A stretch of DNA of 64,000 nucleotides from Alloprevotella sp. GTDB taxonomy: Bacteria; Bacteroidota; Bacteroidia; Bacteroidales; Bacteroidaceae. The translations under genes were made by a program, and so were the position numbers. The DNA lies in the NCBI GenBank assembly GCA_017471505.1, contig JAFUTC010000004.1, positions 287,957 to 351,956 of the forward strand, read 5' to 3'. The notes under the pieces were generated by a model, which saw only the letters and a list, made by a program, of their open reading frames with translations, was not told the origin of the DNA and made no database searches. Shown here piece after piece: positions 1 through 64,000 of this stretch. The first letter of the stretch is position 1; every line of letters begins with the position of its first letter.

Positions 1-1
1 C

Positions 2-2191
2 GGCCGTGCCTGGCACACGATGAGAGACCAAACCGGTTTCCGCCACCCCGACAGTCTGCTGACAGACCAGTGCAATCCGTTCACGCAAGGTTCCGTGCGC
101 TTTGCACGATCCACCAGCGACTCCATCCCATCGGCCTATGCCATCTGGCAACCGTCCATCCCGAAGGAAGGCGACTACGCTGTCTATGTGTCATACGCCA
201 CCCACAACCGAAGCATAAGCGACGCGCACTATAGCGTACACCATGCAGGCGGCACCACCCACTTTCTAGTCAATCAGCAAATGGGAGGCTCCACCTGGGT
301 ATATCTGGGCACGTTCCACTTTATGCAAGGCACCGACGACGACGGGTATGTCATTCTCACCAACGAGAGCCGGGAGACGGGCATAGTCACCGCCGACGCC
401 GTGAGGTTCGGGGGCGGCATGGGAAATATCTCGCGCGGCGCCGCCGGCTGTAGCAGTTTTCCGCGTTTCCTTGAGGCTGCCCGCTATCAGGCTCAGTGGT
501 GCGGAGCCCCCGATTCTGTCTATTACACGGAGCATGGCCGCAACGACTACAACGACGACCTGCGCGTGCGGGCCAACATGGTCAACTGGTTGGGCGGTGG
601 AAGCACCTACCAGCCTTATGCCACCGGAAAGAAAGTGCCCTTCGAACTGGCCTTAGCCATACACAGCGACGCCGGCACACTGGCCCGCGACAAATTTTTC
701 GGCACTCTCGCCATCTGCACCACACAGCCGCCGGCCGATTCGCTTGCCGCTGGCCACAGCGGACTGTTCGAGTCGGGCCAGTCGCGCCTCATGTCGCACG
801 ACCTGGCCGACATGCTGAAGAACAGCATAGCCACCGACCTTCAGCGCTACGGCTTGTCGTGGCCGATGCGAGAGACGTGGGACCGCAACTACGCTGAGAC
901 GCGCATGCCCCACCTGCCTTCGGCCATCATCGAGACACTTTCGCACCAGAACTTCCGCGACATGAGTCTGGCCCATACGCCGCAGTTCAAGTTCGCCCTT
1001 GCGCGTAGTCTGTATAAGGGCATATTGCACTATGTCTATGCCTCGCACGAGTGGGGAGAACCCGTGGTACAGCCGCTGCCCGTAAGCCATTTCTCGGCCG
1101 TGCTTACCGAAGCGGCCGACAGCGTAGTGCTGTCGTGGCAACCCACCGTCGATTCGCTCGAGGCCTCGGCCGTCCCCACCGACTACATAGTCTATACGTC
1201 GCACGACATGCAAGGGCTGGCCTTCGACAACGGATTTCCGACACAGGGGGCCACTCGCGTGACGCTGCCGCTGCAACCCGGCCGCCAATACAACTTCCGC
1301 GTGACGGCCAGCAACGCAGGTGGCGAAAGTTTTCCTTCTGAAACGCTCAGCGTCTACCGCTCCTCCAGGCCGCGCGGACAGATACTGCTGGTCGATGCCT
1401 TTACGCAACTCTCCGGACCGGCCGTCGTGTGCAGCGGCGACAGCCTAGGTGTCGATTTGCAGACCGATCCCGGCGTCCCCTACCATTCTTCCTGGGCATT
1501 CTCGGGCCAGCAAACCAAGTTCACGCAGCCACGTGCCGACATCAACTCCGGACTTGAACGTACGGGCGACGAACTTCGGGGCAACTACTTCAACCAAAGT
1601 GCGCTCCACTGCCATGCCATCGCCGAGGACGGCCGCTACCACGTGTCGAGCACATCGGTGCGTGCCGCCGAAAGCCTCGACTGGCAACGCTTCCAACTGG
1701 TCGACTATTTTGCCGGACTGTCCTATCGTCAGGCAAATGCGCCCGTTCCGTCGGCCGCATTCACATCGGCCATGCAGAAAAAGATTGACGGCTATACGCA
1801 ACATGGGGGACACGTCTTTGCCAGCGGCATGGCTGTTGGTTCCGATATGCAGTCCGAACCGGACCGCGACTTTCTGCACCGCGTGTTCTTCTGCCAGTTC
1901 GACCGCATAAACCCCTACCCCCAGAAACTGCTTACCGGCCTCAGCACGACCTTCGAGTTTAACCTCGACAGCACTTCCGTCTATCCGCCCCTGCCTCGCG
2001 TCGACGAGTTGCTGCCCATCTCGTCCGAATCGTTCTGCTTCATCACCTACGCCAACGGACATTCGGCCGGAGTGGCTGCCCAGACGGCCTCGCACAACGC
2101 GGCCCTCATCGGATTCCCCTTCTGTTCGCTCCGCTTCGACCAGCAGGCCGACTTCATGCACGCACTCCTGTCGTTCTTGCTCGTCAAGTAG
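2..2191 (+). CDS. Golvesin-like / amidase / fibronectin III surface protein (5' end outside window)
   Basis: The frame is open to the left window edge, so the N-terminus is missing; the first ATG in the window is at 20. Counting from that ATG, residues about 25-135 resemble a Golvesin C-terminal-like beta domain. Residues about 145-345 resemble an N-acetylmuramoyl-L-alanine amidase or zinc-peptidase fold, with an early TEHGRND segment, an AIHSDAG segment (probable metal-binding His) and a late IIETLSHQN segment (probable catalytic Glu). Residues about 355-450 look like a fibronectin type III domain, followed by about 270 residues I do not recognise. Bacteroidota proteins of this build are often annotated 'xanthan lyase', but nothing here shows xanthan as the substrate. 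A role in cell-wall or surface glycan processing is inferred. It ends before a strong hairpin and is separate from the Kdo operon downstream. Confidence 0.7.
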   Translation, partial: GRAWHTMRDQTGFRHPDSLLTDQCNPFTQGSVRFARSTSDSIPSAYAIWQPSIPKEGDYAVYVSYATHNRSISDAHYSVHHAGGTTHFLVNQQMGGSTWVYLGTFHFMQGTDDDGYVILTNESRETGIVTADAVRFGGGMGNISRGAAGCSSFPRFLEAARYQAQWCGAPDSVYYTEHGRNDYNDDLRVRANMVNWLGGGSTYQPYATGKKVPFELALAIHSDAGTLARDKFFGTLAICTTQPPADSLAAGHSGLFESGQSRLMSHDLADMLKNSIATDLQRYGLSWPMRETWDRNYAETRMPHLPSAIIETLSHQNFRDMSLAHTPQFKFALARSLYKGILHYVYASHEWGEPVVQPLPVSHFSAVLTEAADSVVLSWQPTVDSLEASAVPTDYIVYTSHDMQGLAFDNGFPTQGATRVTLPLQPGRQYNFRVTASNAGGESFPSETLSVYRSSRPRGQILLVDAFTQLSGPAVVCSGDSLGVDLQTDPGVPYHSSWAFSGQQTKFTQPRADINSGLERTGDELRGNYFNQSALHCHAIAEDGRYHVSSTSVRAAESLDWQRFQLVDYFAGLSYRQANAPVPSAAFTSAMQKKIDGYTQHGGHVFASGMAVGSDMQSEPDRDFLHRVFFCQFDRINPYPQKLLTGLSTTFEFNLDSTSVYPPLPRVDELLPISSESFCFITYANGHSAGVAAQTASHNAALIGFPFCSLRFDQQADFMHALLSFLLVK

Positions 2192-2208
2192 GAACGCGAC
2201 TTCCTATG

Positions 2209-2246
2209 GCGCTTATTTTTCTCAATTTTGCGAGGAAAATAAGCGC
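2209..2246 (+). terminator. hairpin terminator after the amidase-like gene
   Basis: Two 15-nt arms (2209-2223 and 2232-2246) pair almost perfectly, with one G-T pair and an 8-nt loop, 18 nt after the stop codon. The arms are AT-rich at their centre and T-rich sequence follows. It probably ends the upstream transcript, but it also lies just ahead of the waaA promoter-like site. Confidence 0.6.
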
Positions 2247-2253
2247 TATTTCG

Positions 2254-2261
2254 TATTTTTG
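2254..2261 (+). promoter_or_regulatory. Bacteroidota -7 element upstream of waaA
   Basis: TATTTTTG matches TAnnTTTG, 51 nt ahead of the waaA start. The best -33 candidate (TTTG, 2227-2230) is 23 nt away, slightly too far and inside the hairpin, so the assignment is tentative. Confidence 0.4.
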
Positions 2262-2312
2262 CATAATAGTATAGCCAATTAACAAACACCTCCAGTCGTA
2301 CTGGATGCCTAT

Positions 2313-3581
2313 ATGCTGCTGTTTTTCTACAACATAGTAGTGGTCGTGGCCTTTGCATTGCTCCGGATGGCCAAACCTTTCATGCGACACGACAGCAAGA
2401 TTCGCCGTTTCATATATGGCCAGCAACGTGTCATGCACCGCCTCGAAGCCATCCGGTCGGACCTAGCCAACGAGCGCATCATCTGGGTGCATGCCTCCTC
2501 CTACGGCGAATACAACATCATACGCCCTGTACTTCAGCAAATAAGGGAAAAGACCCCCTACAAGATTCTCTTCACGTTTTTCTCAGTCACGGGCATCGAC
2601 ACCCTTGCCGGCTGGACCATCAACCAAAGCCAGGCCGACCACATCCTTTACCTTCCGCTCGACAGCCGCAGTCGCGTCCGCCAGTTCCTCGATGCCGTCA
2701 AGCCCGAGAAAGCAGTCTTTGTCAAATCGGAGTTCTGGCCCAACTATCTCCATGCGTTGCGCCAGCGCCGCATACCCACCTATCTGGTGTCGGCAGTGGT
2801 TTCCGACCGTTCAGCCCTATTGCGTTGGTACGGACACCTGTTGTTTGGCGAAGCCGTCAAGACCTTTACCCATGCAACCACGCTGAGCGAGGTTTCGCTG
2901 CGCAACATGCAGAAAGCCGGCATAGAAAACGCCGAACTTTCGGGCGACCCGCTCTTCGACTATGTGGCTACCATGGCTCAGCGCGACTATAGCAACCCCA
3001 TCGTCGAACGCTTCCTCCAGAGCGCAGGCGGACGCCTGTTCATCTGCGGAAGTATCAACGACGCCAACGACCTCGAACTCGTCAGCCATCTGGCAAAGAA
3101 ACATCCCGACACGAAGTTCCTTTTCGTCCCCCACGAAGTCAGTTCGCGCCGATTGTGGACGATTGAGAGCCACACGCAGGGACGTTCGAAGCGCTATTCG
3201 CTTTGCACCGACCAGGAAGACTTTTCCGCCACCCAGATTCTCATTATCGATTTCGTAGGAGCCCTTTCGCGCCTCTATCGCTACGGCACGTGGGCCTACG
3301 TGGGAGGCGGATTCACGCCGCTCATCCACAGCATCATCGAGCCCGTAGCCTACGGACTGCCCGTAGCCTTCGGCCCGCGAATTGAGAAGCATATCACGCC
3401 GCGCCAAGTGGCCGCCATCGGTGTGGGCACCATTGTGCAGTCGGCCGACGACATCGACCAGTGGTTCACTGCGCTTAAGCACGCCGACGACAAGTTGGCC
3501 GACATCCGCGAAAAAGCCATGCGCTACACGCGGCAGAACCAGGGAGCGACCCAGCACATCGTGCAACTCATCTGCCAATAA
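2313..3581 (+). CDS. waaA: 3-deoxy-D-manno-octulosonic acid (Kdo) transferase
   Basis: WaaA/KdtA moves Kdo from CMP-Kdo to the lipid A precursor at the inner face of the inner membrane. The 422-residue length is normal. The N-terminus is a membrane anchor (about residues 4-20). The acceptor-binding domain carries VHASSYGE, in which Glu66 aligns with the catalytic base of the family. The C-terminal half has the GT-B donor-site segment YVGGGFTPLIHSIIEP, with its nucleotide-sugar-binding Glu. It heads a tight same-strand set with the acyltransferase (9-nt gap), the cytidylyltransferase and the kinase, which fits an operon for the inner core of LPS. Confidence 0.93.
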   Translation: MLLFFYNIVVVVAFALLRMAKPFMRHDSKIRRFIYGQQRVMHRLEAIRSDLANERIIWVHASSYGEYNIIRPVLQQIREKTPYKILFTFFSVTGIDTLAGWTINQSQADHILYLPLDSRSRVRQFLDAVKPEKAVFVKSEFWPNYLHALRQRRIPTYLVSAVVSDRSALLRWYGHLLFGEAVKTFTHATTLSEVSLRNMQKAGIENAELSGDPLFDYVATMAQRDYSNPIVERFLQSAGGRLFICGSINDANDLELVSHLAKKHPDTKFLFVPHEVSSRRLWTIESHTQGRSKRYSLCTDQEDFSATQILIIDFVGALSRLYRYGTWAYVGGGFTPLIHSIIEPVAYGLPVAFGPRIEKHITPRQVAAIGVGTIVQSADDIDQWFTALKHADDKLADIREKAMRYTRQNQGATQHIVQLICQ

Positions 3582-3590
3582 GTCCGCTGC

Positions 3591-4478
3591 ATGAAACAAA
3601 CGCTCGTCCTCGCCCCCTTGCGCCTGCTGGCGCTGCTGCCGCTTAGCGTGCTCTACGTGCTCAGCGATGCCGTGGCCTGCCTGCTCTATCATGTGGTCCG
3701 CTACCGCCGTCACACCGTCGACGACAACCTGCGCCGCTCGCTGCCCCATCTTTCCGACAGCCAGCGCCGACGGGTAGCCAGGCGCTTCTACCGTCACCTG
3801 GCCGACGTCGTGGTAGAAACCGTCAAACTGCTCCACATCAGCGACCGGCAACTCCAACGCCGCATCGAGGTGCGCAATGCCGAACTCATCGACCAGGCTG
3901 CCGCCCACGGACAGTCTACGCTGCTCTATCTAGGTCATTATGCCAACTGGGAATGGGTGCAGGCCATCACGTTCCACTGCACCTTGCCCGAACTCAGAGG
4001 CGAGGTCTACCGGCCGCTCCACGACTCCAATTTCGACAAACTGCTGCTCACCATACGCAGCCGCTTCTTCCCCAACCAGCTCATACCGCAGGCGCGGGTC
4101 GCCCGCACGCTGCTATCGACCCATCAGAGCGGCAAGACGTTCTGCATCGGACTCATCTCCGACCAAAGGCCCCACATCGAGCATCCCTCGCATACGATGC
4201 AGTTTCTTTCGCAAGAGACCGGCTTCATCACCGGCGGCGAAGAAATCGGCAACCGCGTCGGCGCACAGTTTCTCTATATCGACATCGAGAAGACAAGGCG
4301 CGGGCACTACCGCCTGACCCTGCAGCCGATAGAGCCGAGCCACACGCAGACCGACTACCCCATCTCCGAACAATTTATGAAAATGCTGGAACAGTCCATC
4401 CTACGCCAACCCGAACTGTGGCTATGGTCGCACAAACGTTGGCTCCACCAGCAGCAATCTTCAACCCATAAGCCATGA
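3591..4478 (+). CDS. LpxL/HtrB-type lipid A late acyltransferase
   Basis: A 295-residue member of the lysophospholipid/lauroyl acyltransferase family, which adds secondary acyl chains to Kdo-lipid A at the inner membrane. An N-terminal hydrophobic segment (about 5-35) precedes the GHYANWEW motif, whose His116-x4-Glu121 is the catalytic HX4(D/E) pair. A second family block lies around residues 175-205 (LISDQRP). The stop overlaps the next start by 4 nt (ATGA), so it is translationally coupled to the cytidylyltransferase. Which acyl chain and position it serves cannot be read from the sequence. Confidence 0.88.
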   Translation: MKQTLVLAPLRLLALLPLSVLYVLSDAVACLLYHVVRYRRHTVDDNLRRSLPHLSDSQRRRVARRFYRHLADVVVETVKLLHISDRQLQRRIEVRNAELIDQAAAHGQSTLLYLGHYANWEWVQAITFHCTLPELRGEVYRPLHDSNFDKLLLTIRSRFFPNQLIPQARVARTLLSTHQSGKTFCIGLISDQRPHIEHPSHTMQFLSQETGFITGGEEIGNRVGAQFLYIDIEKTRRGHYRLTLQPIEPSHTQTDYPISEQFMKMLEQSILRQPELWLWSHKRWLHQQQSSTHKP

Positions 4479-5209
4479 AAATCATTTGTGTAATCCCTGC
4501 ACGCGCCGAATCGACGCGCTTTTTTGAAAAGCCTCTGGCCAAAATCCTCAATAAGCCCATGATACAGTGGGTTTACGAACACTGCAAGGCCGTTCCCGAA
4601 TTCAGCCAGGTCTATGTGGCCACCGACAGCGATAAGATTGCCGACGCATGCAAGCAGTTCGGCGCCGAGGTAGTCATGACCGCATCCACCCACGATACCG
4701 CCACCGAGCGGCTCTACGAGGTTTCCACCAAAATCGACGCAGACCTCTACGTGATGGTCAATGGCGACGAGCCGCTACTTACGCGCGACGCCATCGTGCA
4801 GTGCATCCCCGACACGATAGGCGACGAACTCTACGTGTCGAACCTTATGACCGACTTCGACAATCCCGTGGAGGTGGTCGACAGCACCAACCTCAAGATA
4901 GTCACCAACAAGAACAACCGCTGCCTCTTTATCTCGCGCAGTCCCATCCCCTTCCCGAAGGGCAACATGGACTATGTCTTCCACAAGTTCGTCGGCGTAG
5001 GCGCTTTCAACCGCAAGGCACTCGACTTCTACCATAATACGCCGCGCGGACCCATTGAGAAAATCGAGGAGAACGACTCTTTCCGCTTCATCGAGAACGA
5101 GGTGCCCATCTACTACTATAACTGCCACTGCAAGTCGCTCTCAGTTGACAACAAGAAAGACATTGCCGGCGTCGAGCACTACCTTCAGAAACTCGGATTA
5201 GACAAATAA
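4475..5209 (+). CDS. KdsB-like CMP-Kdo synthetase family cytidylyltransferase (atypical)
   Basis: A 244-residue nucleotidyltransferase whose N-terminal IPAR signature, YVATDSD segment and GDEP motif (residues 97-100) place it in the KdsB/acylneuraminate cytidylyltransferase fold. KdsB activates Kdo with CTP to give CMP-Kdo, the donor used by WaaA, so the operon position fits. It is odd, though. The usual STRLPGKPL block reads STRFFEKPL, the usual (S/T)GT(D/E)R block reads DTATER, and the C-terminal third (FHKFVGVGAFNRKALDF onward) differs from the KdsB sequences I remember. It could be the only CMP-Kdo synthetase or a paralogue for a related sugar acid. It overlaps the previous gene by 4 nt and precedes the kinase by 11 nt. 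Confidence 0.75.
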   Translation: MKIICVIPARAESTRFFEKPLAKILNKPMIQWVYEHCKAVPEFSQVYVATDSDKIADACKQFGAEVVMTASTHDTATERLYEVSTKIDADLYVMVNGDEPLLTRDAIVQCIPDTIGDELYVSNLMTDFDNPVEVVDSTNLKIVTNKNNRCLFISRSPIPFPKGNMDYVFHKFVGVGAFNRKALDFYHNTPRGPIEKIEENDSFRFIENEVPIYYYNCHCKSLSVDNKKDIAGVEHYLQKLGLDK

Positions 5210-5220
5210 GCCACCCTGCC

Positions 5221-5985
5221 GTGTCGTTCAGCCTGACCCTACAACCCTCATTCGAGCAACTGCGTCCCGTCATGCAGCACGTTCCGGCTATGATGGCCGG
5301 CGACGAAGGCGTGGTATTGCTCGACGGACGAAACCTGATAAAGAAGTTCGAGATTGAACCGGGATTTTGGATTAACGTGAAGCGCTACCACAAGCCCCGG
5401 TTCTTCAACAAACTGGTCTACTCGCTCCGCCTGCGCAAGCCCAAGGGACTCCGCGCCTACATCTACCCCGACAAGTTGGCCAAAATCGGCATCTACTCGC
5501 CCGAGTCCATCGCCTACATAGAGGAACGCAGCCACGGACTCATCGGCTACACCTACTTCGTAAGCATGCAGATTGACTACGAGCACCAGTGCTACGAGTT
5601 TGCCGACCTCGACGTCGAAAAGTCCGGCGAACTGATTCGTGCCTTTGCCGCCTTTGCCGCCAAGTTGCACAAAGGCAAGATGATGCACCGCGACTTCTCG
5701 CCGGGCAACATCCTGTGGACGCAGCGCGACGGCAAATACATCTTCGCGCTTATCGACACCAACCAGATGCGCTTCGGACGGGTCGGCATGCGCCTCGGAT
5801 GCGCCAACTTCGCCCGCCTCTACGGCCACAAGCCGTTCTTCCGCGCCCTGGCCACGGCATACGCCGACGAGCGCCACTTTCCCGCCGACGAGTGCATCCG
5901 CCTGATGCTCCGCTACCGCCAGCGCTTCTGGAAACGCTATATGCGCCGCAAGCCGGAGAAAGTAGTCTGGGACGTCGACCTTTGA
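5221..5985 (+). CDS. LPS-core / Kdo kinase-like protein (WaaP/KdkA type)
   Basis: A 254-residue protein with a small protein-kinase-like fold of the lipopolysaccharide kinase group, which phosphorylates Kdo or heptose in the inner core. Visible are the catalytic-loop motif HRDFSPGN (His156-Arg157-Asp158, Asn163) and a metal-binding Asp at about 179 in LIDTNQ. The start is a GTG 11 nt after the cytidylyltransferase stop, and no ATG gives a better N-terminus. As last gene of the waaA operon it most likely acts on the Kdo just added. Kdo versus heptose specificity is not decidable here. Confidence 0.75.
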   Translation: MSFSLTLQPSFEQLRPVMQHVPAMMAGDEGVVLLDGRNLIKKFEIEPGFWINVKRYHKPRFFNKLVYSLRLRKPKGLRAYIYPDKLAKIGIYSPESIAYIEERSHGLIGYTYFVSMQIDYEHQCYEFADLDVEKSGELIRAFAAFAAKLHKGKMMHRDFSPGNILWTQRDGKYIFALIDTNQMRFGRVGMRLGCANFARLYGHKPFFRALATAYADERHFPADECIRLMLRYRQRFWKRYMRRKPEKVVWDVDL

Positions 5986-6038
5986 CCCGCTGCACGCCTC
6001 CATAGTCCGACCCATGCCCACCCTGGACCCATACACCA

Positions 6039-6116
6039 TTTTCATAATGCGACAGAAAAATTCCATTATACAATTTTGAAATTGCATAATGGAATTTTTA
6101 AATTGCATAATCCAAT
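6039..6116. repeat. 21-bp phased palindrome array A (degenerate)
   Basis: Units of the ATTSCATWATGSAAT palindrome begin at 6060, 6081 and 6102, exactly 21 bp apart. A weaker unit in phase at 6039 contains TTTCATAATGC. The next in-phase slot (6123) is badly degraded and runs into the start of the downstream phosphatase gene. The array marks the left border of the low-GC island and ends 15 nt before the first possible start codon. Confidence 0.85.
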
Positions 6117-6131
6117 TTTCACATTCGAAAT

Positions 6132-8303
6132 ATGTATCTTAGCACGCAAAAAAGCATGAAAAAAGTCAAAGGTATTCTCATTATCATCTTAGCGGCGGTC
6201 TTGCTTGAGGTCATGTTAGGCATACAATATTATAGTATGCATGACATGATGAGCGAACAGTTGGAGAAACGCGCCGAGAGCGAGTTGACACTGAAGGCTA
6301 TCTTGATTAAGAACATGCTTAACCAAACAGAGAACGCCTTGGAGGATTATGTTTGGGATTTACGTCAAAGATTTGGTAAGCCTGACTCCATAGACCTTGT
6401 TGCCAAGTCGCTCCTATCGACCAATCCTGAAATAGTCAATTGCTGGATAGCATTCACTCCTTATTATTATTCGCAGAAAGGACGCTTGTTTGAGCCATGT
6501 GCAAAACGCCAGGGAGAGATAATCAAGACAGACCAAGTTGGCGGAGAGAAACATGACTATACGCTTATGGAACATTACCGTGAGGCTGCTGAGAGCAGTG
6601 ATTATCACTGGACAGACCCCTATTTCGATGAAATTATCGTTACGACTTGTTCTAAGGCTATCCGTGATGGTCGTGACAGTTTGATATGTGTGTTTGGTGC
6701 GGATCTCTCATTGAAATGGTTGAACGACACGTTGAACGTCAGGCACATTTTCCCATCTTCGTTCATTATGCTTTTGACGGAGGAAGGCAAAATCATCATG
6801 CCACAGCCGTCCGAGGGAGATAAAAGTGAGATTAGCCAAAAACTTACCACGTTTATTAACGACAGTAGTGTGGTGAGAACGAACAGCAAGAGTGGCAGGA
6901 CAAAAATCATCCGTTTCAGTTCCGATGAGGTAGGAGACGACGGATGTGTGTTCTATGCCAACATGAGAGGGAAGCCACATTGGCAACTTGCGGTGGTCTG
7001 CTATGACCGCGAAGTGTATGCACAACTTTATAAACTGCGGTTGCGTTTCCTATTGCTCAACCTATTGGGTTTTGGTGTCTTGTTATTCATGGTGGAACGT
7101 TATGCCCTCAATGTGCTGAAGTTGCAAAAGACAACATTGGAACAAAGCCGTATCAACAATGATTTGCATATTGCGAATAAGATACAAACGGCCATGTTAC
7201 CGGAAAAAGAATTGGTAGACGAGCATGTTGAGGTGGCTGGTAAACTCATCCCTGCCAAGCAAGTGGGTGGCGACTTGTATGAGTTTTTAGTCCGCAATGA
7301 AAAGCTGTTTTTCTGCATTGGCGACGTTTCGGGCAAAGGCATCCCATCCGCGCTTATCATGGCGATGACCCAGGCTATCTTCCGTGTAATATCCATTCGT
7401 GAGAACAACCCCGCCCGCATCATGGAAGACATCAATGGCATGGCTTGCCGGAACAATAAGTCAAATATGTTTGCCACGCTTTTCATTGGCGTTCTCGACC
7501 TCCCGACGGGTCATTTGCGCTATTGCAACGCAGGACACGACCTACCTTTAATCATCAATCAAGAGGTAAGCAAATTGAATGCCCATGCCAATTTGCCCGT
7601 GGGGGTATTCAGTGACACCAAATATGAGATGCAGGAAGAACGCCTGTCGCCAAATACCATATTGTTTCTTTACACGGATGGATTGACAGAGACCATCAAT
7701 ATGAAGCGGGAGCAGTTTGGCATAGGGCGTGTTGTGACAACGTTCCATGAATTGCGCACAACACCTACCGTCAACCAATTGCTTGACAAGATGACGGATA
7801 TTGTCGTCGAATATATGGATGGGGCGGAGCAAAGGGACGACCTTACCCTGTTTGCCATTCGTTACAAAGGTGAACAAAATAGCGACCAGATATTAGACGA
7901 GAGCCTTGTCGTGTCAAATGACATTCAGGAGTTGAAGCAGCTCAAGTCTTTTCTCCTTTCTTCTTTTGAGAAAATAGATGTATCACAAACGATGGTGTCA
8001 CAACTAAGACTTGCCTTGGAGGAGACAATTGTGAACATCATGAACTATGCCTACCCTAATGACAAGAAAGGTGATATTCTAATCAATATGAAATATGATG
8101 GCAAGGCGATTAGGTTTGTCATTACCGACGAAGGCGTGGCATTCGACCCCACGCAAGCGGCAGAGGTCGATACGACACTCTCCGCCAAAGACCGTCCCAT
8201 CGGCGGACTGGGCATCTTATTGGTGCGTGAGTTAATGGACACGGTGAATTATGAGCGCATTGACGACAAGAATGTGCTTACCTTGAAGAAGTTAGTTAAT
8301 TAG
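6132..8303 (+). CDS. membrane sensor - SpoIIE/PP2C phosphatase - RsbW-like kinase fusion
   Basis: This 723-residue protein combines sensing with both enzymes of a partner switch. A transmembrane helix (about 10-30) leads to a periplasmic domain (about 35-295) with Cache-like features (HWTDPYFD followed by ICVFGADLSL). A second helix spans about 302-323. The cytoplasmic SpoIIE-type PP2C domain follows, with metal-site blocks GGDLYE (about 379-384), GDVSGKG (about 397-403) and LYTDGLTE. The C-terminal 130 residues form a HATPase domain like RsbW/SpoIIAB, with N-box EETIVNIMNYAY (about 630) and a GGLGILLV G-box. It presumably phosphorylates and dephosphorylates the STAS protein encoded 46 nt downstream. 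The ATG at 6156 (MKKVKGIL) may be the real start, because TATCTTAG at 6134-6141 resembles a -7 box. GC is far below that of the flanking genes. Confidence 0.9.
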   Translation: MYLSTQKSMKKVKGILIIILAAVLLEVMLGIQYYSMHDMMSEQLEKRAESELTLKAILIKNMLNQTENALEDYVWDLRQRFGKPDSIDLVAKSLLSTNPEIVNCWIAFTPYYYSQKGRLFEPCAKRQGEIIKTDQVGGEKHDYTLMEHYREAAESSDYHWTDPYFDEIIVTTCSKAIRDGRDSLICVFGADLSLKWLNDTLNVRHIFPSSFIMLLTEEGKIIMPQPSEGDKSEISQKLTTFINDSSVVRTNSKSGRTKIIRFSSDEVGDDGCVFYANMRGKPHWQLAVVCYDREVYAQLYKLRLRFLLLNLLGFGVLLFMVERYALNVLKLQKTTLEQSRINNDLHIANKIQTAMLPEKELVDEHVEVAGKLIPAKQVGGDLYEFLVRNEKLFFCIGDVSGKGIPSALIMAMTQAIFRVISIRENNPARIMEDINGMACRNNKSNMFATLFIGVLDLPTGHLRYCNAGHDLPLIINQEVSKLNAHANLPVGVFSDTKYEMQEERLSPNTILFLYTDGLTETINMKREQFGIGRVVTTFHELRTTPTVNQLLDKMTDIVVEYMDGAEQRDDLTLFAIRYKGEQNSDQILDESLVVSNDIQELKQLKSFLLSSFEKIDVSQTMVSQLRLALEETIVNIMNYAYPNDKKGDILINMKYDGKAIRFVITDEGVAFDPTQAAEVDTTLSAKDRPIGGLGILLVRELMDTVNYERIDDKNVLTLKKLVN

Positions 8304-8349
8304 TTATTGAGTTCTCACGAACTCACAAACGTATAAACTTATCACACAA
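8304..8349 (+). repeat. degenerate 8-bp tandem repeat, copy 1
   Basis: The spacer between the phosphatase and STAS genes is built of 8-nt units of the kind gttctcac/gaactcac/aaacgtat/aaacttat. About 36 of its first 39 nt match the spacer before the phosphopantetheinyl transferase gene (18702 onward), and the likeness extends back into the stop-codon region of both upstream genes. Confidence 0.75.
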
Positions 8350-8652
8350 ATGAAAACAAACATTGAGAAAAAAGATGGCAAGACCATTGTCACACTTGAG
8401 GGAGAACTTGACACAATGGCTGCCAATGAGGTGGAAAACGCCTTGAAACCACTTATGGAATCACAAGGCGAAGAGATTATCATTGAATGTAAGGGATTGG
8501 AATACATTGCATCCAGTGGATTGCGTATATTGCTCAGCATATTGAAAAACGTCATGGCGACTGGCGGCTCTATAACCCTTAGAAACGTGAATGATGACAT
8601 CAAGAATGTATTTAACCTTACGGGATTTGTCAAACTTTTCAAGTTTGAGTGA
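8350..8652 (+). CDS. STAS-domain anti-sigma factor antagonist
   Basis: A 100-residue single STAS domain, the usual size of RsbV/SpoIIAA proteins. It contains the signature segment YIASSGLR; Ser55 aligns with the regulatory phosphoserine of SpoIIAA/RsbV, though the residue before it is Ala rather than the usual Asp. The protein is expected to be phosphorylated by the RsbW-like domain and dephosphorylated by the PP2C domain of the preceding gene, and to bind a partner only in one state. The island encodes no sigma factor, so the downstream partner is unknown. Its 3' end overlaps the possible 5' end of the porin gene, suggesting coupled translation. Confidence 0.92.
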   Translation: MKTNIEKKDGKTIVTLEGELDTMAANEVENALKPLMESQGEEIIIECKGLEYIASSGLRILLSILKNVMATGGSITLRNVNDDIKNVFNLTGFVKLFKFE

Positions 8653-9973
8653 AAAGTGTAGGATATTCGTCTTGACATCATTTGCTTGGATGTCGATGGG
8701 TCATGTGTATGGTGACAATGCGCTACGAGATACACTGACCCATGAAAATCAATTGGTTGTCAATGCGCAACTCATGACACGTGGCGAAATCAGAAAAGGA
8801 GGACTGCCAGAAGTGAATGGCAACATAGAGGATAGGGCTAATTTCATATTTGAGCGGTCGCGCCTGTCAATAGACTTTGAGAAAACGTGGCTTGAGACGA
8901 ACCTCACAGCCCAGCATTCCAGTGTATGGGGACAAAAGGGCAGCGGTAGTCTTAATATTTATGAGGCTTGGGTGAAGCTGAAGACCAAGAGTGGTATGTT
9001 TGCAAAAATAGGTCGTCAGGAATTGAATTACGATGATGAGCGCATCTTGGGCCGTAACGACTGGGCAATGGCGGCATTGTCGCATGATGTCTTAAAACTT
9101 GGCTATGAGGGTTATGGGCATAAGGCACATGCCATCTTGGCATATAACCAAAGGGCAGAAAATATTAAAGGTGGAACCGTCTATCGTTCTGACGATGGGG
9201 CGCAGCCTTACAAGACTATGCAGACCGTATGGTATCATTATGATGTGCCACGAATGCCATTGGGCGTGTCGTTGCTTTTCATGAACATCGGGATGGAAGA
9301 AAGCGAAGCCCTTGAACCCAAGACCGAGTTCCAGCAACTATTTGGCGGGTATGTCACTTTCAGTCCACGCCAATGGAATGTTGAAGGCTCTTTCTATTAT
9401 CAGACGGGCCATGACGAGTTCAGCATTCCCATCCGCGCCTTTATGGGAAGCTTGAAAGCCACTTATCGACCTTCGACCAACTATTCTTTATTTGCGGGCT
9501 ATGACTACTTGAGTGGTGATGATAATCCCATTGTTCCCCAAAAAGGCAGCATTGGATTGGTACAGCATAAGACGGTGAAAGGCTTTAGCACCGTCTATGG
9601 CTCTCATCACCAATTCTATGGGGCTATGGACTTCTTCTATGTCAGTGCTTATTATGGTGGTTATACGCCAGGACTTCAGAATCTCTTTGTCGGTGGCAAC
9701 TACTCTCCGGTGAAAAACTTATCGCTGACAGCCAACTATCATTATCTGTCAGTGACAAGCAAGATACCAGAAGCCAAGAGGTCGCTTGGCCATGAGATAG
9801 AATTGTCAGCATCATACGCAATTATGAAGGAGGCTCGTGTCAGCATGGGCTATTCTTATATGCACGGAACAAGCACCTTGGAGCGTCTCCAGCGCGTCGA
9901 AGGGAAGAACCATTTACAATGGGGATGGTTGATGCTTTCCGTCAATCCAAGAATTTTCACGACAAAATGGTAA
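8591..9973 (+). CDS. outer-membrane beta-barrel porin, alginate-export-like
   Basis: Up to 460 residues. From about residue 45 the sequence is a run of amphipathic strands with many aromatic residues, including the family-like blocks RANFIFERSRLSIDF and KIGRQELNYDDERILG near the N-terminus. It resembles alginate-export (AlgE-like) porins, which form outer-membrane channels. The start is uncertain. ATG 8591, ATG 8606 and TTG 8645 all lie in the 3' end of the STAS gene; the last two give shorter signal peptides ending near HVYG. The gene lies 16 nt before the NRPS gene, so it is probably co-transcribed. It may carry product or substrate across the outer membrane, but this is inference. Confidence 0.75.
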   Translation: MMTSRMYLTLRDLSNFSSLSEKCRIFVLTSFAWMSMGHVYGDNALRDTLTHENQLVVNAQLMTRGEIRKGGLPEVNGNIEDRANFIFERSRLSIDFEKTWLETNLTAQHSSVWGQKGSGSLNIYEAWVKLKTKSGMFAKIGRQELNYDDERILGRNDWAMAALSHDVLKLGYEGYGHKAHAILAYNQRAENIKGGTVYRSDDGAQPYKTMQTVWYHYDVPRMPLGVSLLFMNIGMEESEALEPKTEFQQLFGGYVTFSPRQWNVEGSFYYQTGHDEFSIPIRAFMGSLKATYRPSTNYSLFAGYDYLSGDDNPIVPQKGSIGLVQHKTVKGFSTVYGSHHQFYGAMDFFYVSAYYGGYTPGLQNLFVGGNYSPVKNLSLTANYHYLSVTSKIPEAKRSLGHEIELSASYAIMKEARVSMGYSYMHGTSTLERLQRVEGKNHLQWGWLMLSVNPRIFTTKW

Positions 9974-9989
9974 ATAAAATTACGAAACC

Positions 9990-12900
9990 ATGAAACGATT
10001 TACACCATTAACCAAATCACAGTTAGGTATATATATCGAGTGTATGAACCATCTCGATGAACCTTACTACAATCTACCTTATTTATATATATTGGATAAG
10101 AGCCTTGATGGAATGCGCCTTTGCCAAGCCGTGGAAACGGCTGTCAAGGCACACCCAACGCTCTTCACCCGTATCATACAGGATGAAGACGGCGAACCAA
10201 AACAGACCATAGACATGGAAAATGAGGAGTGGACGCTTTCCATTGAAAAAGTGGAAGACATCAACCAGGTCAAGAACCAACTCATCCAACCATACGATAT
10301 CTTGGGTGGAAGGCTGTTTCACATCCGCCTGTTCCAAGACGCAGAACAGTTCTATTTGTTCATCGACTATCACCATATCATAGTCGATGGCACGTCAATG
10401 AGCATCATGCTGCATGACATCGAAAGGGCTTACCAAGGTGAAGACATCGAGAAGGAAGGAGTCACTTTGGAGGAAATCGCCTTTGAGGAGTTTGAGGAAC
10501 GCGAGAAACCTATCTTTGAAGAGGCTAAACAATGGTATGCGAAGAATTTTGATTGTAGTGACACATTCACGCAATTGATGCCCGACCTTGAGAATTCACG
10601 CCACCAAGAGGATAGCATGTTGTTGACTCTCGCCATCGACCCAAATCGTGTGGCGGCTTTTTGCCAAGAGAATGGCATTTTCAAGAGTACCTTGTTTACA
10701 TCTGCCTATTCATTCTTGCTTTGCAAATTCAATAACGAGCAAGAGTCATTATTCACTACTGTTTACAATGGCCGTCGTGACAAGCGGATGAACCATACCG
10801 TGGGAATGTTTGTGAAGACATTGCCCGTTTATGCGAAGTATGATAAAGACACTACGGTAATTGAATTCTTGAGGGCAGGGCAGGAGCAAATGCGCGGTTG
10901 CCGACAGTACGATATTTATTCGTTTGGCGACGTGATGGCTGACTTGAAGTTGCAAAGCAATTCCATGTTTGCCTGGCACGGAATGTTGTTTTCCGATGAG
11001 CAATTGATGGGGAAGCCAATGAAGGCGGAACGCCTTGGCAACAGTACCCTTGATGCCTCGCTTTATCTAAAAGCCTTCGTCTTGGGCGGACATTACCAAG
11101 TGAAAGCCGAATATAATGCCAATGAGTATTCGCAGGAACTCATCAGCCAATTCCTCCAGAGCTATGAGGCTGTCGTTAATGGTTTCTTATCGGCAGGATA
11201 TTTGAGCGACATTGACATTTCCACGGATAAACAAGTAGAGTTGTTAGATAGTTTTAATCGTCAAGACGTGGACTATGACGATACGCAGACCATCGTGTCG
11301 TTGTTCCGTAGACAAGCAGAGAAAACGCCGCAGGCAACGGCAGTGGTGTATAAGGGCAAGAGATTTACATACGCCGATGTCAATGACATGAGTGACCGCA
11401 TTGCCTGTCGGATAGCATCGATGGGCTTGGGAACAGAAGATGTGGTGTCAATCCTTATTCCACGTTCAGAGTGGATGGTCATCGCATCATTGGGTGTATT
11501 GAAGGCTGGTTGTGGTTATCAGCCTTTAGACCCCACCTATCCGAAAGAGCGGTTAAACTTCATGATGCAAGATGCCAACGCCAAGTTGCTCATTGCCGAT
11601 GGGGAATTGCGTCCCATCGTCGATGAATATCAAGGAGATGTATTACTGATCGAAGATGGAAAGATGAAGATGGAAGGAGATGTCGTACACTGTCATCTTG
11701 CATCGGAAATCACTCCTGACAATCTTTTCATCATGCTATATACATCTGGCTCTACGGGTATTCCCAAGGGTTGTCAGTTGACACACGGCAACCTTGTCGC
11801 TTTTTGCCATTGGTATCAACGCTTCTATGAGTTGAAACCGGGGCATTGTGTGGCGGCTTACGCCAGTTATGGGTTCGATGCTTCGATGATGGATATGTAT
11901 CCAGCGCTTACAAGTGGGGCTTGTGTGCATATTATCCCGGAAGAGTTGCGTCTTGACTTGATGGCATTGAATGACTACTTTGAACAAAATAGCATCACCC
12001 ATTCCTTCATGACAACGCAAGTGGGGTATCAGTTTGCAACCAGCATAGACAACCATTCGCTGCTCTATCTTTCCACGGGAGGAGAGAAATTAGCACCGAT
12101 GGCACCGCCCACAGGCTACAAGTTTTACAATGTTTATGGCCCTACGGAGTGTACCATCTTCACGACGGCTTACCATCTTCGTGAACAGATGAAGGAAATA
12201 CCCATTGGCAAGCCACTCGAAAACATGCGTCTCTATATTGTAGACCAACAAGGACATCGCCTGCCAGTAGGTGCTGCGGGTGAGTTGTGGGTATCGGGAC
12301 CACAGGTAAGCCGTGGCTATCTGAATCGGCCAGATAAGACGGCGGAGGTATATATTGACAATCCCTTTACGGATGAAAGGAAATATCGGCGTGTCTATCG
12401 TACGGGCGACATCGTGCGATACTTGCCAAGCGGTGACATCCAGTTTGTCGGTCGTCGGGATGGGCAGGTGAAGATACGCGGATTCCGCATTGAGCTGAAA
12501 GAGGTGGAAGGCATCATCCGCCAATTCCCCAACATCAAGGATGCCACGGTGCAGGCCTTTGACGAGGATGGCGGCGGGAAATTCATAGCTGCCTATATCG
12601 TCAGTGACCAGCAGATAGACATTGAATCCCTCAACCAGTTTATCCTTGACGAGAAGCCTCCTTACATGGTACCCGCCGTGACGATGCAAATCGACGCCAT
12701 CCCGCTCAACCAAAACCAGAAGGTGAATAAGCGGGCTTTGCCAAAACCTGAGAAAAAGTCGATGGATATAGAAGCCGTGAATATCCCTATGAATGTTTTG
12801 GAAGAGGAACTTCACGGGATGGTTGCCGCTATCGTGGGCAATGGTGACTTCGGCGTGACCACTCCTTTGGGATATGCGGGGCTTACCTCTATCTCTGCCA

Positions 12901-15900
12901 TTAAATTGGCGGTGCAGGTGAATAAGCGTTATCATGTGGCACTCGACTCCAAGTCGTTGGTGAAGAGCGGCTCTCTGCAAACGATAGAAAATGACATCTT
13001 GAAAGAACTATTGAGTCAAGGAGGTGTTCAAGAGTCAAAGAGTTCTGACAATAGTACGACAAATGAGTCTACTGTTCCCCTTTCATACGCCCAAACGGGA
13101 GTGTATTTCGATTGTTTGAGAAATCCCACCTCCACCTTATATAATATACCTTATCTCCTCACGTTTCCGGCAGGGACCAATGCCACGGCATTAAGCAATG
13201 CCGTGAAGCAAGTTGTCGAATGTCATCCCGAACTGGGTGTCCACTTCTCTACCCAAGGGGAACAAATAGTGCAGACTTTGGAAGATAGTGTTCCCGTGGA
13301 AGTCGTGACTACCCAGATGAGTGATGGGGAATTGGAAAAATACAAGTCGGAGTTCGTCCGTCCGTTCAATTTACAGAAAGCCCCGCTCTATCGTTTTGAA
13401 GTGGTGGAAACACCCACTGCCGTCCATCTGCTGATGGATGTGCATCATCTGTTGTTTGATGGTGGGTCGGCTGACTTATTCATTCGTCAACTTTGTTCTG
13501 TGGTTGAGGGTAACAGCATAGATAAAGAAGATTATAGTTATTTCAATTTCGTGGTAGACCAGCAAGCCGCCGCAGATGGCGAAACGTTTGCCGCTTCTCG
13601 CCAGTTCTTTGCCGATAGATTGCAATCATGTGAGGGTGCAAGTGAAATTCCTGCCGACTTACCAAAGACCGACCAGCAGGGATTCATCGGCGAGGCTGTC
13701 TGTCTGGTAGACCATGACAAGGCCATAGCTTTCTGTCGCCAGCAGGAGATTACGCCGGCACATCTTTATCTTGCTGCCGTCAGCTATGTTGTATCACGTT
13801 ACATCAACAGTCGCGACGTTTACCTCAGCACTGTCAGCAGCGGACGCTCTAACCTGAAGATTGCCGATACGGTGGGTATGTTTGTCAATACCCTTGCCCT
13901 CAGTCTGAAGATTGACGATGTGACGGTGGCCGACTATCTGCATCAAGTCAGCAACACCTTTGACGAGACGCTACGCCACGAGGACTATCCTTTCGCCCGT
14001 ATTGCTGCCGACTACGGTTTCCATCCCGCCATTGCCTACGCTTACCAAGTGGGTGTGTTGTCGAAATATACAGTTCATGGGCAACCTGTCGGACAGGAGC
14101 TGTTGGAGTTGAATGTGCCGAAGTTTAAGTTGAATATCAAGATAGAGTCGCGTGGGGTGGTGGTGCAATATGATGATGCCCTCTATTCCGTCCGTTTGGG
14201 CAATGCCATAGCCGAGAGCATCGTGGCTGTTGCCGAGCGCATGATAGCCCAACCACAAGCGAAAGTACGCCAGCTCTCTATCATCAGCGAAAACCAAGAA
14301 GAGGAGTTAGGCCATCTGCGTCAGGTGGCTACGGGTGAGGCTCCATTTAAGTTGTTCCATGAGTGTATCAGCTACTATGCCCATCAGTCACCGGGACAGG
14401 AGGCATTGGTTGCTTGCGACGCCACATATAGTTATAAGGAAATGGACGAACTGACGAATCGCATCGCCAATGGCTTGCACAAGCGTGGTGTCAAGACTGG
14501 CGACCGTATCGCCCTGTTGCTGCCACGTACCAGTCGGCTGATTCTCTCGCTCTTCGGCGTGTTGAAAGTTGGTGCCGCCTATATCCCCTGCGACCCTGAC
14601 TATCCAGAGGATCGCGTGAAACTGATTCTTGAGGATAGCGAGGCAAAACTGATTATCACACCTGAATTAGCAGAAGAGTTGTTGCAGACGGATGATGCCT
14701 CGCAGCCGCAGACAGATGTCACCCCTGAAGATCTTGCATACCTTATTTATACCAGTGGCTCCACGGGTCGCCCCAAGGGAGTGATGTTGCGCCATGCGGG
14801 TATCTGCAACTACCTCTATGGACATCCGGCAAATGTCTTTGCCAATGCCGTGCTGACAGATACCACACGCATCCTCAGCGTCACCACCATCTCGTTTGAT
14901 GCCGCCCTGCAAGATATCGGTATGGCCTACTATAATGGTAAGACGCTCATTGTTGCCACAGAGGAACAAGCCAACAACCCACTCGACTTGGCTCAACTCA
15001 TCAAGACACAGCATATTAACATGGTGAGTGGTACGCCTTCGCGTTGGCAGACCTGGCTTACCAGCGAGGACTTCTGCGATGCCATCAGCCAAGTGAAGAT
15101 CTGCCGTGCGGGTGGTGAGAAATTCTCCGACCAATTGTTGCAACAGATGCACGGCATCACCAAGGCACGTATCTTCAATTGCTATGGTCCCACGGAGATT
15201 ACCGTGGCGTCGAACAATGCCGAACTGACCAATGCCAAGACCGCCACCGTCGGGAAGCCACAGTTGAACGTGAAGGAGTTTATCGTCGATACAGACGGCA
15301 ACGAACTGCCAGTGGGTGTCGTTGGCGAGCTTTATATCGGCGGTCGTGGTGTGGCTCGCGGCTATAACAACCTTGACGATATGACCCGCGAGCGTTTCGT
15401 GGAATACCACGGCGAGCGCATCTATAAGTCGGGCGACTATGCTAAGTGGTTGCCTGATGGAAATGTCATGATTCTCGGACGTACCGACCATCAGATTAAG
15501 TTGCGCGGCTTGCGCATCGAACTCGGCGAGATAGAGAATGTAATGTTAAGGGTGGAAGGCATGAAGAAGGTGGTCATCGTCATTCGCAAACTCAACGACA
15601 AAGAACACCTCTGCGCCTACTATACCGCAGAACATGAGATAGTTCCCAACGAACTGAAAGCCGAGATTTCCAAGAGTCTGACACAATATATGGTGCCTAC
15701 GGCCTACCTCCAACTGAAGGAAATGCCGATGACACCCAACGGTAAGACTGACATCAAGGCACTGCCCGAGCCGCAACTGGCCATTAGTGGCGACTATGAG
15801 GCACCCGCCACTGACACAGAGCGGACGTTCTGTAATATCTTCGCCACCATCTTACAGATGGATAAGGTGGGAGCCACAGACAATTTCTTTGAGTTGGGAG

Positions 15901-17222
15901 GGACATCATTGGTCGTTACACGTGTCATCATCGAGGCAGACAAGGCAGGGTTGCATGTGGCTTATGGGGACGTGTTCGCCCATCCCACGCCAAGGCAATT
16001 GGCAAGCCAGTTTGAATCGGCGGATGAAAAGAAATCCCTGGGCGACTCCGAAATAGCTGATTACGACTATTCGGCCATCAATCATCTCTTGCAGCAAAAC
16101 AATCTGACGATGTTCCGTAAGGGGCAGCGGCAGCCCATTGGTAATGTCTTGCTGACAGGAGCAACGGGCTATCTCGGCATCCATATTCTTCGTGAACTCA
16201 TCGATTCCGATGCCTCGAACATCTATTGCTTGGTGAGAGGCAAGAACCAAGAGGCGGCGGAGAGCCGTCTACGGACGCTTCTCTACTATTATTTCTCCGA
16301 CTCCTTCAAGGGTCTCATAGGCACTCGCCTCCATGTAGTGTTGGGCGATGTGACTGGAAATATTGACGAGAGCCTGCCTATCGACACGGTTTTCAATTGC
16401 GCTGCCATCGTCAAGCATTTCTCCGAGGGTACGGAGATAGAGGACGTGAACATCGGAGGGGCGCAGCGGTGTGTGGACTTCTGCATCAAGAAGGGCGCAC
16501 GGCTCATCCATGTCTCCACGGCAAGTACGCGCGGATTGTGGGCTGGAGAGGTGAAGGATGACATCTTTACCGAGCAACGACTCTACATGGGGCAATATCT
16601 TGGCAACAAGTATATCTACTCTAAGTTTATGGCTGAACGCCTTATCCTCGATGCCGTTGCCCAGCATGGGCTACATGCGAAGATCATGCGTGTGGGAAAC
16701 CTTGCCGCCCGGAGTACCGACGGCGAGTTCCAGGCCAATTTCTCCACCAACTCCTTCATGGGTCGTATCAAGGTGTATAACATGCTTGGCTGCTGTCCAT
16801 ACGGGATGAGAAACAAGAGCGTGGAGTTCTCGCCCATCAACGAGGTGGCTCATGCCATCGTGTTATTGGCGACCACGCCGAGGGAATGCACCGTGTTCCA
16901 TCCTTATAACATCCATGGCCAGTTCCTTGGCGATGTGTTGATGGGGCTGACGACAGTGGGCGATGGCGTGCGTTTCGTGGAGCAAGACGACTTTGATGCC
17001 GCCATGCAACAAGCCAAGGACGACCCGCAGAAAGCCCGCCAAATGGCAAGCCTGTTGGCTTATCAAGACATGGCACACGGGCAGAAGACCACCGATGTGC
17101 GCCGCGACAACGACTATACCACGCAGGTACTCTATCGCTTGGGCTTCTCCTGGTCGCCCACGTCATGGGATTATGTCGAGCGTATGCTCACCGCCATCGG
17201 TGGGTTTGGCTTCTTCGATTGA
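9990..17222 (+). CDS. two-module NRPS with terminal thioester reductase (C-A-T-C-A-T-R)
   Basis: A complete 2410-residue synthetase. Domains: C1 (about 1-430, HHIIVDG at 128-134); A1 (about 445-925, LYTSGSTG from 583); T1 with an unusual GLTSIS carrier motif (Ser967); C2 (about 1030-1450, HHLLFDG at 1152-1158); A2 (about 1470-1920); T2 with ELGGTSL (Ser1973); NAD(P)H-dependent reductase (about 2040-2410) with GATGYLG (2057-2063) and catalytic Tyr2208-x3-Lys2212. A condensation domain comes first, so the chain is probably started with an acyl group. The reductase should release a dipeptide aldehyde or, after a second reduction, an alcohol. Hand alignment to GrsA gives specificity residues D-A-M-F-S-G-V-I-F-K (A1) and D-A-Q-S-C-A-C-V-A-K (A2), which I cannot assign. 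No thioesterase or MbtH partner is nearby. Confidence 0.95.
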   Translation: MKRFTPLTKSQLGIYIECMNHLDEPYYNLPYLYILDKSLDGMRLCQAVETAVKAHPTLFTRIIQDEDGEPKQTIDMENEEWTLSIEKVEDINQVKNQLIQPYDILGGRLFHIRLFQDAEQFYLFIDYHHIIVDGTSMSIMLHDIERAYQGEDIEKEGVTLEEIAFEEFEEREKPIFEEAKQWYAKNFDCSDTFTQLMPDLENSRHQEDSMLLTLAIDPNRVAAFCQENGIFKSTLFTSAYSFLLCKFNNEQESLFTTVYNGRRDKRMNHTVGMFVKTLPVYAKYDKDTTVIEFLRAGQEQMRGCRQYDIYSFGDVMADLKLQSNSMFAWHGMLFSDEQLMGKPMKAERLGNSTLDASLYLKAFVLGGHYQVKAEYNANEYSQELISQFLQSYEAVVNGFLSAGYLSDIDISTDKQVELLDSFNRQDVDYDDTQTIVSLFRRQAEKTPQATAVVYKGKRFTYADVNDMSDRIACRIASMGLGTEDVVSILIPRSEWMVIASLGVLKAGCGYQPLDPTYPKERLNFMMQDANAKLLIADGELRPIVDEYQGDVLLIEDGKMKMEGDVVHCHLASEITPDNLFIMLYTSGSTGIPKGCQLTHGNLVAFCHWYQRFYELKPGHCVAAYASYGFDASMMDMYPALTSGACVHIIPEELRLDLMALNDYFEQNSITHSFMTTQVGYQFATSIDNHSLLYLSTGGEKLAPMAPPTGYKFYNVYGPTECTIFTTAYHLREQMKEIPIGKPLENMRLYIVDQQGHRLPVGAAGELWVSGPQVSRGYLNRPDKTAEVYIDNPFTDERKYRRVYRTGDIVRYLPSGDIQFVGRRDGQVKIRGFRIELKEVEGIIRQFPNIKDATVQAFDEDGGGKFIAAYIVSDQQIDIESLNQFILDEKPPYMVPAVTMQIDAIPLNQNQKVNKRALPKPEKKSMDIEAVNIPMNVLEEELHGMVAAIVGNGDFGVTTPLGYAGLTSISAIKLAVQVNKRYHVALDSKSLVKSGSLQTIENDILKELLSQGGVQESKSSDNSTTNESTVPLSYAQTGVYFDCLRNPTSTLYNIPYLLTFPAGTNATALSNAVKQVVECHPELGVHFSTQGEQIVQTLEDSVPVEVVTTQMSDGELEKYKSEFVRPFNLQKAPLYRFEVVETPTAVHLLMDVHHLLFDGGSADLFIRQLCSVVEGNSIDKEDYSYFNFVVDQQAAADGETFAASRQFFADRLQSCEGASEIPADLPKTDQQGFIGEAVCLVDHDKAIAFCRQQEITPAHLYLAAVSYVVSRYINSRDVYLSTVSSGRSNLKIADTVGMFVNTLALSLKIDDVTVADYLHQVSNTFDETLRHEDYPFARIAADYGFHPAIAYAYQVGVLSKYTVHGQPVGQELLELNVPKFKLNIKIESRGVVVQYDDALYSVRLGNAIAESIVAVAERMIAQPQAKVRQLSIISENQEEELGHLRQVATGEAPFKLFHECISYYAHQSPGQEALVACDATYSYKEMDELTNRIANGLHKRGVKTGDRIALLLPRTSRLILSLFGVLKVGAAYIPCDPDYPEDRVKLILEDSEAKLIITPELAEELLQTDDASQPQTDVTPEDLAYLIYTSGSTGRPKGVMLRHAGICNYLYGHPANVFANAVLTDTTRILSVTTISFDAALQDIGMAYYNGKTLIVATEEQANNPLDLAQLIKTQHINMVSGTPSRWQTWLTSEDFCDAISQVKICRAGGEKFSDQLLQQMHGITKARIFNCYGPTEITVASNNAELTNAKTATVGKPQLNVKEFIVDTDGNELPVGVVGELYIGGRGVARGYNNLDDMTRERFVEYHGERIYKSGDYAKWLPDGNVMILGRTDHQIKLRGLRIELGEIENVMLRVEGMKKVVIVIRKLNDKEHLCAYYTAEHEIVPNELKAEISKSLTQYMVPTAYLQLKEMPMTPNGKTDIKALPEPQLAISGDYEAPATDTERTFCNIFATILQMDKVGATDNFFELGGTSLVVTRVIIEADKAGLHVAYGDVFAHPTPRQLASQFESADEKKSLGDSEIADYDYSAINHLLQQNNLTMFRKGQRQPIGNVLLTGATGYLGIHILRELIDSDASNIYCLVRGKNQEAAESRLRTLLYYYFSDSFKGLIGTRLHVVLGDVTGNIDESLPIDTVFNCAAIVKHFSEGTEIEDVNIGGAQRCVDFCIKKGARLIHVSTASTRGLWAGEVKDDIFTEQRLYMGQYLGNKYIYSKFMAERLILDAVAQHGLHAKIMRVGNLAARSTDGEFQANFSTNSFMGRIKVYNMLGCCPYGMRNKSVEFSPINEVAHAIVLLATTPRECTVFHPYNIHGQFLGDVLMGLTTVGDGVRFVEQDDFDAAMQQAKDDPQKARQMASLLAYQDMAHGQKTTDVRRDNDYTTQVLYRLGFSWSPTSWDYVERMLTAIGGFGFFD

Positions 17223-17290
17223 TTTTAGTAGGGTAATTATTTATGGTGATAGTTGATGCCAACTCATCATTTGAGGATAGTCAAAGCCGC

Positions 17291-17338
17291 TTGGACGAGT
17301 TGTCCAAAAGGCTTGGACGACTCGTCCAAAGCCTTTGG
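17291..17338. repeat. palindromic TTGGACGA repeats between NRPS and MATE genes
   Basis: TTGGACGAGTTGTCCAA (17291-17307) and TTGGACGACTCGTCCAA (17313-17329) are two 17-bp palindromes 22 bp apart, and a further half-site follows at 17335. The second extends into a hairpin of about 16 bp with small bulges (17304-17338). It could be a terminator without a T-run, an operator pair or an interspersed repeat. The rest of the 165-nt spacer shows nothing else clear. Confidence 0.7.
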
Positions 17339-17387
17339 ACGGGCATCAACCGATATATTAGTTCTTAAGTTCTCACAAACTTGCGAA

Positions 17388-18701
17388 ATGAAAAATGAAG
17401 AGTCATCCCTGTTTTACAGGTTTCTTTGGGCCTATATCCTCGTTGCCCTCTCGGGTTGTTTAGGGAATGTGGTCGATGGCATCATCGTAGGCAACCTCAT
17501 CGACAAGGATGGTGTCAGTGCCATTAATCTCTCCAAACCCATCGTCCAGTTTATCTTTACGCTCCATTTGCTCATCAATGCGGGTGCCGGAATGCTTGTG
17601 GGATACGCGTTGGGGAGGAACGATGTTGGGGAGGCGCGTAGATTTTTTTCCCGCTCGTTGGCACTCAGCGTGGGGTTGGGGCTTGTCATCACGCTCCTTG
17701 GTGGCATCGTCTTCCCTGCGGATATATCGCGGTTGCTGTGCAGCGATGACGTGATTCGTCCCTTGGCATTCCAATATATGCAAGTATTGCTCATAGGTTC
17801 GCCCGCTTATATCTTGATGTGGGGACTCTCTACAATGGTGGGTGTTGATGGCAGCCCGCAGCTTGTCTCCGTTGCGGTTATCGTGGACAATGCCGTCAAT
17901 CTTTGCCTCGACATCGTTTTCATCCAACTATTCGGGTGGGGTATCACGGGGTCTTCGGCGGCTACCATCGTGGGTCATCTTGTGGGAATAGCTATCTTGC
18001 TGACCCATTGGCGGAGGCATCGTAGGCTTTTACCCATCATCGAAACGAAGAGCTTGGTGGCATCGTGGCGACGTATCGTCGGACAGGGCGCACCTTTGGC
18101 GTTGGCTTCTGTCTGCTTGACGCTGCTCCTGCTCTCAGCCAATACCATTGTCCTCTCCACGGCGGGCAGCGTGGGAATATTCGTCTTTGCCGTTTGCATG
18201 AACCTATTGCAGGTCTACAACCTTTTCATTTCGGGTACCTGCCAAACGTTACAATCGCTCGGTGCCATCACGATTGGTAAGAACGACAGTGATGGATTCC
18301 GTGCCGTGTTGCGCCGTGCCTTCCGTTTTATCACCGTTTCCATGGTGGTGACGTGTTTGTTGGTGTGGGTCTTCCCCGGTACGATAGCCCGTCTGTTCGG
18401 TGCCACGGAGGAGGTGGTGATAGCGGAGTGCAGTCATGCATTGCGTATCTTTGCCCTGAGTTTCATTCCGTTCTGTTACATCTACGTGCTGATGATAGTG
18501 TATAAGCTGTATAAGCAGCATCGAATGGCGTTGTTTATCTCGTTGGCTCTGTCGCTTACGGTAATCCCCGTTATGTGGCTGATGGCGCATTACCTGCCCT
18601 CTGGCTTGTGGTATAGTTACCTTGTGGCATACGTGTTGGAGGCGATAGCCATCGTCATTCTTCACAAGGCAACACATGTGGAATTGAAATTAGTTGATTA
18701 G
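17388..18701 (+). CDS. MATE-family multidrug/product efflux transporter
   Basis: 437 residues and about 12 predicted transmembrane helices. The first block (LSGCLGNVVDGIIVGNLID) and the repeated LVGYALG / AATIVGHLVGI segments are typical of MATE/NorM-type Na+ or H+ antiporters in the inner membrane. The start ATG at 17388 is chosen because the sequence from it begins like other MATE proteins; the upstream in-frame ATG at 17253 would add 45 unrelated residues that run across the palindromic repeat. Its place between the NRPS and the phosphopantetheinyl transferase points to export of the peptide product or self-protection. Confidence 0.88.
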   Translation: MKNEESSLFYRFLWAYILVALSGCLGNVVDGIIVGNLIDKDGVSAINLSKPIVQFIFTLHLLINAGAGMLVGYALGRNDVGEARRFFSRSLALSVGLGLVITLLGGIVFPADISRLLCSDDVIRPLAFQYMQVLLIGSPAYILMWGLSTMVGVDGSPQLVSVAVIVDNAVNLCLDIVFIQLFGWGITGSSAATIVGHLVGIAILLTHWRRHRRLLPIIETKSLVASWRRIVGQGAPLALASVCLTLLLLSANTIVLSTAGSVGIFVFAVCMNLLQVYNLFISGTCQTLQSLGAITIGKNDSDGFRAVLRRAFRFITVSMVVTCLLVWVFPGTIARLFGATEEVVIAECSHALRIFALSFIPFCYIYVLMIVYKLYKQHRMALFISLALSLTVIPVMWLMAHYLPSGLWYSYLVAYVLEAIAIVILHKATHVELKLVD

Positions 18702-18767
18702 TTATTGAGTTCTCACAAACTCACAAACTCATAAACTTATAATCTCACAAATTCATTATAAGGAGGG
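18702..18767 (+). repeat. degenerate 8-bp tandem repeat, copy 2
   Basis: Six 8-nt units (gttctcac, aaactcac, aaactcat, aaacttat, aatctcac, aaattcat) fill the spacer before the phosphopantetheinyl transferase gene. The sequence nearly duplicates the 8304 spacer, and a shorter relative (about 17360-17387) precedes the MATE gene. An AAGGAGGG run directly abuts the next start codon, too close to act as a normal Shine-Dalgarno site. Confidence 0.75.
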
Positions 18768-19340
18768 ATGGTCTATATTGACGATAATCCACAGGAAATC
18801 GACGTGGCAGAGGCTCTTTCTGTCGTCAGCCAGCAACGGCGCGACCATTCATTGCGCTATCTGAGGGAGCATGATAGGCGGCTATCGCTGTCGGCTTACC
18901 TACTCTTGCAGAAGGCCTTGCGACAAGAATATGGCATCTTCGAGCCGCCCCTCTTCTCTTTTACGCCACAAGGGAAGCCCCTGTTGAGGGATCACCCTGA
19001 TATTCATTTTAGCCTCAGCCATTGCTGCCAGGCTGCCGTTTGTGCCGTCGATAGCCGCCCTGTGGGCATTGATATTGAGAGTGTCGATGCGTATGATCCC
19101 GCCCTTGTTGCCGTCACCATGAGCGGAAAGGAGCAAGAAACCATTGCCCAAGCCCCTTTTCCCGCCGTGGCATTCATCCGTTTCTGGACGATGAAGGAAA
19201 GCCTGTTGAAGTTTTTGGGAGAGGGATTGGTGGCAGGGCGGCTGCCCTCTATCCTTGACACGAGCATCCCCCACCATTTCATTACCCGTGAGAATATGGC
19301 ATCGGGATATGTCTACACCGTGTGCGAGAGCGGAATATGA
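18768..19340 (+). CDS. Sfp-type 4'-phosphopantetheinyl transferase
   Basis: A 190-residue enzyme of the Sfp/AcpT superfamily, which attaches the phosphopantetheine arm of CoA to the serine of carrier domains. The magnesium-binding motif GIDIE (100-104, Asp102 and Glu104) and the WTMKESLLK block (140-148, Glu144 and Lys148) are intact. The FSLSHC segment (81-86) is the conserved substrate-binding block. Length suits the compact Bacteroidota forms. As last gene of the island it most likely activates Ser967 and Ser1973 of the NRPS. Confidence 0.9.
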   Translation: MVYIDDNPQEIDVAEALSVVSQQRRDHSLRYLREHDRRLSLSAYLLLQKALRQEYGIFEPPLFSFTPQGKPLLRDHPDIHFSLSHCCQAAVCAVDSRPVGIDIESVDAYDPALVAVTMSGKEQETIAQAPFPAVAFIRFWTMKESLLKFLGEGLVAGRLPSILDTSIPHHFITRENMASGYVYTVCESGI

Positions 19341-19721
19341 GCAAAAAATGAGGGAAAACAAGCTTTTTGGAGTATATTTTCGTGTTATTCCATAAAAAAT
19401 GGTAATTTTGTATGGGGCAAAATAGAGCTAAAAAAGTGAAGTCTGGGGGTAATATATCGATGAAGGCAGATGCTGATATGGTTATGAGAAAACTTGCACA
19501 AAACCCCTCTTTTTGTGGTTTACAAAAGTTAAATACATTAAATCTTCATTCTTTTTGTCCTTCACAGAATCCACGTCGACACTTTTCTACCGTTTAACAC
19601 ACAAGTCGTTGATATAAAACGACTTACAAATACCATAATTGAATTTACCACCGGCACCGACAAACACGCTCACAACGGCCTCATACGGCCCGAGAAAGCC
19701 ATCCGGCTGCCACCGCATACT
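19341..19721. other. intergenic gap at the right end of the NRPS island
   Basis: No convincing gene. TAATTTTG (19403-19410) matches a -7 box and precedes a 61-codon frame (19412) of no recognisable type. A hairpin with 7-bp arms and a 9-nt loop lies at 19603-19625, lacking a T-run. Composition shifts from AT-rich to the GC-rich background across this gap, and no phased palindrome array or transposase remnant is visible. Confidence 0.6.
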
Positions 19722-20732
19722 ATGAAACCAACCCGCAACCGCCTGCTCGTGGTCCGCCTCTCGGCCCTTGGCGACGTCGCCATGACCATTCCGGCCATCT
19801 ACTCGCTCGCACGCCAGCATCCCGAAGTCGAAGTGTGCGTGCTCACCGAGCAAAAATTCGCCAGCCTCTTCCTCGAGCCCCCCGCCAACCTGCGACTGAT
19901 TGACTACACACGCCAGCGCTTCAGCGGCATAGGCGGCTGGTGGCGCTTGTGCCGGATGCTGCAAAAAGAGCACTTTGCAGCCGTCGCCGACCTACACAAC
20001 GTGCTCCGCACATGGCTCGTCGATGCGTGGTTCATAGTCCACGGCGTGCGCACGGCCATGCTGCCCAAGCGCCGCAGCGAGCGACCCGCCATCCTCAAGG
20101 GCAAAACCACCGCCGAACCGTTCGTCGAGCGCTACTACAACGTGTTCCGCCGCCTCGGCTACGACCTGCAGCCCGACTTCGCAGGCTTCTTTGCCGACCA
20201 GTCCGCCGCACCGGCCGCCAACGCCGGCAAGCGCTTCCGAATCGGACTCGCACCCTTTGCCCGCTATACGAACAAGACCTACCCCATAACGCTCACCGAG
20301 AAAGTCATCGACCTGCTCAACCGCCGCAGCGACACCGACATCTACCTCTTTGGCGGAGGAAAGCGCGAGACCGACCTCTTCCGCGACTGGCAGAAGCGAT
20401 TCGCCCACGTCGTATACATCTCGGGCGACAAGACCCTGGCCGACGAACTGGCGCTTATGCATTCGCTCGACACGATGGTCAGCATGGACTCCGCCAATAT
20501 GCACCTGGCCAGCCTCACCGGCACGCGCGTCGTCTCGCTATGGGGCAGCACCACGCCGCAATGTGGATTTCTCGGATGGAAGCAACAGCCCGACGACGCC
20601 CTCTGTGCCGCGCTGCCGTGCCAGCCGTGCACCATCAGCGGCAGTCCGACGTGCCAACGCAAAGACCTCGCCTGTCTCCACGCCATAAGTCCCGACACCG
20701 TGGTTGAAGCCATCTTCAGGCAGCGCCCATAG
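19722..20732 (+). CDS. glycosyltransferase family 9 (heptosyltransferase-like)
   Basis: A 336-residue GT-B protein starting with the family block LVVRLSALGDVAMTIPAI, like WaaF/WaaC ADP-heptose:LPS heptosyltransferases. The C-terminal donor-site segment runs from about residue 190 (IGLAPFARYTNKTYP) to MDSANMHLASLTGTRVVSLWG (about 252-272), with the conserved D-S-x2-M-H motif. It probably adds a heptose or related sugar to the LPS core at the inner membrane. It starts a short same-strand set with the two following genes. The donor sugar cannot be told from sequence. Confidence 0.87.
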   Translation: MKPTRNRLLVVRLSALGDVAMTIPAIYSLARQHPEVEVCVLTEQKFASLFLEPPANLRLIDYTRQRFSGIGGWWRLCRMLQKEHFAAVADLHNVLRTWLVDAWFIVHGVRTAMLPKRRSERPAILKGKTTAEPFVERYYNVFRRLGYDLQPDFAGFFADQSAAPAANAGKRFRIGLAPFARYTNKTYPITLTEKVIDLLNRRSDTDIYLFGGGKRETDLFRDWQKRFAHVVYISGDKTLADELALMHSLDTMVSMDSANMHLASLTGTRVVSLWGSTTPQCGFLGWKQQPDDALCAALPCQPCTISGSPTCQRKDLACLHAISPDTVVEAIFRQRP

Positions 20733-20776
20733 GACGGCCCGCACACATCCCCCGAACAACCTTAAATCAAATAACG

Positions 20777-21100
20777 ATGGCAACCATCCAACTAAACGAA
20801 AAAGGCTCCCGCCACATGGAAGTGACCGACGAGAACCTGCAGACAATCGACAAGTACAACCTTTTCGACACGCTCATAGACAGCCACGGCTACGTGACCG
20901 ACGACACGCTCGAACGCCTGCGCCTGACCGTTCGCTCGCTTATAGCCTCGTCACACGGCAATACGCGGCCGCTCCTGAACCTTTGCCTCGACGTCATCTA
21001 CGACCCACATTTCAAGGCGTTCAGCCTTGGACAACTGGCCGAACTCTATGCCCAGTGGAAAAAGGAGCATTGCCCGCAACTGCCCACCGAACTTTTCTGA
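20777..21100 (+). CDS. hypothetical 107-residue protein
   Basis: I do not recognise this protein. It is soluble, predicted mainly helical and rather acidic in its first half, with no signal peptide, membrane helix or cysteine pair. The ATG lies 44 nt after the heptosyltransferase stop, and the next gene starts 15 nt after this one ends. GC and codon use match the neighbours, which supports a real gene in the same transcript. Confidence 0.65.
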   Translation: MATIQLNEKGSRHMEVTDENLQTIDKYNLFDTLIDSHGYVTDDTLERLRLTVRSLIASSHGNTRPLLNLCLDVIYDPHFKAFSLGQLAELYAQWKKEHCPQLPTELF

Positions 21101-21115
21101 CCCCAACCCACGCCT

Positions 21116-23092
21116 ATGCGCAAATGGCTCTGGATTGCATTCCTGCTGGCCATGCCCCTCGGCCTGCAGGCACAAGTAGCCGGCTACGACTTCCACGACT
21201 TCGCGGCCGAATACCTGGACGATGAGAATGCCGAATACTACGAGACGCTCGAAGAACTGGCACTCCATCCCATCGACCTTAACTCCGCCACAAAACCCGA
21301 CCTCCTGCAACTGCCGTTCATAAGCGAGCAGCAGGCCGACGCTATCCTGGCCTACCGCAACAAGCACCACCGCTTCGCCTCGATAGGCGAACTGCAGTTC
21401 ATCCCCGAGCTGTCGCACTCCGACAGGCTCCATCTGTCGGTCTTCACCGTCTGCCGACCGCCTGCCATAGGCAAACCCACCTTTCGCGACAACTGGCTGA
21501 GCGGACAGCACGAACTTTCCGTCCACGCCGACATTCCCTTCTACAAGCGCGAGGGATTCAGAAACAATGCCTATAATGGCGCAACCATAGGCCACCAACT
21601 GCGCTACCGATACCAGCACGAAAACCGCACGCACTACGGACTGACACTCAAAAACGACCCCGGCGAGCCCTTCGCCAAGCGGGGAAACTATCCCTACGAC
21701 GCACTGATGTTCTACGTGCACCATCGCAGCCGCAACGACCAGTGGGAATGGCTCGCCGGCGACTATCGCGTCGGCATAGGGCAAGGACTGGCATTCGGAC
21801 AGAACCGATACAACTCCAAGCAGACCTTGCTGGATGCCGCGCAGACCGGTGCCGACGTGTTCAAGCCCTACACCTCAGCCAGCCAGGACGGGTTCTTCCG
21901 CGGAGCTGCACTGGCCTACCGGTGGAAAGGCCTGCAGGTGGCGGCCATGGCATCGTTCCGCCGGCTCGATGCCCGTCTCGACAACGACACCGCACGCACC
22001 TTGCTGACCACCGGATACCACCGCACCGACGCCGAACTGGCGCAACGCCGCAACCTGCACAACCTGACGGCCGCCATCCATGTGGCCTACGTCCATGCCA
22101 TAGGTAGCCTGAGCCTCACGTCCTACTATTCGCACTACAACCACTACATAGCGCCCACACCGCGCGTCTACAACGTCCACTACCTACGCGGAAAGTCGGC
22201 GGCAGGACTCTCGCTGGCCTACAGCCTAAACCTGCACAACCTCACCATTAGCGGCGAGGCGGCTGCCGACAAGCATTTCAACCTGGCCATAGTCAACCGC
22301 ATCGACTGGAAGCCCTTCAACGCACTCTCGCTAATCCTGCAGCACCGCAGCCTCGCTGCCGCCTACGTGGCCCCCTATGCCCGCGTCACGCAGTCCAACA
22401 GTCAGCCGCAGAACGAGCATGGCGTCTATCTCGGCGTCAAATATGCGTTCCGACGCCATTGGGAACTGAGCGCCTATGCCGATTGGGCCCATTTCCCGCA
22501 ACCCACTTTCTACGCATCGCAAACCGCTACGGCATGGCAGTTCTATGCCCAGGCCAAATACACCTACAACCGCCAGAACAGCGTCCTGTTGCGCTACACC
22601 GGAAAAGCACAGCAGCGAGACGTTACAGGCTACGACGGACTCATTGAATACGCCCAGACACACCGACTGCGCCTGCAACTGAATCAGGTCATAGGCCGCT
22701 TCGACATCCACCCCGCGTTCGACGCCAGTTTCACAGGCAGTCAGACCACAGACCACCGCATGGGCTACATGGCTTCCCTACGCGCCAACTACACACCGCT
22801 CGACTGCCTGAAGATAGGTGCCTACGGCGCTTTCTTCCATACCGACGACTACGCCACCCGACTCTATTCCTACGAGCCTTCCCTGCGCTACGGCTCTGCC
22901 AACCAGGCCTTCTACTACCACGGACTACGCGCCGCCGCCACCCTGCAGTACAAACTCAATCGCCACATAGCCCTCGCGGCCAAGGTCGGCTATCTGCACT
23001 ACTTCAACCGTCGTCAAATCAGTTCGGGCAACCAACTCATCGACGCCAACCATAAGACCGACCTGCAGCTCGAGGTAGTATGGCGGCCGTAA
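21116..23092 (+). CDS. secreted helix-hairpin-helix / beta-barrel protein
   Basis: 658 residues with a signal peptide (about 1-20, cleavage after LQAQ). Residues about 50-115 hold a double helix-hairpin-helix of the ComEA type (PIDLNSATKPDLLQLPFIS, then AILAYRNKHHRFASIGEL). The rest is rich in aromatic beta strands and looks like an outer-membrane barrel. Large Bacteroidota proteins of this build are common, but I know of no established function; DNA binding by the HhH is possible but unproven. It is last in the set beginning at 19722 and is followed by a phased palindrome array. Confidence 0.8.
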   Translation: MRKWLWIAFLLAMPLGLQAQVAGYDFHDFAAEYLDDENAEYYETLEELALHPIDLNSATKPDLLQLPFISEQQADAILAYRNKHHRFASIGELQFIPELSHSDRLHLSVFTVCRPPAIGKPTFRDNWLSGQHELSVHADIPFYKREGFRNNAYNGATIGHQLRYRYQHENRTHYGLTLKNDPGEPFAKRGNYPYDALMFYVHHRSRNDQWEWLAGDYRVGIGQGLAFGQNRYNSKQTLLDAAQTGADVFKPYTSASQDGFFRGAALAYRWKGLQVAAMASFRRLDARLDNDTARTLLTTGYHRTDAELAQRRNLHNLTAAIHVAYVHAIGSLSLTSYYSHYNHYIAPTPRVYNVHYLRGKSAAGLSLAYSLNLHNLTISGEAAADKHFNLAIVNRIDWKPFNALSLILQHRSLAAAYVAPYARVTQSNSQPQNEHGVYLGVKYAFRRHWELSAYADWAHFPQPTFYASQTATAWQFYAQAKYTYNRQNSVLLRYTGKAQQRDVTGYDGLIEYAQTHRLRLQLNQVIGRFDIHPAFDASFTGSQTTDHRMGYMASLRANYTPLDCLKIGAYGAFFHTDDYATRLYSYEPSLRYGSANQAFYYHGLRAAATLQYKLNRHIALAAKVGYLHYFNRRQISSGNQLIDANHKTDLQLEVVWRP

Positions 23093-23151
23093 ACCCATCC
23101 CCGCAGGCCACGCCATAAGCCTCATTCCCAGCCACTTTAAGGCACAAAAAA

Positions 23152-23250
23152 ATTGCATTATGGAATCTGTAAATTCCATAATGCAATTCGCAGATTGTAT
23201 AATGCAATTTCGCGGTCGCATAATGCAATTTATCAATTCCATTATGCAAT
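23152..23250. repeat. 21-bp phased palindrome array B, five units
   Basis: Units of 15 bp start at 23152, 23173, 23194, 23215 and 23236, a constant 21-bp step with 6-bp spacers. Left halves are ATTGCAT, ATTCCAT, ATTGTAT or GTCGCAT; most right halves are ATGCAAT. This is the only array between convergent genes. Confidence 0.93.
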
Positions 23251-23309
23251 TTTTCAGCCTCACTATGAGCCACTTACAGCGCACTCACAAATCGGCCTGA
23301 ACGCATAGG

Positions 23310-23843
23310 CTACTCGGCCGTAGGAGTGAAGCTCTCGTAGGTTCCGTCGTCGAAGAACACGCGAATCTCCTTGATTTTAGCCTTCGCAGCCACCTGCACG
23401 CCCACAGGCTCGACCGCTGCGCCCACACCGCTATAGGACGGCGCTGCAACCTTATGCACCGGCTCCGCAACCGTCGCAAACGGCTCGGCAGAATCGAGCG
23501 AGAACAGCATATCGTCGGCAGGCTCGGCCATTCCGCCTACGCCCTCGTCCGACACGATAGGGGAGCCGGCCGAAAAGTCATTTTCGCCCGCATTTGCCCC
23601 GTCATTTTCCACAGTCACGCCACTTCCGTCGACATACATCTCACCCTCGCCAAACTGCAACCAGTACAGACTGATTTGCGGAAAACTCTTGTGAATTGCC
23701 TGCACGTGTTTGAAAGTTGGGTTCGTGCGTCCGGTAAAAATTGTTGACAATGAACTCGGCGAAATTCCCAGTCGCCCGGCAAAGTCGCGCTGCGATAAAT
23801 TGAGTTGCTCCATGAGAAAATGGATGCGGTCTTTGAGTTCCAT
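23310..23843 (-). CDS. XRE-type helix-turn-helix transcriptional regulator
   Basis: 177 residues from the ATG at 23843 (MELKDRIHFLMEQL). That start is preferred because it begins directly with the first helix of the HTH domain; the upstream ATG at 23888 adds 15 unrelated residues. Residues about 1-62 are an HTH_3/XRE fold with the SQRDFAGRLGISPSSLSTI recognition region. A long, low-complexity acidic/alanine linker follows, then a basic-to-beta C-terminal tail (IKEIRVFFDDGTYESF) that resembles a conserved element of Bacteroidales HTH proteins. Target genes are unknown. It faces a long AT-rich upstream gap where an autoregulatory site could lie. Confidence 0.82.
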   Translation of the reverse strand: MELKDRIHFLMEQLNLSQRDFAGRLGISPSSLSTIFTGRTNPTFKHVQAIHKSFPQISLYWLQFGEGEMYVDGSGVTVENDGANAGENDFSAGSPIVSDEGVGGMAEPADDMLFSLDSAEPFATVAEPVHKVAAPSYSGVGAAVEPVGVQVAAKAKIKEIRVFFDDGTYESFTPTAE

Positions 23844-25143
23844 ATCGATAGGTTTTTTCAATGAATAATCTGGTCGGTCCGGCCACAAAATCCGAGTGAT
23901 AAAACTGAAAATTTCAGCAGATTTTCAGCCCATACCCCCGATTTTTTGCACAATTGCAAAGTTAAAACGCAAAAATGAAAACTCAAAACCAAACAAAAAC
24001 TAATTTCATTAAAATGCAAAATAATATTCCACGCAAAACAAAAAGTCAAATTCACAATTCACACTTTCAAACCGAACCGTACCATACGCATCTGGAGCGA
24101 TTTCATAATGCAACATCTCGAAACTACTATAGTCAAATTTTGTAATTTGTTGGTTTATTTTCCCCTAATACGCAAATCGGACGATACTTTAATACAATAT
24201 CCCACTTTCCTTATAGAATCGGCGCAAACCATTACAGTTTCGCTTCACTACTTTATATTATACGAACTGATTTTAAACATTTTACGCGATTTTATTACAA
24301 AACGATAAAAATTGATATTCAAATCTGCACGCATAAACAGCCTATCCAGCGGCACCATATTCAAGTTTGTAAATCTACATATTGAAATTTACATTTTCAT
24401 AAAAACTCACAGGGATTGCTTCTGTGTTTTGCCTGATTTTGATGATGAAAATGTAAAATTAAATTGTGTTTTGTGTTTACAAAATAAGATTCCGCCCCAC
24501 CCTGACAAGCCATTTTTGAAACACTCCCGTCGTTTCGCCCAGTTGTACGAAGAAACAATTTTGCGCGAGCCACAAAAACCAAAATTCCACGCATATTGTT
24601 CATTTTCAGCATTATAGAACGAAAATAATGGATATAGAAATTCGTCGGAAAAATTGAGAAAATGCCCATTTTGCTACTTAAGAGATAGCAAAACAATGGT
24701 TTTACGATGGTTTGGAACCACCTTTCCCGGTTGAAAACAGTGAAATTCACATTTTCAACCCCTATTTTCATCTACCAGAATGAGCAGTCGGGCTCCCCCA
24801 TACTCCCCCACTCCGGCAGTCTGCTGTTCTGCCTGGACTACCCCCCGAAATCTACCTGCACAGATGGGGTATGAACCGACTGAATAAGGTAGGAAAAATT
24901 TTGACAACTTTTTGAGCAGTTTTCCATACCGCTTTTCTCCCACCCCACTATGGCAGTCGCGACAACAGTATGGGCGCAGCCGGAGATGAGCGGGAAAATT
25001 TTTCGTATCCTACTCCACCCTGTCCACCCGAGTATAAAAATTTCCGGTTGAACGTGAATTTCCGTCCAACCGGTAAGAAAAAATTTTCGGCGTATATTTC
25101 AGAAAAAATTTTTCAGTCGGAAATACGCGAAAATTTCAGGGGT
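23844..25143. other. 1.3-kb AT-rich intergenic region
   Basis: No supported gene: the short frames at 24108-24308 and 24312-24617 have no family features. Much of it is strongly AT-rich against a background near 60% GC. Between about 24895 and 25140 an A-run/T-run motif (AAAATTTTTC and variants) recurs about six times. A solitary TTTCATAATGC lies at 24101. It could hold regulatory sites for the HTH gene, a small RNA or degraded mobile DNA. I found no tmRNA, RNase P or SRP RNA signature in it. Confidence 0.5.
24101..24111. repeat. solitary TTTCATAATGC unit
   Basis: This 11-mer is the core of the phased palindrome with TTTC instead of ATTG on its left. The identical word also occurs at 6040, 27059 and 39931, always between genes. 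Confidence 0.5.
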
Positions 25144-26184
25144 CTAATCGTGCAGGATAAAGAAGTAGAGTTCCTTCATAATGTCGCCGGCCGATGCGCC
25201 GCCACTCTCGACGCCTTTGCTCTTTGCGTCGGCACGCCGTATAGCCGAAAGAATCTGCATCACCTTGCGGGCCGAATATCTCTGCATGGCCGGAATCAGC
25301 GACATCTTGGCAGAATACGGTGCCATACCGGTGAACGCCGAAAGGCCTGCGGGAGTCTTGTCGGGGCTATAGTAGGCGAGCATCAGCATAGAGAAGAAGC
25401 CCGACAGGCTGGGCAAAATCTTCTGCGGCGGGTTTGCCTTCGGGTTTTTGTCGAAGTAGTCGGCAATGCGCATAACTTTCTGCACGTTTTTCACGGCCAA
25501 GGCGTCGCGCAGTTCAAAGATGTTGTACTCCTTGCTTATGCCCACGTTGTCGGCCACGATGTTGCGCGTGATGACGTTCGTCTTTCCGGCCAGTGCAATA
25601 AGCAACTTGTCGAGTTCGCCTGCCATGCGGTTCAAATCGAAGCCGATGTGCTCGCAAATCATAGAGACGGCGTCGGCCTCGGCAGATACTCCGCGCTGAC
25701 GCAAATAGGAGATGACGAAGCCGCTCAGTTGGTTGTCGTAGCGAAGTCTGGGCGACTCGAACAGCACTGCCTTCTTCTCGATGGCCCCAGCCACCTTCGT
25801 GCGGCGGTCTATGGTGCCGTGCTTGTAGCACATTATGAGGATGGTGGACGGTTGCGGTTGTTCGAGATAGGTTCCTAAGGCGTCGAGTCCGCCCAACTGT
25901 TGTGCCTCGCGCACTACTACGACCAATCGCTGCGCCCCCATAGGAAAGCCGCGTGCGGTATCGACCACCTGGTTGATATCTGCGTCGGCGCCGAAGAGCG
26001 TGATAAGGTTGAAATCGCGCTCGAAAGGCTCGAGGGCCAGTTCGACAAGTTTGTCGGCCAGCAGGTCGATGTAATAGCTCTCCTCGCCCATCAGAAAATA
26101 GACGGGCTTAAAGTTTCCGGCCTGTGCCTCGGCAACAATTTCGTCGTAGCACTGTTGTGTGGAGACGCTTGCTTTCTTTGCCAT
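25144..26184 (-). CDS. holA: DNA polymerase III subunit delta
   Basis: 346 residues; the delta subunit opens the sliding clamp within the clamp loader. The N-terminal KPVYFLMGEESYYIDLLAD segment is the HolA start block, followed by the degenerate AAA+ domain and a helical C-terminal collar domain (about 215-345). Length and ending (LYFFILHD) match Bacteroidota HolA. It lies 41 nt after amn on the same strand, and the two are probably co-transcribed. Confidence 0.92.
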   Translation of the reverse strand: MAKKASVSTQQCYDEIVAEAQAGNFKPVYFLMGEESYYIDLLADKLVELALEPFERDFNLITLFGADADINQVVDTARGFPMGAQRLVVVVREAQQLGGLDALGTYLEQPQPSTILIMCYKHGTIDRRTKVAGAIEKKAVLFESPRLRYDNQLSGFVISYLRQRGVSAEADAVSMICEHIGFDLNRMAGELDKLLIALAGKTNVITRNIVADNVGISKEYNIFELRDALAVKNVQKVMRIADYFDKNPKANPPQKILPSLSGFFSMLMLAYYSPDKTPAGLSAFTGMAPYSAKMSLIPAMQRYSARKVMQILSAIRRADAKSKGVESGGASAGDIMKELYFFILHD

Positions 26185-26225
26185 CTGGTTGGATAGTTGG
26201 ATGAAACGGTTGGCGTATGTGCCGG

Positions 26226-27002
26226 CTACCAGTCGTACTTCAAATGACGCACGGTACTGCGCTTTCCGATGATTAGCTGCATGGCCTCGATGCCGATGCG
26301 TACGTGTGTCTCGACGAAGTTGGCTGTAATTTTCTTGTCGCTTGCTTCTGTCTTCACGCCCTCGGGTGTCATCGGGTTGTCGGATACGAGCAGCAGCGCG
26401 CCGGTGGGTATGTGGTTGTAGAAACCACAGGTGAACAGCGTGGCAGTCTCCATGTCTACGCCCATGGCACGCGTGTCGCGCAGCAACTGCTTAAAGCGCT
26501 CGTCGTGCTCCCATACGCGGCGGTTGGTGGTGTATATGGTTCCGGTCCAATAGTCTTGGTTGTTGTTTCGGAGGGCGGTAGAAACGGCTCGCTGCAACAT
26601 GAATGCGGGCAGCGAGGGTACTTCTTTGGGGAAATAGTCGTCGCTTGTTCCCTCGCCGCGTATGCCGGCCAGCGGGAGAATATAGTCGCCCAGTCCGGTT
26701 TTCTCTGAGATGCCGCCGCACTTGCCTAAGAAAAGGCACGCCTTGGGCTTGATGGCGCTCAGGAGGTCCATGATAAGTGCTGCATTGGGACTGCCTATGC
26801 CGAAATTGATCATGGTAATATCGTCGTGGGTTACGGCTCTCATGTTGGAGTCGTATTCCGTCGGCTCGGCCCCCGTGAGTTTGCAGAAGATATCAATATA
26901 GTTGTTGAAGTTTGTAAGCAGTATGTGGCTGCCGAAATAGTCGAGCGGCTTGCCGGTATAGCGCTGCAGCCAGTTGCCTACGATTTTTTCGCGGTTTACC
27001 AT
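26226..27002 (-). CDS. amn: AMP nucleosidase
   Basis: 258 residues of the short Bacteroidota AMP nucleosidase type, which splits AMP into adenine and ribose 5-phosphate. It belongs to the nucleoside phosphorylase fold: the FLGKCGGISEKTGLGDYILP block (about 92-111) and AMGVDMETATLF (about 186-197) carry the phosphate- and ribose-binding residues, and SDNPMTPEG follows. It lacks the extra N-terminal domain of the enterobacterial enzyme. First gene of the amn-holA pair, divergent from the HSDR_N-domain gene. Confidence 0.88.
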   Translation of the reverse strand: MVNREKIVGNWLQRYTGKPLDYFGSHILLTNFNNYIDIFCKLTGAEPTEYDSNMRAVTHDDITMINFGIGSPNAALIMDLLSAIKPKACLFLGKCGGISEKTGLGDYILPLAGIRGEGTSDDYFPKEVPSLPAFMLQRAVSTALRNNNQDYWTGTIYTTNRRVWEHDERFKQLLRDTRAMGVDMETATLFTCGFYNHIPTGALLLVSDNPMTPEGVKTEASDKKITANFVETHVRIGIEAMQLIIGKRSTVRHLKYDW

Positions 27003-27058
27003 AAGTTTGTTTAATTTCGCATTGAAGTTCCTCCTCCTGCGCCTATGGGCTGAGGAGA

Positions 27059-27069
27059 TTTCATAATGC
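27059..27069. repeat. solitary TTTCATAATGC unit
   Basis: Identical to the words at 6040, 24101 and 39931. It sits between the divergent amn and HSDR_N-domain genes, 57 nt upstream of the amn start. Confidence 0.5.
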
Positions 27070-27137
27070 TAAATTACGACAGATGGGTCGGAAAGCAAAA
27101 TGGAAAGTGTATTTTGACCCATGCAACGAAGTGAATT

Positions 27138-27608
27138 GTGAAAAACCTGCCTTTTCCAGCGCTCAACCTGCCTGCCGCCGAACTGCGCATTCGTCGGACA
27201 GAAGCCGATGCCTATGAGGTGTTCGACTTTCTACGTCGGCGCTATGTAAAACTCACTCCCGAGGAGTGGGTGCGCCAGCATTTCACGCATTTTCTGGTGG
27301 AGGAGCGCGGATTTCCTGCGGGACTGCTGGGCAACGAAGTATGCGTCGAGGTCAACGGAGCACGCCGCCGCTGCGACAGTCTGTTGTTCGACCGCCAAGG
27401 CCTGCGTCCCCGTCTGATTGCAGAGTACAAAGCGCCGACGGTGGTGCTGACGCAGGACGTCTTCACACAGATTCAGTCGTACAACAGCGTGCTGCGGGCC
27501 GACTACCTGGTGGTGTCGAACGGACTGACGCACTATGTGTGCCGGATGGACTATGCAACGGCCCGCCCGGAGTTTCTGGCCGACATACCGCACTATGAGG
27601 CGCTCTGA
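27138..27608 (+). CDS. HSDR_N-type PD-(D/E)xK nuclease-fold protein
   Basis: 156 residues resembling the N-terminal nuclease domain of type I restriction subunit R (HSDR_N_2). The fold is supported by a basic-acidic CDSLLFD segment (about 79-85) followed by RLIAEYKAP (about 95-103), whose E-x-K completes the PD-(D/E)xK site. There is no helicase domain, and no hsdM or hsdS gene nearby, so a classic restriction role is unlikely. The start is a GTG at 27138; the TTG one codon earlier cannot be excluded. A strong hairpin terminator follows. Small stand-alone proteins like this are common beside holA in Bacteroidota; their function is not known to me. Confidence 0.8.
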   Translation: MKNLPFPALNLPAAELRIRRTEADAYEVFDFLRRRYVKLTPEEWVRQHFTHFLVEERGFPAGLLGNEVCVEVNGARRRCDSLLFDRQGLRPRLIAEYKAPTVVLTQDVFTQIQSYNSVLRADYLVVSNGLTHYVCRMDYATARPEFLADIPHYEAL

Positions 27609-27625
27609 CGGCATCGGCCTGGCAC

Positions 27626-27670
27626 AAAAAAATAAAAGAAAGGAGAGCTATTCTCCTTTCTTTTATTTTA
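27626..27670. terminator. bidirectional hairpin terminator
   Basis: Arms of about 16 nt (centred on AAAGAAAGGAG and CTCCTTTCTTT) close a 7-nt loop, with an A-run before and a T-run after. It can therefore end transcription from either side. Confidence 0.85.
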
Positions 27671-28068
27671 CGAACCGGCACAGCGGAGTTCGCATGTGAG
27701 TTCCTTTCGGAACTTCGTCTAACCAATTAACCTAAACTACAAAACCTTTTAGTCAAAACACCTTTTGACATCGCCGCCATCTTTGTGGCGAGGCCGCATA
27801 TAACCCTCTTGCGGGCACTTGCACCAAGGTTGCGGACGGCGAGCGGGCGGATTGTCATTCGTATGTCTGTGCCAAACAATCCGAATTCCCACGCAACAAA
27901 TATAGGTACTATTCTGCAACAACAAAATCTTTTTGTAATTTTTTTTGCAATTTTTCTGCCATTTCGCTGAATTTTTGAATTTTTCGGTTACAAAATCCAC
28001 TTTTTCTTGTCGTTTATGCAACGAAACGGCATCTTAGTCCTGCCAGCCGGACGACCGCTGGCACAGAC
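27671..28068. other. gap between two terminators; possible untranslated RNA
   Basis: About 400 nt with no supported coding frame, bounded by a terminator on each side. Small hairpins are visible, such as TTCC-tttc-GGAA near 27706-27717 and a 7-bp stem (TGCCAGC/GCTGGCA) at 28041-28063. Read on the minus strand, it would end at the 27626 terminator. No tmRNA, RNase P or SRP consensus was found, so an RNA gene is only a possibility. Confidence 0.35.
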
Positions 28069-28104
28069 AAAAAAATAGTCCGCCGAACCTGGTTCGACGG
28101 ACTT
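28069..28104 (-). terminator. Rho-independent terminator of the small lipoprotein gene
   Basis: Read on the minus strand, arms of about 12 nt (AGTCCGTCGAAC and its near complement) are followed by ATTTTTTT. It lies about 50 nt past the stop of the lipoprotein gene. Confidence 0.88.
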
Positions 28105-28152
28105 AGCTTTTCCTAACTTAATAGTTTAGGTAGCTTTCCTAGGTGCTAAATA

Positions 28153-28338
28153 TTATTCAGCAGCAGGAGCTTCAACAGCAGCAGCGGTGTCAGCAGCAGC
28201 GGTATCAACAGCAGCGCTGTCTTCTACTACTACTACGCTGTCGGTATCAGCTACTTCTTCAGCAGCCTGATTCTGGTTACCGCAAGATGCGAAAGAGATA
28301 GCTGCGAAAGCTACGAACAAGAAAACTAACTTTTTCAT
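28153..28338 (-). CDS. small acidic Ala-rich lipoprotein
   Basis: 61 residues from the ATG at 28338 (MKKLVFLFVAFAAISF). A lipoprotein signal peptide ends at a FASC lipobox, so the mature form is only about 42 residues, almost entirely Ala, Glu, Asp and Val, with no fold signature. It has its own promoter and a strong terminator, which suggests a short, abundant single-gene transcript, perhaps an abundant envelope lipoprotein. The longer frame from 28371 adds residues that fall in the leader. Function unknown. Confidence 0.8.
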   Translation of the reverse strand: MKKLVFLFVAFAAISFASCGNQNQAAEEVADTDSVVVVEDSAAVDTAAADTAAAVEAPAAE

Positions 28339-28391
28339 TTGTTTCAAAGTTTTTAAGTGTAAAACAATCAATTGCTTTTATTAAAACACTG

Positions 28392-28423
28392 CAAAAGTAT
28401 ATCGGAGTGGAAAGGTATGGCAA
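28392..28423 (-). promoter_or_regulatory. promoter of the small lipoprotein gene
   Basis: On the minus strand the -7 box reads TACTTTTG (28392-28399), with TTG 21 nt upstream at 28421-28423. The leader to the ATG at 28338 would be about 50 nt. Confidence 0.65.
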
Positions 28424-28618
28424 CTATTGGGATGAATTTTCTTTGTTTTCGCGCAATTATTAACATTTTTTAGCACATATTGCCACATGACTATATCAAA
28501 ATGGGGTGATTTTGTACAATTATGGGTCGATTTCGGGGGTGTGTCCCAGGCGGGCGGTGCATGGTTGGAGGGCGGGATTTTCATAGGGCAGCCGGTGGCT
28601 TCCCTGCCGGGCCTGCAG

Positions 28619-28717
28619 ATTGCATTATGGAATCGGAAAATTGCATAATGGGATTTGGAAATTGCATTATGGAATTTTGAAATTGTATTATGCAATTTTC
28701 GGATTGTATTATGGAAT
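28619..28717. repeat. 21-bp phased palindrome array C, five units
   Basis: Units start at 28619, 28640, 28661, 28682 and 28703, exactly 21 bp apart. The array lies between the divergent lipoprotein and NIF3-like genes and ends 70 bp before the -33 box of the NIF3-like promoter. Confidence 0.94.
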
Positions 28718-28787
28718 TTCGGGGTTGGACGGGCGGACGTGGTCGGCGGCCTCGCGCGCACGTATATATAAATATGGTGTCGATTTG

Positions 28788-28819
28788 TTTGATATTCTGA
28801 CGAAAAGGCATTACCTTTG
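28788..28819 (+). promoter_or_regulatory. consensus Bacteroidota promoter of the NIF3-like gene
   Basis: TTTG (28788-28791), a 20-nt spacer and TACCTTTG (28812-28819) match the consensus exactly. Transcription should begin near 28825, leaving a leader of only a few nucleotides. Confidence 0.85.
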
Positions 28820-28828
28820 CGTCAGAAT

Positions 28829-29611
28829 ATGAAAATTAAGGAAGTAGTCGCTACCCTTGAAAGGTTCGCGCCTCTGCCGCTGCAGGAGAGCTACGATAAT
28901 GCCGGCTTGCAGATTGGATTAACAGAAGCGGAAAGTTCAGGGGTATTATTGTGTCTGGACGTCACGGAAGACGTCCTGGAGGAAGCACTGTCGCTGGGGT
29001 GCAATACGGTGGTGAGCCATCACCCTCTGCTTTTCCGTGCGCTGCGCCGTCTGACCGACGAGTCGATGGTGGAACGCTGCGTGCGGATGGCTGTAAAGAA
29101 CGACTTGTCTGTTTACTCGGCGCACACGAACCTTGACAACGCGCGCGGAGGAGTAAACTTCCAGATGGCCGACCTATTGGGCCTGGAGGATGTGGACTTT
29201 CTCCGTCCGGCAGAAGGCATGGACGGCGGCAGCGGCATAGTGGGCCGCCTGGCCGAGCCTATGCCGATGGAGCGTTTTCTGAGGGAGGTGCAGGACACGT
29301 TTGGCGTGGACTGCCTGTTCCATAATCGCACGAGCAAGTCGCAGATTGCCTCGGTGGCATACTGCGGCGGTGCGGGCGCGTTTCTGCTTGGCGACGCGCT
29401 GCGCATGGGCGTTGACGCGTTCCTGACGGGCGAGATGGGCTACCACGACTATTTCGGCGTGGAGGACGACATATTGATTGGCGTGCTCGGACACTACCAG
29501 AGCGAGCGCTACACGATGAGCCTGCTGCGCCGCATACTGTCGGAGGCGCATCCCACGCTCCCCATCTACGAGACTACGGTGAACACGAATCCGATAAAAT
29601 ATCTTTATTAA
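28829..29611 (+). CDS. NIF3/YbgI-like dinuclear metal centre protein
   Basis: 260 residues, the short form of the NIF3 (GTP cyclohydrolase I type 2-like) family, which forms a toroidal hexamer with two metals per subunit; its physiological role is unsettled. Metal-site motifs are visible: VVSHHPLLF (His64, His65 region), SAHTNLDNA and, near the C-terminus, GHYQSER. The ATG at 28829 is used because an in-frame TTG at 28817 lies inside the -7 box of the promoter. The next gene starts 10 nt after the stop, as is usual for the NIF3 / zinc-ribbon pair. Confidence 0.88.
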   Translation: MKIKEVVATLERFAPLPLQESYDNAGLQIGLTEAESSGVLLCLDVTEDVLEEALSLGCNTVVSHHPLLFRALRRLTDESMVERCVRMAVKNDLSVYSAHTNLDNARGGVNFQMADLLGLEDVDFLRPAEGMDGGSGIVGRLAEPMPMERFLREVQDTFGVDCLFHNRTSKSQIASVAYCGGAGAFLLGDALRMGVDAFLTGEMGYHDYFGVEDDILIGVLGHYQSERYTMSLLRRILSEAHPTLPIYETTVNTNPIKYLY

Positions 29612-29621
29612 ACACACTATT

Positions 29622-30482
29622 ATGCCAAAGAAAATTGACCCAGCAGAAATGCCCATGGAAGACAAGCTGAAGAATCTGTACTTGCTGCAGACGACGCTGT
29701 CGGAAATAGACAAAATCAAACAACTACGCGGCGAGCTGCCCCTGGAAGTACAGGACCTGGAGGACGAAATAGCCGGACTGACCACTCGCGTAAGCAAGAT
29801 GGAGGAAGAAATAGCCGCGCTCGAAGCCGAAAGCAAGAAGAACAAGGGCATCATAGAGCAGGCCCAGCTGGCCATAAACCGCTACAACGAGCAGATAAAC
29901 AACGTGGCCAACAACCGCGAGTACGACCTGCTCAAGAAAGAGCTGGAGTTCCAGGAACTCGAGGTGAAGGTTCAGCAGAAGCACATCGACGAGGCCACGG
30001 CAAAGATTCACGAGAAAAAAGAACTGATCGACGCGTGCCAGAAGACGATAGCCGAGCGCACGTCGGACCTCGACGTGAAGAAGGCCGAGCTCGAGGACAT
30101 CGTGGCAGAGACCCGCATGGAAGAAGAGAAGCTGCGCGAGAAGAGCAAAGGCATCGAGGCCACCATCGAGCCCCGACTGCTGGCTTCGTTTAAGCGAATC
30201 CGCCACAACAGTCGCAACGGACTCGGCATGGTATACGTGCAACGCGATTCCTGCGGCGGATGCTTCAACAAGATTCCGCCTCAGCGCCAGCTCGATATTC
30301 GCATGCGCAAGAAAGTGATTGTGTGCGAATACTGCGGCCGTATTTTGATTGACCCCGAACTGGCCGGCATGCAGACCGACAAGCCCGTGGAGGAAAAGCC
30401 CAAGCGTAAGCGCTCCACCACTAAGAAGGCCGCCACGGCCAAGAAGGCTGCCGAGCAGCCCGAGGAAGCCGTCGAGGCATAA
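29622..30482 (+). CDS. CT398-like coiled-coil zinc-ribbon protein
   Basis: 286 residues. Residues about 10-195 are a long charged coiled-coil hairpin. A C4-type zinc ribbon follows (CGGCFNKIPP ... VCEYCGRILIDPE, about 206-245), as in the zf-RING_7/CT398 family. The last 40 residues are a Lys/Ala tail ending in acidic residues, probably disordered. Family members are thought to act in nucleic-acid or secretion-related complexes, but no function is established. It forms an operon with the NIF3-like gene and ends at a strong terminator. Confidence 0.85.
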   Translation: MPKKIDPAEMPMEDKLKNLYLLQTTLSEIDKIKQLRGELPLEVQDLEDEIAGLTTRVSKMEEEIAALEAESKKNKGIIEQAQLAINRYNEQINNVANNREYDLLKKELEFQELEVKVQQKHIDEATAKIHEKKELIDACQKTIAERTSDLDVKKAELEDIVAETRMEEEKLREKSKGIEATIEPRLLASFKRIRHNSRNGLGMVYVQRDSCGGCFNKIPPQRQLDIRMRKKVIVCEYCGRILIDPELAGMQTDKPVEEKPKRKRSTTKKAATAKKAAEQPEEAVEA

Positions 30483-30501
30483 GTCGGCGACACAAAAAGA
30501 G

Positions 30502-30536
30502 AAAGCCCACTTGCACTGCTGTGCGAGTGGGCTTTT
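30502..30536. terminator. bidirectional terminator between zinc-ribbon gene and tRNA-His
   Basis: A hairpin with arms AAAGCCCACTTGCAC and GTGCGAGTGGGCTTT, T-rich on the right and A-rich on the left. It can stop the plus-strand zinc-ribbon transcript and the minus-strand tRNA transcript. Confidence 0.88.
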
Positions 30537-30541
30537 CGGTG

Positions 30542-30616
30542 GGTGCCTTGTGGGACTCGAACCCACGACATTCAGAACCACAATCTGACGCTCTAACCAA
30601 CTGAACTAAAGGCACC
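30542..30616 (-). tRNA. tRNA-His (anticodon GUG)
   Basis: On the minus strand a full cloverleaf folds: acceptor GTGCCTT/AAGGCAC, an encoded extra G(-1) opposite discriminator C73 (the tRNA-His hallmark), anticodon stem TCAGA/TCTGA around a loop with GTG, and the T-arm GTTCGAGTC. CCA is not encoded. Confidence 0.96.
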
Positions 30617-30807
30617 ATCAAGATGGCTCCCTTACGGAAGCGGGTGCAAAGATAAGGTTATTTCGGCATTTGCAAAACTTTTTTGGAAAAATTGTTTGAT
30701 TTTCGGGCGAAAAACCGGCTTCTCTTGTCCCGCCGCATAGGCACGCCCGCCCGCAAAACCGACATTTTCGGCCCGAACCGCATGACGCCCGCACGCCCCA
30801 AAGACAA

Positions 30808-30842
30808 GCGCTCCCGCCCACCTGCATGGTAGACGGGAGCGC
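30808..30842 (-). terminator. hairpin after gpsA
   Basis: Nine-bp arms GCGCTCCCG (30808-30816) and CGGGAGCGC (30834-30842) with a 17-nt loop, just past the gpsA stop. There is no good T-run, so termination strength is uncertain. The 190 nt between here and the tRNA hold nothing recognisable. Confidence 0.55.
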
Positions 30843-30859
30843 CCGTGTGTCAGCCCGGC

Positions 30860-31855
30860 CTAATGGAACTTCTCGGCCAGCCGCTTGATTTCGGCGCCGG
30901 GAGACTTCTGCTCGTAGAGGATGGAATAGACCGCGTTGAGGATAGGTGCCTCCACGTGGAAATGTTCATTAACCGCGTGCATGCAAGATGCGCCGTAATA
31001 GCCCTCGGCAATCATCTCCATCTCGATTTGAGCGGCCTTTACGCTGTAGCCACGCCCAATCATGGTGCCGAAGATACGGTTGCGCGAGAAATTGCTATAG
31101 GAAGTCACCAGCAGGTCGCCCATGTAGGCCGAGTCGGTTATGCAGCGAGGCAGCGGATAGATGGCGCGGAGAAACTTCTCCATCTCCTGAGCCGCGTTGA
31201 CAGTGAGAACGGCCTGGAAGTTATCGCCCAATCCGAGTCCGCTACAGATGCCTGCGGCGATGGCATATACATTCTTGAGCACAGAAGCATACTCTATGCC
31301 GATTACGTCGAGGGCCGTCTTGGTTTTCACATAGTCCGAGGCAAAAAGCGAGGCCAGCGACTGGCTAAGTTCCTCGTCGGCGCTGCCGAAAGTAAGGTAC
31401 GTCAGTCGGTTCATAGCCACTTCCTCGGCATGACTAGGGCCTCCGATGACAGCAATCTGCGATTCGGGAACGTTATAGATGGCGCGGAAAAACTCACTGA
31501 CCACCATCTCCTCTTCAGGCACAATTCCCTTGATGGCAGTAACAATGTTCTTGTCGGTAAGTTTCTGCCGGAGTTTCCGAAGATGCGACGTGAAGTAAGG
31601 CGAGGGCGTCACGAAAATCAGCGTATCGGCCCGCTTGACCGCCTCGTTGATGTCGGTGGTGAAACTTATGCGGTTGACGTCGAACCTTACGCCGGTGAGA
31701 TATTGCGGGTTGTGACCGGTCCGCTGGAACTCGCTGATGGTGTCTTTGCGCCTCATATACCATACGAGGTCAGGCGTTTTCTCCAACACCATCTTCGCAA
31801 TGGCCGTTGCCCAACTGCCGCTGCCCAATACGGCTATTTTTCCGATTTTCTTCAT
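30860..31855 (-). CDS. gpsA: NAD(P)H-dependent glycerol-3-phosphate dehydrogenase
   Basis: 331 residues, normal for GpsA, which reduces dihydroxyacetone phosphate to sn-glycerol 3-phosphate for phospholipid synthesis. The N-terminal Rossmann motif reads VLGSGSWATAIAK (about 9-21). The AIKGIVPEE block and the LGLGDNFQAVLTVNAAQEM substrate-binding region follow, with the catalytic Lys in the family-typical central position. It begins 26 nt after lysS on the same strand and is probably co-transcribed with it. Confidence 0.94.
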   Translation of the reverse strand: MKKIGKIAVLGSGSWATAIAKMVLEKTPDLVWYMRRKDTISEFQRTGHNPQYLTGVRFDVNRISFTTDINEAVKRADTLIFVTPSPYFTSHLRKLRQKLTDKNIVTAIKGIVPEEEMVVSEFFRAIYNVPESQIAVIGGPSHAEEVAMNRLTYLTFGSADEELSQSLASLFASDYVKTKTALDVIGIEYASVLKNVYAIAAGICSGLGLGDNFQAVLTVNAAQEMEKFLRAIYPLPRCITDSAYMGDLLVTSYSNFSRNRIFGTMIGRGYSVKAAQIEMEMIAEGYYGASCMHAVNEHFHVEAPILNAVYSILYEQKSPGAEIKRLAEKFH

Positions 31856-31881
31856 AAGATGGTCGGCTGAGGGGAAAAGGA

Positions 31882-33615
31882 TTAGTCTTGCTTAGTCCAA
31901 CGCTCGACCACGTCCAAGGCAGGACGCTCGAGGTCGGTCAGGCCTTTGTAGCGCTTCAACAGTTCGGCCAGTTGCTGCTGCACCTTCTGCGGATTGGCAT
32001 CCTTGAGGTCGGACACCAGGTTATAGCCCAGTCGCTGCAGGGCAGGCACCATCTCCCCGGGCACGCCAATGGCGGCGAAAGCCTCGACGGAGTCGTGGAG
32101 CACTTTCTTCTCCGGACGCATCTGCGGGAAGAACAACACCTCCTGTATGAACGCGTTTCCGGTCATCAGCATAACCAGACGGTCGATGCCGATACCGATG
32201 CCGCTCGTCGGAGGCATGCCGTACTGCAGGGCACGCAAGAAATCCTGGTCGATGAACATAGCTTCGTCGTCTCCCTTTGCGCTAAGCTGCAATTGGTCTT
32301 GGAAGCGCTCCTCCTGGTCTATCGGGTCGTTCAGCTCGCTATAGGCGTTGGCCAGTTCCTTACCGTTGACCATCAATTCGAAGCGCTCCGTGAGCGACGG
32401 ATTACTGCGATGTTTCTTGGTGAGCGGAGACATTTCGATGGGGTAGTCAGTAATAAACGTAGGCTGTATGAACGTGCCTTCGCAGAACGCTCCGAACAAT
32501 TCGTCTATCAACTTGCCCTTGCCCATCGTACTATCTGTTTCGACGCCGAGCTTATTGCAGATGTCGCGAACCTCGTCCTCCGACTTGCCGTCAAGGTCGT
32601 AGCCGGTCTTTTCTTTGATGGCCTCAAGAATTGGCAGGCGGCGATAGGGCGCCTTAAAGCTTATCGTGTGGCCGTCAATATCGACTTCGGTCGTGCCATT
32701 GGCAGCCAGGCAGATTTGCTCGAGCAGTTGCTCGGTGAAACTCATCATCCAGTTGTAATCCTTATACTGCACGTAGAGTTCCATACAGGTAAACTCGGGG
32801 TTGTGGTTCTTGTCCATTCCCTCGTTACGGAAATTCTTGCCGATTTCATATACTCCCTCGAAACCGCCTACGATAAGGCGCTTGAGGTATAGTTCGGTGG
32901 CTATGCGCAAGTACAGGTCGATGTCGAGGCTGTTATGGTGCGTGATGAACGGACGGGCGCTTGCTCCGCCGGGAATAGACTGCAGGATGGGAGTCTCCAC
33001 CTCTGTGTAGCCGGCCTTGTCGAGCAGGCTTCGCAGCGTACTTACCACGACGGCGCGCTTACGGAACGTTTCCTTTACATTCGGGTTGACAATCAGATCC
33101 ACATAGCGCTGGCGATATCGGAGTTCGGGATCGGAGAATCCGTCGTACACCTCGCCGTCTTTCTCCTTGACCACAGGCAGGGGTCTAAGGCTCTTCGACA
33201 GGAGTTTTATCGACTTGGCGTGGACGCTTATCTCGCCGGTCTGCGTCTTGAATACGTAGCCTTCGACGCCTATGAAGTCGCCCAGGTCGAGCAGTTTCTT
33301 GAACACTTTGTTATAGAGGTCCTTGTCTTCGTCGGGACAAATGTCGTCGCGCGTTATGTAGACTTGGATTCTGCCTTTCGAGTCGAGCAGTTCGGCAAAG
33401 CTTGCCTTGCCCATCACGCGCCGGCTCATCAGTCGGCCTGCAATCTTGACGGGTCGGAGTTCTTCTGCATTTTCGTCGAACTGGCTTTTGATATCATCGG
33501 AATAGGCCGTGACCTCAAACTCCTCTGCGGGATAGGGATTGATGCCCATCTCGCGCAATTCTGCAAGGGCTTGCCGGCGGCCAACTTCTTGTTCGCTAAG
33601 TTCAAAGATATTCAT
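31882..33615 (-). CDS. lysS: lysyl-tRNA synthetase, class II
   Basis: 577 residues. An N-terminal OB-fold anticodon-binding domain (about 55-170, with [17 protein letters not shown]) precedes the class II catalytic core: motif 1 near YTEVETPIL, motif 2 near [15 protein letters not shown] and motif 3 [14 protein letters not shown]. About 70 extra residues follow the core ([17 protein letters not shown] to the end), forming a helical C-terminal extension seen in Bacteroidota LysS and absent from the E. coli enzyme. It has its own promoter and leads the lysS-gpsA transcript. Confidence 0.95.
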
Positions 33616-33650
33616 ACTTATATATTATATAGGTGCATAGATACGCGGCG

Positions 33651-33682
33651 CAAAGTTAGCGAAGAAAACGCTTATGGTGAAA
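33651..33682 (-). promoter_or_regulatory. promoter of lysS
   Basis: On the minus strand TAACTTTG (33651-33658) is a perfect -7 box. At 20 nt upstream lies TTTC (33679-33682), one base from the -33 consensus. The leader is about 30 nt. Confidence 0.65.
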
Positions 33683-33768
33683 ATCTGACCGTCATAATTT
33701 CACTCGTATCGGATTATTCTATAATTTCGCAACAGTTTTCAACTATTTTCCACACGGCACTTTCCCCT

Positions 33769-34008
33769 ATGGCATATACTAAAATCTATCCGTCGAAAGA
33801 ACTTGCGAAAATCAAGGCCTGGGCGCTGGAGCAGCAGGACAGCCTTCCTGCCGACCTGCAACTTGACACGGCCGTCTATCTGCCCGATTTGCGTCGGACG
33901 GTCGGACATCTAGTCGAAGTGATCGATGCCCACGGCTCGCACCCCGCGTTCTACGGCGAGATTGAACTGCTGTTCCGCATCCGCGAGGCACTGGAATCTG
34001 CCCGTTAA
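33769..34008 (+). CDS. small conserved-type protein (79 residues)
   Basis: Starts at ATG 33769 (MAYTKIYPSKELAKI). No signal or membrane segment; mostly helical, with the central SLPADLQLDTAVYLPDLRRTVGHL reminiscent of small Bacteroidota DUF6965-like proteins, though I am not sure of that family. It is 24 nt before queC on the same strand and so may head that operon. The frame remains open upstream on the antisense of lysS, but composition and context favour this start. Function unknown. Confidence 0.65.
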   Translation: MAYTKIYPSKELAKIKAWALEQQDSLPADLQLDTAVYLPDLRRTVGHLVEVIDAHGSHPAFYGEIELLFRIREALESAR

Positions 34009-34032
34009 TCCCTCAAGCAACCCTACCCCACG

Positions 34033-34767
34033 ATGATTTCCATTCAGAACAAAGATGCGCTTGTCGTCTACAGCGGCGGACAGGATTCCACCACCTGCCT
34101 GTTCTGGGCTCTGAAGCATTTTGAGCACGTTTCGGCCGTCTGCTTCGACTACGGCCAAAAGCACGTGGCCGAAACCGATATCGCCCGCGCCATTGCCGCC
34201 GAGGCCGGAGTCGACTTCACGCTCCTGCACTCCGGGCTCATAGGCCACATTGGCCGCAACTCACTCACCTACAACGACCTCATAATGGACGAGGACAAGC
34301 CCGAGGAGGGCTCGCCCAACACGTTCGTGCCCGGCCGCAACATGTTCTTCCTGAGCATTGCCGCCGTAGTGGCACGCGAACGCGGCATACGCCACCTGGT
34401 CACGGGAGTTTCTCAAGCCGACTTCTCCGGCTATCCCGACTGCCGCGACTCCTTTATCCGCAGCCTGAACGTGACGCTAAACCTGGCAATGGACGAACAA
34501 TTCGTCCTACACACCCCACTCATGTGGCTCGACAAGTGTCAGACCTGGGCGCTGGCCGATAGCCTGGGCGTGCTAGACCTGGTGCGCGAGCGCACGCTGA
34601 CTTGCTACAATTCCGTACCAGGCGACGGCTGCGGCAGATGTCCGGCCTGCAAACTGCGCCGACGCGGACTCGAAGAATACAACGCACTCAAAGCGGCCGG
34701 AATGTCGCCCGAAGACGTCATGCGCATGGAGCATGAGCACGACGACGAAGCCGCTTTCGACCTATAA
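34033..34767 (+). CDS. queC: 7-cyano-7-deazaguanine synthase
   Basis: 244 residues. QueC converts 7-carboxy-7-deazaguanine to preQ0 with ATP and ammonia in the queuosine pathway. The N-terminal pyrophosphatase loop SGGQDST (14-20) is intact. The structural zinc site is the C-terminal cysteine cluster ([17 protein letters not shown], about 195-211). It lies 11 nt before queF, giving a two-step preQ0-to-preQ1 module. No preQ1 riboswitch was recognised upstream. Confidence 0.95.
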
Positions 34768-34778
34768 ACCTATCCCCC

Positions 34779-35237
34779 ATGTCAAGAGAACAAGACCATC
34801 TGCAGGCACTCGGCAAGAAAACCGTCTACAAGTCGGACTATGCGCCCGAGGTGCTTGAGACGTTTGAGAACAAGCATAAGGAAAACGACTACTGGGTACG
34901 CTTCAACTGCCCGGAGTTTACGAGCCTGTGCCCCATCACAGGGCAGCCCGACTTTGCCGAGGTCCGAATCAGCTACATCCCCGACCAACGGATGGTGGAG
35001 AGTAAGAGTCTGAAGCTCTACCTATTCAGCTTCCGCAACCACGGCGACTTCCACGAGGACTGCATAAACACCATCATGAAAGACCTTGTGCGGCTGATGG
35101 ACCCGAAGTACATCGAGGTGACGGGGCTCTTTACTCCGCGCGGAGGCATCAGCATCTATCCCTACGCCAACTACGGTCGCGAGGGCACTAAATATGCCGA
35201 GCTGGCCGAATACCGCATGCGCCACCACGACCTGTAA
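34779..35237 (+). CDS. queF: NADPH-dependent 7-cyano-7-deazaguanine reductase
   Basis: 152 residues, the short unimodular QueF type. It reduces the nitrile of preQ0 to the aminomethyl of preQ1. The signature [12 protein letters not shown] (about 48-59) contains the catalytic Cys51 and Asp58. The RGGISI and QueF-typical ESKSLKLY blocks are also present. Directly follows queC; the FtsB/DivIC-like gene starts 11 nt later. Confidence 0.95.
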
Positions 35238-35248
35238 TACCCTGCGCC

Positions 35249-35554
35249 ATGACCATACAAGCATCCAGAATATGGCATTTCCTAACGCGCCACAAGGTGC
35301 TTTGGGTATGCCTGCTCTTTATTATCGTCGTCGGATTCGTCGACCGGAACAGCTACCTGGCCCGCTATCGCATCCACAAGCATAATGCCGAGCTGCAGCG
35401 CCAAATTGACGAGGCCGAGGCCGCCTATGCCGCCGACAGCAAGGCCCTGCGCCAGCTCAAGGAAGACCCTGAGGCCGTCGAAGAGGTGGCCCGCGTGCGC
35501 CTGTTCATGAAGAACGACGACGAAGACGTCTATGTAATCGACAATCAGCCATGA
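35249..35554 (+). CDS. FtsB/DivIC-type septum formation initiator
   Basis: 101 residues of the DivIC/FtsB family, small bitopic proteins that link FtsQ and FtsL in the divisome. A short cytoplasmic N-terminus, one transmembrane helix (about 16-32, VLWVCLLFIIVVGFV) and a coiled coil (about 45-75) are followed by the conserved membrane-distal region EEVARVRLFMKNDDEDVYVI. The stop overlaps the next start (ATGA). Confidence 0.88.
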   Translation: MTIQASRIWHFLTRHKVLWVCLLFIIVVGFVDRNSYLARYRIHKHNAELQRQIDEAEAAYAADSKALRQLKEDPEAVEEVARVRLFMKNDDEDVYVIDNQP

Positions 35555-35946
35555 GCATCAAGTCCACTCTCCTGTCGGCCGCGCTCATAGCAGGCGGCAT
35601 CCTGCTGCTTGCAGGCGCCTCGGCTCCGCTCCTTGGTTTCGACGAGCACACGGCCCTATGGCTGCTGGCTCCGGGCGGCGTGCTGTTTGCCCTCAGCCAA
35701 GTGCTGTCGCCCCTCCCCGTAAGCAATCCCGTCATCCGCAGGCTCCGGCTGCAACAGTTGCTCGGGGCGCTGCTGCTGGTCGTAAGCCCCGTGCTGCTCT
35801 ACACGCACCTGCACGCCATTCCCCCATTCCGCGGCGGCGAGTGGAAGATTGCGCTCATCCTGGCAGCCGTCTTCGAGATTTACACCGCGTTCCGGCTGCC
35901 CGCCGAGACCGACAAGGCCATGCGCGGCAAGGACTCCGCCGAATAG
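35551..35946 (+). CDS. small four-helix membrane protein of unknown function
   Basis: 131 residues with four predicted transmembrane segments (about 5-25, 33-52, 66-86, 97-116) joined by short loops, ending in a charged tail. I do not recognise a family. It is translationally coupled to the FtsB/DivIC-like gene by a 4-nt overlap, so it belongs to the same transcript, and a hairpin follows. Confidence 0.72.
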   Translation: MSIKSTLLSAALIAGGILLLAGASAPLLGFDEHTALWLLAPGGVLFALSQVLSPLPVSNPVIRRLRLQQLLGALLLVVSPVLLYTHLHAIPPFRGGEWKIALILAAVFEIYTAFRLPAETDKAMRGKDSAE

Positions 35947-35961
35947 GCTGCCGTCGCGTGC

Positions 35962-36022
35962 GGCCGCCGCATCATGACACCGACCTGCAGGTCGCCATCG
36001 CAAGAATGGCGGCCTGTTTTGT
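35962..36022 (+). terminator. terminator of the queC-queF-ftsB-like operon
   Basis: GGCCGCC (35962-35968) pairs with GGCGGCC (36008-36014). An inner perfect hairpin CGACCTGCAGGTCG lies at 35981-35994, and TGTTTTGTTT follows. Confidence 0.65.
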
Positions 36023-36116
36023 TTAAAAATCGTTAAATCGGTGCGCAAAATGCTATAAAACACTAAAAATCAGAAATTATGTCGGTCGGCGAGGCCAATG
36101 TTTGAGGTCGGTGCGG

Positions 36117-36124
36117 TATATTTG
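36117..36124 (+). promoter_or_regulatory. -7 box of the DUF4369-like lipoprotein gene
   Basis: TATATTTG matches TAnnTTTG and would give a start near 36131. It therefore supports the ATG at 36155 over an upstream ATG at 36098. No proper -33 box was found at 20 nt. Confidence 0.5.
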
Positions 36125-36154
36125 CACCAACTCGTAACCCACAGAAGGAAGAAC

Positions 36155-36880
36155 ATGAAACGGTGGCGCCAGTTCACATCCCTATGCAGCCTGCTCATCC
36201 TGTGCGGGTGCGCCGGCCAGTATAATATAGCCGGCAACAGCAGCGTGCCCGTGCTCGACGGCAACATGCTCTACCTGACCGTGAAGACCGACGCCGACGG
36301 CAAGACCGATATCGACTCGTGCAAGGTGGTACACGGGTCGTTCCGCTTCAACGGCGACATCGACAGCGTCTGCATCGCCCGCGTCTACATGGGCAACGAA
36401 AGCATCCTGCCCGTAGTGCTCGAGAACGGCAACCTTACGATTACCGTCGACAACATCAGCCAGCGCGTCAGCGGCAGTCCGCTCAACGAGCGCCTCTACG
36501 ACTTCTACAAGAAGCAGAACCGCCTCGAGACCAAGATGTGGCGCCTCCAGCAGCGTGCCATACGCCAGGTGCGCGAAGGCCATAGCATGGCCGACGTCGA
36601 GAAGAAGTTTACGAAGCAGGCCATGAAGATACAGGCCGACGCCGAGGAACTCGAAACCGAATTCCTTAAGAAAAACGCCGGCAACGTGCTCGGGCCTGGC
36701 TACTTCCAAATGGTGTGCGAGCAATATGCCGTTCCGACCGTCACCGACCGCATGGCCCGCATGCTCGAACAACTGCCGCCCGAATTTTTCGAACACCCCT
36801 TCGTGCGCTCCTACCTGAGGCGTGCCTCCTACAATCCGTTCAGCTATCCGGTGCGCATACCGCAGAAGACCGCAAAATAA
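36155..36880 (+). CDS. DUF4369-type lipoprotein
   Basis: 241 residues from ATG 36155. A lipoprotein signal peptide ends in LILCGC. The following beta-rich segment (about 25-115: DGNMLYLTVKTDADG through ILPVVLENGNLTITVD) resembles DUF4369, a Bacteroidota envelope domain often found at the N-terminus of thioredoxin-like proteins. The rest is a charged helical region (about 120-185) and a short C-terminal domain; no thioredoxin CxxC is present. Monocistronic by its own -7 box, with a phased palindrome array 54 nt after the stop. Function unknown. Confidence 0.75.
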   Translation: MKRWRQFTSLCSLLILCGCAGQYNIAGNSSVPVLDGNMLYLTVKTDADGKTDIDSCKVVHGSFRFNGDIDSVCIARVYMGNESILPVVLENGNLTITVDNISQRVSGSPLNERLYDFYKKQNRLETKMWRLQQRAIRQVREGHSMADVEKKFTKQAMKIQADAEELETEFLKKNAGNVLGPGYFQMVCEQYAVPTVTDRMARMLEQLPPEFFEHPFVRSYLRRASYNPFSYPVRIPQKTAK

Positions 36881-36934
36881 GCCCCACGAAGCGGCGCATA
36901 CGCCTGTAGGCCAGCCACATAGGAAAGCACCAAA

Positions 36935-37033
36935 ATTGCATAATACAATCCGAAAATTGCATAATGGAATTTTGAAATTGCATAATACAATCTGCAAATT
37001 GCATAATTGAATTTTTCGATTCCATTATGCAAT
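36935..37033. repeat. 21-bp phased palindrome array D, five units
   Basis: Units start at 36935, 36956, 36977, 36998 and 37019, exactly 21 bp apart. The array ends 57 bp before the -33 box of the coaX promoter. Confidence 0.94.
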
Positions 37034-37090
37034 TTTTTTGCCCCATATCCGGAGCCTGGCGGGCCATAGCGGCACTCAAACGCACTATAA

Positions 37091-37122
37091 TTTGTCGCTT
37101 CCACACAATTATACTACCTTTG
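37091..37122 (+). promoter_or_regulatory. consensus Bacteroidota promoter of coaX
   Basis: TTTG (37091-37094), a 20-nt spacer and TACCTTTG (37115-37122) match the consensus. The leader to the ATG at 37149 is about 20 nt. Confidence 0.85.
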
Positions 37123-37148
37123 CAAGGATTTATAGCATCCCTACGCAC

Positions 37149-37874
37149 ATGGGCACCCACCTACTGATAGACATAGGCAACAGCCGCGCCAAGGCAAGCA
37201 TCCGCCGCGGCGAAGAATGGCTTGCCTCGACAAGCTGGACCGACAACGACGCCAAAGCCATCGGCCAACTGATTGCCGCGTACCATCCGACGGCCTGCGC
37301 GCTGTCGAACGTGGGCCGACCGCGACCCGAACTGGAGCGTGCGTTGCGGCAGGCCGACGTGTCCGTGCTTCGGGTGGACGGCACTACGCCGTCGCCCGTC
37401 AGGCAGGCAGCCGCGTCGCTCGGAGCCGACCAACTGGCCGCCATCGTAGGCGCCATGGCGCTGAAGCCCGACACCGACCTGCTCGTGATAGACTCGGGCA
37501 CGTGCCTGACCTATGACTTCGTGGCCGCCGACGGACGCCTGCTCGGAGTGAACATTTCACCGGGCCTGTATCTGCGGCTCCAGGCCATGCACGACCATAC
37601 GGCGCTGCTGCCGCTGGTCTCTCCCGACGGAGAAGTGCCCGCCATGGGCTACGACACCGAGACGGCCATGCGCTCCGGCGCGGTGCTGGGCATACGCCAC
37701 GAGATAGAGGGCGCCATTGCCCAGTCCCTCCGCCACAACCCACGGATGCACGTGTTCCTGACAGGCGGCGACCGCTTCTCGTTCAACGACCTGCCGGCCG
37801 ACCGCATAAGCATCGAGCCGCGCCTTGTAGAGATTGGTCTCGACGCCCTGCTCGCCTATAACCACCTCACATAA
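37149..37874 (+). CDS. coaX: type III pantothenate kinase
   Basis: 241 residues from ATG 37149. CoaX phosphorylates pantothenate, the first step of CoA synthesis, and belongs to the ASKHA fold. Visible: phosphate-1 motif LLIDIGNSRAK (about 5-15), substrate-site GADQLAAIVGA, and phosphate-2 DSGTCLTYDF with the catalytic Asp. The upstream in-frame ATG at 37038 is rejected because the promoter lies between it and the chosen start. The OMP gene follows after 31 nt. Phosphopantetheine made through CoA would also feed the NRPS island. Confidence 0.93.
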   Translation: MGTHLLIDIGNSRAKASIRRGEEWLASTSWTDNDAKAIGQLIAAYHPTACALSNVGRPRPELERALRQADVSVLRVDGTTPSPVRQAAASLGADQLAAIVGAMALKPDTDLLVIDSGTCLTYDFVAADGRLLGVNISPGLYLRLQAMHDHTALLPLVSPDGEVPAMGYDTETAMRSGAVLGIRHEIEGAIAQSLRHNPRMHVFLTGGDRFSFNDLPADRISIEPRLVEIGLDALLAYNHLT

Positions 37875-37905
37875 GCCATCAACCGACAAGACAATCATAC
37901 GCACC

Positions 37906-39204
37906 ATGAAGAAACTCCTCACGACGCTCCTCATAAGCAGCCTGGCCCTGAGCCTTGGCGCACAGACTAACGGCAGCAACTCGCCCTACTCGCGCTACGG
38001 CATAGGCCTGCTGAACAACCGCGCCGGCGCCGCCGCCACCGGCATGGCCGGCACGGGCATAGCCATGCGCAACAACCGCGACATCAACCCGCTCAACGCA
38101 GCCAGTTTCTCGGCCGTCGACTCACTGACGTTCCTGTTTGACGCAGGCATGGCACTGCAGAACGGCAACCTGCGCGAGAACGGCCAAAGCATCAACGCCC
38201 ACAACACCAGCCTCGACTATGTCAACATAGCATTCCGCGCCTTCAAGAACCTCGGCGTGGCCGCCGGCATACAGCCCATCTCGACCATCGGCTATGAGAT
38301 GAAGCAGTCCAATACTTACTGGGCCTCGACCGGCGAACAAACGCAGACGAGCACCTATTACGGCGACGGCGGCCTCCATGCAGCCTACCTGGGCCTCGGA
38401 TGGCAGCCCGTGAAGGGCCTTTCCATCGGCGCAAGCGGCGGATACATGTGGGGAGAAGCCGTCAATGCCATCACGGCCACCTTTAGCGAATCGTCGGTAA
38501 GCTCGCGCGAACGCTCATACAACTCACATCTGCACTCGTACAAACTCGACTTCGGCCTGCAATATGCGCTGCGCGTCAACAAAAACCACACGCTCACGCT
38601 TGGAATGACCTACGGACTGGGCCACGGCATGAAGGGCTCGGCCAGCTACTACGACACGCAAGGCTCGCTCTCGGGCATGGTGGGCGACACCATCGTCGTG
38701 CGCAACGCCTTCGAATGGCCCCACTCCTTCGGCGTAGGCCTGGCATGGAACTACAAGGAAAAACTGCGCGTGGGCTTTGACTACACGCTCACGAAATGGG
38801 GCAAGTGCAAAGTTCCCAACCTCGAGTCGGACGGCACCGCCGTGGTGTACAGAACCCGCACGGGCCTGCTGAAAGACGAGCATAAGTTCTCGGCCGGCGC
38901 CGAGTACATAGCCCATCCCGACGGACTCCGCTGGTACCAGCTCATACGCTACCGCCTCGGCGTGGCCATGCGCACCCCCTACACCATCATCGGCGACCAC
39001 GACGGTCCCTCGTCCTACCTCGTCAGCTTCGGCGCAGCCATTCCCGTCATAAACTCCTACAACACCAGGTGCCTCGTGAACATCGGCGCCCAGTACGAAC
39101 ACGTGCGTCCCAAGGTGTCAGGCATGCTCAAGGAGCACTACCTGCGCATCTGCATAGGCATCACCTTCAACGAAATGTGGTTCGCCAAATGGAAAGCCGA
39201 ATAA
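37906..39204 (+). CDS. outer-membrane beta-barrel protein (OMP_b-brl / FadL-like fold)
   Basis: 432 residues from ATG 37906 (MKKLLTTLLISSLALSLGAQ), giving a clear signal peptide cleaved after LGAQ. The mature start SPYSRYGIGLLNNR and the GMAGTGIAMRN segment are typical of Bacteroidota outer-membrane proteins encoded beside lptC. Alternating strands with aromatic girdles continue to the C-terminal EMWFAKWKAE. Its gene overlaps lptC by 16 nt, so translation is coupled. The exact cargo or partner is unknown; a role in envelope biogenesis is inferred from context. Confidence 0.82.
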   Translation: MKKLLTTLLISSLALSLGAQTNGSNSPYSRYGIGLLNNRAGAAATGMAGTGIAMRNNRDINPLNAASFSAVDSLTFLFDAGMALQNGNLRENGQSINAHNTSLDYVNIAFRAFKNLGVAAGIQPISTIGYEMKQSNTYWASTGEQTQTSTYYGDGGLHAAYLGLGWQPVKGLSIGASGGYMWGEAVNAITATFSESSVSSRERSYNSHLHSYKLDFGLQYALRVNKNHTLTLGMTYGLGHGMKGSASYYDTQGSLSGMVGDTIVVRNAFEWPHSFGVGLAWNYKEKLRVGFDYTLTKWGKCKVPNLESDGTAVVYRTRTGLLKDEHKFSAGAEYIAHPDGLRWYQLIRYRLGVAMRTPYTIIGDHDGPSSYLVSFGAAIPVINSYNTRCLVNIGAQYEHVRPKVSGMLKEHYLRICIGITFNEMWFAKWKAE

Positions 39205-39869
39205 ACCGGTTCGGACTTCGGCACCTCGGCCCGCTCTCCATAGTGGCACTGATTGGCCTGACGGCGTTGGCGGCCTGCCAGAAAGACACACCGCCCATAG
39301 GCACCCTCGGCGAGCCCCGCGACTCGGCCGCAGTGATGATTACCAACGGTGTGTCGAAACTCATCTCCGACTCCGGCGTCATGCGCTACCGCGTAATTGC
39401 CGAGAGATGGGAGGTGTACGACCACACCACGCCCCCGCGTCAGTATTTCCCCAAGGGACTTTTCCTCCAGCGCTTCGACAACAACTTCCGCATGGACCTG
39501 TACGTCGAGGCCGATAGCGCGTGGTGCTACAACTCGAACCTGTGGAAACTCAAGGGGCACGTACTCATCAACGACCTTGGACCGCAGCGCACCTTCCGCA
39601 CGGAAGAACTGTTCTGGGACATGCAGCAGCACTGCTTCTACTCGAACATCTACATCAAGATAAGCGAGCCGGAGCGCGAAATAGCCGGCGACCGCTTCTG
39701 GTCAAACGAAAAAATGACAAACTACCGCCTGGCGCGCAGCAGCGGCTTCATGCCGATGCCCGACAGTAGCGACAACGGTCCGCAGGCCAATGGCACCGGC
39801 ACCGCCAACAGCGACTCGGCCCGGCAAGTCGTTCGCTCCGCACCGCAAGCCGTTCCCCGGCGCAGATAA
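39189..39869 (+). CDS. lptC: LPS export periplasmic protein LptC
   Basis: 226 residues from ATG 39189, inside the end of the OMP gene. LptC links the LptBFG transporter to LptA in moving LPS to the outer membrane. An N-terminal hydrophobic segment ends in a lipobox-like LAAC (about residue 30); the following beta-jellyroll region includes MRYRVIAERWEVYD and LKGHVLINDLGPQRTFRTEELFW, the latter with the G-x-V ... T-E-L pattern of the LptC/OstA fold. A Ser/Ala/Pro-rich tail closes the protein. Some Bacteroides have a CorC-like gene between lptC and ppiD; here there is none. Confidence 0.83.
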   Translation: MESRINRFGLRHLGPLSIVALIGLTALAACQKDTPPIGTLGEPRDSAAVMITNGVSKLISDSGVMRYRVIAERWEVYDHTTPPRQYFPKGLFLQRFDNNFRMDLYVEADSAWCYNSNLWKLKGHVLINDLGPQRTFRTEELFWDMQQHCFYSNIYIKISEPEREIAGDRFWSNEKMTNYRLARSSGFMPMPDSSDNGPQANGTGTANSDSARQVVRSAPQAVPRRR

Positions 39870-39930
39870 CCCCGCCCCGCACACCGGCTACACTCCTATT
39901 ATTATAAAATAATAAGCCGATTTTTCGGTT

Positions 39931-39955
39931 TTTCATAATGCAAGTGCTATTTTTG
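39931..39955 (+). promoter_or_regulatory. -7 box of ppiD with a solitary palindrome unit
   Basis: TATTTTTG (39948-39955) is a -7 match 70 nt before the ppiD start. The word TTTCATAATGC (39931-39941) lies where the -33/-7 spacer would be, so a protein binding it could block the promoter. The -33 box itself is not clear. Confidence 0.5.
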
Positions 39956-40025
39956 CGCGCGAAACGGCCCCCCAAAAGCCTATCACACACCGACACAATA
40001 AAAAAATAAATACACACAATTAACA

Positions 40026-42251
40026 ATGGCAGCATTACAATCCATTAGAAAAAGAGGAGGCCTGTTGATCGGCATCATCGGCCTTGGTCTGCTGGCTTTC
40101 ATAGCAGGCGACTATTTCAAGAGTGCTGAAATCCTCACCAACAACAAGCGCCAGAAAGTGGGCGAGATATTCGGAGAGACGCTCAAGTACCCCGACTATC
40201 AGGAAAAGGTCGACGAACTGACCGAAATCTTTAAGTTCATGAAAATGACCCAAGGCCAAGGCAACACCCTGACCGACGAGGAGCAAGACCAGGTACGCGT
40301 ACAGGTCTGGGAGAACTTCAAGAAGAACGTCGTCCTTAGCAAAGAGGCCGAAAAGGCAGGCATCAAAGTCACCGAAGACGACATAAAGAACGCCTTGAAC
40401 CTCGGACAGGCCAACAGCCTTCAACTCCTGGCCCGCATCTTTACCAACCCGCAGAACTACCAGTTCGACGTCACCAAGTTCCAAGCCTTCCTGAAGGAAT
40501 ACGATACGAACGTGACCAACATGATGCGCCAAGGCCAGACGGAAGCCGTCGACCAGTATCGCCAGATAAAGCGCGTGTGCGACTACTCGCTCGAACAGCT
40601 TCGCAACGAACTCCTCGAGCAGAAAGTCTATATGCTCGCCGCCCAGTCGATAATCTCGAACAAGGTTATCGCCAAGTACGAGTTCGACAAGCGTAACATC
40701 CTGACCGACGCCAACGTGGCCTGCATCCCCTACGCTACCGTAGCCGACAAGGACGTCAAGATTACCGACGCCGACCTCAAGGCCGCCTACAAGGCCCATA
40801 AGGACCTGCCCTTCTTCCGCAACCTGTCGAAGAGCGCCGACCTCAGTCTGATCGACGTGCAAGTAGTTCCGAGCGACACCGACCGTGCCGCGCTCGAACA
40901 GGAGATGGCCGCCATCCAGAACCAGCTTAGCGCAGGCGAAGACGTAGCTACCGTGGTCAATGGCAGTAAGACCGTCTATCCGTATGTCAATCTGGCACAG
41001 AGCAAGAAGGCATTTGAGCAAATGCCCGACGTGGCTGAGGCCCTCGACGCTATGGCCGTCGGCAGCGTGAAGCCAGTTTACTACAACGAACAGGATAACA
41101 CCTACACAACGCTCAAGCTTATCGACAAGATTCAGGCACCCGACAGCGTGCAGTACAGCAGCATCTTCGCCGTGGCACAGACCCCCGAGGAAAGCAAACT
41201 GTTGGCCGACAGCATAATGACGGCCCTTCAGGGCGGCGCTGCCTTCGACGAACTCGCTAAAAAGTACGGCCAGACCGGAGACACGACCTGGGTATCGTCG
41301 GCACAGTACGAAGGCGCACACATCGCTATGGACGACGCCACCTTCTTTACCGCGCTGAACACCTTGCCCGTCGGCTTCCACCGCCTCTCCCTCTCGCAGG
41401 GCGACTTCATCATCAACATCGTCAGCAAGAAGAACGTAGTGACCAAGTACAACCTGGCCGTCGTTAAATGCCCGCTGCAATTCTCCAAGCAGACCTACAA
41501 CAAGGCTCTCAACGAACTCAACCGCTTCCTTGCCAATAACCACGACGTGAACAGCTTTGTGAAGAACGCCGCCAAGGCAGGCTACGTAATCCAGCCCGTG
41601 GACGCCTACGCCCAGAGCAACCTCCAAATCCAGCTTGGCATAGGTGGCAGCCGCACGAAAGAAGCATTCAAGTGGGTGTTCGACGAGGCTAAACCCGGAC
41701 AAGTCAGCAACATCTACGAATGCGGCCGTGACAACGACCACTTGCTCGTTATCGGCGTTCGAAACATCAATAAGGACGACGTGCTTCCCTTGGAAAACCA
41801 GGGCGTACGCACTTATCTGACCCAGCTTGTCAAGCGCGAGAAGAAGCAAGCCATATTGCAGGAGCGCCTGAAAGCAGTCAAGGAATTCGCGCAAGCCACC
41901 CAGCAGCCCGGCGTACTGACCGACACGCTCAAAGACCAGACCCTCTACTCGTTTGCCACTATGCAGCCGGTCGGCGTGCATGAGACAAAAGTTTCGGGCG
42001 CTATCTCGAAACTCCAGAAGGGCCAGAAATCGGGCGCCATCTATGGTGCGGCCGGCGTGTACTACGTAGAAGTAACCGACAAGCACAATGGTGCAGAGAC
42101 CTACAACGAAGCCACCGAGAAACAGGGCATTGTTTCGCGCCTGATGCAGACGCTCATCTCGCAGAGCCCCTATGGCGGCGCACAAGAAGTGCTGTTGCAG
42201 CGACTCATGTATCAGAAGGGTGACGTAGAAGACTTCCTCTATCGCTTCTAA
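40026..42251 (+). CDS. PpiD/SurA-like peptidyl-prolyl isomerase, membrane-anchored
   Basis: 741 residues. One N-terminal transmembrane helix (about 12-29, LLIGIIGLGLLAFIAG) anchors a periplasmic chaperone with a SurA_N-like helical domain (about 40-215) and a parvulin-like region (about 375-475, near QYSSIFAVAQTPEES and FDELAKKYGQTGDTTW). The parvulin signature is weak, as in many PpiD proteins, so chaperone activity may matter more than isomerisation. It probably helps outer-membrane protein folding. Terminator follows. Confidence 0.88.
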   Translation: MAALQSIRKRGGLLIGIIGLGLLAFIAGDYFKSAEILTNNKRQKVGEIFGETLKYPDYQEKVDELTEIFKFMKMTQGQGNTLTDEEQDQVRVQVWENFKKNVVLSKEAEKAGIKVTEDDIKNALNLGQANSLQLLARIFTNPQNYQFDVTKFQAFLKEYDTNVTNMMRQGQTEAVDQYRQIKRVCDYSLEQLRNELLEQKVYMLAAQSIISNKVIAKYEFDKRNILTDANVACIPYATVADKDVKITDADLKAAYKAHKDLPFFRNLSKSADLSLIDVQVVPSDTDRAALEQEMAAIQNQLSAGEDVATVVNGSKTVYPYVNLAQSKKAFEQMPDVAEALDAMAVGSVKPVYYNEQDNTYTTLKLIDKIQAPDSVQYSSIFAVAQTPEESKLLADSIMTALQGGAAFDELAKKYGQTGDTTWVSSAQYEGAHIAMDDATFFTALNTLPVGFHRLSLSQGDFIINIVSKKNVVTKYNLAVVKCPLQFSKQTYNKALNELNRFLANNHDVNSFVKNAAKAGYVIQPVDAYAQSNLQIQLGIGGSRTKEAFKWVFDEAKPGQVSNIYECGRDNDHLLVIGVRNINKDDVLPLENQGVRTYLTQLVKREKKQAILQERLKAVKEFAQATQQPGVLTDTLKDQTLYSFATMQPVGVHETKVSGAISKLQKGQKSGAIYGAAGVYYVEVTDKHNGAETYNEATEKQGIVSRLMQTLISQSPYGGAQEVLLQRLMYQKGDVEDFLYRF

Positions 42252-42271
42252 GCACTAATCTATTCATCCAC

Positions 42272-42330
42272 AAAGCGGGCTAACCGATGTAAAAAGGCAA
42301 CATGCCTGCGCATCGAAGCCCGCTTTTTCT
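42272..42330 (+). terminator. structured terminator after ppiD
   Basis: AAAGCGGGCT (42272-42281) pairs with AGCCCGCTTT (42317-42326), with CGATG/CATCG and GGCA/TGCC pairs inside the loop. TTTTTCTTTTTC follows. Confidence 0.85.
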
Positions 42331-42385
42331 TTTTCACACCATTCCACCCAACCACTCCATCACGCCACAGCGGCATCAACCTATC

Positions 42386-43732
42386 ATGGAAAACCTTCAC
42401 ATAGACCTTTCAAAAGCACTCTCGTTCTTTCCCGCCAACGCCATAGACGAACTCCGCCAGCCCATAGCCGAAGCCCATCAGGCCTTAGAACAAGGCACCT
42501 GCAAGGGTAACGACTTCATCGGTTGGCTACACTGGCCGACGTCTCTCACCCCCGAATTCCTGCACGACATAGAGCAGACCGCCCACAACCTTCGCGCACT
42601 GTGCGACGTCATAGTCGTGGCCGGCATCGGCGGTAGCTATCTCGGCGCCAAGGCCGTCGTCGACGCCCTTTCCAATAGTTTCGGCTGGCTCCAGACCGAG
42701 AACGGACAGCCCGTCATACTCTTCGCCGGCAACAACATTAGCGAAGACTATCTCTTCGAACTCCAGTCGTTCCTCCGCACCAAGCGCTTCGGCATCATCA
42801 ATATCTCGAAGAGCGGCACCACTACCGAAACGGCACTGGCCTTCCGACTTCTGCGCAGCCAGTGCGAGGCTCAGCGCGGATTGGACGAGGCTCGCCGCGT
42901 GATTGTGGCTGTTACCGACGCCAAGAAAGGTGCGGCCCGCACGATGGCTACTAAGGAAGGCTACAAGAGCTATGTGATTCCTGACAACATCGGCGGCCGC
43001 TTCTCGGTGCTCACGGCTGTCGGACTGCTGCCCATTGCCTGCGCTGGATTCAACATTGTGAAACTCGTCGAGGGTGCGGCCGCCATGGAACGCCTTTGTG
43101 CCACCGCGCCGTTCGACAGCAATCCCGCCGAACAGTATGCCGCCGTGCGCAACCTGCTCTATCGCAACGGCAAGAAGATAGAACTTTTGGCCAACTACCA
43201 ACCCAAACTCCATTCGATTGCCGAATGGTGGAAGCAACTCTACGGCGAGAGCGAGGGAAAAGATGGCTTGGGCCTCTTCCCCGCATCGGTCGACTTGACG
43301 ACAGACCTGCACTCCATGGGACAATACATACAGGAAGGCGAGCGCACCTTGTTCGAAACAGTTGTCAGCATAGGCAAACCGGCCCACGAAGTCTATTTCC
43401 CCACCGACGAGGAGAATCTTGACGGCCTGAACTTCCTTGCCGGCAAGCACGTGGACGAAGTAAACAAGATGGCCGAACTGGGCACACGCATCGCCCATAT
43501 TGACGGCGGCGTGCCCAATCTGCTCATCAGTCTGCCCGAACTGACGGAGTACTACGTCGGACAGTTGCTCTATTTCTTCGAACTGGGTTGCGGACTGAGC
43601 GGAGGCGTGCTCGGCGTCAATCCCTTTAACCAGCCCGGCGTCGAGGCCTATAAGAAAAACATGTTCGCCCTTCTGGGCAAGCCGGGCTACGAGGCTGAGA
43701 CCGCAGCCATCAGACAACGCCTCGGACTCTAA
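42386..43732 (+). CDS. pgi: glucose-6-phosphate isomerase
   Basis: 448 residues from ATG 42386 ([12 protein letters not shown]), the short form of the enzyme. Pgi interconverts glucose 6-phosphate and fructose 6-phosphate. Motifs: [19 protein letters not shown] (about 74-92), [13 protein letters not shown] (the sugar-phosphate SIS site), [14 protein letters not shown] and the C-terminal catalytic Lys region near [14 protein letters not shown]. An in-frame ATG at 42302 is rejected because it lies inside the preceding terminator. The HAD gene follows after 27 nt. Confidence 0.95.
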
Positions 43733-43759
43733 CCTTCCACCCATCCAAACCGCTATCCG

Positions 43760-44470
43760 ATGAACCCATCCAACCAGAGTGCCCACCGCGAGTGGGGTTC
43801 GTTTCGCCCGAAAGCCGTACTCTTCGACATGGACGGCGTGCTTTTCGACTCGATGCCCGGACATGCCGTCTGCTGGGAACAGACTTTCCAGAAATACGGC
43901 CTGCATGCCAACGCCTACGATGCTTTTCTGCACGAAGGACGAACGGGCGAGGGCATCATAAACCAGTTCGCCGTGACCGACTGGGGCAGAGAGGCCACGA
44001 AAGAAGAGGTGGCTGAGATTTACGCATACAAGAGCCAACTGTTTAACCAATTGCCCGAATCGAAAAAGATGGCCGGCGCGCAGGAACTACTTGAGTTGGT
44101 CAAGCAATGCGGTATGAAAATCCTCGTGGTCACAGGCAGCGGACAGGCTTCGCTACTCTCGCGGCTCGAGACCAACTACCCCGGCATCTTCAAGCCCGAG
44201 TGGATTGTCAGCAGCAAAGACTGCGAGCGCGGCAAGCCGTTCCCCGACCCCTATCTGCTTGGCTTGGAGCGCGGCGGCATAAGCGCCTCCGAAGCCATCG
44301 TGGTGGAAAACGCTCCCTTGGGCGTAGAAGCAGCCGTGAAGGCCGGCATCTTCACTGTGGGCGTCAATACCGGACCGCTGCCCGAGCAACTGCTGGCGCA
44401 GGCCGGTGCTTCGGTCGTACTGCCGTCTATGAGTGCGCTGGCCGAACTTTGGCGGACCACCTATCTCTAA
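43760..44470 (+). CDS. HAD-family phosphatase (beta-phosphoglucomutase-like)
   Basis: 236 residues. The HAD motif I DMDGVLFDS (about 24-32) has both catalytic aspartates. A helical cap (about 35-100) follows, then motif II VVTGSG, motif III Lys in SSKDCERGKPFPDPYL and motif IV VVENAPLGVEAA. This set is typical of the beta-phosphoglucomutase / sugar-phosphatase subgroup. Its place after pgi suggests a sugar-phosphate substrate, not proven. The first 18 residues precede the core and may be a non-native extension. Confidence 0.85.
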   Translation: MNPSNQSAHREWGSFRPKAVLFDMDGVLFDSMPGHAVCWEQTFQKYGLHANAYDAFLHEGRTGEGIINQFAVTDWGREATKEEVAEIYAYKSQLFNQLPESKKMAGAQELLELVKQCGMKILVVTGSGQASLLSRLETNYPGIFKPEWIVSSKDCERGKPFPDPYLLGLERGGISASEAIVVENAPLGVEAAVKAGIFTVGVNTGPLPEQLLAQAGASVVLPSMSALAELWRTTYL

Positions 44471-44500
44471 ACTCTCACCCCCCAACTCCCCTATTCTCCC

Positions 44501-45475
44501 ATGAGCCACACCGAACCTTCCCGCCCGAAACGCCTTGCCATCGTCGTGCCCTGCTATAACGAGAGCGAAGTGCTCCCCCTTTCCGTTCCGCGCCTGCTTG
44601 CTGTGTGCAAAAAGGTGCGCGACACGTTGGCCCTGGAGCCTTGCGTGCTCTTCGTCGACGATGGTTCTGCCGACCAAACCTGGGACATCATCGAGCGCGA
44701 GGCACAGGCATCGCCCTATGTACGCGGCCTGAAACTGGCCCATAACGTCGGCCATCAGCATGCCCTCTGGGCCGGCATGGAGTGGGCAGTTGCACACGCC
44801 GACGTGGCTGTGACCATCGACGCCGACCTGCAAGACGACGAGCATGTCATTCTGCAGATGGTGCGCCACTATCTCGACGGCGCCGACATCGTCTATGGCG
44901 TTCGCGAGCAGCGCATTGGCGACGGATTCTTCAAGCGCACCACGGCGCAGGCCTACTATCGGTTCATGCGCGCCTATGGCATCGACCTGGTCTATAACCA
45001 TGCCGACTTCCGCCTGCTTTCCAACCGTGCGCTGAAGGCGCTCACGGCCTATTCCGAGCGCAATCTGTTCCTGCGCGGCATGGTTCGCCAGCTCGGACTG
45101 CCTTCGGCCGTCGTCACCTATAATCAGAATCCACGGAAAGCCGGCACCACCAAGTATCCGCCACGCAAGATGCTGAGCCTGGCCATAGACGGACTGACCT
45201 CGTTCTCCGTGCGACCGATTCACCTCACGTTCTACGCCGGCATCATCTGTATGCTCATCGCCGTCGTCACCATCATCATGGCGTTTGTCAAGCATCTGAT
45301 GGGCCACACCATAACAGGCTGGACCAGCCTGATTATGTCGCTGTGGTTCATCGGCGGACTGGTGCTCATGAGCCTCGGCATCATCGGCGAATACGTCGGA
45401 AAAATCTACATCGAGGTAAAGCAACGCCCCCGATACCTTATAGAAAAGGAAGTCGGAGACGCTTCGGAGCAATAG
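44501..45475 (+). CDS. GtrB/ArnC-like polyprenyl-phosphate glycosyltransferase (GT2)
   Basis: 324 residues. GT2 catalytic domain with IVVPCYNESEVLPL (about 13-26), VDDGSAD and the DADLQDD metal motif; the (R/Q)-rich YGVREQRIGDGFFKRTTAQAYYRF segment marks the DPM1/GtrB/ArnC subgroup. Two C-terminal transmembrane helices (about 240-262 and 272-300) match GtrB. The enzyme would load a sugar onto undecaprenyl phosphate at the cytoplasmic face. It is convergent with a GT39/ArnT-like gene 12 nt away, the type of enzyme that uses such donors. Confidence 0.88.
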   Translation: MSHTEPSRPKRLAIVVPCYNESEVLPLSVPRLLAVCKKVRDTLALEPCVLFVDDGSADQTWDIIEREAQASPYVRGLKLAHNVGHQHALWAGMEWAVAHADVAVTIDADLQDDEHVILQMVRHYLDGADIVYGVREQRIGDGFFKRTTAQAYYRFMRAYGIDLVYNHADFRLLSNRALKALTAYSERNLFLRGMVRQLGLPSAVVTYNQNPRKAGTTKYPPRKMLSLAIDGLTSFSVRPIHLTFYAGIICMLIAVVTIIMAFVKHLMGHTITGWTSLIMSLWFIGGLVLMSLGIIGEYVGKIYIEVKQRPRYLIEKEVGDASEQ

Positions 45476-45486
45476 CCGCCACGCGG

Positions 45487-47208
45487 TCAGCGGCTGAATG
45501 CATAGAGCAGCAAGTTCTGCCTATTGTGCCGGTTGTCGTGACTGATATGGTGGAAGTTGATGCATGGCTCCAGGCGCACGTCCGGATAGCGTTGCCGGAA
45601 CACGGCCGCGTCCTTTTCCCCCACCAGCAAATAGCCCTTCTGTGCAGTAGCATCGAAGGGCTTTACGCGTCCTTCGAGGTAGAAGTTTATCTGATAGAAA
45701 TGGAGCATGCCCGTAGGCTCGTCGAGAAACGAATAGACGGGAGCCTCGGCCGCATAGGGCTCCATGACGGCGGCACACGCCTTGTCGCTCTTTTGGTTTA
45801 GCAACGGCGGCAGCACCATGGCATCGGCCAGCAGAAAGGCCAATACGGCATTGTAGAGCACCTGCGACAGCGGCCGCCCGAAGGCGTTGAGCGTATAGAA
45901 CGCATAGACGGCCGCCACCACCGCAGCGAGCCACGTCCACTCCGCATAGGCCGGCACGTGCTGATAGGCCATGGCCGCCTCGCCCAGGCCTATGCGCTCG
46001 AGCCAGCCCATAGGCACCACGCCCATCTGCACCAGCATCAGGGCCACGAACACCATGCTGACGACCACGGCCAGCATCGTGGCAAACGCGCCGAGCCACT
46101 TGCGGCGGTGCGCCTGCATCCATTCGAGCAGTTGCGCTATGAACCACGCCACAAACGGATAGACGGGCAACACATAGACACTGCGCTTGCTCTTCGGTAT
46201 AAGATAGAAGCCCACCACCACTGCGATGGCCAGCCAGCTCAGCAGGTCGGCGTCGTCCATCTGCCGCAGTCGCTGCCCGAAAGCCTGCCACCACGACCGT
46301 GTCCATAGTAGCAGTCGGCGCCAGGCCTTGCGAGGCACGAAGCAGAGCGCACCCACCGCCACGATGGAGAATGGCAGCAGTCCGCTCAATAGTTGGGGCA
46401 CGTAGTAGAACACGCCGTGCTCGTGCGAGGAATAGGGCATCTTGCCCAGAAATCGGAGCACGTTTTCCTCATAGACCATATACAGGAACGCATCACCGCC
46501 CTGTCGCCACGCGGCCGCATACCACACGGCCGGCAGCACCATGGCCGACGCGAACAGCAGTGCCATGCGCCACGCCACGGCCCAGAAACCACTCCCGCGC
46601 AGCCACATCCACACCGCCACCACCATCAGCGGCAGCACGATGCCTACGAAACCTTTTGTCAGCATACCGCCGCTCATCAGCACCACGGCACCTATCGGCC
46701 ATCCGCGCAGATGTCGCTCGGCCGCCCACTTATAGAGTTCGCAGGTGGCAGCCACCATGCAGCAGGTCAGAAGCATGTCCACGCGGCAACTCACTGCCGT
46801 GCGGTGGAGTTCGAAGGTGCACAGCAGGCACACGCTTGCGATGAAGGCCGTCGAGGCCTTGCCGCGGCGCGAAAAGAACAGGAAACAATACACCGCCAGC
46901 GCGATGGCAGCCAGTGCCGAGGGCATGCGGGCCGACAACTCGGTCACCTGCCCGAACGGCAGTGAGCACAGGGCCGCCATCCAATGGAAGAGAGGCGGTT
47001 TGTAGGCAATGTCGCCGCCGTTGTTAAGCGGAAGCACCCAGTTGCCTGTCTGGAGCATCGACTGGCTTACGACCGCCTCGCGTGGCTCGCCCACCGTGTT
47101 AAAGTCCGTAATGCCCAGAAACGGCAGCAGGGTCAGCACGGCCAGCAGCAGCAGGCTGACGGCCTGGCGACGGCGCAGAACAGAAGGAAGGCTTATCACT
47201 TGCGCCAT
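45487..47208 (-). CDS. ArnT-like glycosyltransferase family 39 membrane protein
   Basis: 573 residues from ATG 47208. About 12-13 transmembrane helices with a large C-terminal periplasmic part. The first periplasmic loop has NTVGEPREAVVSQSM, the acidic motif of GT-C enzymes (D/E-E in PMT/ArnT), followed by the KPPLFHWM block. Such enzymes transfer a sugar from undecaprenyl phosphate to lipid A or protein on the periplasmic side. It begins 13 nt after the DUF308 gene, so both are likely co-transcribed, and it converges on the GtrB-like gene. Confidence 0.85.
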   Translation of the reverse strand: MAQVISLPSVLRRRQAVSLLLLAVLTLLPFLGITDFNTVGEPREAVVSQSMLQTGNWVLPLNNGGDIAYKPPLFHWMAALCSLPFGQVTELSARMPSALAAIALAVYCFLFFSRRGKASTAFIASVCLLCTFELHRTAVSCRVDMLLTCCMVAATCELYKWAAERHLRGWPIGAVVLMSGGMLTKGFVGIVLPLMVVAVWMWLRGSGFWAVAWRMALLFASAMVLPAVWYAAAWRQGGDAFLYMVYEENVLRFLGKMPYSSHEHGVFYYVPQLLSGLLPFSIVAVGALCFVPRKAWRRLLLWTRSWWQAFGQRLRQMDDADLLSWLAIAVVVGFYLIPKSKRSVYVLPVYPFVAWFIAQLLEWMQAHRRKWLGAFATMLAVVVSMVFVALMLVQMGVVPMGWLERIGLGEAAMAYQHVPAYAEWTWLAAVVAAVYAFYTLNAFGRPLSQVLYNAVLAFLLADAMVLPPLLNQKSDKACAAVMEPYAAEAPVYSFLDEPTGMLHFYQINFYLEGRVKPFDATAQKGYLLVGEKDAAVFRQRYPDVRLEPCINFHHISHDNRHNRQNLLLYAFSR

Positions 47209-47221
47209 GGCTGCAGTCGGC

Positions 47222-48037
47222 TTAGAGCAGGTCCTCGTCGGGACGCGGTGTGTGCGGTTTCTCCTCGGCGGCATCCGCCTCGGGCAGGCCGCCTTCGGGG
47301 GCGAAGTCGTAGTCGTCATAGTCGTCGGCCGCCGTAGCAGGCTCCACGGCGTCGGCAGCGGTGGCGGCCGCCTCGTCGGAACCGGACTCTATGCCGGTCT
47401 CTGCCTCGCGCTGCGCGCGCTCAATGGCTTCCTCGTCGGTCTCGCGCATCTTCGGCTCGGGAACAGCGTCCATCTCTTCGTCGTCGCACTCGGCCAGCGC
47501 CTTTGCCTGGGCGCGGCGGAACGCATGTATCTGCCATGCCGACCAAAGTTCGAGCAGTGCATAGGCCACACAGCCCGCGCCGAGGATGCGAGGCAACAGG
47601 TCGGCCACGAAACCGGGCTGTATGAGCGCCAGCAGGCCGGCCGCGAACGTCACTACGGGCAACACGTACGAAGGTCCGCTCACGCGAATGCCTTCCACGT
47701 GCATCTGGTAGCGGATGAACAACTGAAACGCGCCGGCCACTATGAGCAGCGCGCCCAGGATATAGACGATGGCGTCGACAAAGGGCATCGGGCGCACAAG
47801 CAATACGATGCCGAACGCACCCGTAGCCAGGCCGAGCGCACCCATAAGCACGGACTCTACCGAGCCCTTCTCCTTGCGGAAAACACTAAGGATGGCCACC
47901 AGTCCAAGCAGCAAGAGCAGGCCGCCGCCTATCTGGGCCATGAGTCGGACCGCATCGTGCGGAATGGCGATTAGCACAATGCCTGCCGCCAATATGACAA
48001 GCGCACGCAGGCACATGGATTTTACCGAGTTGGTCAT
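47222..48037 (-). CDS. HdeD-like DUF308 membrane protein with acidic tail
   Basis: 271 residues. Six predicted transmembrane helices in the first 175 residues, with glycine-rich turns (GGGLLLLLGLVAIL; LGALLIVAGAFQLF) typical of the HdeD/DUF308 family, whose role (acid stress in E. coli) is poorly defined. The last 90 residues are cytoplasmic, highly acidic and Ala/Glu/Asp-rich, an unusual addition for this family. CAAACTTA at 48072-48079 gives a -7 box (TAAGTTTG) on the minus strand. Lies upstream of the ArnT-like gene. Confidence 0.78.
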   Translation of the reverse strand: MTNSVKSMCLRALVILAAGIVLIAIPHDAVRLMAQIGGGLLLLLGLVAILSVFRKEKGSVESVLMGALGLATGAFGIVLLVRPMPFVDAIVYILGALLIVAGAFQLFIRYQMHVEGIRVSGPSYVLPVVTFAAGLLALIQPGFVADLLPRILGAGCVAYALLELWSAWQIHAFRRAQAKALAECDDEEMDAVPEPKMRETDEEAIERAQREAETGIESGSDEAAATAADAVEPATAADDYDDYDFAPEGGLPEADAAEEKPHTPRPDEDLL

Positions 48038-48156
48038 GGTGTGTAAGTTGGTTTGCGTATGATAGTAGGGGCAAACTTACCGCTTTTCGCGCAAACCACG
48101 CGCCTTTCAGCCCACAATTTTATGCCGTCGGACCGCTCCGGCCGTGACGCCACAAA

Positions 48157-48255
48157 ATTGCATAATCCGACAGAAAAATCGCATAATGCAATTCGCCGAT
48201 TGCATAATACAATTTAGAAATTCCATTATGCAATTTCGCGGCTCCATAATGCAAT
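48157..48255. repeat. 21-bp phased palindrome array E, five units
   Basis: Units start at 48157, 48178, 48199, 48220 and 48241, exactly 21 bp apart. The array lies upstream of the DUF308 gene (minus strand) at about 50-55 bp from where its -33 box should be. Confidence 0.93.
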
Positions 48256-48278
48256 TTCCCGCCGCCACGGCGCCCCAC

Positions 48279-48310
48279 GAAAACGGCCCCGCTCTCTCGA
48301 ACGGGGCCGC
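48279..48310 (-). terminator. terminator of the FadL-like gene
   Basis: On the minus strand CGGCCCCG pairs with CGGGGCCG around a 10-nt loop and is followed by TTTTCGT. It lies about 30 nt after the stop. Confidence 0.78.
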
Positions 48311-48337
48311 TATGCAGTCTGCCTGCGCCACGGAGGC

Positions 48338-49927
48338 TTAGAAGTGCAGGTCGATGCCGATGCCTATCACGTCGTTCGTGCGGTCGAAGCGCTCCTTGCC
48401 GGCGAGCTGTCCCTGCATGACGCGATTGTCCACGTCGGCCACGATGGCCTGGTACCTATCGGGGGCAATCAGTTGCTCCTGGGCAGCGAAGCCCGCGATA
48501 TTCTTCATGGTCTGGCCGAGTCCGTAGTACTCGCTGTGGACCTTGTTCTTCGAATAGTAGAACGTCTTGAAGTACGACAGGTTGATACCTACGTGCTCGC
48601 TGACCTTATATTTCACGCCCAGTCCCAAAGAATAGCTGCTGCTGCTGAAACTTAGGTCGCTGAGATACTCGCCTCCCTTTCCGAAGCCGTAGTTGGTCAA
48701 TTGGCCGCCGAGGCTTGCGGTGAGTTTGTCGGTAATGTCGTACTCGACGCCAGCCAGCACTTCCCACGTATTGCTCTTGAGTTTCTTCTGCTTATTCTCG
48801 TACTGGTGCGCCTGCTTGTCGAAATAGTAGTGCATACTGGCATTCACGCGCAGACGAGGGGTGAATTCGTAGCCCACACCCACGCCCAGGAATCCAGGCA
48901 TATCGCCCTCGACCACCTGACCGTCGACGAACTCGGCCACATTGTTCAGCAACTGTGCCTGCTGGACAGTCGTGGTGGAAGAATTCTTCGGATGGAGCCG
49001 AGTCTTAAACTCGTAGCGTGCACCCACGTTCCATTTGCCGTGGTGCCAGTGCAGTCCGATGACAGGTGCCACGCCCCAGGCCTGCTGGTCGGCGTTCACC
49101 TCTACCTGGCTTACCATGTCGCGCATCTTCTCAAGGGTGAGCGCCTGCTGGCTCATGCCCATGTTAGCAAGCATAGCGGCCGACGCGTCGAGCAACTGGC
49201 CAGCCTCCACTTGCGTACCGGCAGGAATCACTTGCCCGTTGACCGGAAGCGGCTGGGCCGTGAAAAGCTGGATGTCCTTTACGTAGCCGTAGTAGTTGCT
49301 ACTGGCGCGAACCAGTCGCACGCCGACGCTGACGCTCAACTCGGGCGTAATCTTGTAGCCGACGCCCACCTGCGCTCCGAAGTAGAACTGCTTGCCGCGC
49401 ATGTAGGTGTTCATGCCGTAGCGGTTGGTCACAAGGTCGCCCATGCCCATGGCGTTGGTCAGCGCATTAAGCGCGGTGGGCATCACCGATACCACACTCT
49501 CGAACGAGCCAAGGCCGTTGTCGAACGTGCACTTGCCGCCGCCACCAATCACACCGAAATGGAACGAGCCGAACCACTTGTCGCCCACGTAGGCAAAGTC
49601 GAGAGCCGGGATGATAGGCGCCGTGGCCTTTCCCTTATACTTTTTCGTCATCTGCCCGTTGTTGTCCATGCCGTAGGCAAAGGCACCGAACGTCGTCTCT
49701 ACGGTACGCGTCTGAAACGCACTCTGATTGTTGAACGCAAAATGGAAACCTTTTTTCAAGAAGCCAATTCCGGCCGGATTGTAGTAGGCTCCCTCTATGG
49801 AGATGTATGCCTCTTGCGCCGGCATGCGCAGAAACGAAGCCGAATGATTGGTGTTTGTCAGTATGCCACCGGCATAACCACTTGCGCCACAAAGCATCAG
49901 CGCAGAAGCAAGGATAATTCTTTTCAT
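48338..49927 (-). CDS. FadL/OmpP1/TodX-family outer-membrane transporter
   Basis: 529 residues. Signal peptide (about 1-18, cut after GYAG). The mature N-terminus GGILTNTNHSASFLRMPAQEAYISIEGAYYNPAG is the FadL-family hatch region with its NPAG motif. A 14-strand barrel is expected after it, with long-chain fatty acid or hydrophobic-compound uptake as the family role. The ligand cannot be read. It has a consensus promoter and its own terminator, so it is a single-gene transcript. Confidence 0.87.
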   Translation of the reverse strand: MKRIILASALMLCGASGYAGGILTNTNHSASFLRMPAQEAYISIEGAYYNPAGIGFLKKGFHFAFNNQSAFQTRTVETTFGAFAYGMDNNGQMTKKYKGKATAPIIPALDFAYVGDKWFGSFHFGVIGGGGKCTFDNGLGSFESVVSVMPTALNALTNAMGMGDLVTNRYGMNTYMRGKQFYFGAQVGVGYKITPELSVSVGVRLVRASSNYYGYVKDIQLFTAQPLPVNGQVIPAGTQVEAGQLLDASAAMLANMGMSQQALTLEKMRDMVSQVEVNADQQAWGVAPVIGLHWHHGKWNVGARYEFKTRLHPKNSSTTTVQQAQLLNNVAEFVDGQVVEGDMPGFLGVGVGYEFTPRLRVNASMHYYFDKQAHQYENKQKKLKSNTWEVLAGVEYDITDKLTASLGGQLTNYGFGKGGEYLSDLSFSSSSYSLGLGVKYKVSEHVGINLSYFKTFYYSKNKVHSEYYGLGQTMKNIAGFAAQEQLIAPDRYQAIVADVDNRVMQGQLAGKERFDRTNDVIGIGIDLHF

Positions 49928-49958
49928 AAAAAATAGTTTTTATCGTTGTAAAACGCGG

Positions 49959-49990
49959 CAAATATATAATGGAATGCTCAAACTGCCAAA
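49959..49990 (-). promoter_or_regulatory. consensus Bacteroidota promoter of the FadL-like gene
   Basis: On the minus strand TTTG (49987-49990), a 20-nt spacer and TATATTTG (49959-49966) match the consensus exactly. Leader about 25 nt. Confidence 0.85.
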
Positions 49991-50156
49991 TATTGTGCAC
50001 TTATAGCGGCACAAATCGGACAAAAGTGTGCAAAATGATAGGTCTGCCTTGCAATACGCCTATAGTTTGCGCCTAATTCACAATGGCGTCGCCTCCGACC
50101 CCTGAAATGTGGAAAAAAGATAGTATCTTCGCGCCGAAAACGAATATCGCACCAAC

Positions 50157-51500
50157 ATGTTTGAAAATCTTAGCGACAGACTCGAAAGGTCTTTCAAGAT
50201 ACTGAAAGGTGAAGGCCGCATCACCGAGATTAACGTGGCCGAGACCCTTAAGGACGTGCGCCGCGCTCTGCTTGACGCCGACGTCAACTATAAGGTGGCC
50301 AAGGAATTCACCAACCGCGTCAAGGAAAAAGCCCTGGGCCAGAACGTGCTCACCGCTGTAAAGCCCGGACAACTCTTTGTAAAAATCATACACGACGAGT
50401 TGACCGAACTCATGGGTGGTTCCGCCGCCGAACTCCGAACTGACGAGCGCCCCACCGTCATATTGATGTCGGGCCTGCAAGGTTCCGGTAAGACGACAAT
50501 GAGCGGCAAACTGGCCTATTTCCTTAAGAACAAGCGCAACAAGCGCGTGCTGCTGGTGGCTTGCGACGTCTACCGCCCCGCCGCCATAGAGCAGCTGAAC
50601 GTCTTAGGTAGCCAACTCGACGTTCCCGTATTCAGCGAGCCCGACAGCACCGACCCCGTGGCCATTGCAACCCATGCCCTGGCCGAGGCAAGGCAGAAAG
50701 AATACGGCGTCGTAATCGTCGACACCGCCGGCCGCCTTGCAGTGGACGAGCAGATGATGCAGGAAATCGCCGCCATAAAGAACGCCATCCATCCCACCGA
50801 GACACTCTTCGTGGTCGATAGTATGACCGGCCAGGACGCCGTAAATACCGCCAAGGAGTTCAATGACCGCCTCGACTTCGACGGAGTTGTGCTCACAAAA
50901 CTCGACGGCGACACGCGCGGAGGTGCCGCACTGTCAATCCGCACCGTAGTGCAGAAGCCCATCAAGTTTATCGGAACCGGCGAAAAGCTTGAGGCACTCG
51001 ACATTTTCCACCCCGAACGAATGGCCGACCGTATTCTCGGCATGGGCGACGTAGTGTCGCTGGTCGAAAGGGCGCAGGAACAGTTCGACGAGGCCGAGGC
51101 GCGAAAGATTCAGCGTAAGATACAGAAGAATCAGTTTGACTTCGAAGACTTCCTGAACCAGATACAGCAAATCAAGAAGATGGGAAACATCAAAGACCTT
51201 GCCGCGATGATTCCCGGCGTAGGCAAAGCGCTCAAAGACATAGACATCGACGACGACGCCTTTAAGTCGATAGAAGCGATGATAGGTTCTATGACGCCGC
51301 AGGAAAGACATCGGCCCGAATTGCTCAACACCAGCCGGCGCACGCGAATAGCCCGCGGCTCGGGAACTACCCTGCAGGAAGTCAACCGCTTTATCAAGCA
51401 GTTTGAGCAGATGCGCAAGATGATGAAGGCCGTTACGGGAAACAAGATGGCCAATATGCTGTCGCGCATGCCTAATATGAACCCATTCGGAAAACGATAG
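50157..51500 (+). CDS. ffh: signal recognition particle protein Ffh (SRP54)
   Basis: 447 residues. N domain (about 1-90), then the GTPase domain with P-loop GLQGSGKTTMS (about 105-115), DTAGRLA and TKLDGDTRGGAA, and a methionine-rich M domain from about 300 (MGNIKDLAAMIPG; QMRKMMKAVTGNKMANMLSRMP) that binds signal peptides and SRP RNA. It targets nascent membrane proteins to FtsY/SecYEG. folD follows after 6 nt. TATCTTCG at 50123 is only a weak -7 candidate. Confidence 0.96.
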   Translation: MFENLSDRLERSFKILKGEGRITEINVAETLKDVRRALLDADVNYKVAKEFTNRVKEKALGQNVLTAVKPGQLFVKIIHDELTELMGGSAAELRTDERPTVILMSGLQGSGKTTMSGKLAYFLKNKRNKRVLLVACDVYRPAAIEQLNVLGSQLDVPVFSEPDSTDPVAIATHALAEARQKEYGVVIVDTAGRLAVDEQMMQEIAAIKNAIHPTETLFVVDSMTGQDAVNTAKEFNDRLDFDGVVLTKLDGDTRGGAALSIRTVVQKPIKFIGTGEKLEALDIFHPERMADRILGMGDVVSLVERAQEQFDEAEARKIQRKIQKNQFDFEDFLNQIQQIKKMGNIKDLAAMIPGVGKALKDIDIDDDAFKSIEAMIGSMTPQERHRPELLNTSRRTRIARGSGTTLQEVNRFIKQFEQMRKMMKAVTGNKMANMLSRMPNMNPFGKR

Positions 51501-51506
51501 AAACCT

Positions 51507-52391
51507 ATGGAACCCATTATTCTTGACGGAAAAAAGACGGCCGCGGCCATCCAGCAGCGTATTGCCCGCGAGGTGGAACTTATGGTGCAGGCCGGCTGCA
51601 AGCGCCCGCACCTGGCTGCCATACTGGTGGGCAACGACGGCGGTAGCAAAACCTACGTGGCCAATAAGGTGCAGGCTTGCAAGCTGTGCGGATTCGAGTC
51701 GACGCTTATCGAGCTCGCCGACACCATCAGCGAGGCCGAACTTTTGGCCGAGGTGCAGCGCCTGAACTCCGACGCGTCGGTCGACGGCTTTATCGTGCAG
51801 CTTCCTTTGCCCAAGCACATCGACGAAAGAAAGGTGATTGAGGCCATCGACTATAGGAAAGACGTCGACGGCTTTACCACCGAGAACGCCGGAAGGCTCG
51901 CGCTGGGACTTCCGGGCTTTCTGTCGGCCACGCCGAAAGGCATCTTCGAACTCTTGAAGCACTACGGCGTCGAAACCTCGGGCAAGCACGTCGTCATCAT
52001 AGGGCGGAGCAACATCGTGGGTAAGCCGCTGGCCAGCCTGATGCTGCAGAAATCCTACGCCAATGCGACCGTGACCGTTTGCCATAGCGCCACGGAGCAT
52101 CTGGCGGACCTGTGCCGCCAGGCCGATATTCTGGTGGCCGCCATCGGTAGGCCGCGCTTTGTCACCTCGGACATGGTGAAGGATGGGGCCGTGGTGGTGG
52201 ACGTCGGCACTACGCGAGTGCCCGACGCGACCCGCGAACGAGGCTGGCGCCTATGCGGAGACGTCGACTTCGACAGTGTGGCGCCGAAATGCGCCTATAT
52301 CACGCCGGTGCCGGGCGGTGTTGGGCCCATGACCATCAGCATGCTTATGCTGAACACCCTATCGGCTGCCAAGCACGAATACTTCGACTGA
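51507..52391 (+). CDS. folD: methylenetetrahydrofolate dehydrogenase / cyclohydrolase
   Basis: 294 residues. FolD interconverts 5,10-methylene- and 10-formyl-THF using NADP. Conserved blocks: [14 protein letters not shown] (about 49-62) with the catalytic Lys, [30 protein letters not shown] (about 166-182) in the NADP-binding domain and [12 protein letters not shown] near the end. Ends at a large inverted repeat shared with the convergent DPP-IV gene. Confidence 0.95.
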
Positions 52392-52404
52392 GGCACGCCT
52401 CGGA

Positions 52405-52462
52405 CCCACAAACCGACGGCCCTATGGAGCAAATCTGCTTCGTAGGGCCGTCGGTTTGTGGG
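52405..52462. terminator. 20-bp perfect inverted repeat between folD and DPP-IV
   Basis: Arms 52405-52424 and 52443-52462 are perfect 20-bp reverse complements, and the 18-nt loop can extend the stem (GAGCA/TGCTT). There is no T-run on either strand. It lies between two convergent genes, so it probably acts as a two-way terminator or RNA-stabilising hairpin. Confidence 0.75.
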
Positions 52463-52471
52463 CGGGTGCGG

Positions 52472-54700
52472 CTACAGGTTTTCCCTGAAATAGTCGGTGA
52501 TGCGCTTAAAGAGGTGGCGCCGGGTATTACCGCCGTTGATGAAATGATTGCGGTTGGTGTAGACTTGCATATCGAACTGTTTGCCGGCCTGCACCAGTGC
52601 CTCGCTATATTCGGCGCAGTTGCGGAAATGCACGTTGTCGTCGGCCAGGCCGTGCACCAGCAGCAGGCTGCCACTGAGTTGCGCGGCGCGGGAAATGGGA
52701 TTGAGGTCGTAGCCCTTGTTCTCCTGCGGCGTGCGCATATAGCGCTCGGTATATACCGTATCGTAGTATTTCCAGTTAGTAGGCGCTGCGACGGCTACAC
52801 CGCACTTGAACACGGGGCGTCCCTCGCTCATCGACATGAGCGTATTGAATCCGCCGTAGCTCCAGCCCCATATTCCGATGCGACTGTTGTCGACGTAGGG
52901 AAGACTGCCCAGATAGATTGCAGCCTCGACTTGGTCCTTCGACTCCTTATCGCCCAGGTTGAGATAGGTACACTTCTCGAAATCGGTACCGCGATAGCCG
53001 GTTCCGCGACCATCGACGCAGGCCACCAGATAGCCTTGCTGGGCCATGTAACTCTCGAACACGCCTCCGCCATAGAAGCCCAGGCTCCACGCATCGGCCA
53101 CCTCTTGCGAACCGGGGCCGGAATACTGGTAGAGGATTATGGGGTATTTCTGCGCGGGGTCGAAGTCGGCCGGCTTCACCATCCAGCCGTTCAGTTGCAC
53201 GCCTTCCGTCGTGGTGAAGGTGAAGAATTCCTTCGTGCCTCCCTCTTCGGCCACGCGGCGCGACAGTTCGGCGTTGTCCACGAGTGGCTTGAGCACGCGT
53301 CCGGCTGCGTCGCACAGGCTGACAACGGGCGCGGTGGCGGCGTTGCTGTAGGTGTGGACGAAATAGCGATAGTTGCGCGAGAAGAGGGCGCTATGGGTGC
53401 CGGGCTCGGCCGTGAGTTTGCGGGCTCCGCGTCGGTCGGCCACGTAGACGGCCCTACGCAGCGGACCGCCGTCAGTAGTGGCGTAGTAGCACTTGTCGGT
53501 CTTGCGGTCGTAGCCATAGAAGGCGGTGACTTCTTCCTGCCCGCTGGTGAGCGGCCGTATAAGCGTGCCGTCGAGCCGGTAGAGGTAGAGTTGCGAATGG
53601 CGGGTGCGCTCGGACTGCATCACGAAGCAGTCGTCGAAGAAGGCAAGGTTGGCATAGGCTTCCTCCTTTATATATTCGGGCTCGCTCTCGGTGAGCATCA
53701 GCGCCACGGTGCCGTCGGCCGGGTTGGCCGTGTAGATTTTCATCAGGTTCTGGTGGCGGTTGAGCGTGACTATGGCCATCTTCGAGGGGTCGGGGGTGGC
53801 CATGAGGCGGGGTATGTAGCCGTCGGTGTCGACGGGCACTTGCAGTTGGCAGGTGGCTCCGGTCGGCAGGTTGTATGCCTTCACCGTGACGGCCGAATTG
53901 ACTTGTCCGGGCACGGGATACTTGTAGTCCATTGAGCCGGGGTAGGTGTCGTTGGCCTCGATAGTGGGCCGCGCTCCCTTGTACATGGCAATGTGGTAGA
54001 GAGGTACGCGGCTCTCGTCGTAGCGTATCCAGCAGAGCGCGTTGCCGTCGGCACTGAAGCAGAAACTCTGGTTGGTGGAGAATTCCTCCTCGTAGACCCA
54101 GTCGGGAATGCCGTTGATTATTTTTCCGGGACAGCCGTCGTCGGTCAGCCTGCGGGGTTGGCGGTCGCCGGCAAGGTCGACCAGGTAGAGGTCGTTATGG
54201 CGTGCGAAGGCCACCTTCGTACCGTCGGGTGAGAAGGTGGGTGCCTGCTCGCCTCCCTCGGCGGTCAGGGCGAAGAACTCCTTGGTCTGCACGTCGTAGA
54301 CATAGTAGTCGGCTGTGAACGAGCGGCGGTAGATGCGCTGCGTGTTGGTCTGGAGCAGCATGAGGCGCTCGTCGGCCGAGAGCACGTAGCCGTCGATGCG
54401 GCTGAGCGTGGCGGGGCCTTTCGCCTCGGAGGCGTCGAAGAGGACGGCCGTGCGTTCGCCCGTGCGAAACGAGTTGCGCTCCACCAGCCTGCCGCCCTGG
54501 CTGAGTTGCGTATAGGTGTGACCGTCGGCAGCGGGGCGCAGGCCGTAGATGCCTCGGGCGCCGAAGCGTCCGTCAACGATGTCGTCGAGGTTCCAAGTGG
54601 TCTGGGCTTGCAGGCCGGTAGCGGCCAGCGACAGCATAAGCAGGGTGCCGAAGAGTCGGCCGATGTGTCGGTGTGTCATAAGCAAAATGGTTTTCCGCAT
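52472..54700 (-). CDS. dipeptidyl peptidase IV (S9B serine peptidase)
   Basis: 742 residues with an N-terminal signal peptide (an alternative ATG at 54679 gives a shorter one, cut near GLQAQ). An eight-blade beta-propeller (about 35-480) contains WVYEEEF, whose glutamates bind the substrate amino terminus in DPP-IV. The alpha/beta-hydrolase domain has GWSYGG with Ser614 as nucleophile and HGLADDNVHF with the catalytic Asp region; the catalytic His follows near residue 725. It releases X-Pro/X-Ala dipeptides in the periplasm or on the surface. Upstream lie array F and the divergent thioesterase gene. Confidence 0.93.
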   Translation of the reverse strand: MRKTILLMTHRHIGRLFGTLLMLSLAATGLQAQTTWNLDDIVDGRFGARGIYGLRPAADGHTYTQLSQGGRLVERNSFRTGERTAVLFDASEAKGPATLSRIDGYVLSADERLMLLQTNTQRIYRRSFTADYYVYDVQTKEFFALTAEGGEQAPTFSPDGTKVAFARHNDLYLVDLAGDRQPRRLTDDGCPGKIINGIPDWVYEEEFSTNQSFCFSADGNALCWIRYDESRVPLYHIAMYKGARPTIEANDTYPGSMDYKYPVPGQVNSAVTVKAYNLPTGATCQLQVPVDTDGYIPRLMATPDPSKMAIVTLNRHQNLMKIYTANPADGTVALMLTESEPEYIKEEAYANLAFFDDCFVMQSERTRHSQLYLYRLDGTLIRPLTSGQEEVTAFYGYDRKTDKCYYATTDGGPLRRAVYVADRRGARKLTAEPGTHSALFSRNYRYFVHTYSNAATAPVVSLCDAAGRVLKPLVDNAELSRRVAEEGGTKEFFTFTTTEGVQLNGWMVKPADFDPAQKYPIILYQYSGPGSQEVADAWSLGFYGGGVFESYMAQQGYLVACVDGRGTGYRGTDFEKCTYLNLGDKESKDQVEAAIYLGSLPYVDNSRIGIWGWSYGGFNTLMSMSEGRPVFKCGVAVAAPTNWKYYDTVYTERYMRTPQENKGYDLNPISRAAQLSGSLLLVHGLADDNVHFRNCAEYSEALVQAGKQFDMQVYTNRNHFINGGNTRRHLFKRITDYFRENL

Positions 54701-54756
54701 GCTAATTTAGTTCGTTTTCTCCAAACCGCAGCCCTGTGCGGCGGCCAATCCTGAAA

Positions 54757-54855
54757 ATTGCATTATGGGACGGAAAAATTGCATAATCGGATTTCGAAAT
54801 TGTATTATGGAATTTTGAAATTGCATTATGGAATTTTCGGATTGCATTATGCAAT
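54757..54855. repeat. 21-bp phased palindrome array F, five units
   Basis: Units start at 54757, 54778, 54799, 54820 and 54841, exactly 21 bp apart. It lies between the divergent DPP-IV and thioesterase genes, 75 bp before the -33 box of the latter. Confidence 0.94.
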
Positions 54856-54930
54856 TTGCGGGCAGGACAGGCAAGCGTGGCGGCGGAATCGCCTTTTCGG
54901 CAGGAAAGGCCGTGACCGAGGCCCGAAAAA

Positions 54931-54962
54931 TTAGGAAGAATGGCGCGTTCTTTGTAACTTTG
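54931..54962 (+). promoter_or_regulatory. promoter of the acyl-ACP thioesterase gene
   Basis: TAACTTTG (54955-54962) is a perfect -7 box; TTAG at 54931-54934, 20 nt upstream, is one base off the -33 consensus. It gives a leader of about 14 nt to the ATG at 54983. Confidence 0.7.
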
Positions 54963-54982
54963 CCAGACAAACCATTTTGCCC

Positions 54983-55750
54983 ATGGACACAGATAAGACC
55001 GCACGCCTGTCGTTCCGTTTCACCGTCGAGCCCTACACGGAGGACGCCACGGGATGCCTATCGTGGAGCACGCTTGGCAACCAGCTTCTGCGCAGCGCAG
55101 GGCACCACGCGTCGGCAAACGGGTTCGGCTACGACCAACTCATAAGCCACAATCTGGTGTGGGTACTGTCGCGCCTCGTCGTGGTTATGGACGAGCGCCC
55201 GCGCACCGGCCAGTCGTACACCATCACTACGTGGGTGAAGAGTTGCTTCCGCCAATTCACCGAGCGCCTCTTCGAAGTGGCCGACGCCAACGGCCGGCCG
55301 ATGGGCCACGCCTATAGCATCTGGGCCGCCATAGACTACACGACGCGCCAGCCTATCGACCTGGCCGAACTGCCCGACGGCGGCTTTGGCGAGATACTGC
55401 TGCCGTCGCCAGAGTTCCCCATAGCGGGCGCCTCAAGGCTGCGGCTGCGCAACGCCGTGCAGCAAGGCGAGCGCCGCATGGGATTCAGCGACCTCGACAT
55501 AAACGGCCACGTCAATTCGATGCGATACCTCGAACTGTGCCTCGACCTTTTCGATGCCGACTACTATCGCTCCAACCCGCTGCACCGCATCGAACTGCAC
55601 TTTGCCAACGAAACCTACTGCGGCGACCTGCTTAGCGTATGGCACGAGCCAGCCGCCGACCGCCAGCACCTTATCGAAATCAAGAAAGACGGAGCCGTCG
55701 TCGTGCGCGCCTTGCTCGACAGCACCTCCGACAATACCCCAGCCCCATGA
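54983..55750 (+). CDS. acyl-ACP thioesterase
   Basis: 255 residues of the FatA/FatB-like hotdog thioesterase family found in Bacteroidota, which releases fatty acids from ACP. Two hotdog repeats: the first (about 1-145) with the SWSTLGNQLLRSAGHHA block, the second with the active-site segment DINGHVNSMRYLE (Asn/His pair, about 173-185) and a later Glu. The ATG at 54983 is preferred to an in-frame TTG at 54977. The stop overlaps the next start by 4 nt. Confidence 0.88.
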   Translation: MDTDKTARLSFRFTVEPYTEDATGCLSWSTLGNQLLRSAGHHASANGFGYDQLISHNLVWVLSRLVVVMDERPRTGQSYTITTWVKSCFRQFTERLFEVADANGRPMGHAYSIWAAIDYTTRQPIDLAELPDGGFGEILLPSPEFPIAGASRLRLRNAVQQGERRMGFSDLDINGHVNSMRYLELCLDLFDADYYRSNPLHRIELHFANETYCGDLLSVWHEPAADRQHLIEIKKDGAVVVRALLDSTSDNTPAP

Positions 55751-56316
55751 AACACTCCCTTTCGTTCCTGACCCTGCTGACCGCCTTCGCACTCGTAGCC
55801 TGCGGTCCGAAATCCAACGGCAACGCCGACGCATCCGGCTCCGGCGAGTCGGCCGAAGCATCCGAGCCGAACCCCTCATCGTCGCCTCAGACGCAGACAC
55901 AGACCTACACGCTTGCCGGCAAGCCCTACGCGGTGGAACTGCAGCGGCAACCGGCCAAAAACGAGCCCACAGTGACCGACGAGTTTGGCACCGTGTTCTA
56001 CGACAGCGAGGTGTGGGTGCGCATCAAGGCCACCCCGGCCGACAGCACGCTCTTCGAGCATCGCTTCACCAAGTCCGACTTCCGCAGCCATATCCCCGCC
56101 GCCGTCTACGATAGGTTCGTGCTCCACGGCATGGCCTTCTCGAGCGGCACCACGGGCACCGACGCCTTCAGGCTTGGCGCACAGGTCGGCGAGCCTGGCA
56201 TGTCGGGCGAAGGGCCAGCCTTCGTCGTGGCCATCTCCCTCGACGGCACCATACAGATTATCCCCGACGACAACGACCCCAGCATGCCCGACGCTCCGGC
56301 CGACCTCGGCGACTAA
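55747..56316 (+). CDS. DUF4738-like lipoprotein
   Basis: 189 residues from ATG 55747, overlapping the thioesterase stop (ATGA). Lipoprotein signal peptide ending in LVAC (Cys19). A Ser/Gly/Glu-rich linker (about 22-52) precedes a beta-rich domain (TYTLAGKPYAVELQRQP; HRFTKSDFRSHIPAAVYDRFVL; DGTIQIIPDD) that resembles DUF4738 of Bacteroidota. I am moderately sure of the family; no function is known. It belongs to the thioesterase-mtaB run of same-strand genes. Confidence 0.7.
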   Translation: MKHSLSFLTLLTAFALVACGPKSNGNADASGSGESAEASEPNPSSSPQTQTQTYTLAGKPYAVELQRQPAKNEPTVTDEFGTVFYDSEVWVRIKATPADSTLFEHRFTKSDFRSHIPAAVYDRFVLHGMAFSSGTTGTDAFRLGAQVGEPGMSGEGPAFVVAISLDGTIQIIPDDNDPSMPDAPADLGD

Positions 56317-56343
56317 ACCCCGCTCCCCCTGCCCTGCTGCCCT

Positions 56344-57687
56344 ATGACCACGCCCCGCAACCCACTCCTCGGACTCAAAGCCACCTTCCGCACGCTCGGC
56401 TGCAAACTCAACTTCGCCGAGACCTCGGCACTTGCCGACCGACTGAAGGCAGAAGGCGTCAGCGAAGCGGCTCCCGGCGAGACGGCCGACCTTTGTGTGG
56501 TCAACACCTGCAGTGTTACGGAAACAGCCGATAGTAAGTGCCGCCAAACCATCCGACATATCGTCCGCGAACACCCGTCGGCCTTCGTCGTCGTAATGGG
56601 ATGCTACGCACAACTAAAGCCCGACGAAGTGGCCCGACTGGAGGGCGTGGACCTCGTAGTAGGCACCGAGCAGAAAGCACGCATCATCGACCTCGTGAAG
56701 CAAGGCCTGCTGAAGCGCCAGACTATGGACGACGGCCACAACCTGCACGAAGCCGTGGCCACCCCTATGCGCGACATCCGCACCTTCGTGCCAAGCTGCT
56801 CGCGCGGCAACCGCACGCGCTATTTCCTTAAGGTGCAGGACGGCTGCAACTACTTCTGCACCTACTGCACCATCCCCGCCGCCCGCGGCCGTAGCCGAAA
56901 CGGCTCCATCGCTATGCTGGCCGACCAGGCAAGGCGTGCCGCCGACGCAGGCGCAAAAGAAATCGTGCTGACCGGCGTGAATATCGGCGACTACGGCCGT
57001 TCTACCGGCGAAGACCTCCTTTCGCTGCTCCGCGAACTGGACACCGTCGAGGGAATTGAACGCTACCGCATCTCGTCAATAGAGCCCAATCTGCTCACCG
57101 AACCGATTATCGAGTTCTGCGCACAGTCGCGCGCGTTCATGCCCCACTTCCACATCCCGCTGCAATGCGGCAACGACGAGGTGCTACGCCTCATGCGGCG
57201 CCGCTACACTACCGAACTGTTCGCCAGCCGCGTCGAACGAATCCACGCGCTTATGCCCGACGCATTTATCGGGGTGGACGTCATCGTCGGCATGCGCGGA
57301 GAGACCGACAGCCTGTTCGAGCAGGCCTATGCCTTTATCAAGGGGCTCGACGTGAGCCAGTTGCACGTGTTCAACTACTCCGAACGGCCCGGCACAAAGG
57401 CGTTGCAGATTCCTCACAAAGTGTCGCCGGCCGAAAGGCAAAGCCGCAGTCGCCGCCTCATAGAACTGTCGGAGCGCAAGCGCCTGGCGTTCTACCGCCG
57501 GCATATCGGCCAGACGCGCCCCGTGCTCTGGGAGCAGTCGGCCATAGGCGCGCCGATGCACGGCTTTACCGACAACTACATCCGCATAGAGTTGCCCGAG
57601 GCACGCACCGACCTCGACAACCAGATATCTATGGTGCGGCTCGGCAGCCTTACGCCCGACCAACAATCGCTTATCGCCGCAGAATGA
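56344..57687 (+). CDS. mtaB: tRNA t6A37 methylthiotransferase MtaB
   Basis: 447 residues. This radical-SAM methylthiotransferase converts t6A to ms2t6A at tRNA position 37. N-terminal UPF0004 domain with three cysteines (LGCKLN, VVNTCSVTE, VMGCYAQ) for the second cluster; radical SAM CxxxCxxC at Cys168/172/175 (CNYFCTYC); C-terminal TRAM domain (about 385-447). The LGCKLN start rather than LGCxxN with MiaB-type features favours MtaB. Its stop overlaps the next start. Confidence 0.93.
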   Translation: MTTPRNPLLGLKATFRTLGCKLNFAETSALADRLKAEGVSEAAPGETADLCVVNTCSVTETADSKCRQTIRHIVREHPSAFVVVMGCYAQLKPDEVARLEGVDLVVGTEQKARIIDLVKQGLLKRQTMDDGHNLHEAVATPMRDIRTFVPSCSRGNRTRYFLKVQDGCNYFCTYCTIPAARGRSRNGSIAMLADQARRAADAGAKEIVLTGVNIGDYGRSTGEDLLSLLRELDTVEGIERYRISSIEPNLLTEPIIEFCAQSRAFMPHFHIPLQCGNDEVLRLMRRRYTTELFASRVERIHALMPDAFIGVDVIVGMRGETDSLFEQAYAFIKGLDVSQLHVFNYSERPGTKALQIPHKVSPAERQSRSRRLIELSERKRLAFYRRHIGQTRPVLWEQSAIGAPMHGFTDNYIRIELPEARTDLDNQISMVRLGSLTPDQQSLIAAE

Positions 57688-58706
57688 AACGTATTGCCAT
57701 CGTCATACTCAACTGGAACGGCAGCGCCATGCTCCGTCGTTTTCTGCCCAATGTCCTTGCCAACTCGCTGCAGGACGCAGACGTCTACGTGGCCGACAAT
57801 GCCTCGACCGACGACTCTGTTGCCCTGCTCACGGCCGACTATCCCGACGTGCCGCTCATCCGGCTTGCCGAGAACTACGGCTTTGCTGAGGGCTACAATC
57901 AGGCTCTGAAAGACCTGCCGCACGAACTTTTCCTGCTGCTGAACTCGGACGTGGAAACGACGCCTAACTGGCTCGGCCCGCTGCTGGCTTACATGGACGC
58001 GCACCCCGAGGTGGCCGCCGTGCAGCCTAAGATTCGCTCCGAGCGCCATAGGGAACAGTTTGAATATGCGGGGGCCGCCGGCGGCTATCTCGACCTTTTC
58101 GGCTACCCCTACTGTCGGGGGCGCGCATTCGATACGGTCGAGGACGACAAGGGCCAGTATGACGAGCCACAGGCCTGTTTCTGGGCCACGGGCGCCGCAC
58201 TTCTCATCCGGCGCGACGACTATGCCGGCGTGGGCGGCCTTGATGCGCGCTTCTTTGCCCATCAGGAGGAGATAGACCTCTGTTGGCGGCTCCGGTCGCG
58301 CGGTCGCGGCGTGGCGTGCGTGCCTCAGAGCGTGGTGTTCCACGTAGGTGGCGGCACGCTGGGACCTGGCAATCCGCGAAAGACCTATCTGAACTTCCGC
58401 AACAACCTGCTTCTGCTCTACAAGAACCTTCCGGCCGACCGGCTGCACCGGGTCATGCGCTGGCGCTTCGTGTTGGACTACGTGGCAGCCCTTAAGTTCG
58501 TGCTCACGGGCGAGGCAGGCCACGCCAAGGCCGTATGGTGTGCGCGCCGAGACTACGGCCGCATGCGCAAGGAATTCCTTTCCGACCGCGAAGCCAACTT
58601 GCGTGCCGCCGTGCTTCCGTCCATTCCGGAGCAACGGCCGTGCTCGCTGCTCGCCGCCTACTATCTGCGCGGCCGCAAGACTTTCGACCAAATTTTCCGA
58701 CTATGA
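57684..58706 (+). CDS. GT2 glycosyltransferase (rhamnosyltransferase-like)
   Basis: 340 residues from ATG 57684, overlapping the mtaB stop by 4 nt. GT2 fold: IAIVILNWNGSAMLRRFLP, VADNASTDDSV, LLNSDVETTPNWLGPLL (the DxD metal site region) and AALLIRRDDYAGVGGLDARFFAHQEEIDLCWRL (acceptor-side GGLDxxFF and ED motif). This arrangement is typical of WbbL-like rhamnosyl- and related transferases in cell-surface polysaccharide synthesis. Donor and acceptor are not evident. The longer frame opening at 57165 is only the antisense-like shadow of mtaB. Confidence 0.87.
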   Translation: MKRIAIVILNWNGSAMLRRFLPNVLANSLQDADVYVADNASTDDSVALLTADYPDVPLIRLAENYGFAEGYNQALKDLPHELFLLLNSDVETTPNWLGPLLAYMDAHPEVAAVQPKIRSERHREQFEYAGAAGGYLDLFGYPYCRGRAFDTVEDDKGQYDEPQACFWATGAALLIRRDDYAGVGGLDARFFAHQEEIDLCWRLRSRGRGVACVPQSVVFHVGGGTLGPGNPRKTYLNFRNNLLLLYKNLPADRLHRVMRWRFVLDYVAALKFVLTGEAGHAKAVWCARRDYGRMRKEFLSDREANLRAAVLPSIPEQRPCSLLAAYYLRGRKTFDQIFRL

Positions 58707-59461
58707 CATCTACCGACCATACCGACCAGCCGGCCGAAACCGCTGCCGCAGAGCCGGCTCTCTACCTGATTCCGTGCCAGATATCCGAGGCGCCGCTCGA
58801 CGACGTGCTGCCGCCGCTCAACCGCGCTATCGTGCTCGGCATCCGCCACTTTATTGTCGAGGAAGTGCGTACGGCCCGCCGTTTCCTGAAGCAACTTGAC
58901 CGCTCAATCGATATTGACGCGCTCACGTTCTATCCGATGGGCAAGCATGCCGATGCCTCGCGTTTTTCTGCCTACCTGGAGCCGCTGCGCAAAGGCCAGT
59001 CGGTGGGAGTGATTAGCGAGGCGGGCTGTCCGGCTGTAGCCGACCCCGGCGCCGTCGTAGTAGGCATTGCGCAGCGAGAAGGGCTGAAGGTGGTGCCACT
59101 CGTAGGGCCGTCGTCCATCCTGCTATGCCTGATGGCCAGCGGCTTCAACGGACAGAGTTTTTCGTTTGTAGGCTACCTGCCCATCGATAGCGCCGAGCGC
59201 CAGAAGCGGCTCCGCCAACTCGAAAGCCGCTCGGCGCAGGAGCAGCAGACGCAGTTGTTCATCGAGACGCCGTTCCGCAACGCGCGGCTCTTTGGCGACC
59301 TGCTCCATGCTCTTAGGCCCGACACGCGCCTGTGCATTGCCAGCGGCCTTACCGGCCAGAAAGCGCTGGTGCGCACTATGACCATGCGCCAGTGGAAGCA
59401 GCAGGGGCTGCCCGACATAGGCAAGACGCCCACGGTGTTTGCCATCTACGCCGGCAAGTAA
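58703..59461 (+). CDS. RsmI-like SAM-dependent methyltransferase (16S rRNA C1402 type)
   Basis: 252 residues from ATG 58703 (4-nt overlap with the GT2 gene). Tetrapyrrole-methylase fold: LYLIPCQISEAPLDDVLPP start, the VGVISEAGCPAVADPGAVVV block (about 105-124) matching RsmI's SDAGTPxxxDPG, and VPLVGPSSILLCLMASGFNGQSFSFVGYLP. RsmI 2'-O-methylates C1402 of 16S rRNA. This sequence belongs to the shorter Bacteroidota subgroup, and some residues differ (IPCQISEAPLDD instead of TPIGNLxD), so a different substrate is possible. Confidence 0.82.
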   Translation: MTSTDHTDQPAETAAAEPALYLIPCQISEAPLDDVLPPLNRAIVLGIRHFIVEEVRTARRFLKQLDRSIDIDALTFYPMGKHADASRFSAYLEPLRKGQSVGVISEAGCPAVADPGAVVVGIAQREGLKVVPLVGPSSILLCLMASGFNGQSFSFVGYLPIDSAERQKRLRQLESRSAQEQQTQLFIETPFRNARLFGDLLHALRPDTRLCIASGLTGQKALVRTMTMRQWKQQGLPDIGKTPTVFAIYAGK

Positions 59462-59497
59462 GCCAAACCGATTCACAATCCATACATACACGACACG

Positions 59498-60067
59498 ATG
59501 AAGAAGAACATTGGAAACTACAATGCTGCCTTTCCCACGCCCATAGTGGTGGTGGGCGCCATGACCGACGGGCGGCCCAACTGGTTTGAGGTGGCCTGGT
59601 GCGGCATAGGCGACCGCGACCTCGTCACGCTGAGCGTGGAGGAGAGCCACGAGACCTGCCGCGGCATCTTTGCCGACAAACGGCTGAGCATAAGCCTGTG
59701 CGACGAGGCCCTGCTGCCGCGGGCCGACTACGTGGGCATTGTCAGCGGAAAGAAGGTGGACAAGAGCGGAGTGTTCGCTTGGACGCCCGGCGAACTCGGT
59801 GCCCCCATCCCCGACGACGCACCCGTGAGCATGGAGTGCGAACTTGTCGACACCTACAAGCAACACGGCATGTGCCTGCTCATTTGCCGCGTCCGAAACA
59901 CCTATGTCGACGAGCAATACCTCGACGAGAAGCAGAAGGTGGACTATTCGCGCCTCAAGCCCGTGCTTTTCGAGCCGCGCTTCCGCTATCTGCTCACCGG
60001 CAAGGACCTCGGCCCGTGCATCGAACCCGGTCGCGCACTGCAGAAGCACTTGACTGAAAACCAATAG
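59498..60067 (+). CDS. flavin reductase-like FMN-binding protein
   Basis: 189 residues of the flavin reductase / DIM6-NTAB split-barrel family. Typical start MKKNIGNYNAAFPTPIVVVGA, followed by NWFEVAWCGIGDRDLVTLSVEESHETCRGI (FMN phosphate-binding region). Family members reduce FMN or use bound FMN; the Bacteroidota form with this length is often found as a single gene and its electron partner is not known. 36 nt after the RsmI-like gene; array G follows the stop after 17 nt. Confidence 0.85.
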   Translation: MKKNIGNYNAAFPTPIVVVGAMTDGRPNWFEVAWCGIGDRDLVTLSVEESHETCRGIFADKRLSISLCDEALLPRADYVGIVSGKKVDKSGVFAWTPGELGAPIPDDAPVSMECELVDTYKQHGMCLLICRVRNTYVDEQYLDEKQKVDYSRLKPVLFEPRFRYLLTGKDLGPCIEPGRALQKHLTENQ

Positions 60068-60084
60068 CATAGGCCAACCCCGAA

Positions 60085-60183
60085 ATGGCATAATTGAATC
60101 TGAAAATTGCATAATGCCATTTCGAAATTCCATAATGCAATTCTGCGATTGCATAATTGCATTTTTTCGTCCCATAATTGAAT
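60085..60183. repeat. 21-bp phased palindrome array G, five units
   Basis: Units start at 60085, 60106, 60127, 60148 and 60169, exactly 21 bp apart. The array fills nearly the whole spacer before mfd and ends 16 nt before its start codon, the same placement as array A before the phosphatase gene. Confidence 0.93.
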
Positions 60184-60199
60184 TTTCCGAAACGCGTAT

Positions 60200-63100
60200 A
60201 TGTCTGTAAATCTGCATAGTCTGGTGGCCGAATATGCCAAGCAGCCCACGGTGGCAGCCCTGGGGAAAGTGGTGGGAAGCGGGTCGCCTCGGGTGGCATG
60301 TCTGTCGGGGCTGCAAGGAAGCAGCGCGGCCGTGGTGTTTGCCGCCTTGCGCGAGCGCAGAGTAAAGCGCCGCCCGCTGCTGTTCCTGCTGAACGATGAG
60401 GAAGAGGCCGGCTATTTCTACCACGACCTTATGCAACTGACCGACGCGCCCGACCTGCTGTTCTTCCCGTCGTCGTTTCGGCGCGCAGTGAAGTATGGGC
60501 AGCGCGACGCCGCCAATGAAATCCTGCGCACCGACGTGCTCAACCGGCTGGCCGAAGGAGCCGACAGCCTGGCCATCGTGACCTATCCGGCTGCCGTCAG
60601 CGAACTCGTGGCCGACAAGTCCGACCTCTCGGCCCACACCATCCACCTGGAGCGCGACACCACGCACGACCTGCCCGAACTGGAGCACCGGCTGCTCGAA
60701 CTGGGCTTCCGCCGCACCGACTACGTCTATGAGCCGGGCGAATTTGCCGTACGCGGCAGCATACTCGACGTGTTCTCCTTCTCGTCGGAATACCCCTACC
60801 GAATCGATTTCTTCGGCGACGACATCGACAGCATACGCACGTTCGAGGTGCAGACGCAGCTGTCGCGCGAGCAGATAGACACGGCCGACATCGTGTTTAA
60901 CATATCGGAAAAAGAAACGCCCACGTCGCGGTTCACCGACTTCCTGCCGGCCGACACCCTGCTCGTGGTGCGCAACATCGACTTCGTGGCCGATACGCTG
61001 AACCAGATTTTCGACGACGGCTTCGCCCAGCAGGCCCACGCCATAGAGGCCGACAAGAAAGCGCAGGCCGAATGGGAAATCTACGAGGACGAACAGGCTC
61101 CTCGCAAAGGGTCGCCGACCCGAAGCACCCTGCAGGAGAACAGCGGCGCCGACCTCGACCGCAACAGCCTGCTCACTCAGGCCGAGCCGCTGATGCAGGC
61201 GCTGCGCAACTACCAACGCATCGAACTGGCGCACCGTCCGTCCGACGAGGCCCGTACGACCATCGCCTTCGAGACCACGGCCCAGCCCATCTTCCATAAG
61301 AACTTCGACCTGCTGCTCCAGTCGCTCGAGCAGTTCAAGGCAGAAGGCTACGGCGTGTATATCTGCGCCGACAGCGCCAAGCAGAACGAGCGACTCCGCA
61401 ACATATTCGACGAAATGCGGCCCGCATCGGACAGCCCGGCCCGAGCCATTTTCACCCCCGTGGCACGCACGCTGCACGAAGGCTTCGCCGACGCACAGGC
61501 CCGCATGTGCTTCTTCACCGACCACCAGATATTCGACCGCTTCCACAAGTACAGCCTGAAGAACGACCACGCACGCGACTCGAAAATGGCGCTTACGCTG
61601 AAGGAACTCATGCAGTTCCAACCGGGCGACTACCTCGTGCACATCGACCACGGCATAGGCCAGTTCGCCGGCCTCGTAAGGATGCCCGCCAGCGACGGCA
61701 GCCAGCAGGAGATGATCAAACTCATCTACCAGAACGACGACGTGGTGTTCGTGTCGATCCACGCGCTGCACAAGCTCAGCAAGTACAAGGGAAAAGACGG
61801 CACGGCTCCGCGGCTCAGCAAACTGGGCACCGGCGCGTGGGAGAAGATGAAGTCGCGCACGAAGAAGAAGATAAAAGACATTGCCCGCGACCTGATACGC
61901 CTCTACTCACAACGTCGCGAAGAGAAGGGCTATGCGTTCAGCCACGACACCTTTCTTCAGCACGAGTTGGAGGCTGGTTTCGCCTACGAAGATACTCCCG
62001 ACCAACTGCGCGTCACTCAGGAGGTGAAGGCCGATATGGAAAGCCAGCGGCCGATGGATCGCCTGGTGTGCGGCGACGTAGGTTTCGGCAAAACCGAGAT
62101 TGCCGTGCGCGCCGCCCTTAAGGCTGCGGTGGACAACAAGCAGGTTGCGGTGCTCGTGCCTACTACGGTGCTCGCCTTGCAGCATTACAGGACCTTCGCC
62201 GACCGACTTCGCAACTTCCCGGTCCGTGTAGAATATCTGTCGCGGGCTCGCAGCACCGCACAGGTCAAAGAAATCGTTGCCGGACTGGCTGACGGAAGCG
62301 TGCAGGTAGTTGTCGGCACGCACAAGCTCATTGGCCGGAACGTGCGTTTCAAGGATCTGGGCCTGCTGATTATTGACGAGGAGCAAAAGTTCGGTGTTGC
62401 CGTCAAGGAGAAGCTGAGACAGCTGAAGACAAGCGTAGACACGCTGACGATGTCAGCCACCCCCATACCGCGGACCCTGCAGTTTTCGCTGATGGGAGCC
62501 CGCGACCTTTCGATCATACAGACCCCGCCGCCCAACCGACGGCCCATCCAGACGGAAATACACACGTTCCACCACGACATCATAGCCGAGGCCGTCAACT
62601 TCGAATTGGCGCGCAACGGCCAGACGTTCATCGTGACCAACCGCATAAGCGCCCTGCCCCGCCTGCGCGACCTGGTGAAGAAATACGTGCCCGACGCGCG
62701 CGTCGCCATAGGCCACGGCCAGATGGCGCCGGCCGAACTGGAGCAGATTATAGTGGACTTCATCAACCACGACTACGACGTGCTCATCTCCACCACGATT
62801 GTGGAGAACGGCATCGACATTCCGAACGTGAACACCATACTCATCGACGCGGCGCATAAGTTCGGGCTCAGCGACCTCCATCAGATGCGCGGACGCGTGG
62901 GTCGCAGCGACCGCAAGGCCTTCTGCTATCTGCTGGCGCCACCGCTCTCGCTGCTCAAAGACGACGCGCGCCGACGGCTGGAAGCCATCGAAAACTTCAG
63001 CGACCTTGGGTCGGGCATCCACATCGCTATGCAAGACCTCGACATCCGCGGCGCCGGCAATCTTCTGGGCGCCGAACAGAGCGGCTTCATAGCCGACCTG

Positions 63101-63676
63101 GGCTACGAGGCCTATCAGAAGATTCTGTCGGAGGCAGTGAGCGAACTGAAGAACGAAGAGTTTGCCGACCTCTATAAGGACGACCTGCAGCAGAACCGGC
63201 TCACGGGCGACCTGTTCGTAGAAGAATGCAACGTGGAGTGCGACCTCCACGCCTATCTGCCCGAAACCTACGTGCCCGGTGCTGCCGAGCGCATGTCGCT
63301 CTATCGCGAACTCGACGGCCTCAGCACCTCCGAGCAGATTGACGCCTTCCGCAGTCGCATGGAAGACCGCTTCGGCCCCATTCCCCTTGAGGGCGAGGAA
63401 CTGCTGCGCATCGTGCCACTCCGCCAGATAGGCCGCAAGGTGGGCGCCGAAAAGATTGTGCTGCGCCAGAGCCGCCTCGTGCTCTACTTCGTAAGCAACA
63501 CCGCCAGCCCCTTCTATCAGAGCGCCACGTTCGACCGCATCATCGACTACGCCACCCGCCATTTCCGCCAATGCGAACTGAAAGAGACCAACGGCAAGCG
63601 GCGCATGAGCGTGCGCAACGTTTGCAGCGTGGCCGAAGCACTTGCCACCCTCGAAGAAATGGCAGGCATCCGATAG
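60200..63676 (+). CDS. mfd: transcription-repair coupling factor
   Basis: 1158 residues. Mfd removes stalled RNA polymerase and recruits UvrA. Order: UvrB-like damage-recognition homology module (about 1-330), RNA polymerase-interaction CarD-like domain (about 470-560, PGDYLVHIDHGIGQF), SF2 translocase with Walker A GDVGFGKTE (about 624-632), DEEQ box in LLIIDEEQKFGV (about 720), the TRG-like RAGNLLGAEQSGFI region, and the C-terminal TRCF domain that masks the UvrA site. Length is normal. No promoter was recognised between array G and the start. Confidence 0.96.
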   Translation: MSVNLHSLVAEYAKQPTVAALGKVVGSGSPRVACLSGLQGSSAAVVFAALRERRVKRRPLLFLLNDEEEAGYFYHDLMQLTDAPDLLFFPSSFRRAVKYGQRDAANEILRTDVLNRLAEGADSLAIVTYPAAVSELVADKSDLSAHTIHLERDTTHDLPELEHRLLELGFRRTDYVYEPGEFAVRGSILDVFSFSSEYPYRIDFFGDDIDSIRTFEVQTQLSREQIDTADIVFNISEKETPTSRFTDFLPADTLLVVRNIDFVADTLNQIFDDGFAQQAHAIEADKKAQAEWEIYEDEQAPRKGSPTRSTLQENSGADLDRNSLLTQAEPLMQALRNYQRIELAHRPSDEARTTIAFETTAQPIFHKNFDLLLQSLEQFKAEGYGVYICADSAKQNERLRNIFDEMRPASDSPARAIFTPVARTLHEGFADAQARMCFFTDHQIFDRFHKYSLKNDHARDSKMALTLKELMQFQPGDYLVHIDHGIGQFAGLVRMPASDGSQQEMIKLIYQNDDVVFVSIHALHKLSKYKGKDGTAPRLSKLGTGAWEKMKSRTKKKIKDIARDLIRLYSQRREEKGYAFSHDTFLQHELEAGFAYEDTPDQLRVTQEVKADMESQRPMDRLVCGDVGFGKTEIAVRAALKAAVDNKQVAVLVPTTVLALQHYRTFADRLRNFPVRVEYLSRARSTAQVKEIVAGLADGSVQVVVGTHKLIGRNVRFKDLGLLIIDEEQKFGVAVKEKLRQLKTSVDTLTMSATPIPRTLQFSLMGARDLSIIQTPPPNRRPIQTEIHTFHHDIIAEAVNFELARNGQTFIVTNRISALPRLRDLVKKYVPDARVAIGHGQMAPAELEQIIVDFINHDYDVLISTTIVENGIDIPNVNTILIDAAHKFGLSDLHQMRGRVGRSDRKAFCYLLAPPLSLLKDDARRRLEAIENFSDLGSGIHIAMQDLDIRGAGNLLGAEQSGFIADLGYEAYQKILSEAVSELKNEEFADLYKDDLQQNRLTGDLFVEECNVECDLHAYLPETYVPGAAERMSLYRELDGLSTSEQIDAFRSRMEDRFGPIPLEGEELLRIVPLRQIGRKVGAEKIVLRQSRLVLYFVSNTASPFYQSATFDRIIDYATRHFRQCELKETNGKRRMSVRNVCSVAEALATLEEMAGIR

Positions 63677-63723
63677 TTTTGCAAATTTGTAGGCGAAAAC
63701 CGCCCCACTTCAACATAATTGCT

Positions 63724-63731
63724 TACCTTTG
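63724..63731 (+). promoter_or_regulatory. -7 box of tRNA-Arg
   Basis: TACCTTTG is a perfect -7 match 14 nt before the tRNA. No good -33 box is seen 19-21 nt upstream. Confidence 0.55.
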
Positions 63732-63745
63732 CACCTCGATAACAC

Positions 63746-63819
63746 GGCTCCGTAGCTTAGCTGAATAGAGCGTCAGATTCCGGTTCTGAAGGTCCTGGGT
63801 TTGAATCCCAGCGGGGTCA
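63746..63819 (+). tRNA. tRNA-Arg (anticodon CCG)
   Basis: A full cloverleaf folds: acceptor GGCTCCG/CGGGGTC (with two G-U type pairs), D-arm with TAGCTTAGCTGAATAGAGC, anticodon stem TCAGA/TCTGA with loop TTCCGGT (anticodon CCG), T-arm CTGGG-TTTGAAT-CCCAG, discriminator A. CCA is not encoded. Its 3' half is repeated downstream. Confidence 0.94.
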
Positions 63820-64000
63820 CTTAACAAGAAGGTCCTGCCTATGCACAAGGCAGGGCTATTTTTTTAGCCGAACGAGGCCAGAAAAAAGTTCTGAAGGTCC
63901 TGGGTTTGAATCCCAGCGGGGTCACTTAACAAGAAGGTCCTGCCTATGCACAAGGCAGGGCTATTTTTTTAGCCGAACGAGGCCAGAAAAAAGTTCTGAA
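63783..64000 (+). repeat. 105-bp tandem repeat: 3' half of tRNA-Arg plus terminator
   Basis: The unit begins inside the tRNA anticodon loop (63783) and carries the 3' side of the anticodon stem, T-arm, acceptor 3' strand and the terminator. It repeats without a visible change at 63888 and starts again at 63993, where the window ends. Copies two and later lack the 5' half of the tRNA and cannot make a functional tRNA. Confidence 0.93.
63832..63866 (+). terminator. Rho-independent terminator after tRNA-Arg
   Basis: CCTGCC (63834-63839) pairs with GGCAGG (63849-63854) and is followed by a seven-T run. An identical copy lies 105 bp downstream (63937-63971). Confidence 0.9.

Follow-up and report, generated by a model that had tools for sequence, protein, structure and literature searches.

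Several described systems resemble parts of what is reported here. The sites of Noc, SlmA, and MatP, for example, are many short palindromes distributed over the chromosome and probably read by dimers, and the ARG boxes of ArgR and the iterons of plasmids are palindromes or repeats that lie in phase about 21 bp apart. Mycobacteriophage stoperators are dispersed intergenic repressor sites with a group-specific sequence. To our knowledge, little is known about chromosome organization in Bacteroidota. HU proteins are expanded in Bacteroidetes.

An earlier, sequence-only reading of the DNA analyzed here held that no described element matches its palindrome arrays. This stands insofar as no paper was found on palindrome arrays phased at 21 or 22 bp; it is weakened insofar as one element that came close, PINSR, may be a described relative, the two being compared by description only. 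In the cited passages, PINSR is a 188-bp intergenic repeat of Prevotella intermedia and nigrescens, one strain carrying 177 copies and another 184, and is described as lacking coding sequence and terminal inverted repeats and as missing from most strain-specific mobile regions (PMC4755523).

Number, phase, and spacing of the arrays

The window—that is, the whole 64-kb stretch of DNA analyzed—contains seven arrays, all of type I (ATTGCATWATGCAAT), which are given below with their neighboring genes (gene calls throughout were made with a custom script).

6039..6116, unstranded: degenerate type I array with units at 6039 (weak), 6060, 6081, and 6102; flanked by 5221-5985(+), Kdo/WaaP kinase-like, and 6132-8303(+)
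23152..23250, unstranded: type I array of 5 units; convergent gap between 21116-23092(+), HHH_3, and 23310-23861(-), HTH_3
28619..28717, unstranded: type I array of 5 units; 5' of 28829-29611(+), NIF3 family
36935..37033, unstranded: type I array of 5 units; flanked by 36098-36880(+), DUF4369, and 37149-37874(+), type III pantothenate kinase
48157..48255, unstranded: type I array of 5 units, the outer ones weak; flanked by 47222-48037(-), DUF308, and 48338-49927(-), outer membrane beta-barrel
54757..54855, unstranded: type I array of 5 units; divergent gap between 52472-54700(-), DPP IV-like peptidase, and 54983-55750(+), acyl-ACP thioesterase
60085..60183, unstranded: type I array of 5 units, the outer ones weak; flanked by 59498-60067(+), flavin reductase, and 60200-63676(+), Mfd/TRCF

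The earlier claim that a 15-bp palindrome recurs at an exact 21-bp step in seven intergenic arrays was confirmed at every position, as was the count of five units in six of them, some units being degenerate (e.g., those at 23215, 48157, and 60169); in the array at 6039, three units are clear, the first is weak, and a fifth is missing. The window holds 33 matches to ATTSCATWATGSAAT with at most 2 mismatches, compared to a mean of 0.29 and a maximum of 3 in 100 dinucleotide shuffles. The predicted genome-wide excess was also found: in the assembly to which the window belongs (G000; 1.44 Mb, 77% complete), 449 units were counted per strand versus 1 for a reversed-pattern control, the same sites appearing on both strands because the pattern is palindromic. 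On contig C1 of this assembly, 141 type I units form 33 arrays, and dividing the 449 units by the units per array of C1 gives about 105 type I arrays. Together with about 15 arrays of a second type described below, the total is roughly 120 in a 77% complete assembly, not the hundreds per genome that had been suggested. The step is exact, since a lag autocorrelation along C1 found 34 places with at least 48 of 84 matches at lag 21, and 0 or 1 at each of the other lags from 16 to 29.

Arrays occur about every 10 kb in this assembly and are almost exclusively intergenic. Their spacing along C1 (36 arrays, leaving out two weak candidates at 64766 and 183531) has a CV of 0.418, compared to 0.89-0.92 for random placement, with none of 20,000 draws as even and no interval below 4 kb where about 11 were expected; when the two weak candidates are restored, the CV is 0.465 and two intervals fall below 4 kb, versus 12.5 expected. 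The related genome G002 gave CVs of 0.49, 0.46, and 0.51 (P 0.0018, 0.0074, and 0.12, respectively). The CV of 0.77 in G061 is not significant (P 0.19), and short intervals are nonetheless rarer there (1 versus 6.0, P 0.004). All four gene-junction types hold arrays: 44 arrays were scored for context and 43 counted, one array of stretch L081 without a called neighbor being left out, and of the 42 G000 arrays that are intergenic and whose context was called, 9 are in convergent and 8 in divergent gaps. No common theme emerged from the Pfam names of array neighbors (20 proteins, two of them HU-HIG).

Array symmetry, a second palindrome, and relatives

The 6-bp spacers, previously thought to vary freely, proved to be patterned, with an A-rich left side and a T-rich right side. 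Within an array, the weaker units are 0 and 4, with the degeneracy in their inner halves, which gives the complete array two-fold symmetry. Weak in-register units continue for about four steps beyond each side, occurring in 10, 8, 8, and 4 of 39 arrays on the left and in 13, 8, 9, and 4 on the right, compared to all-offset means of 1.1 and 1.3, respectively. Outside the units, the G000 arrays diverge widely, with a mean column identity of 65%. The bases of left and right half-sites do not co-vary in the way that base pairing in an RNA or a cruciform would require, positions 4 and 12 being pairable in 20 units and not in 33. Hairpin pairing is thus not kept, in agreement with the earlier distinction from REP/BIME elements; the distinction from CRISPR likewise holds, as the units vary and the spacers are 6 bp, rather than identical repeats with unique spacers of 25-40 bp.

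A second palindrome, type II (TTTCAAGSCTTGAAA), occurs in threes on the same 21-bp register as type I, and units of both types are mixed within one register. By size, the type I gaps that hold the three type II arrays of C1 are the largest, the second largest, and the twelfth of 32. Between G000 and G002, three shared gene gaps hold type I in one genome and type II in the other (P 0.006). From these patterns, the two types look like interchangeable occupants of one common lattice.

Related species carry arrays with the same geometry and other palindromes, and in the wider Bacteroidaceae, including the cultured Bacteroides faecis, the step is 22 bp. The expectation that relatives would share the arrays is therefore correct for the geometry, which is common, and incorrect for the sequence, which usually differs; a single conserved motif does not mark the element. 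In a strict scan, 8 of the 18 stretches from the genus were positive for step 21; small counts in a relaxed scan, such as those for G005 (1) and G073 (2), are weak. Four step-21 places were found among 80 named loci, one of which (L261, counted) is a simple 7-bp repeat. The scan left out G080:C1, G032:C1, and G062:C1 (under 1 kb), and it covered G081:C1 and G019:C1 for direct lags only. A two-unit type I pattern had no matches in the named genomes scanned, a set that possibly does not include the assembly itself or near genomes. The B. faecis arrays have spacers in common and a copy-like appearance, some type I arrays of G002 have flanking sequence in common, and some gaps differ between G000 and G002 by about one array length; in an incidental look at the aligned gaps of these two genomes, no terminal inverted repeats or target duplications were noticed. 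The PM2 motif of B. thetaiotaomicron was rejected as a match, being a -10/-30 promoter motif in the passages that describe it.

HU-HIG as a candidate binder

Candidate binding proteins were sought among several families. A ParB/Noc paralog was set aside, since ParB matches occur in 54 of 58 genomes, with exactly one in 50 of these, and are absent from G000, G002, G014, and G017. ArgR, present in 13 of 16 genomes, was also rejected: its TQATLSRDL recognition stretch is identical in 8 of the 10 sequences compared (those of G000, G080, and G073 were left out), although the array motifs differ. No lead to a binder came from clustering 2001 predicted proteins by paralogy.

HU-HIG (PF18291), for which a literature search by name found no paper, is a likely binder of type II arrays, those of the window itself being type I. 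The HU fold scores 59.2 bits in G000 and 59.4 bits in G002 against PF18291 (cut-off 26.2), a profile that also matches ordinary HU in a 14-genome control. The tail of the G000 protein reaches 22.5 bits against the winged-helix family PF22168, below the Pfam cut-off of 27, and the G002 tail, in which no Pfam domain is named, shares 53% identity with it across 57 aa. No tail paralog able to bind type I was found in G000 or G002.

Promoter arrays precede HU-HIG genes in four of the eight genomes checked (G000, G002, G008, and G064), and no clear array was seen in the HU-HIG slices of the other four (G061, G062, G015, and G005). In G000 the array is 143 bp ahead of the HU match and in G002 146 bp, each with the type II core of its own species, and the HU-HIG genes of G008 and G064 have 22-bp arrays of types present at 8 and 12 places of those genomes; in G064, this type accompanies one HU-HIG gene and no further PF18291 match among those listed. 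Slice scores are 1.61-1.67 for G000, G008, and G064, versus at most 0.98 for control slices at 13 ArgR and 4 ParB loci, the ArgR slices having less upstream DNA; G062 (1.11) and G015 (1.04) exceed the 95% null value of 0.96 and do not exceed the null maximum of 1.12. A type II array lies at most 300 bp upstream of 4 of 362 genes (HU-HIG included) and of 13 of 650 genes in the two counts made. PF18291 matches number 26 in B. faecis and 34 in B. xylanisolvens, none of them near a TTTCA array among those listed, and no array was recognized in 80 and 20 kb of G081 and G007, both of which have HU-HIG. G004 is likewise free of arrays.

Explanations and comparison with known systems

The absence of half-site covariation, the presence of arrays at all junction types, and their even spacing are best fitted by a genome-wide, helically phased set of putative sites for a dimeric protein, as the sequence-only reading had proposed. 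We give about an even chance to the view that dimeric DNA-binding proteins occupy the lattice sites and act on the scale of the whole chromosome; such a role appears most likely because intergenic arrays recur at intervals of roughly 10 kb regardless of how the adjacent genes are oriented. Each 15-bp palindrome (7+1+7) would take one dimer of a sequence-specific protein, and neighboring dimers, set 21 bp apart (22 bp in relatives), would stack on one face of the helix and form a complex of about 105 bp with two-fold symmetry. These platforms might anchor the nucleoid or divide it into domains of about 10 kb. HU-HIG, with its HU fold and winged-helix-like tail, would bind the type II arrays and control its own gene via the promoter array, and protein and sites would co-evolve, the recognition sequence turning over between species while the geometry stays. 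A broader version is tentative and, in our estimate, rather doubtful: a scaffold common to the Bacteroidaceae, in which HU-winged-helix nucleoid proteins and evenly spaced arrays combine a fixed geometry (15-bp dimer sites, a 21/22-bp lattice, and about 10-kb spacing) with a code rewritten in each species, several codes share one lattice, and each binder controls itself via an array in its own code.

Among the alternatives, the arrays could be dispersed repeats of a PINSR- or MITE-like family that invaded intergenic gaps, its phasing inherited from a founder without any architectural role and its even spacing produced by recombination loss of close pairs. The common spacers in B. faecis, the common flanks in G002, the gaps that differ by one array length, and the intergenic position and similar copy number described for PINSR all favor this explanation, which we nevertheless consider unlikely, since the G000 arrays differ so widely outside their units, two motifs on one lattice replace each other in shared gaps, and descent from a founder would not lead one to expect relatives to have new palindromes at an unchanged step. 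Operators or insulators of local transcription, i.e., a large regulon, would account for the intergenic position and for the arrays at promoters of some HU-HIG genes; this is less probable still, given the arrays in convergent gaps, where no promoter is expected, the lack of a theme among neighbors, and an even spacing that a regulon would not be expected to show.

Even spacing and a species-specific code would also fit self-marking, in which arrays at regular distances label the chromosome as self rather than foreign DNA for a defense or uptake system, and the expanded HU proteins of Bacteroidetes have reportedly been proposed to act against invading DNA; we regard this as decidedly improbable. 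The palindromes have runs of T after them, as RNA hairpins or intrinsic terminators would, but the poor pairing of positions 4 and 12 and the arrays in divergent gaps make this explanation very improbable, and the hairpin reading was rejected.

If the dimer-site reading is correct, the arrays are the concrete DNA side of a putative chromosome-organizing system of Bacteroidota, with a candidate protein, HU-HIG, that is multi-copy and also present in cultured Bacteroides. A constant geometry with a changing sequence would, if true, show protein and DNA co-evolving across a genome and offer a natural experiment on changes in DNA-binding specificity.

Compared to Noc, SlmA, and MatP, which use single sites of stable consensus, the arrays have about five units, a fixed step, and a consensus that varies between species. 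REP/BIME elements are likewise intergenic, many-copy palindromes; here, however, the 21-bp step is fixed, pairing is not conserved, and convergent and divergent gaps are occupied alike. The phasing is shared with ARG boxes and iterons, but the arrays occur at about 105 places, and ArgR recognition is constant where array motifs differ. Stoperators, in contrast, are single asymmetric phage sites that form no array. PINSR is intergenic as well, although its cited passages describe one 188-bp repeat and do not report palindromic 22-bp phasing (PMC4755523). New here are the even spacing, a second palindrome on the same lattice, the same geometry with other sequences in relatives, and promoter arrays at HU-HIG genes in half of the genomes checked.

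Architecture of the phased arrays

The best reading of the arrays is that they form a lattice of putative protein-binding sites with a chromosome-wide role. The seven phased arrays that the sequence-only reading had described in the window (type I; a 15-bp palindrome at an exact 21-bp step) are real, with their units in phase, and the five units it had counted in six of them proved to be the rule on C1, a contig of the Alloprevotella sp. assembly (G000): mean unit scores were 14.5, 20.4, 21.2, 19.9, and 15.9 for units 0–4, and −3.3 to −4.0 at positions −2, −1, 5, 6, and 7. Beyond the array, weak units keep the register for about four steps outwards. The unit including its flanks reads AAAATTGCATWATGCAATTTT; the inner sides of the outer units are degenerate, and the array is therefore two-fold symmetric about its central unit. 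A hairpin would require bases 4 and 12 to pair, which they can do in 20 units and fail to do in 33; this argues against a hairpin and for a unit suited to a putative protein dimer. ATAC/GTAT variants in units 1 and 3 are more frequent in the centre-facing half (unit 1: right half 12/39, left half 1/39; unit 3: left half 8/39, right half 3/39).

A second palindrome (type II) occupies the same lattice, with the unit TTTCAAGSCTTGAAA in G000 and TTTCACASTGTGAAA in G002, another genome of the genus. Its units occur mainly in threes at the step of type I, and both types are combined in one register at G000 C1:172028 and G002 C15:146655. Adjacent type II unit pairs gave 27 matches per strand in G000 and 80 in G002 (control, 0).

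Genomic distribution and spacing

A genome-wide excess was evident from 449 matches in the 1.44-Mb assembly versus 1 for the reversed pattern, and lag 21 was the sole standout in autocorrelation. Gene context was called for 43 G000 arrays, placing 14 in ++ gene gaps, 11 in −− gaps, 9 in convergent gaps, 8 in divergent gaps, and 1 within a gene. The adjoining genes, named for the window arrays and three arrays in gaps common to G000 and G002, carry varied Pfam names (e.g., NIF3, pantothenate kinase, DPP IV, Mfd, DnaX, LeuRS, ribosomal S16). Elsewhere in the window, a single unannotated open frame of ~2,400 codons spans 10044–17222, and a 105-bp unit is repeated 2.1 times at 100% identity at 63783–64000, next to a tRNA-Arg gene and the contig end, perhaps as an assembly end effect.

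The 33 type I arrays on C1 (352 kb) are evenly spaced, with intervals of 4.3–20.4 kb and a CV of 0.43 versus 0.88–0.92 for random draws of the same number of gaps; no interval fell below 4 kb (9.3–9.7 in random gap choice). Three type II arrays sit in the 1st, 2nd, and 12th largest of the 32 type I gaps, and including them gave a CV of 0.418, matched by 0 of 20,000 draws. With two weak candidates restored, the CV was 0.465, with 2 intervals below 4 kb versus 12.5 expected. Spacing on three G002 contigs gave CVs of 0.49, 0.46, and 0.51 (P = 0.0018, 0.0074, and 0.12); in G061, a further genus genome, the CV was 0.77 (P = 0.19), and short intervals numbered 1 versus 6.0 expected (P = 0.004).

Among 79 neighbour pairs common to G000 and G002, G000 has an array in 10 and G002 in 4; both genomes have one in 3 of these gaps (P = 0.006 for the overlap), leaving seven gaps occupied in G000 alone and one in G002 alone. 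All three doubly occupied gaps hold type I in G000 and type II in G002. More distant species had no array position in common among the few shared neighbour pairs. Several G002 type I arrays (C15, C5, C10) have common flanks, e.g., TTAGGATAATTTAAC, as if they were part of longer repeats.

Sequence turnover in relatives

When the search was extended to related Bacteroidales, as the sequence-only reading had proposed, the geometry held up, with step-21 or step-22 arrays in relatives, and the type I sequence was mostly absent outside G000 and G002. The type I profile matched 84 times in G000 and 69 in G002 (both strands counted); of the 56 remaining genomes of the genus, only 3 gave matches (7, 7, and 1), all of them weak. 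Motif-free scans revealed step-21 arrays of AATAAGG in G061, with GTCAGCTGAC in between, and of further motifs in G008, G064, G017, G016, G015, G062, G032, G080, G073, and G005. The G000 arrays C1:73679 and C1:103930 carry paired variant units with halves ATTCCCTTAT and ATAAGGGAAT; these recall AATAAGG and are possibly intermediates. A strict scan of 2.06 Mb of genus sequence found step 21 at 67 places, versus 0–3 places for any of the remaining steps between 16 and 33; 8 of 18 stretches were positive for step 21, and the genome G004 had no such place in 398 kb.

On a wider scale, 80 named tsf loci from Bacteroidaceae and kin showed step 22 at 14 places (12 loci; e.g., B. faecis MAJ27, Prevotella conceptionensis, and Candidatus Bacteroides merdigallinarum), step 21 at 4, and other steps at 0 or 1. 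Match counts for a 22-bp TTTCA pattern were 49/52 (B. faecis), 15/17 (B. xylanisolvens), and 1/1 (P. conceptionensis), with 0 for the control; B. fragilis, P. vulgatus, and P. plebeius had no match. Intergenic 6–8 bp tandem repeats mimic the 21-bp step in L225, L257, L261, and other stretches from Prevotella relatives.

HU-HIG as a candidate binder

Two other proteins, ParB and ArgR, were rejected as array binders after testing. HU-HIG (PF18291; an HU fold with a tail) was examined because it is expanded in Bacteroidetes. PF18291 matches were present in 16/16 genomes searched; the three in array-free G004 span the ordinary HU part only. G080 has 30 matches in its whole genome versus 3 to 12 in 15 other genus genomes. 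At the HU-HIG gene in G000, a type II array lies 143 bp before the HU match, directly upstream of a TATCTTTG box, and in G002 one with the G002 core lies 146 bp before it. Type II arrays stand within 300 bp upstream of 4/362 genes in G000 (including HU-HIG) and 13/650 in G002; by the same count, any step-21 array precedes 45/362 and 22/650. G008 and G064 carry 22-bp-step arrays at the HU-HIG gene, of types with 8 and 12 occurrences, respectively, in the two genomes. No array was seen in the HU-HIG slices of G061, G062, G015, and G005, and no HU-HIG/array adjacency among the arrays and matches listed for the B. faecis and B. xylanisolvens genomes.

The G000 and G002 HU-HIG proteins are 48% identical, and their tails have TAWREL in common and differ just before it. 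This pattern is in line with a common outer half-site and an altered core, but a comparison of two sequences is no proof. For type II and similar arrays, HU-HIG is the best candidate binder.
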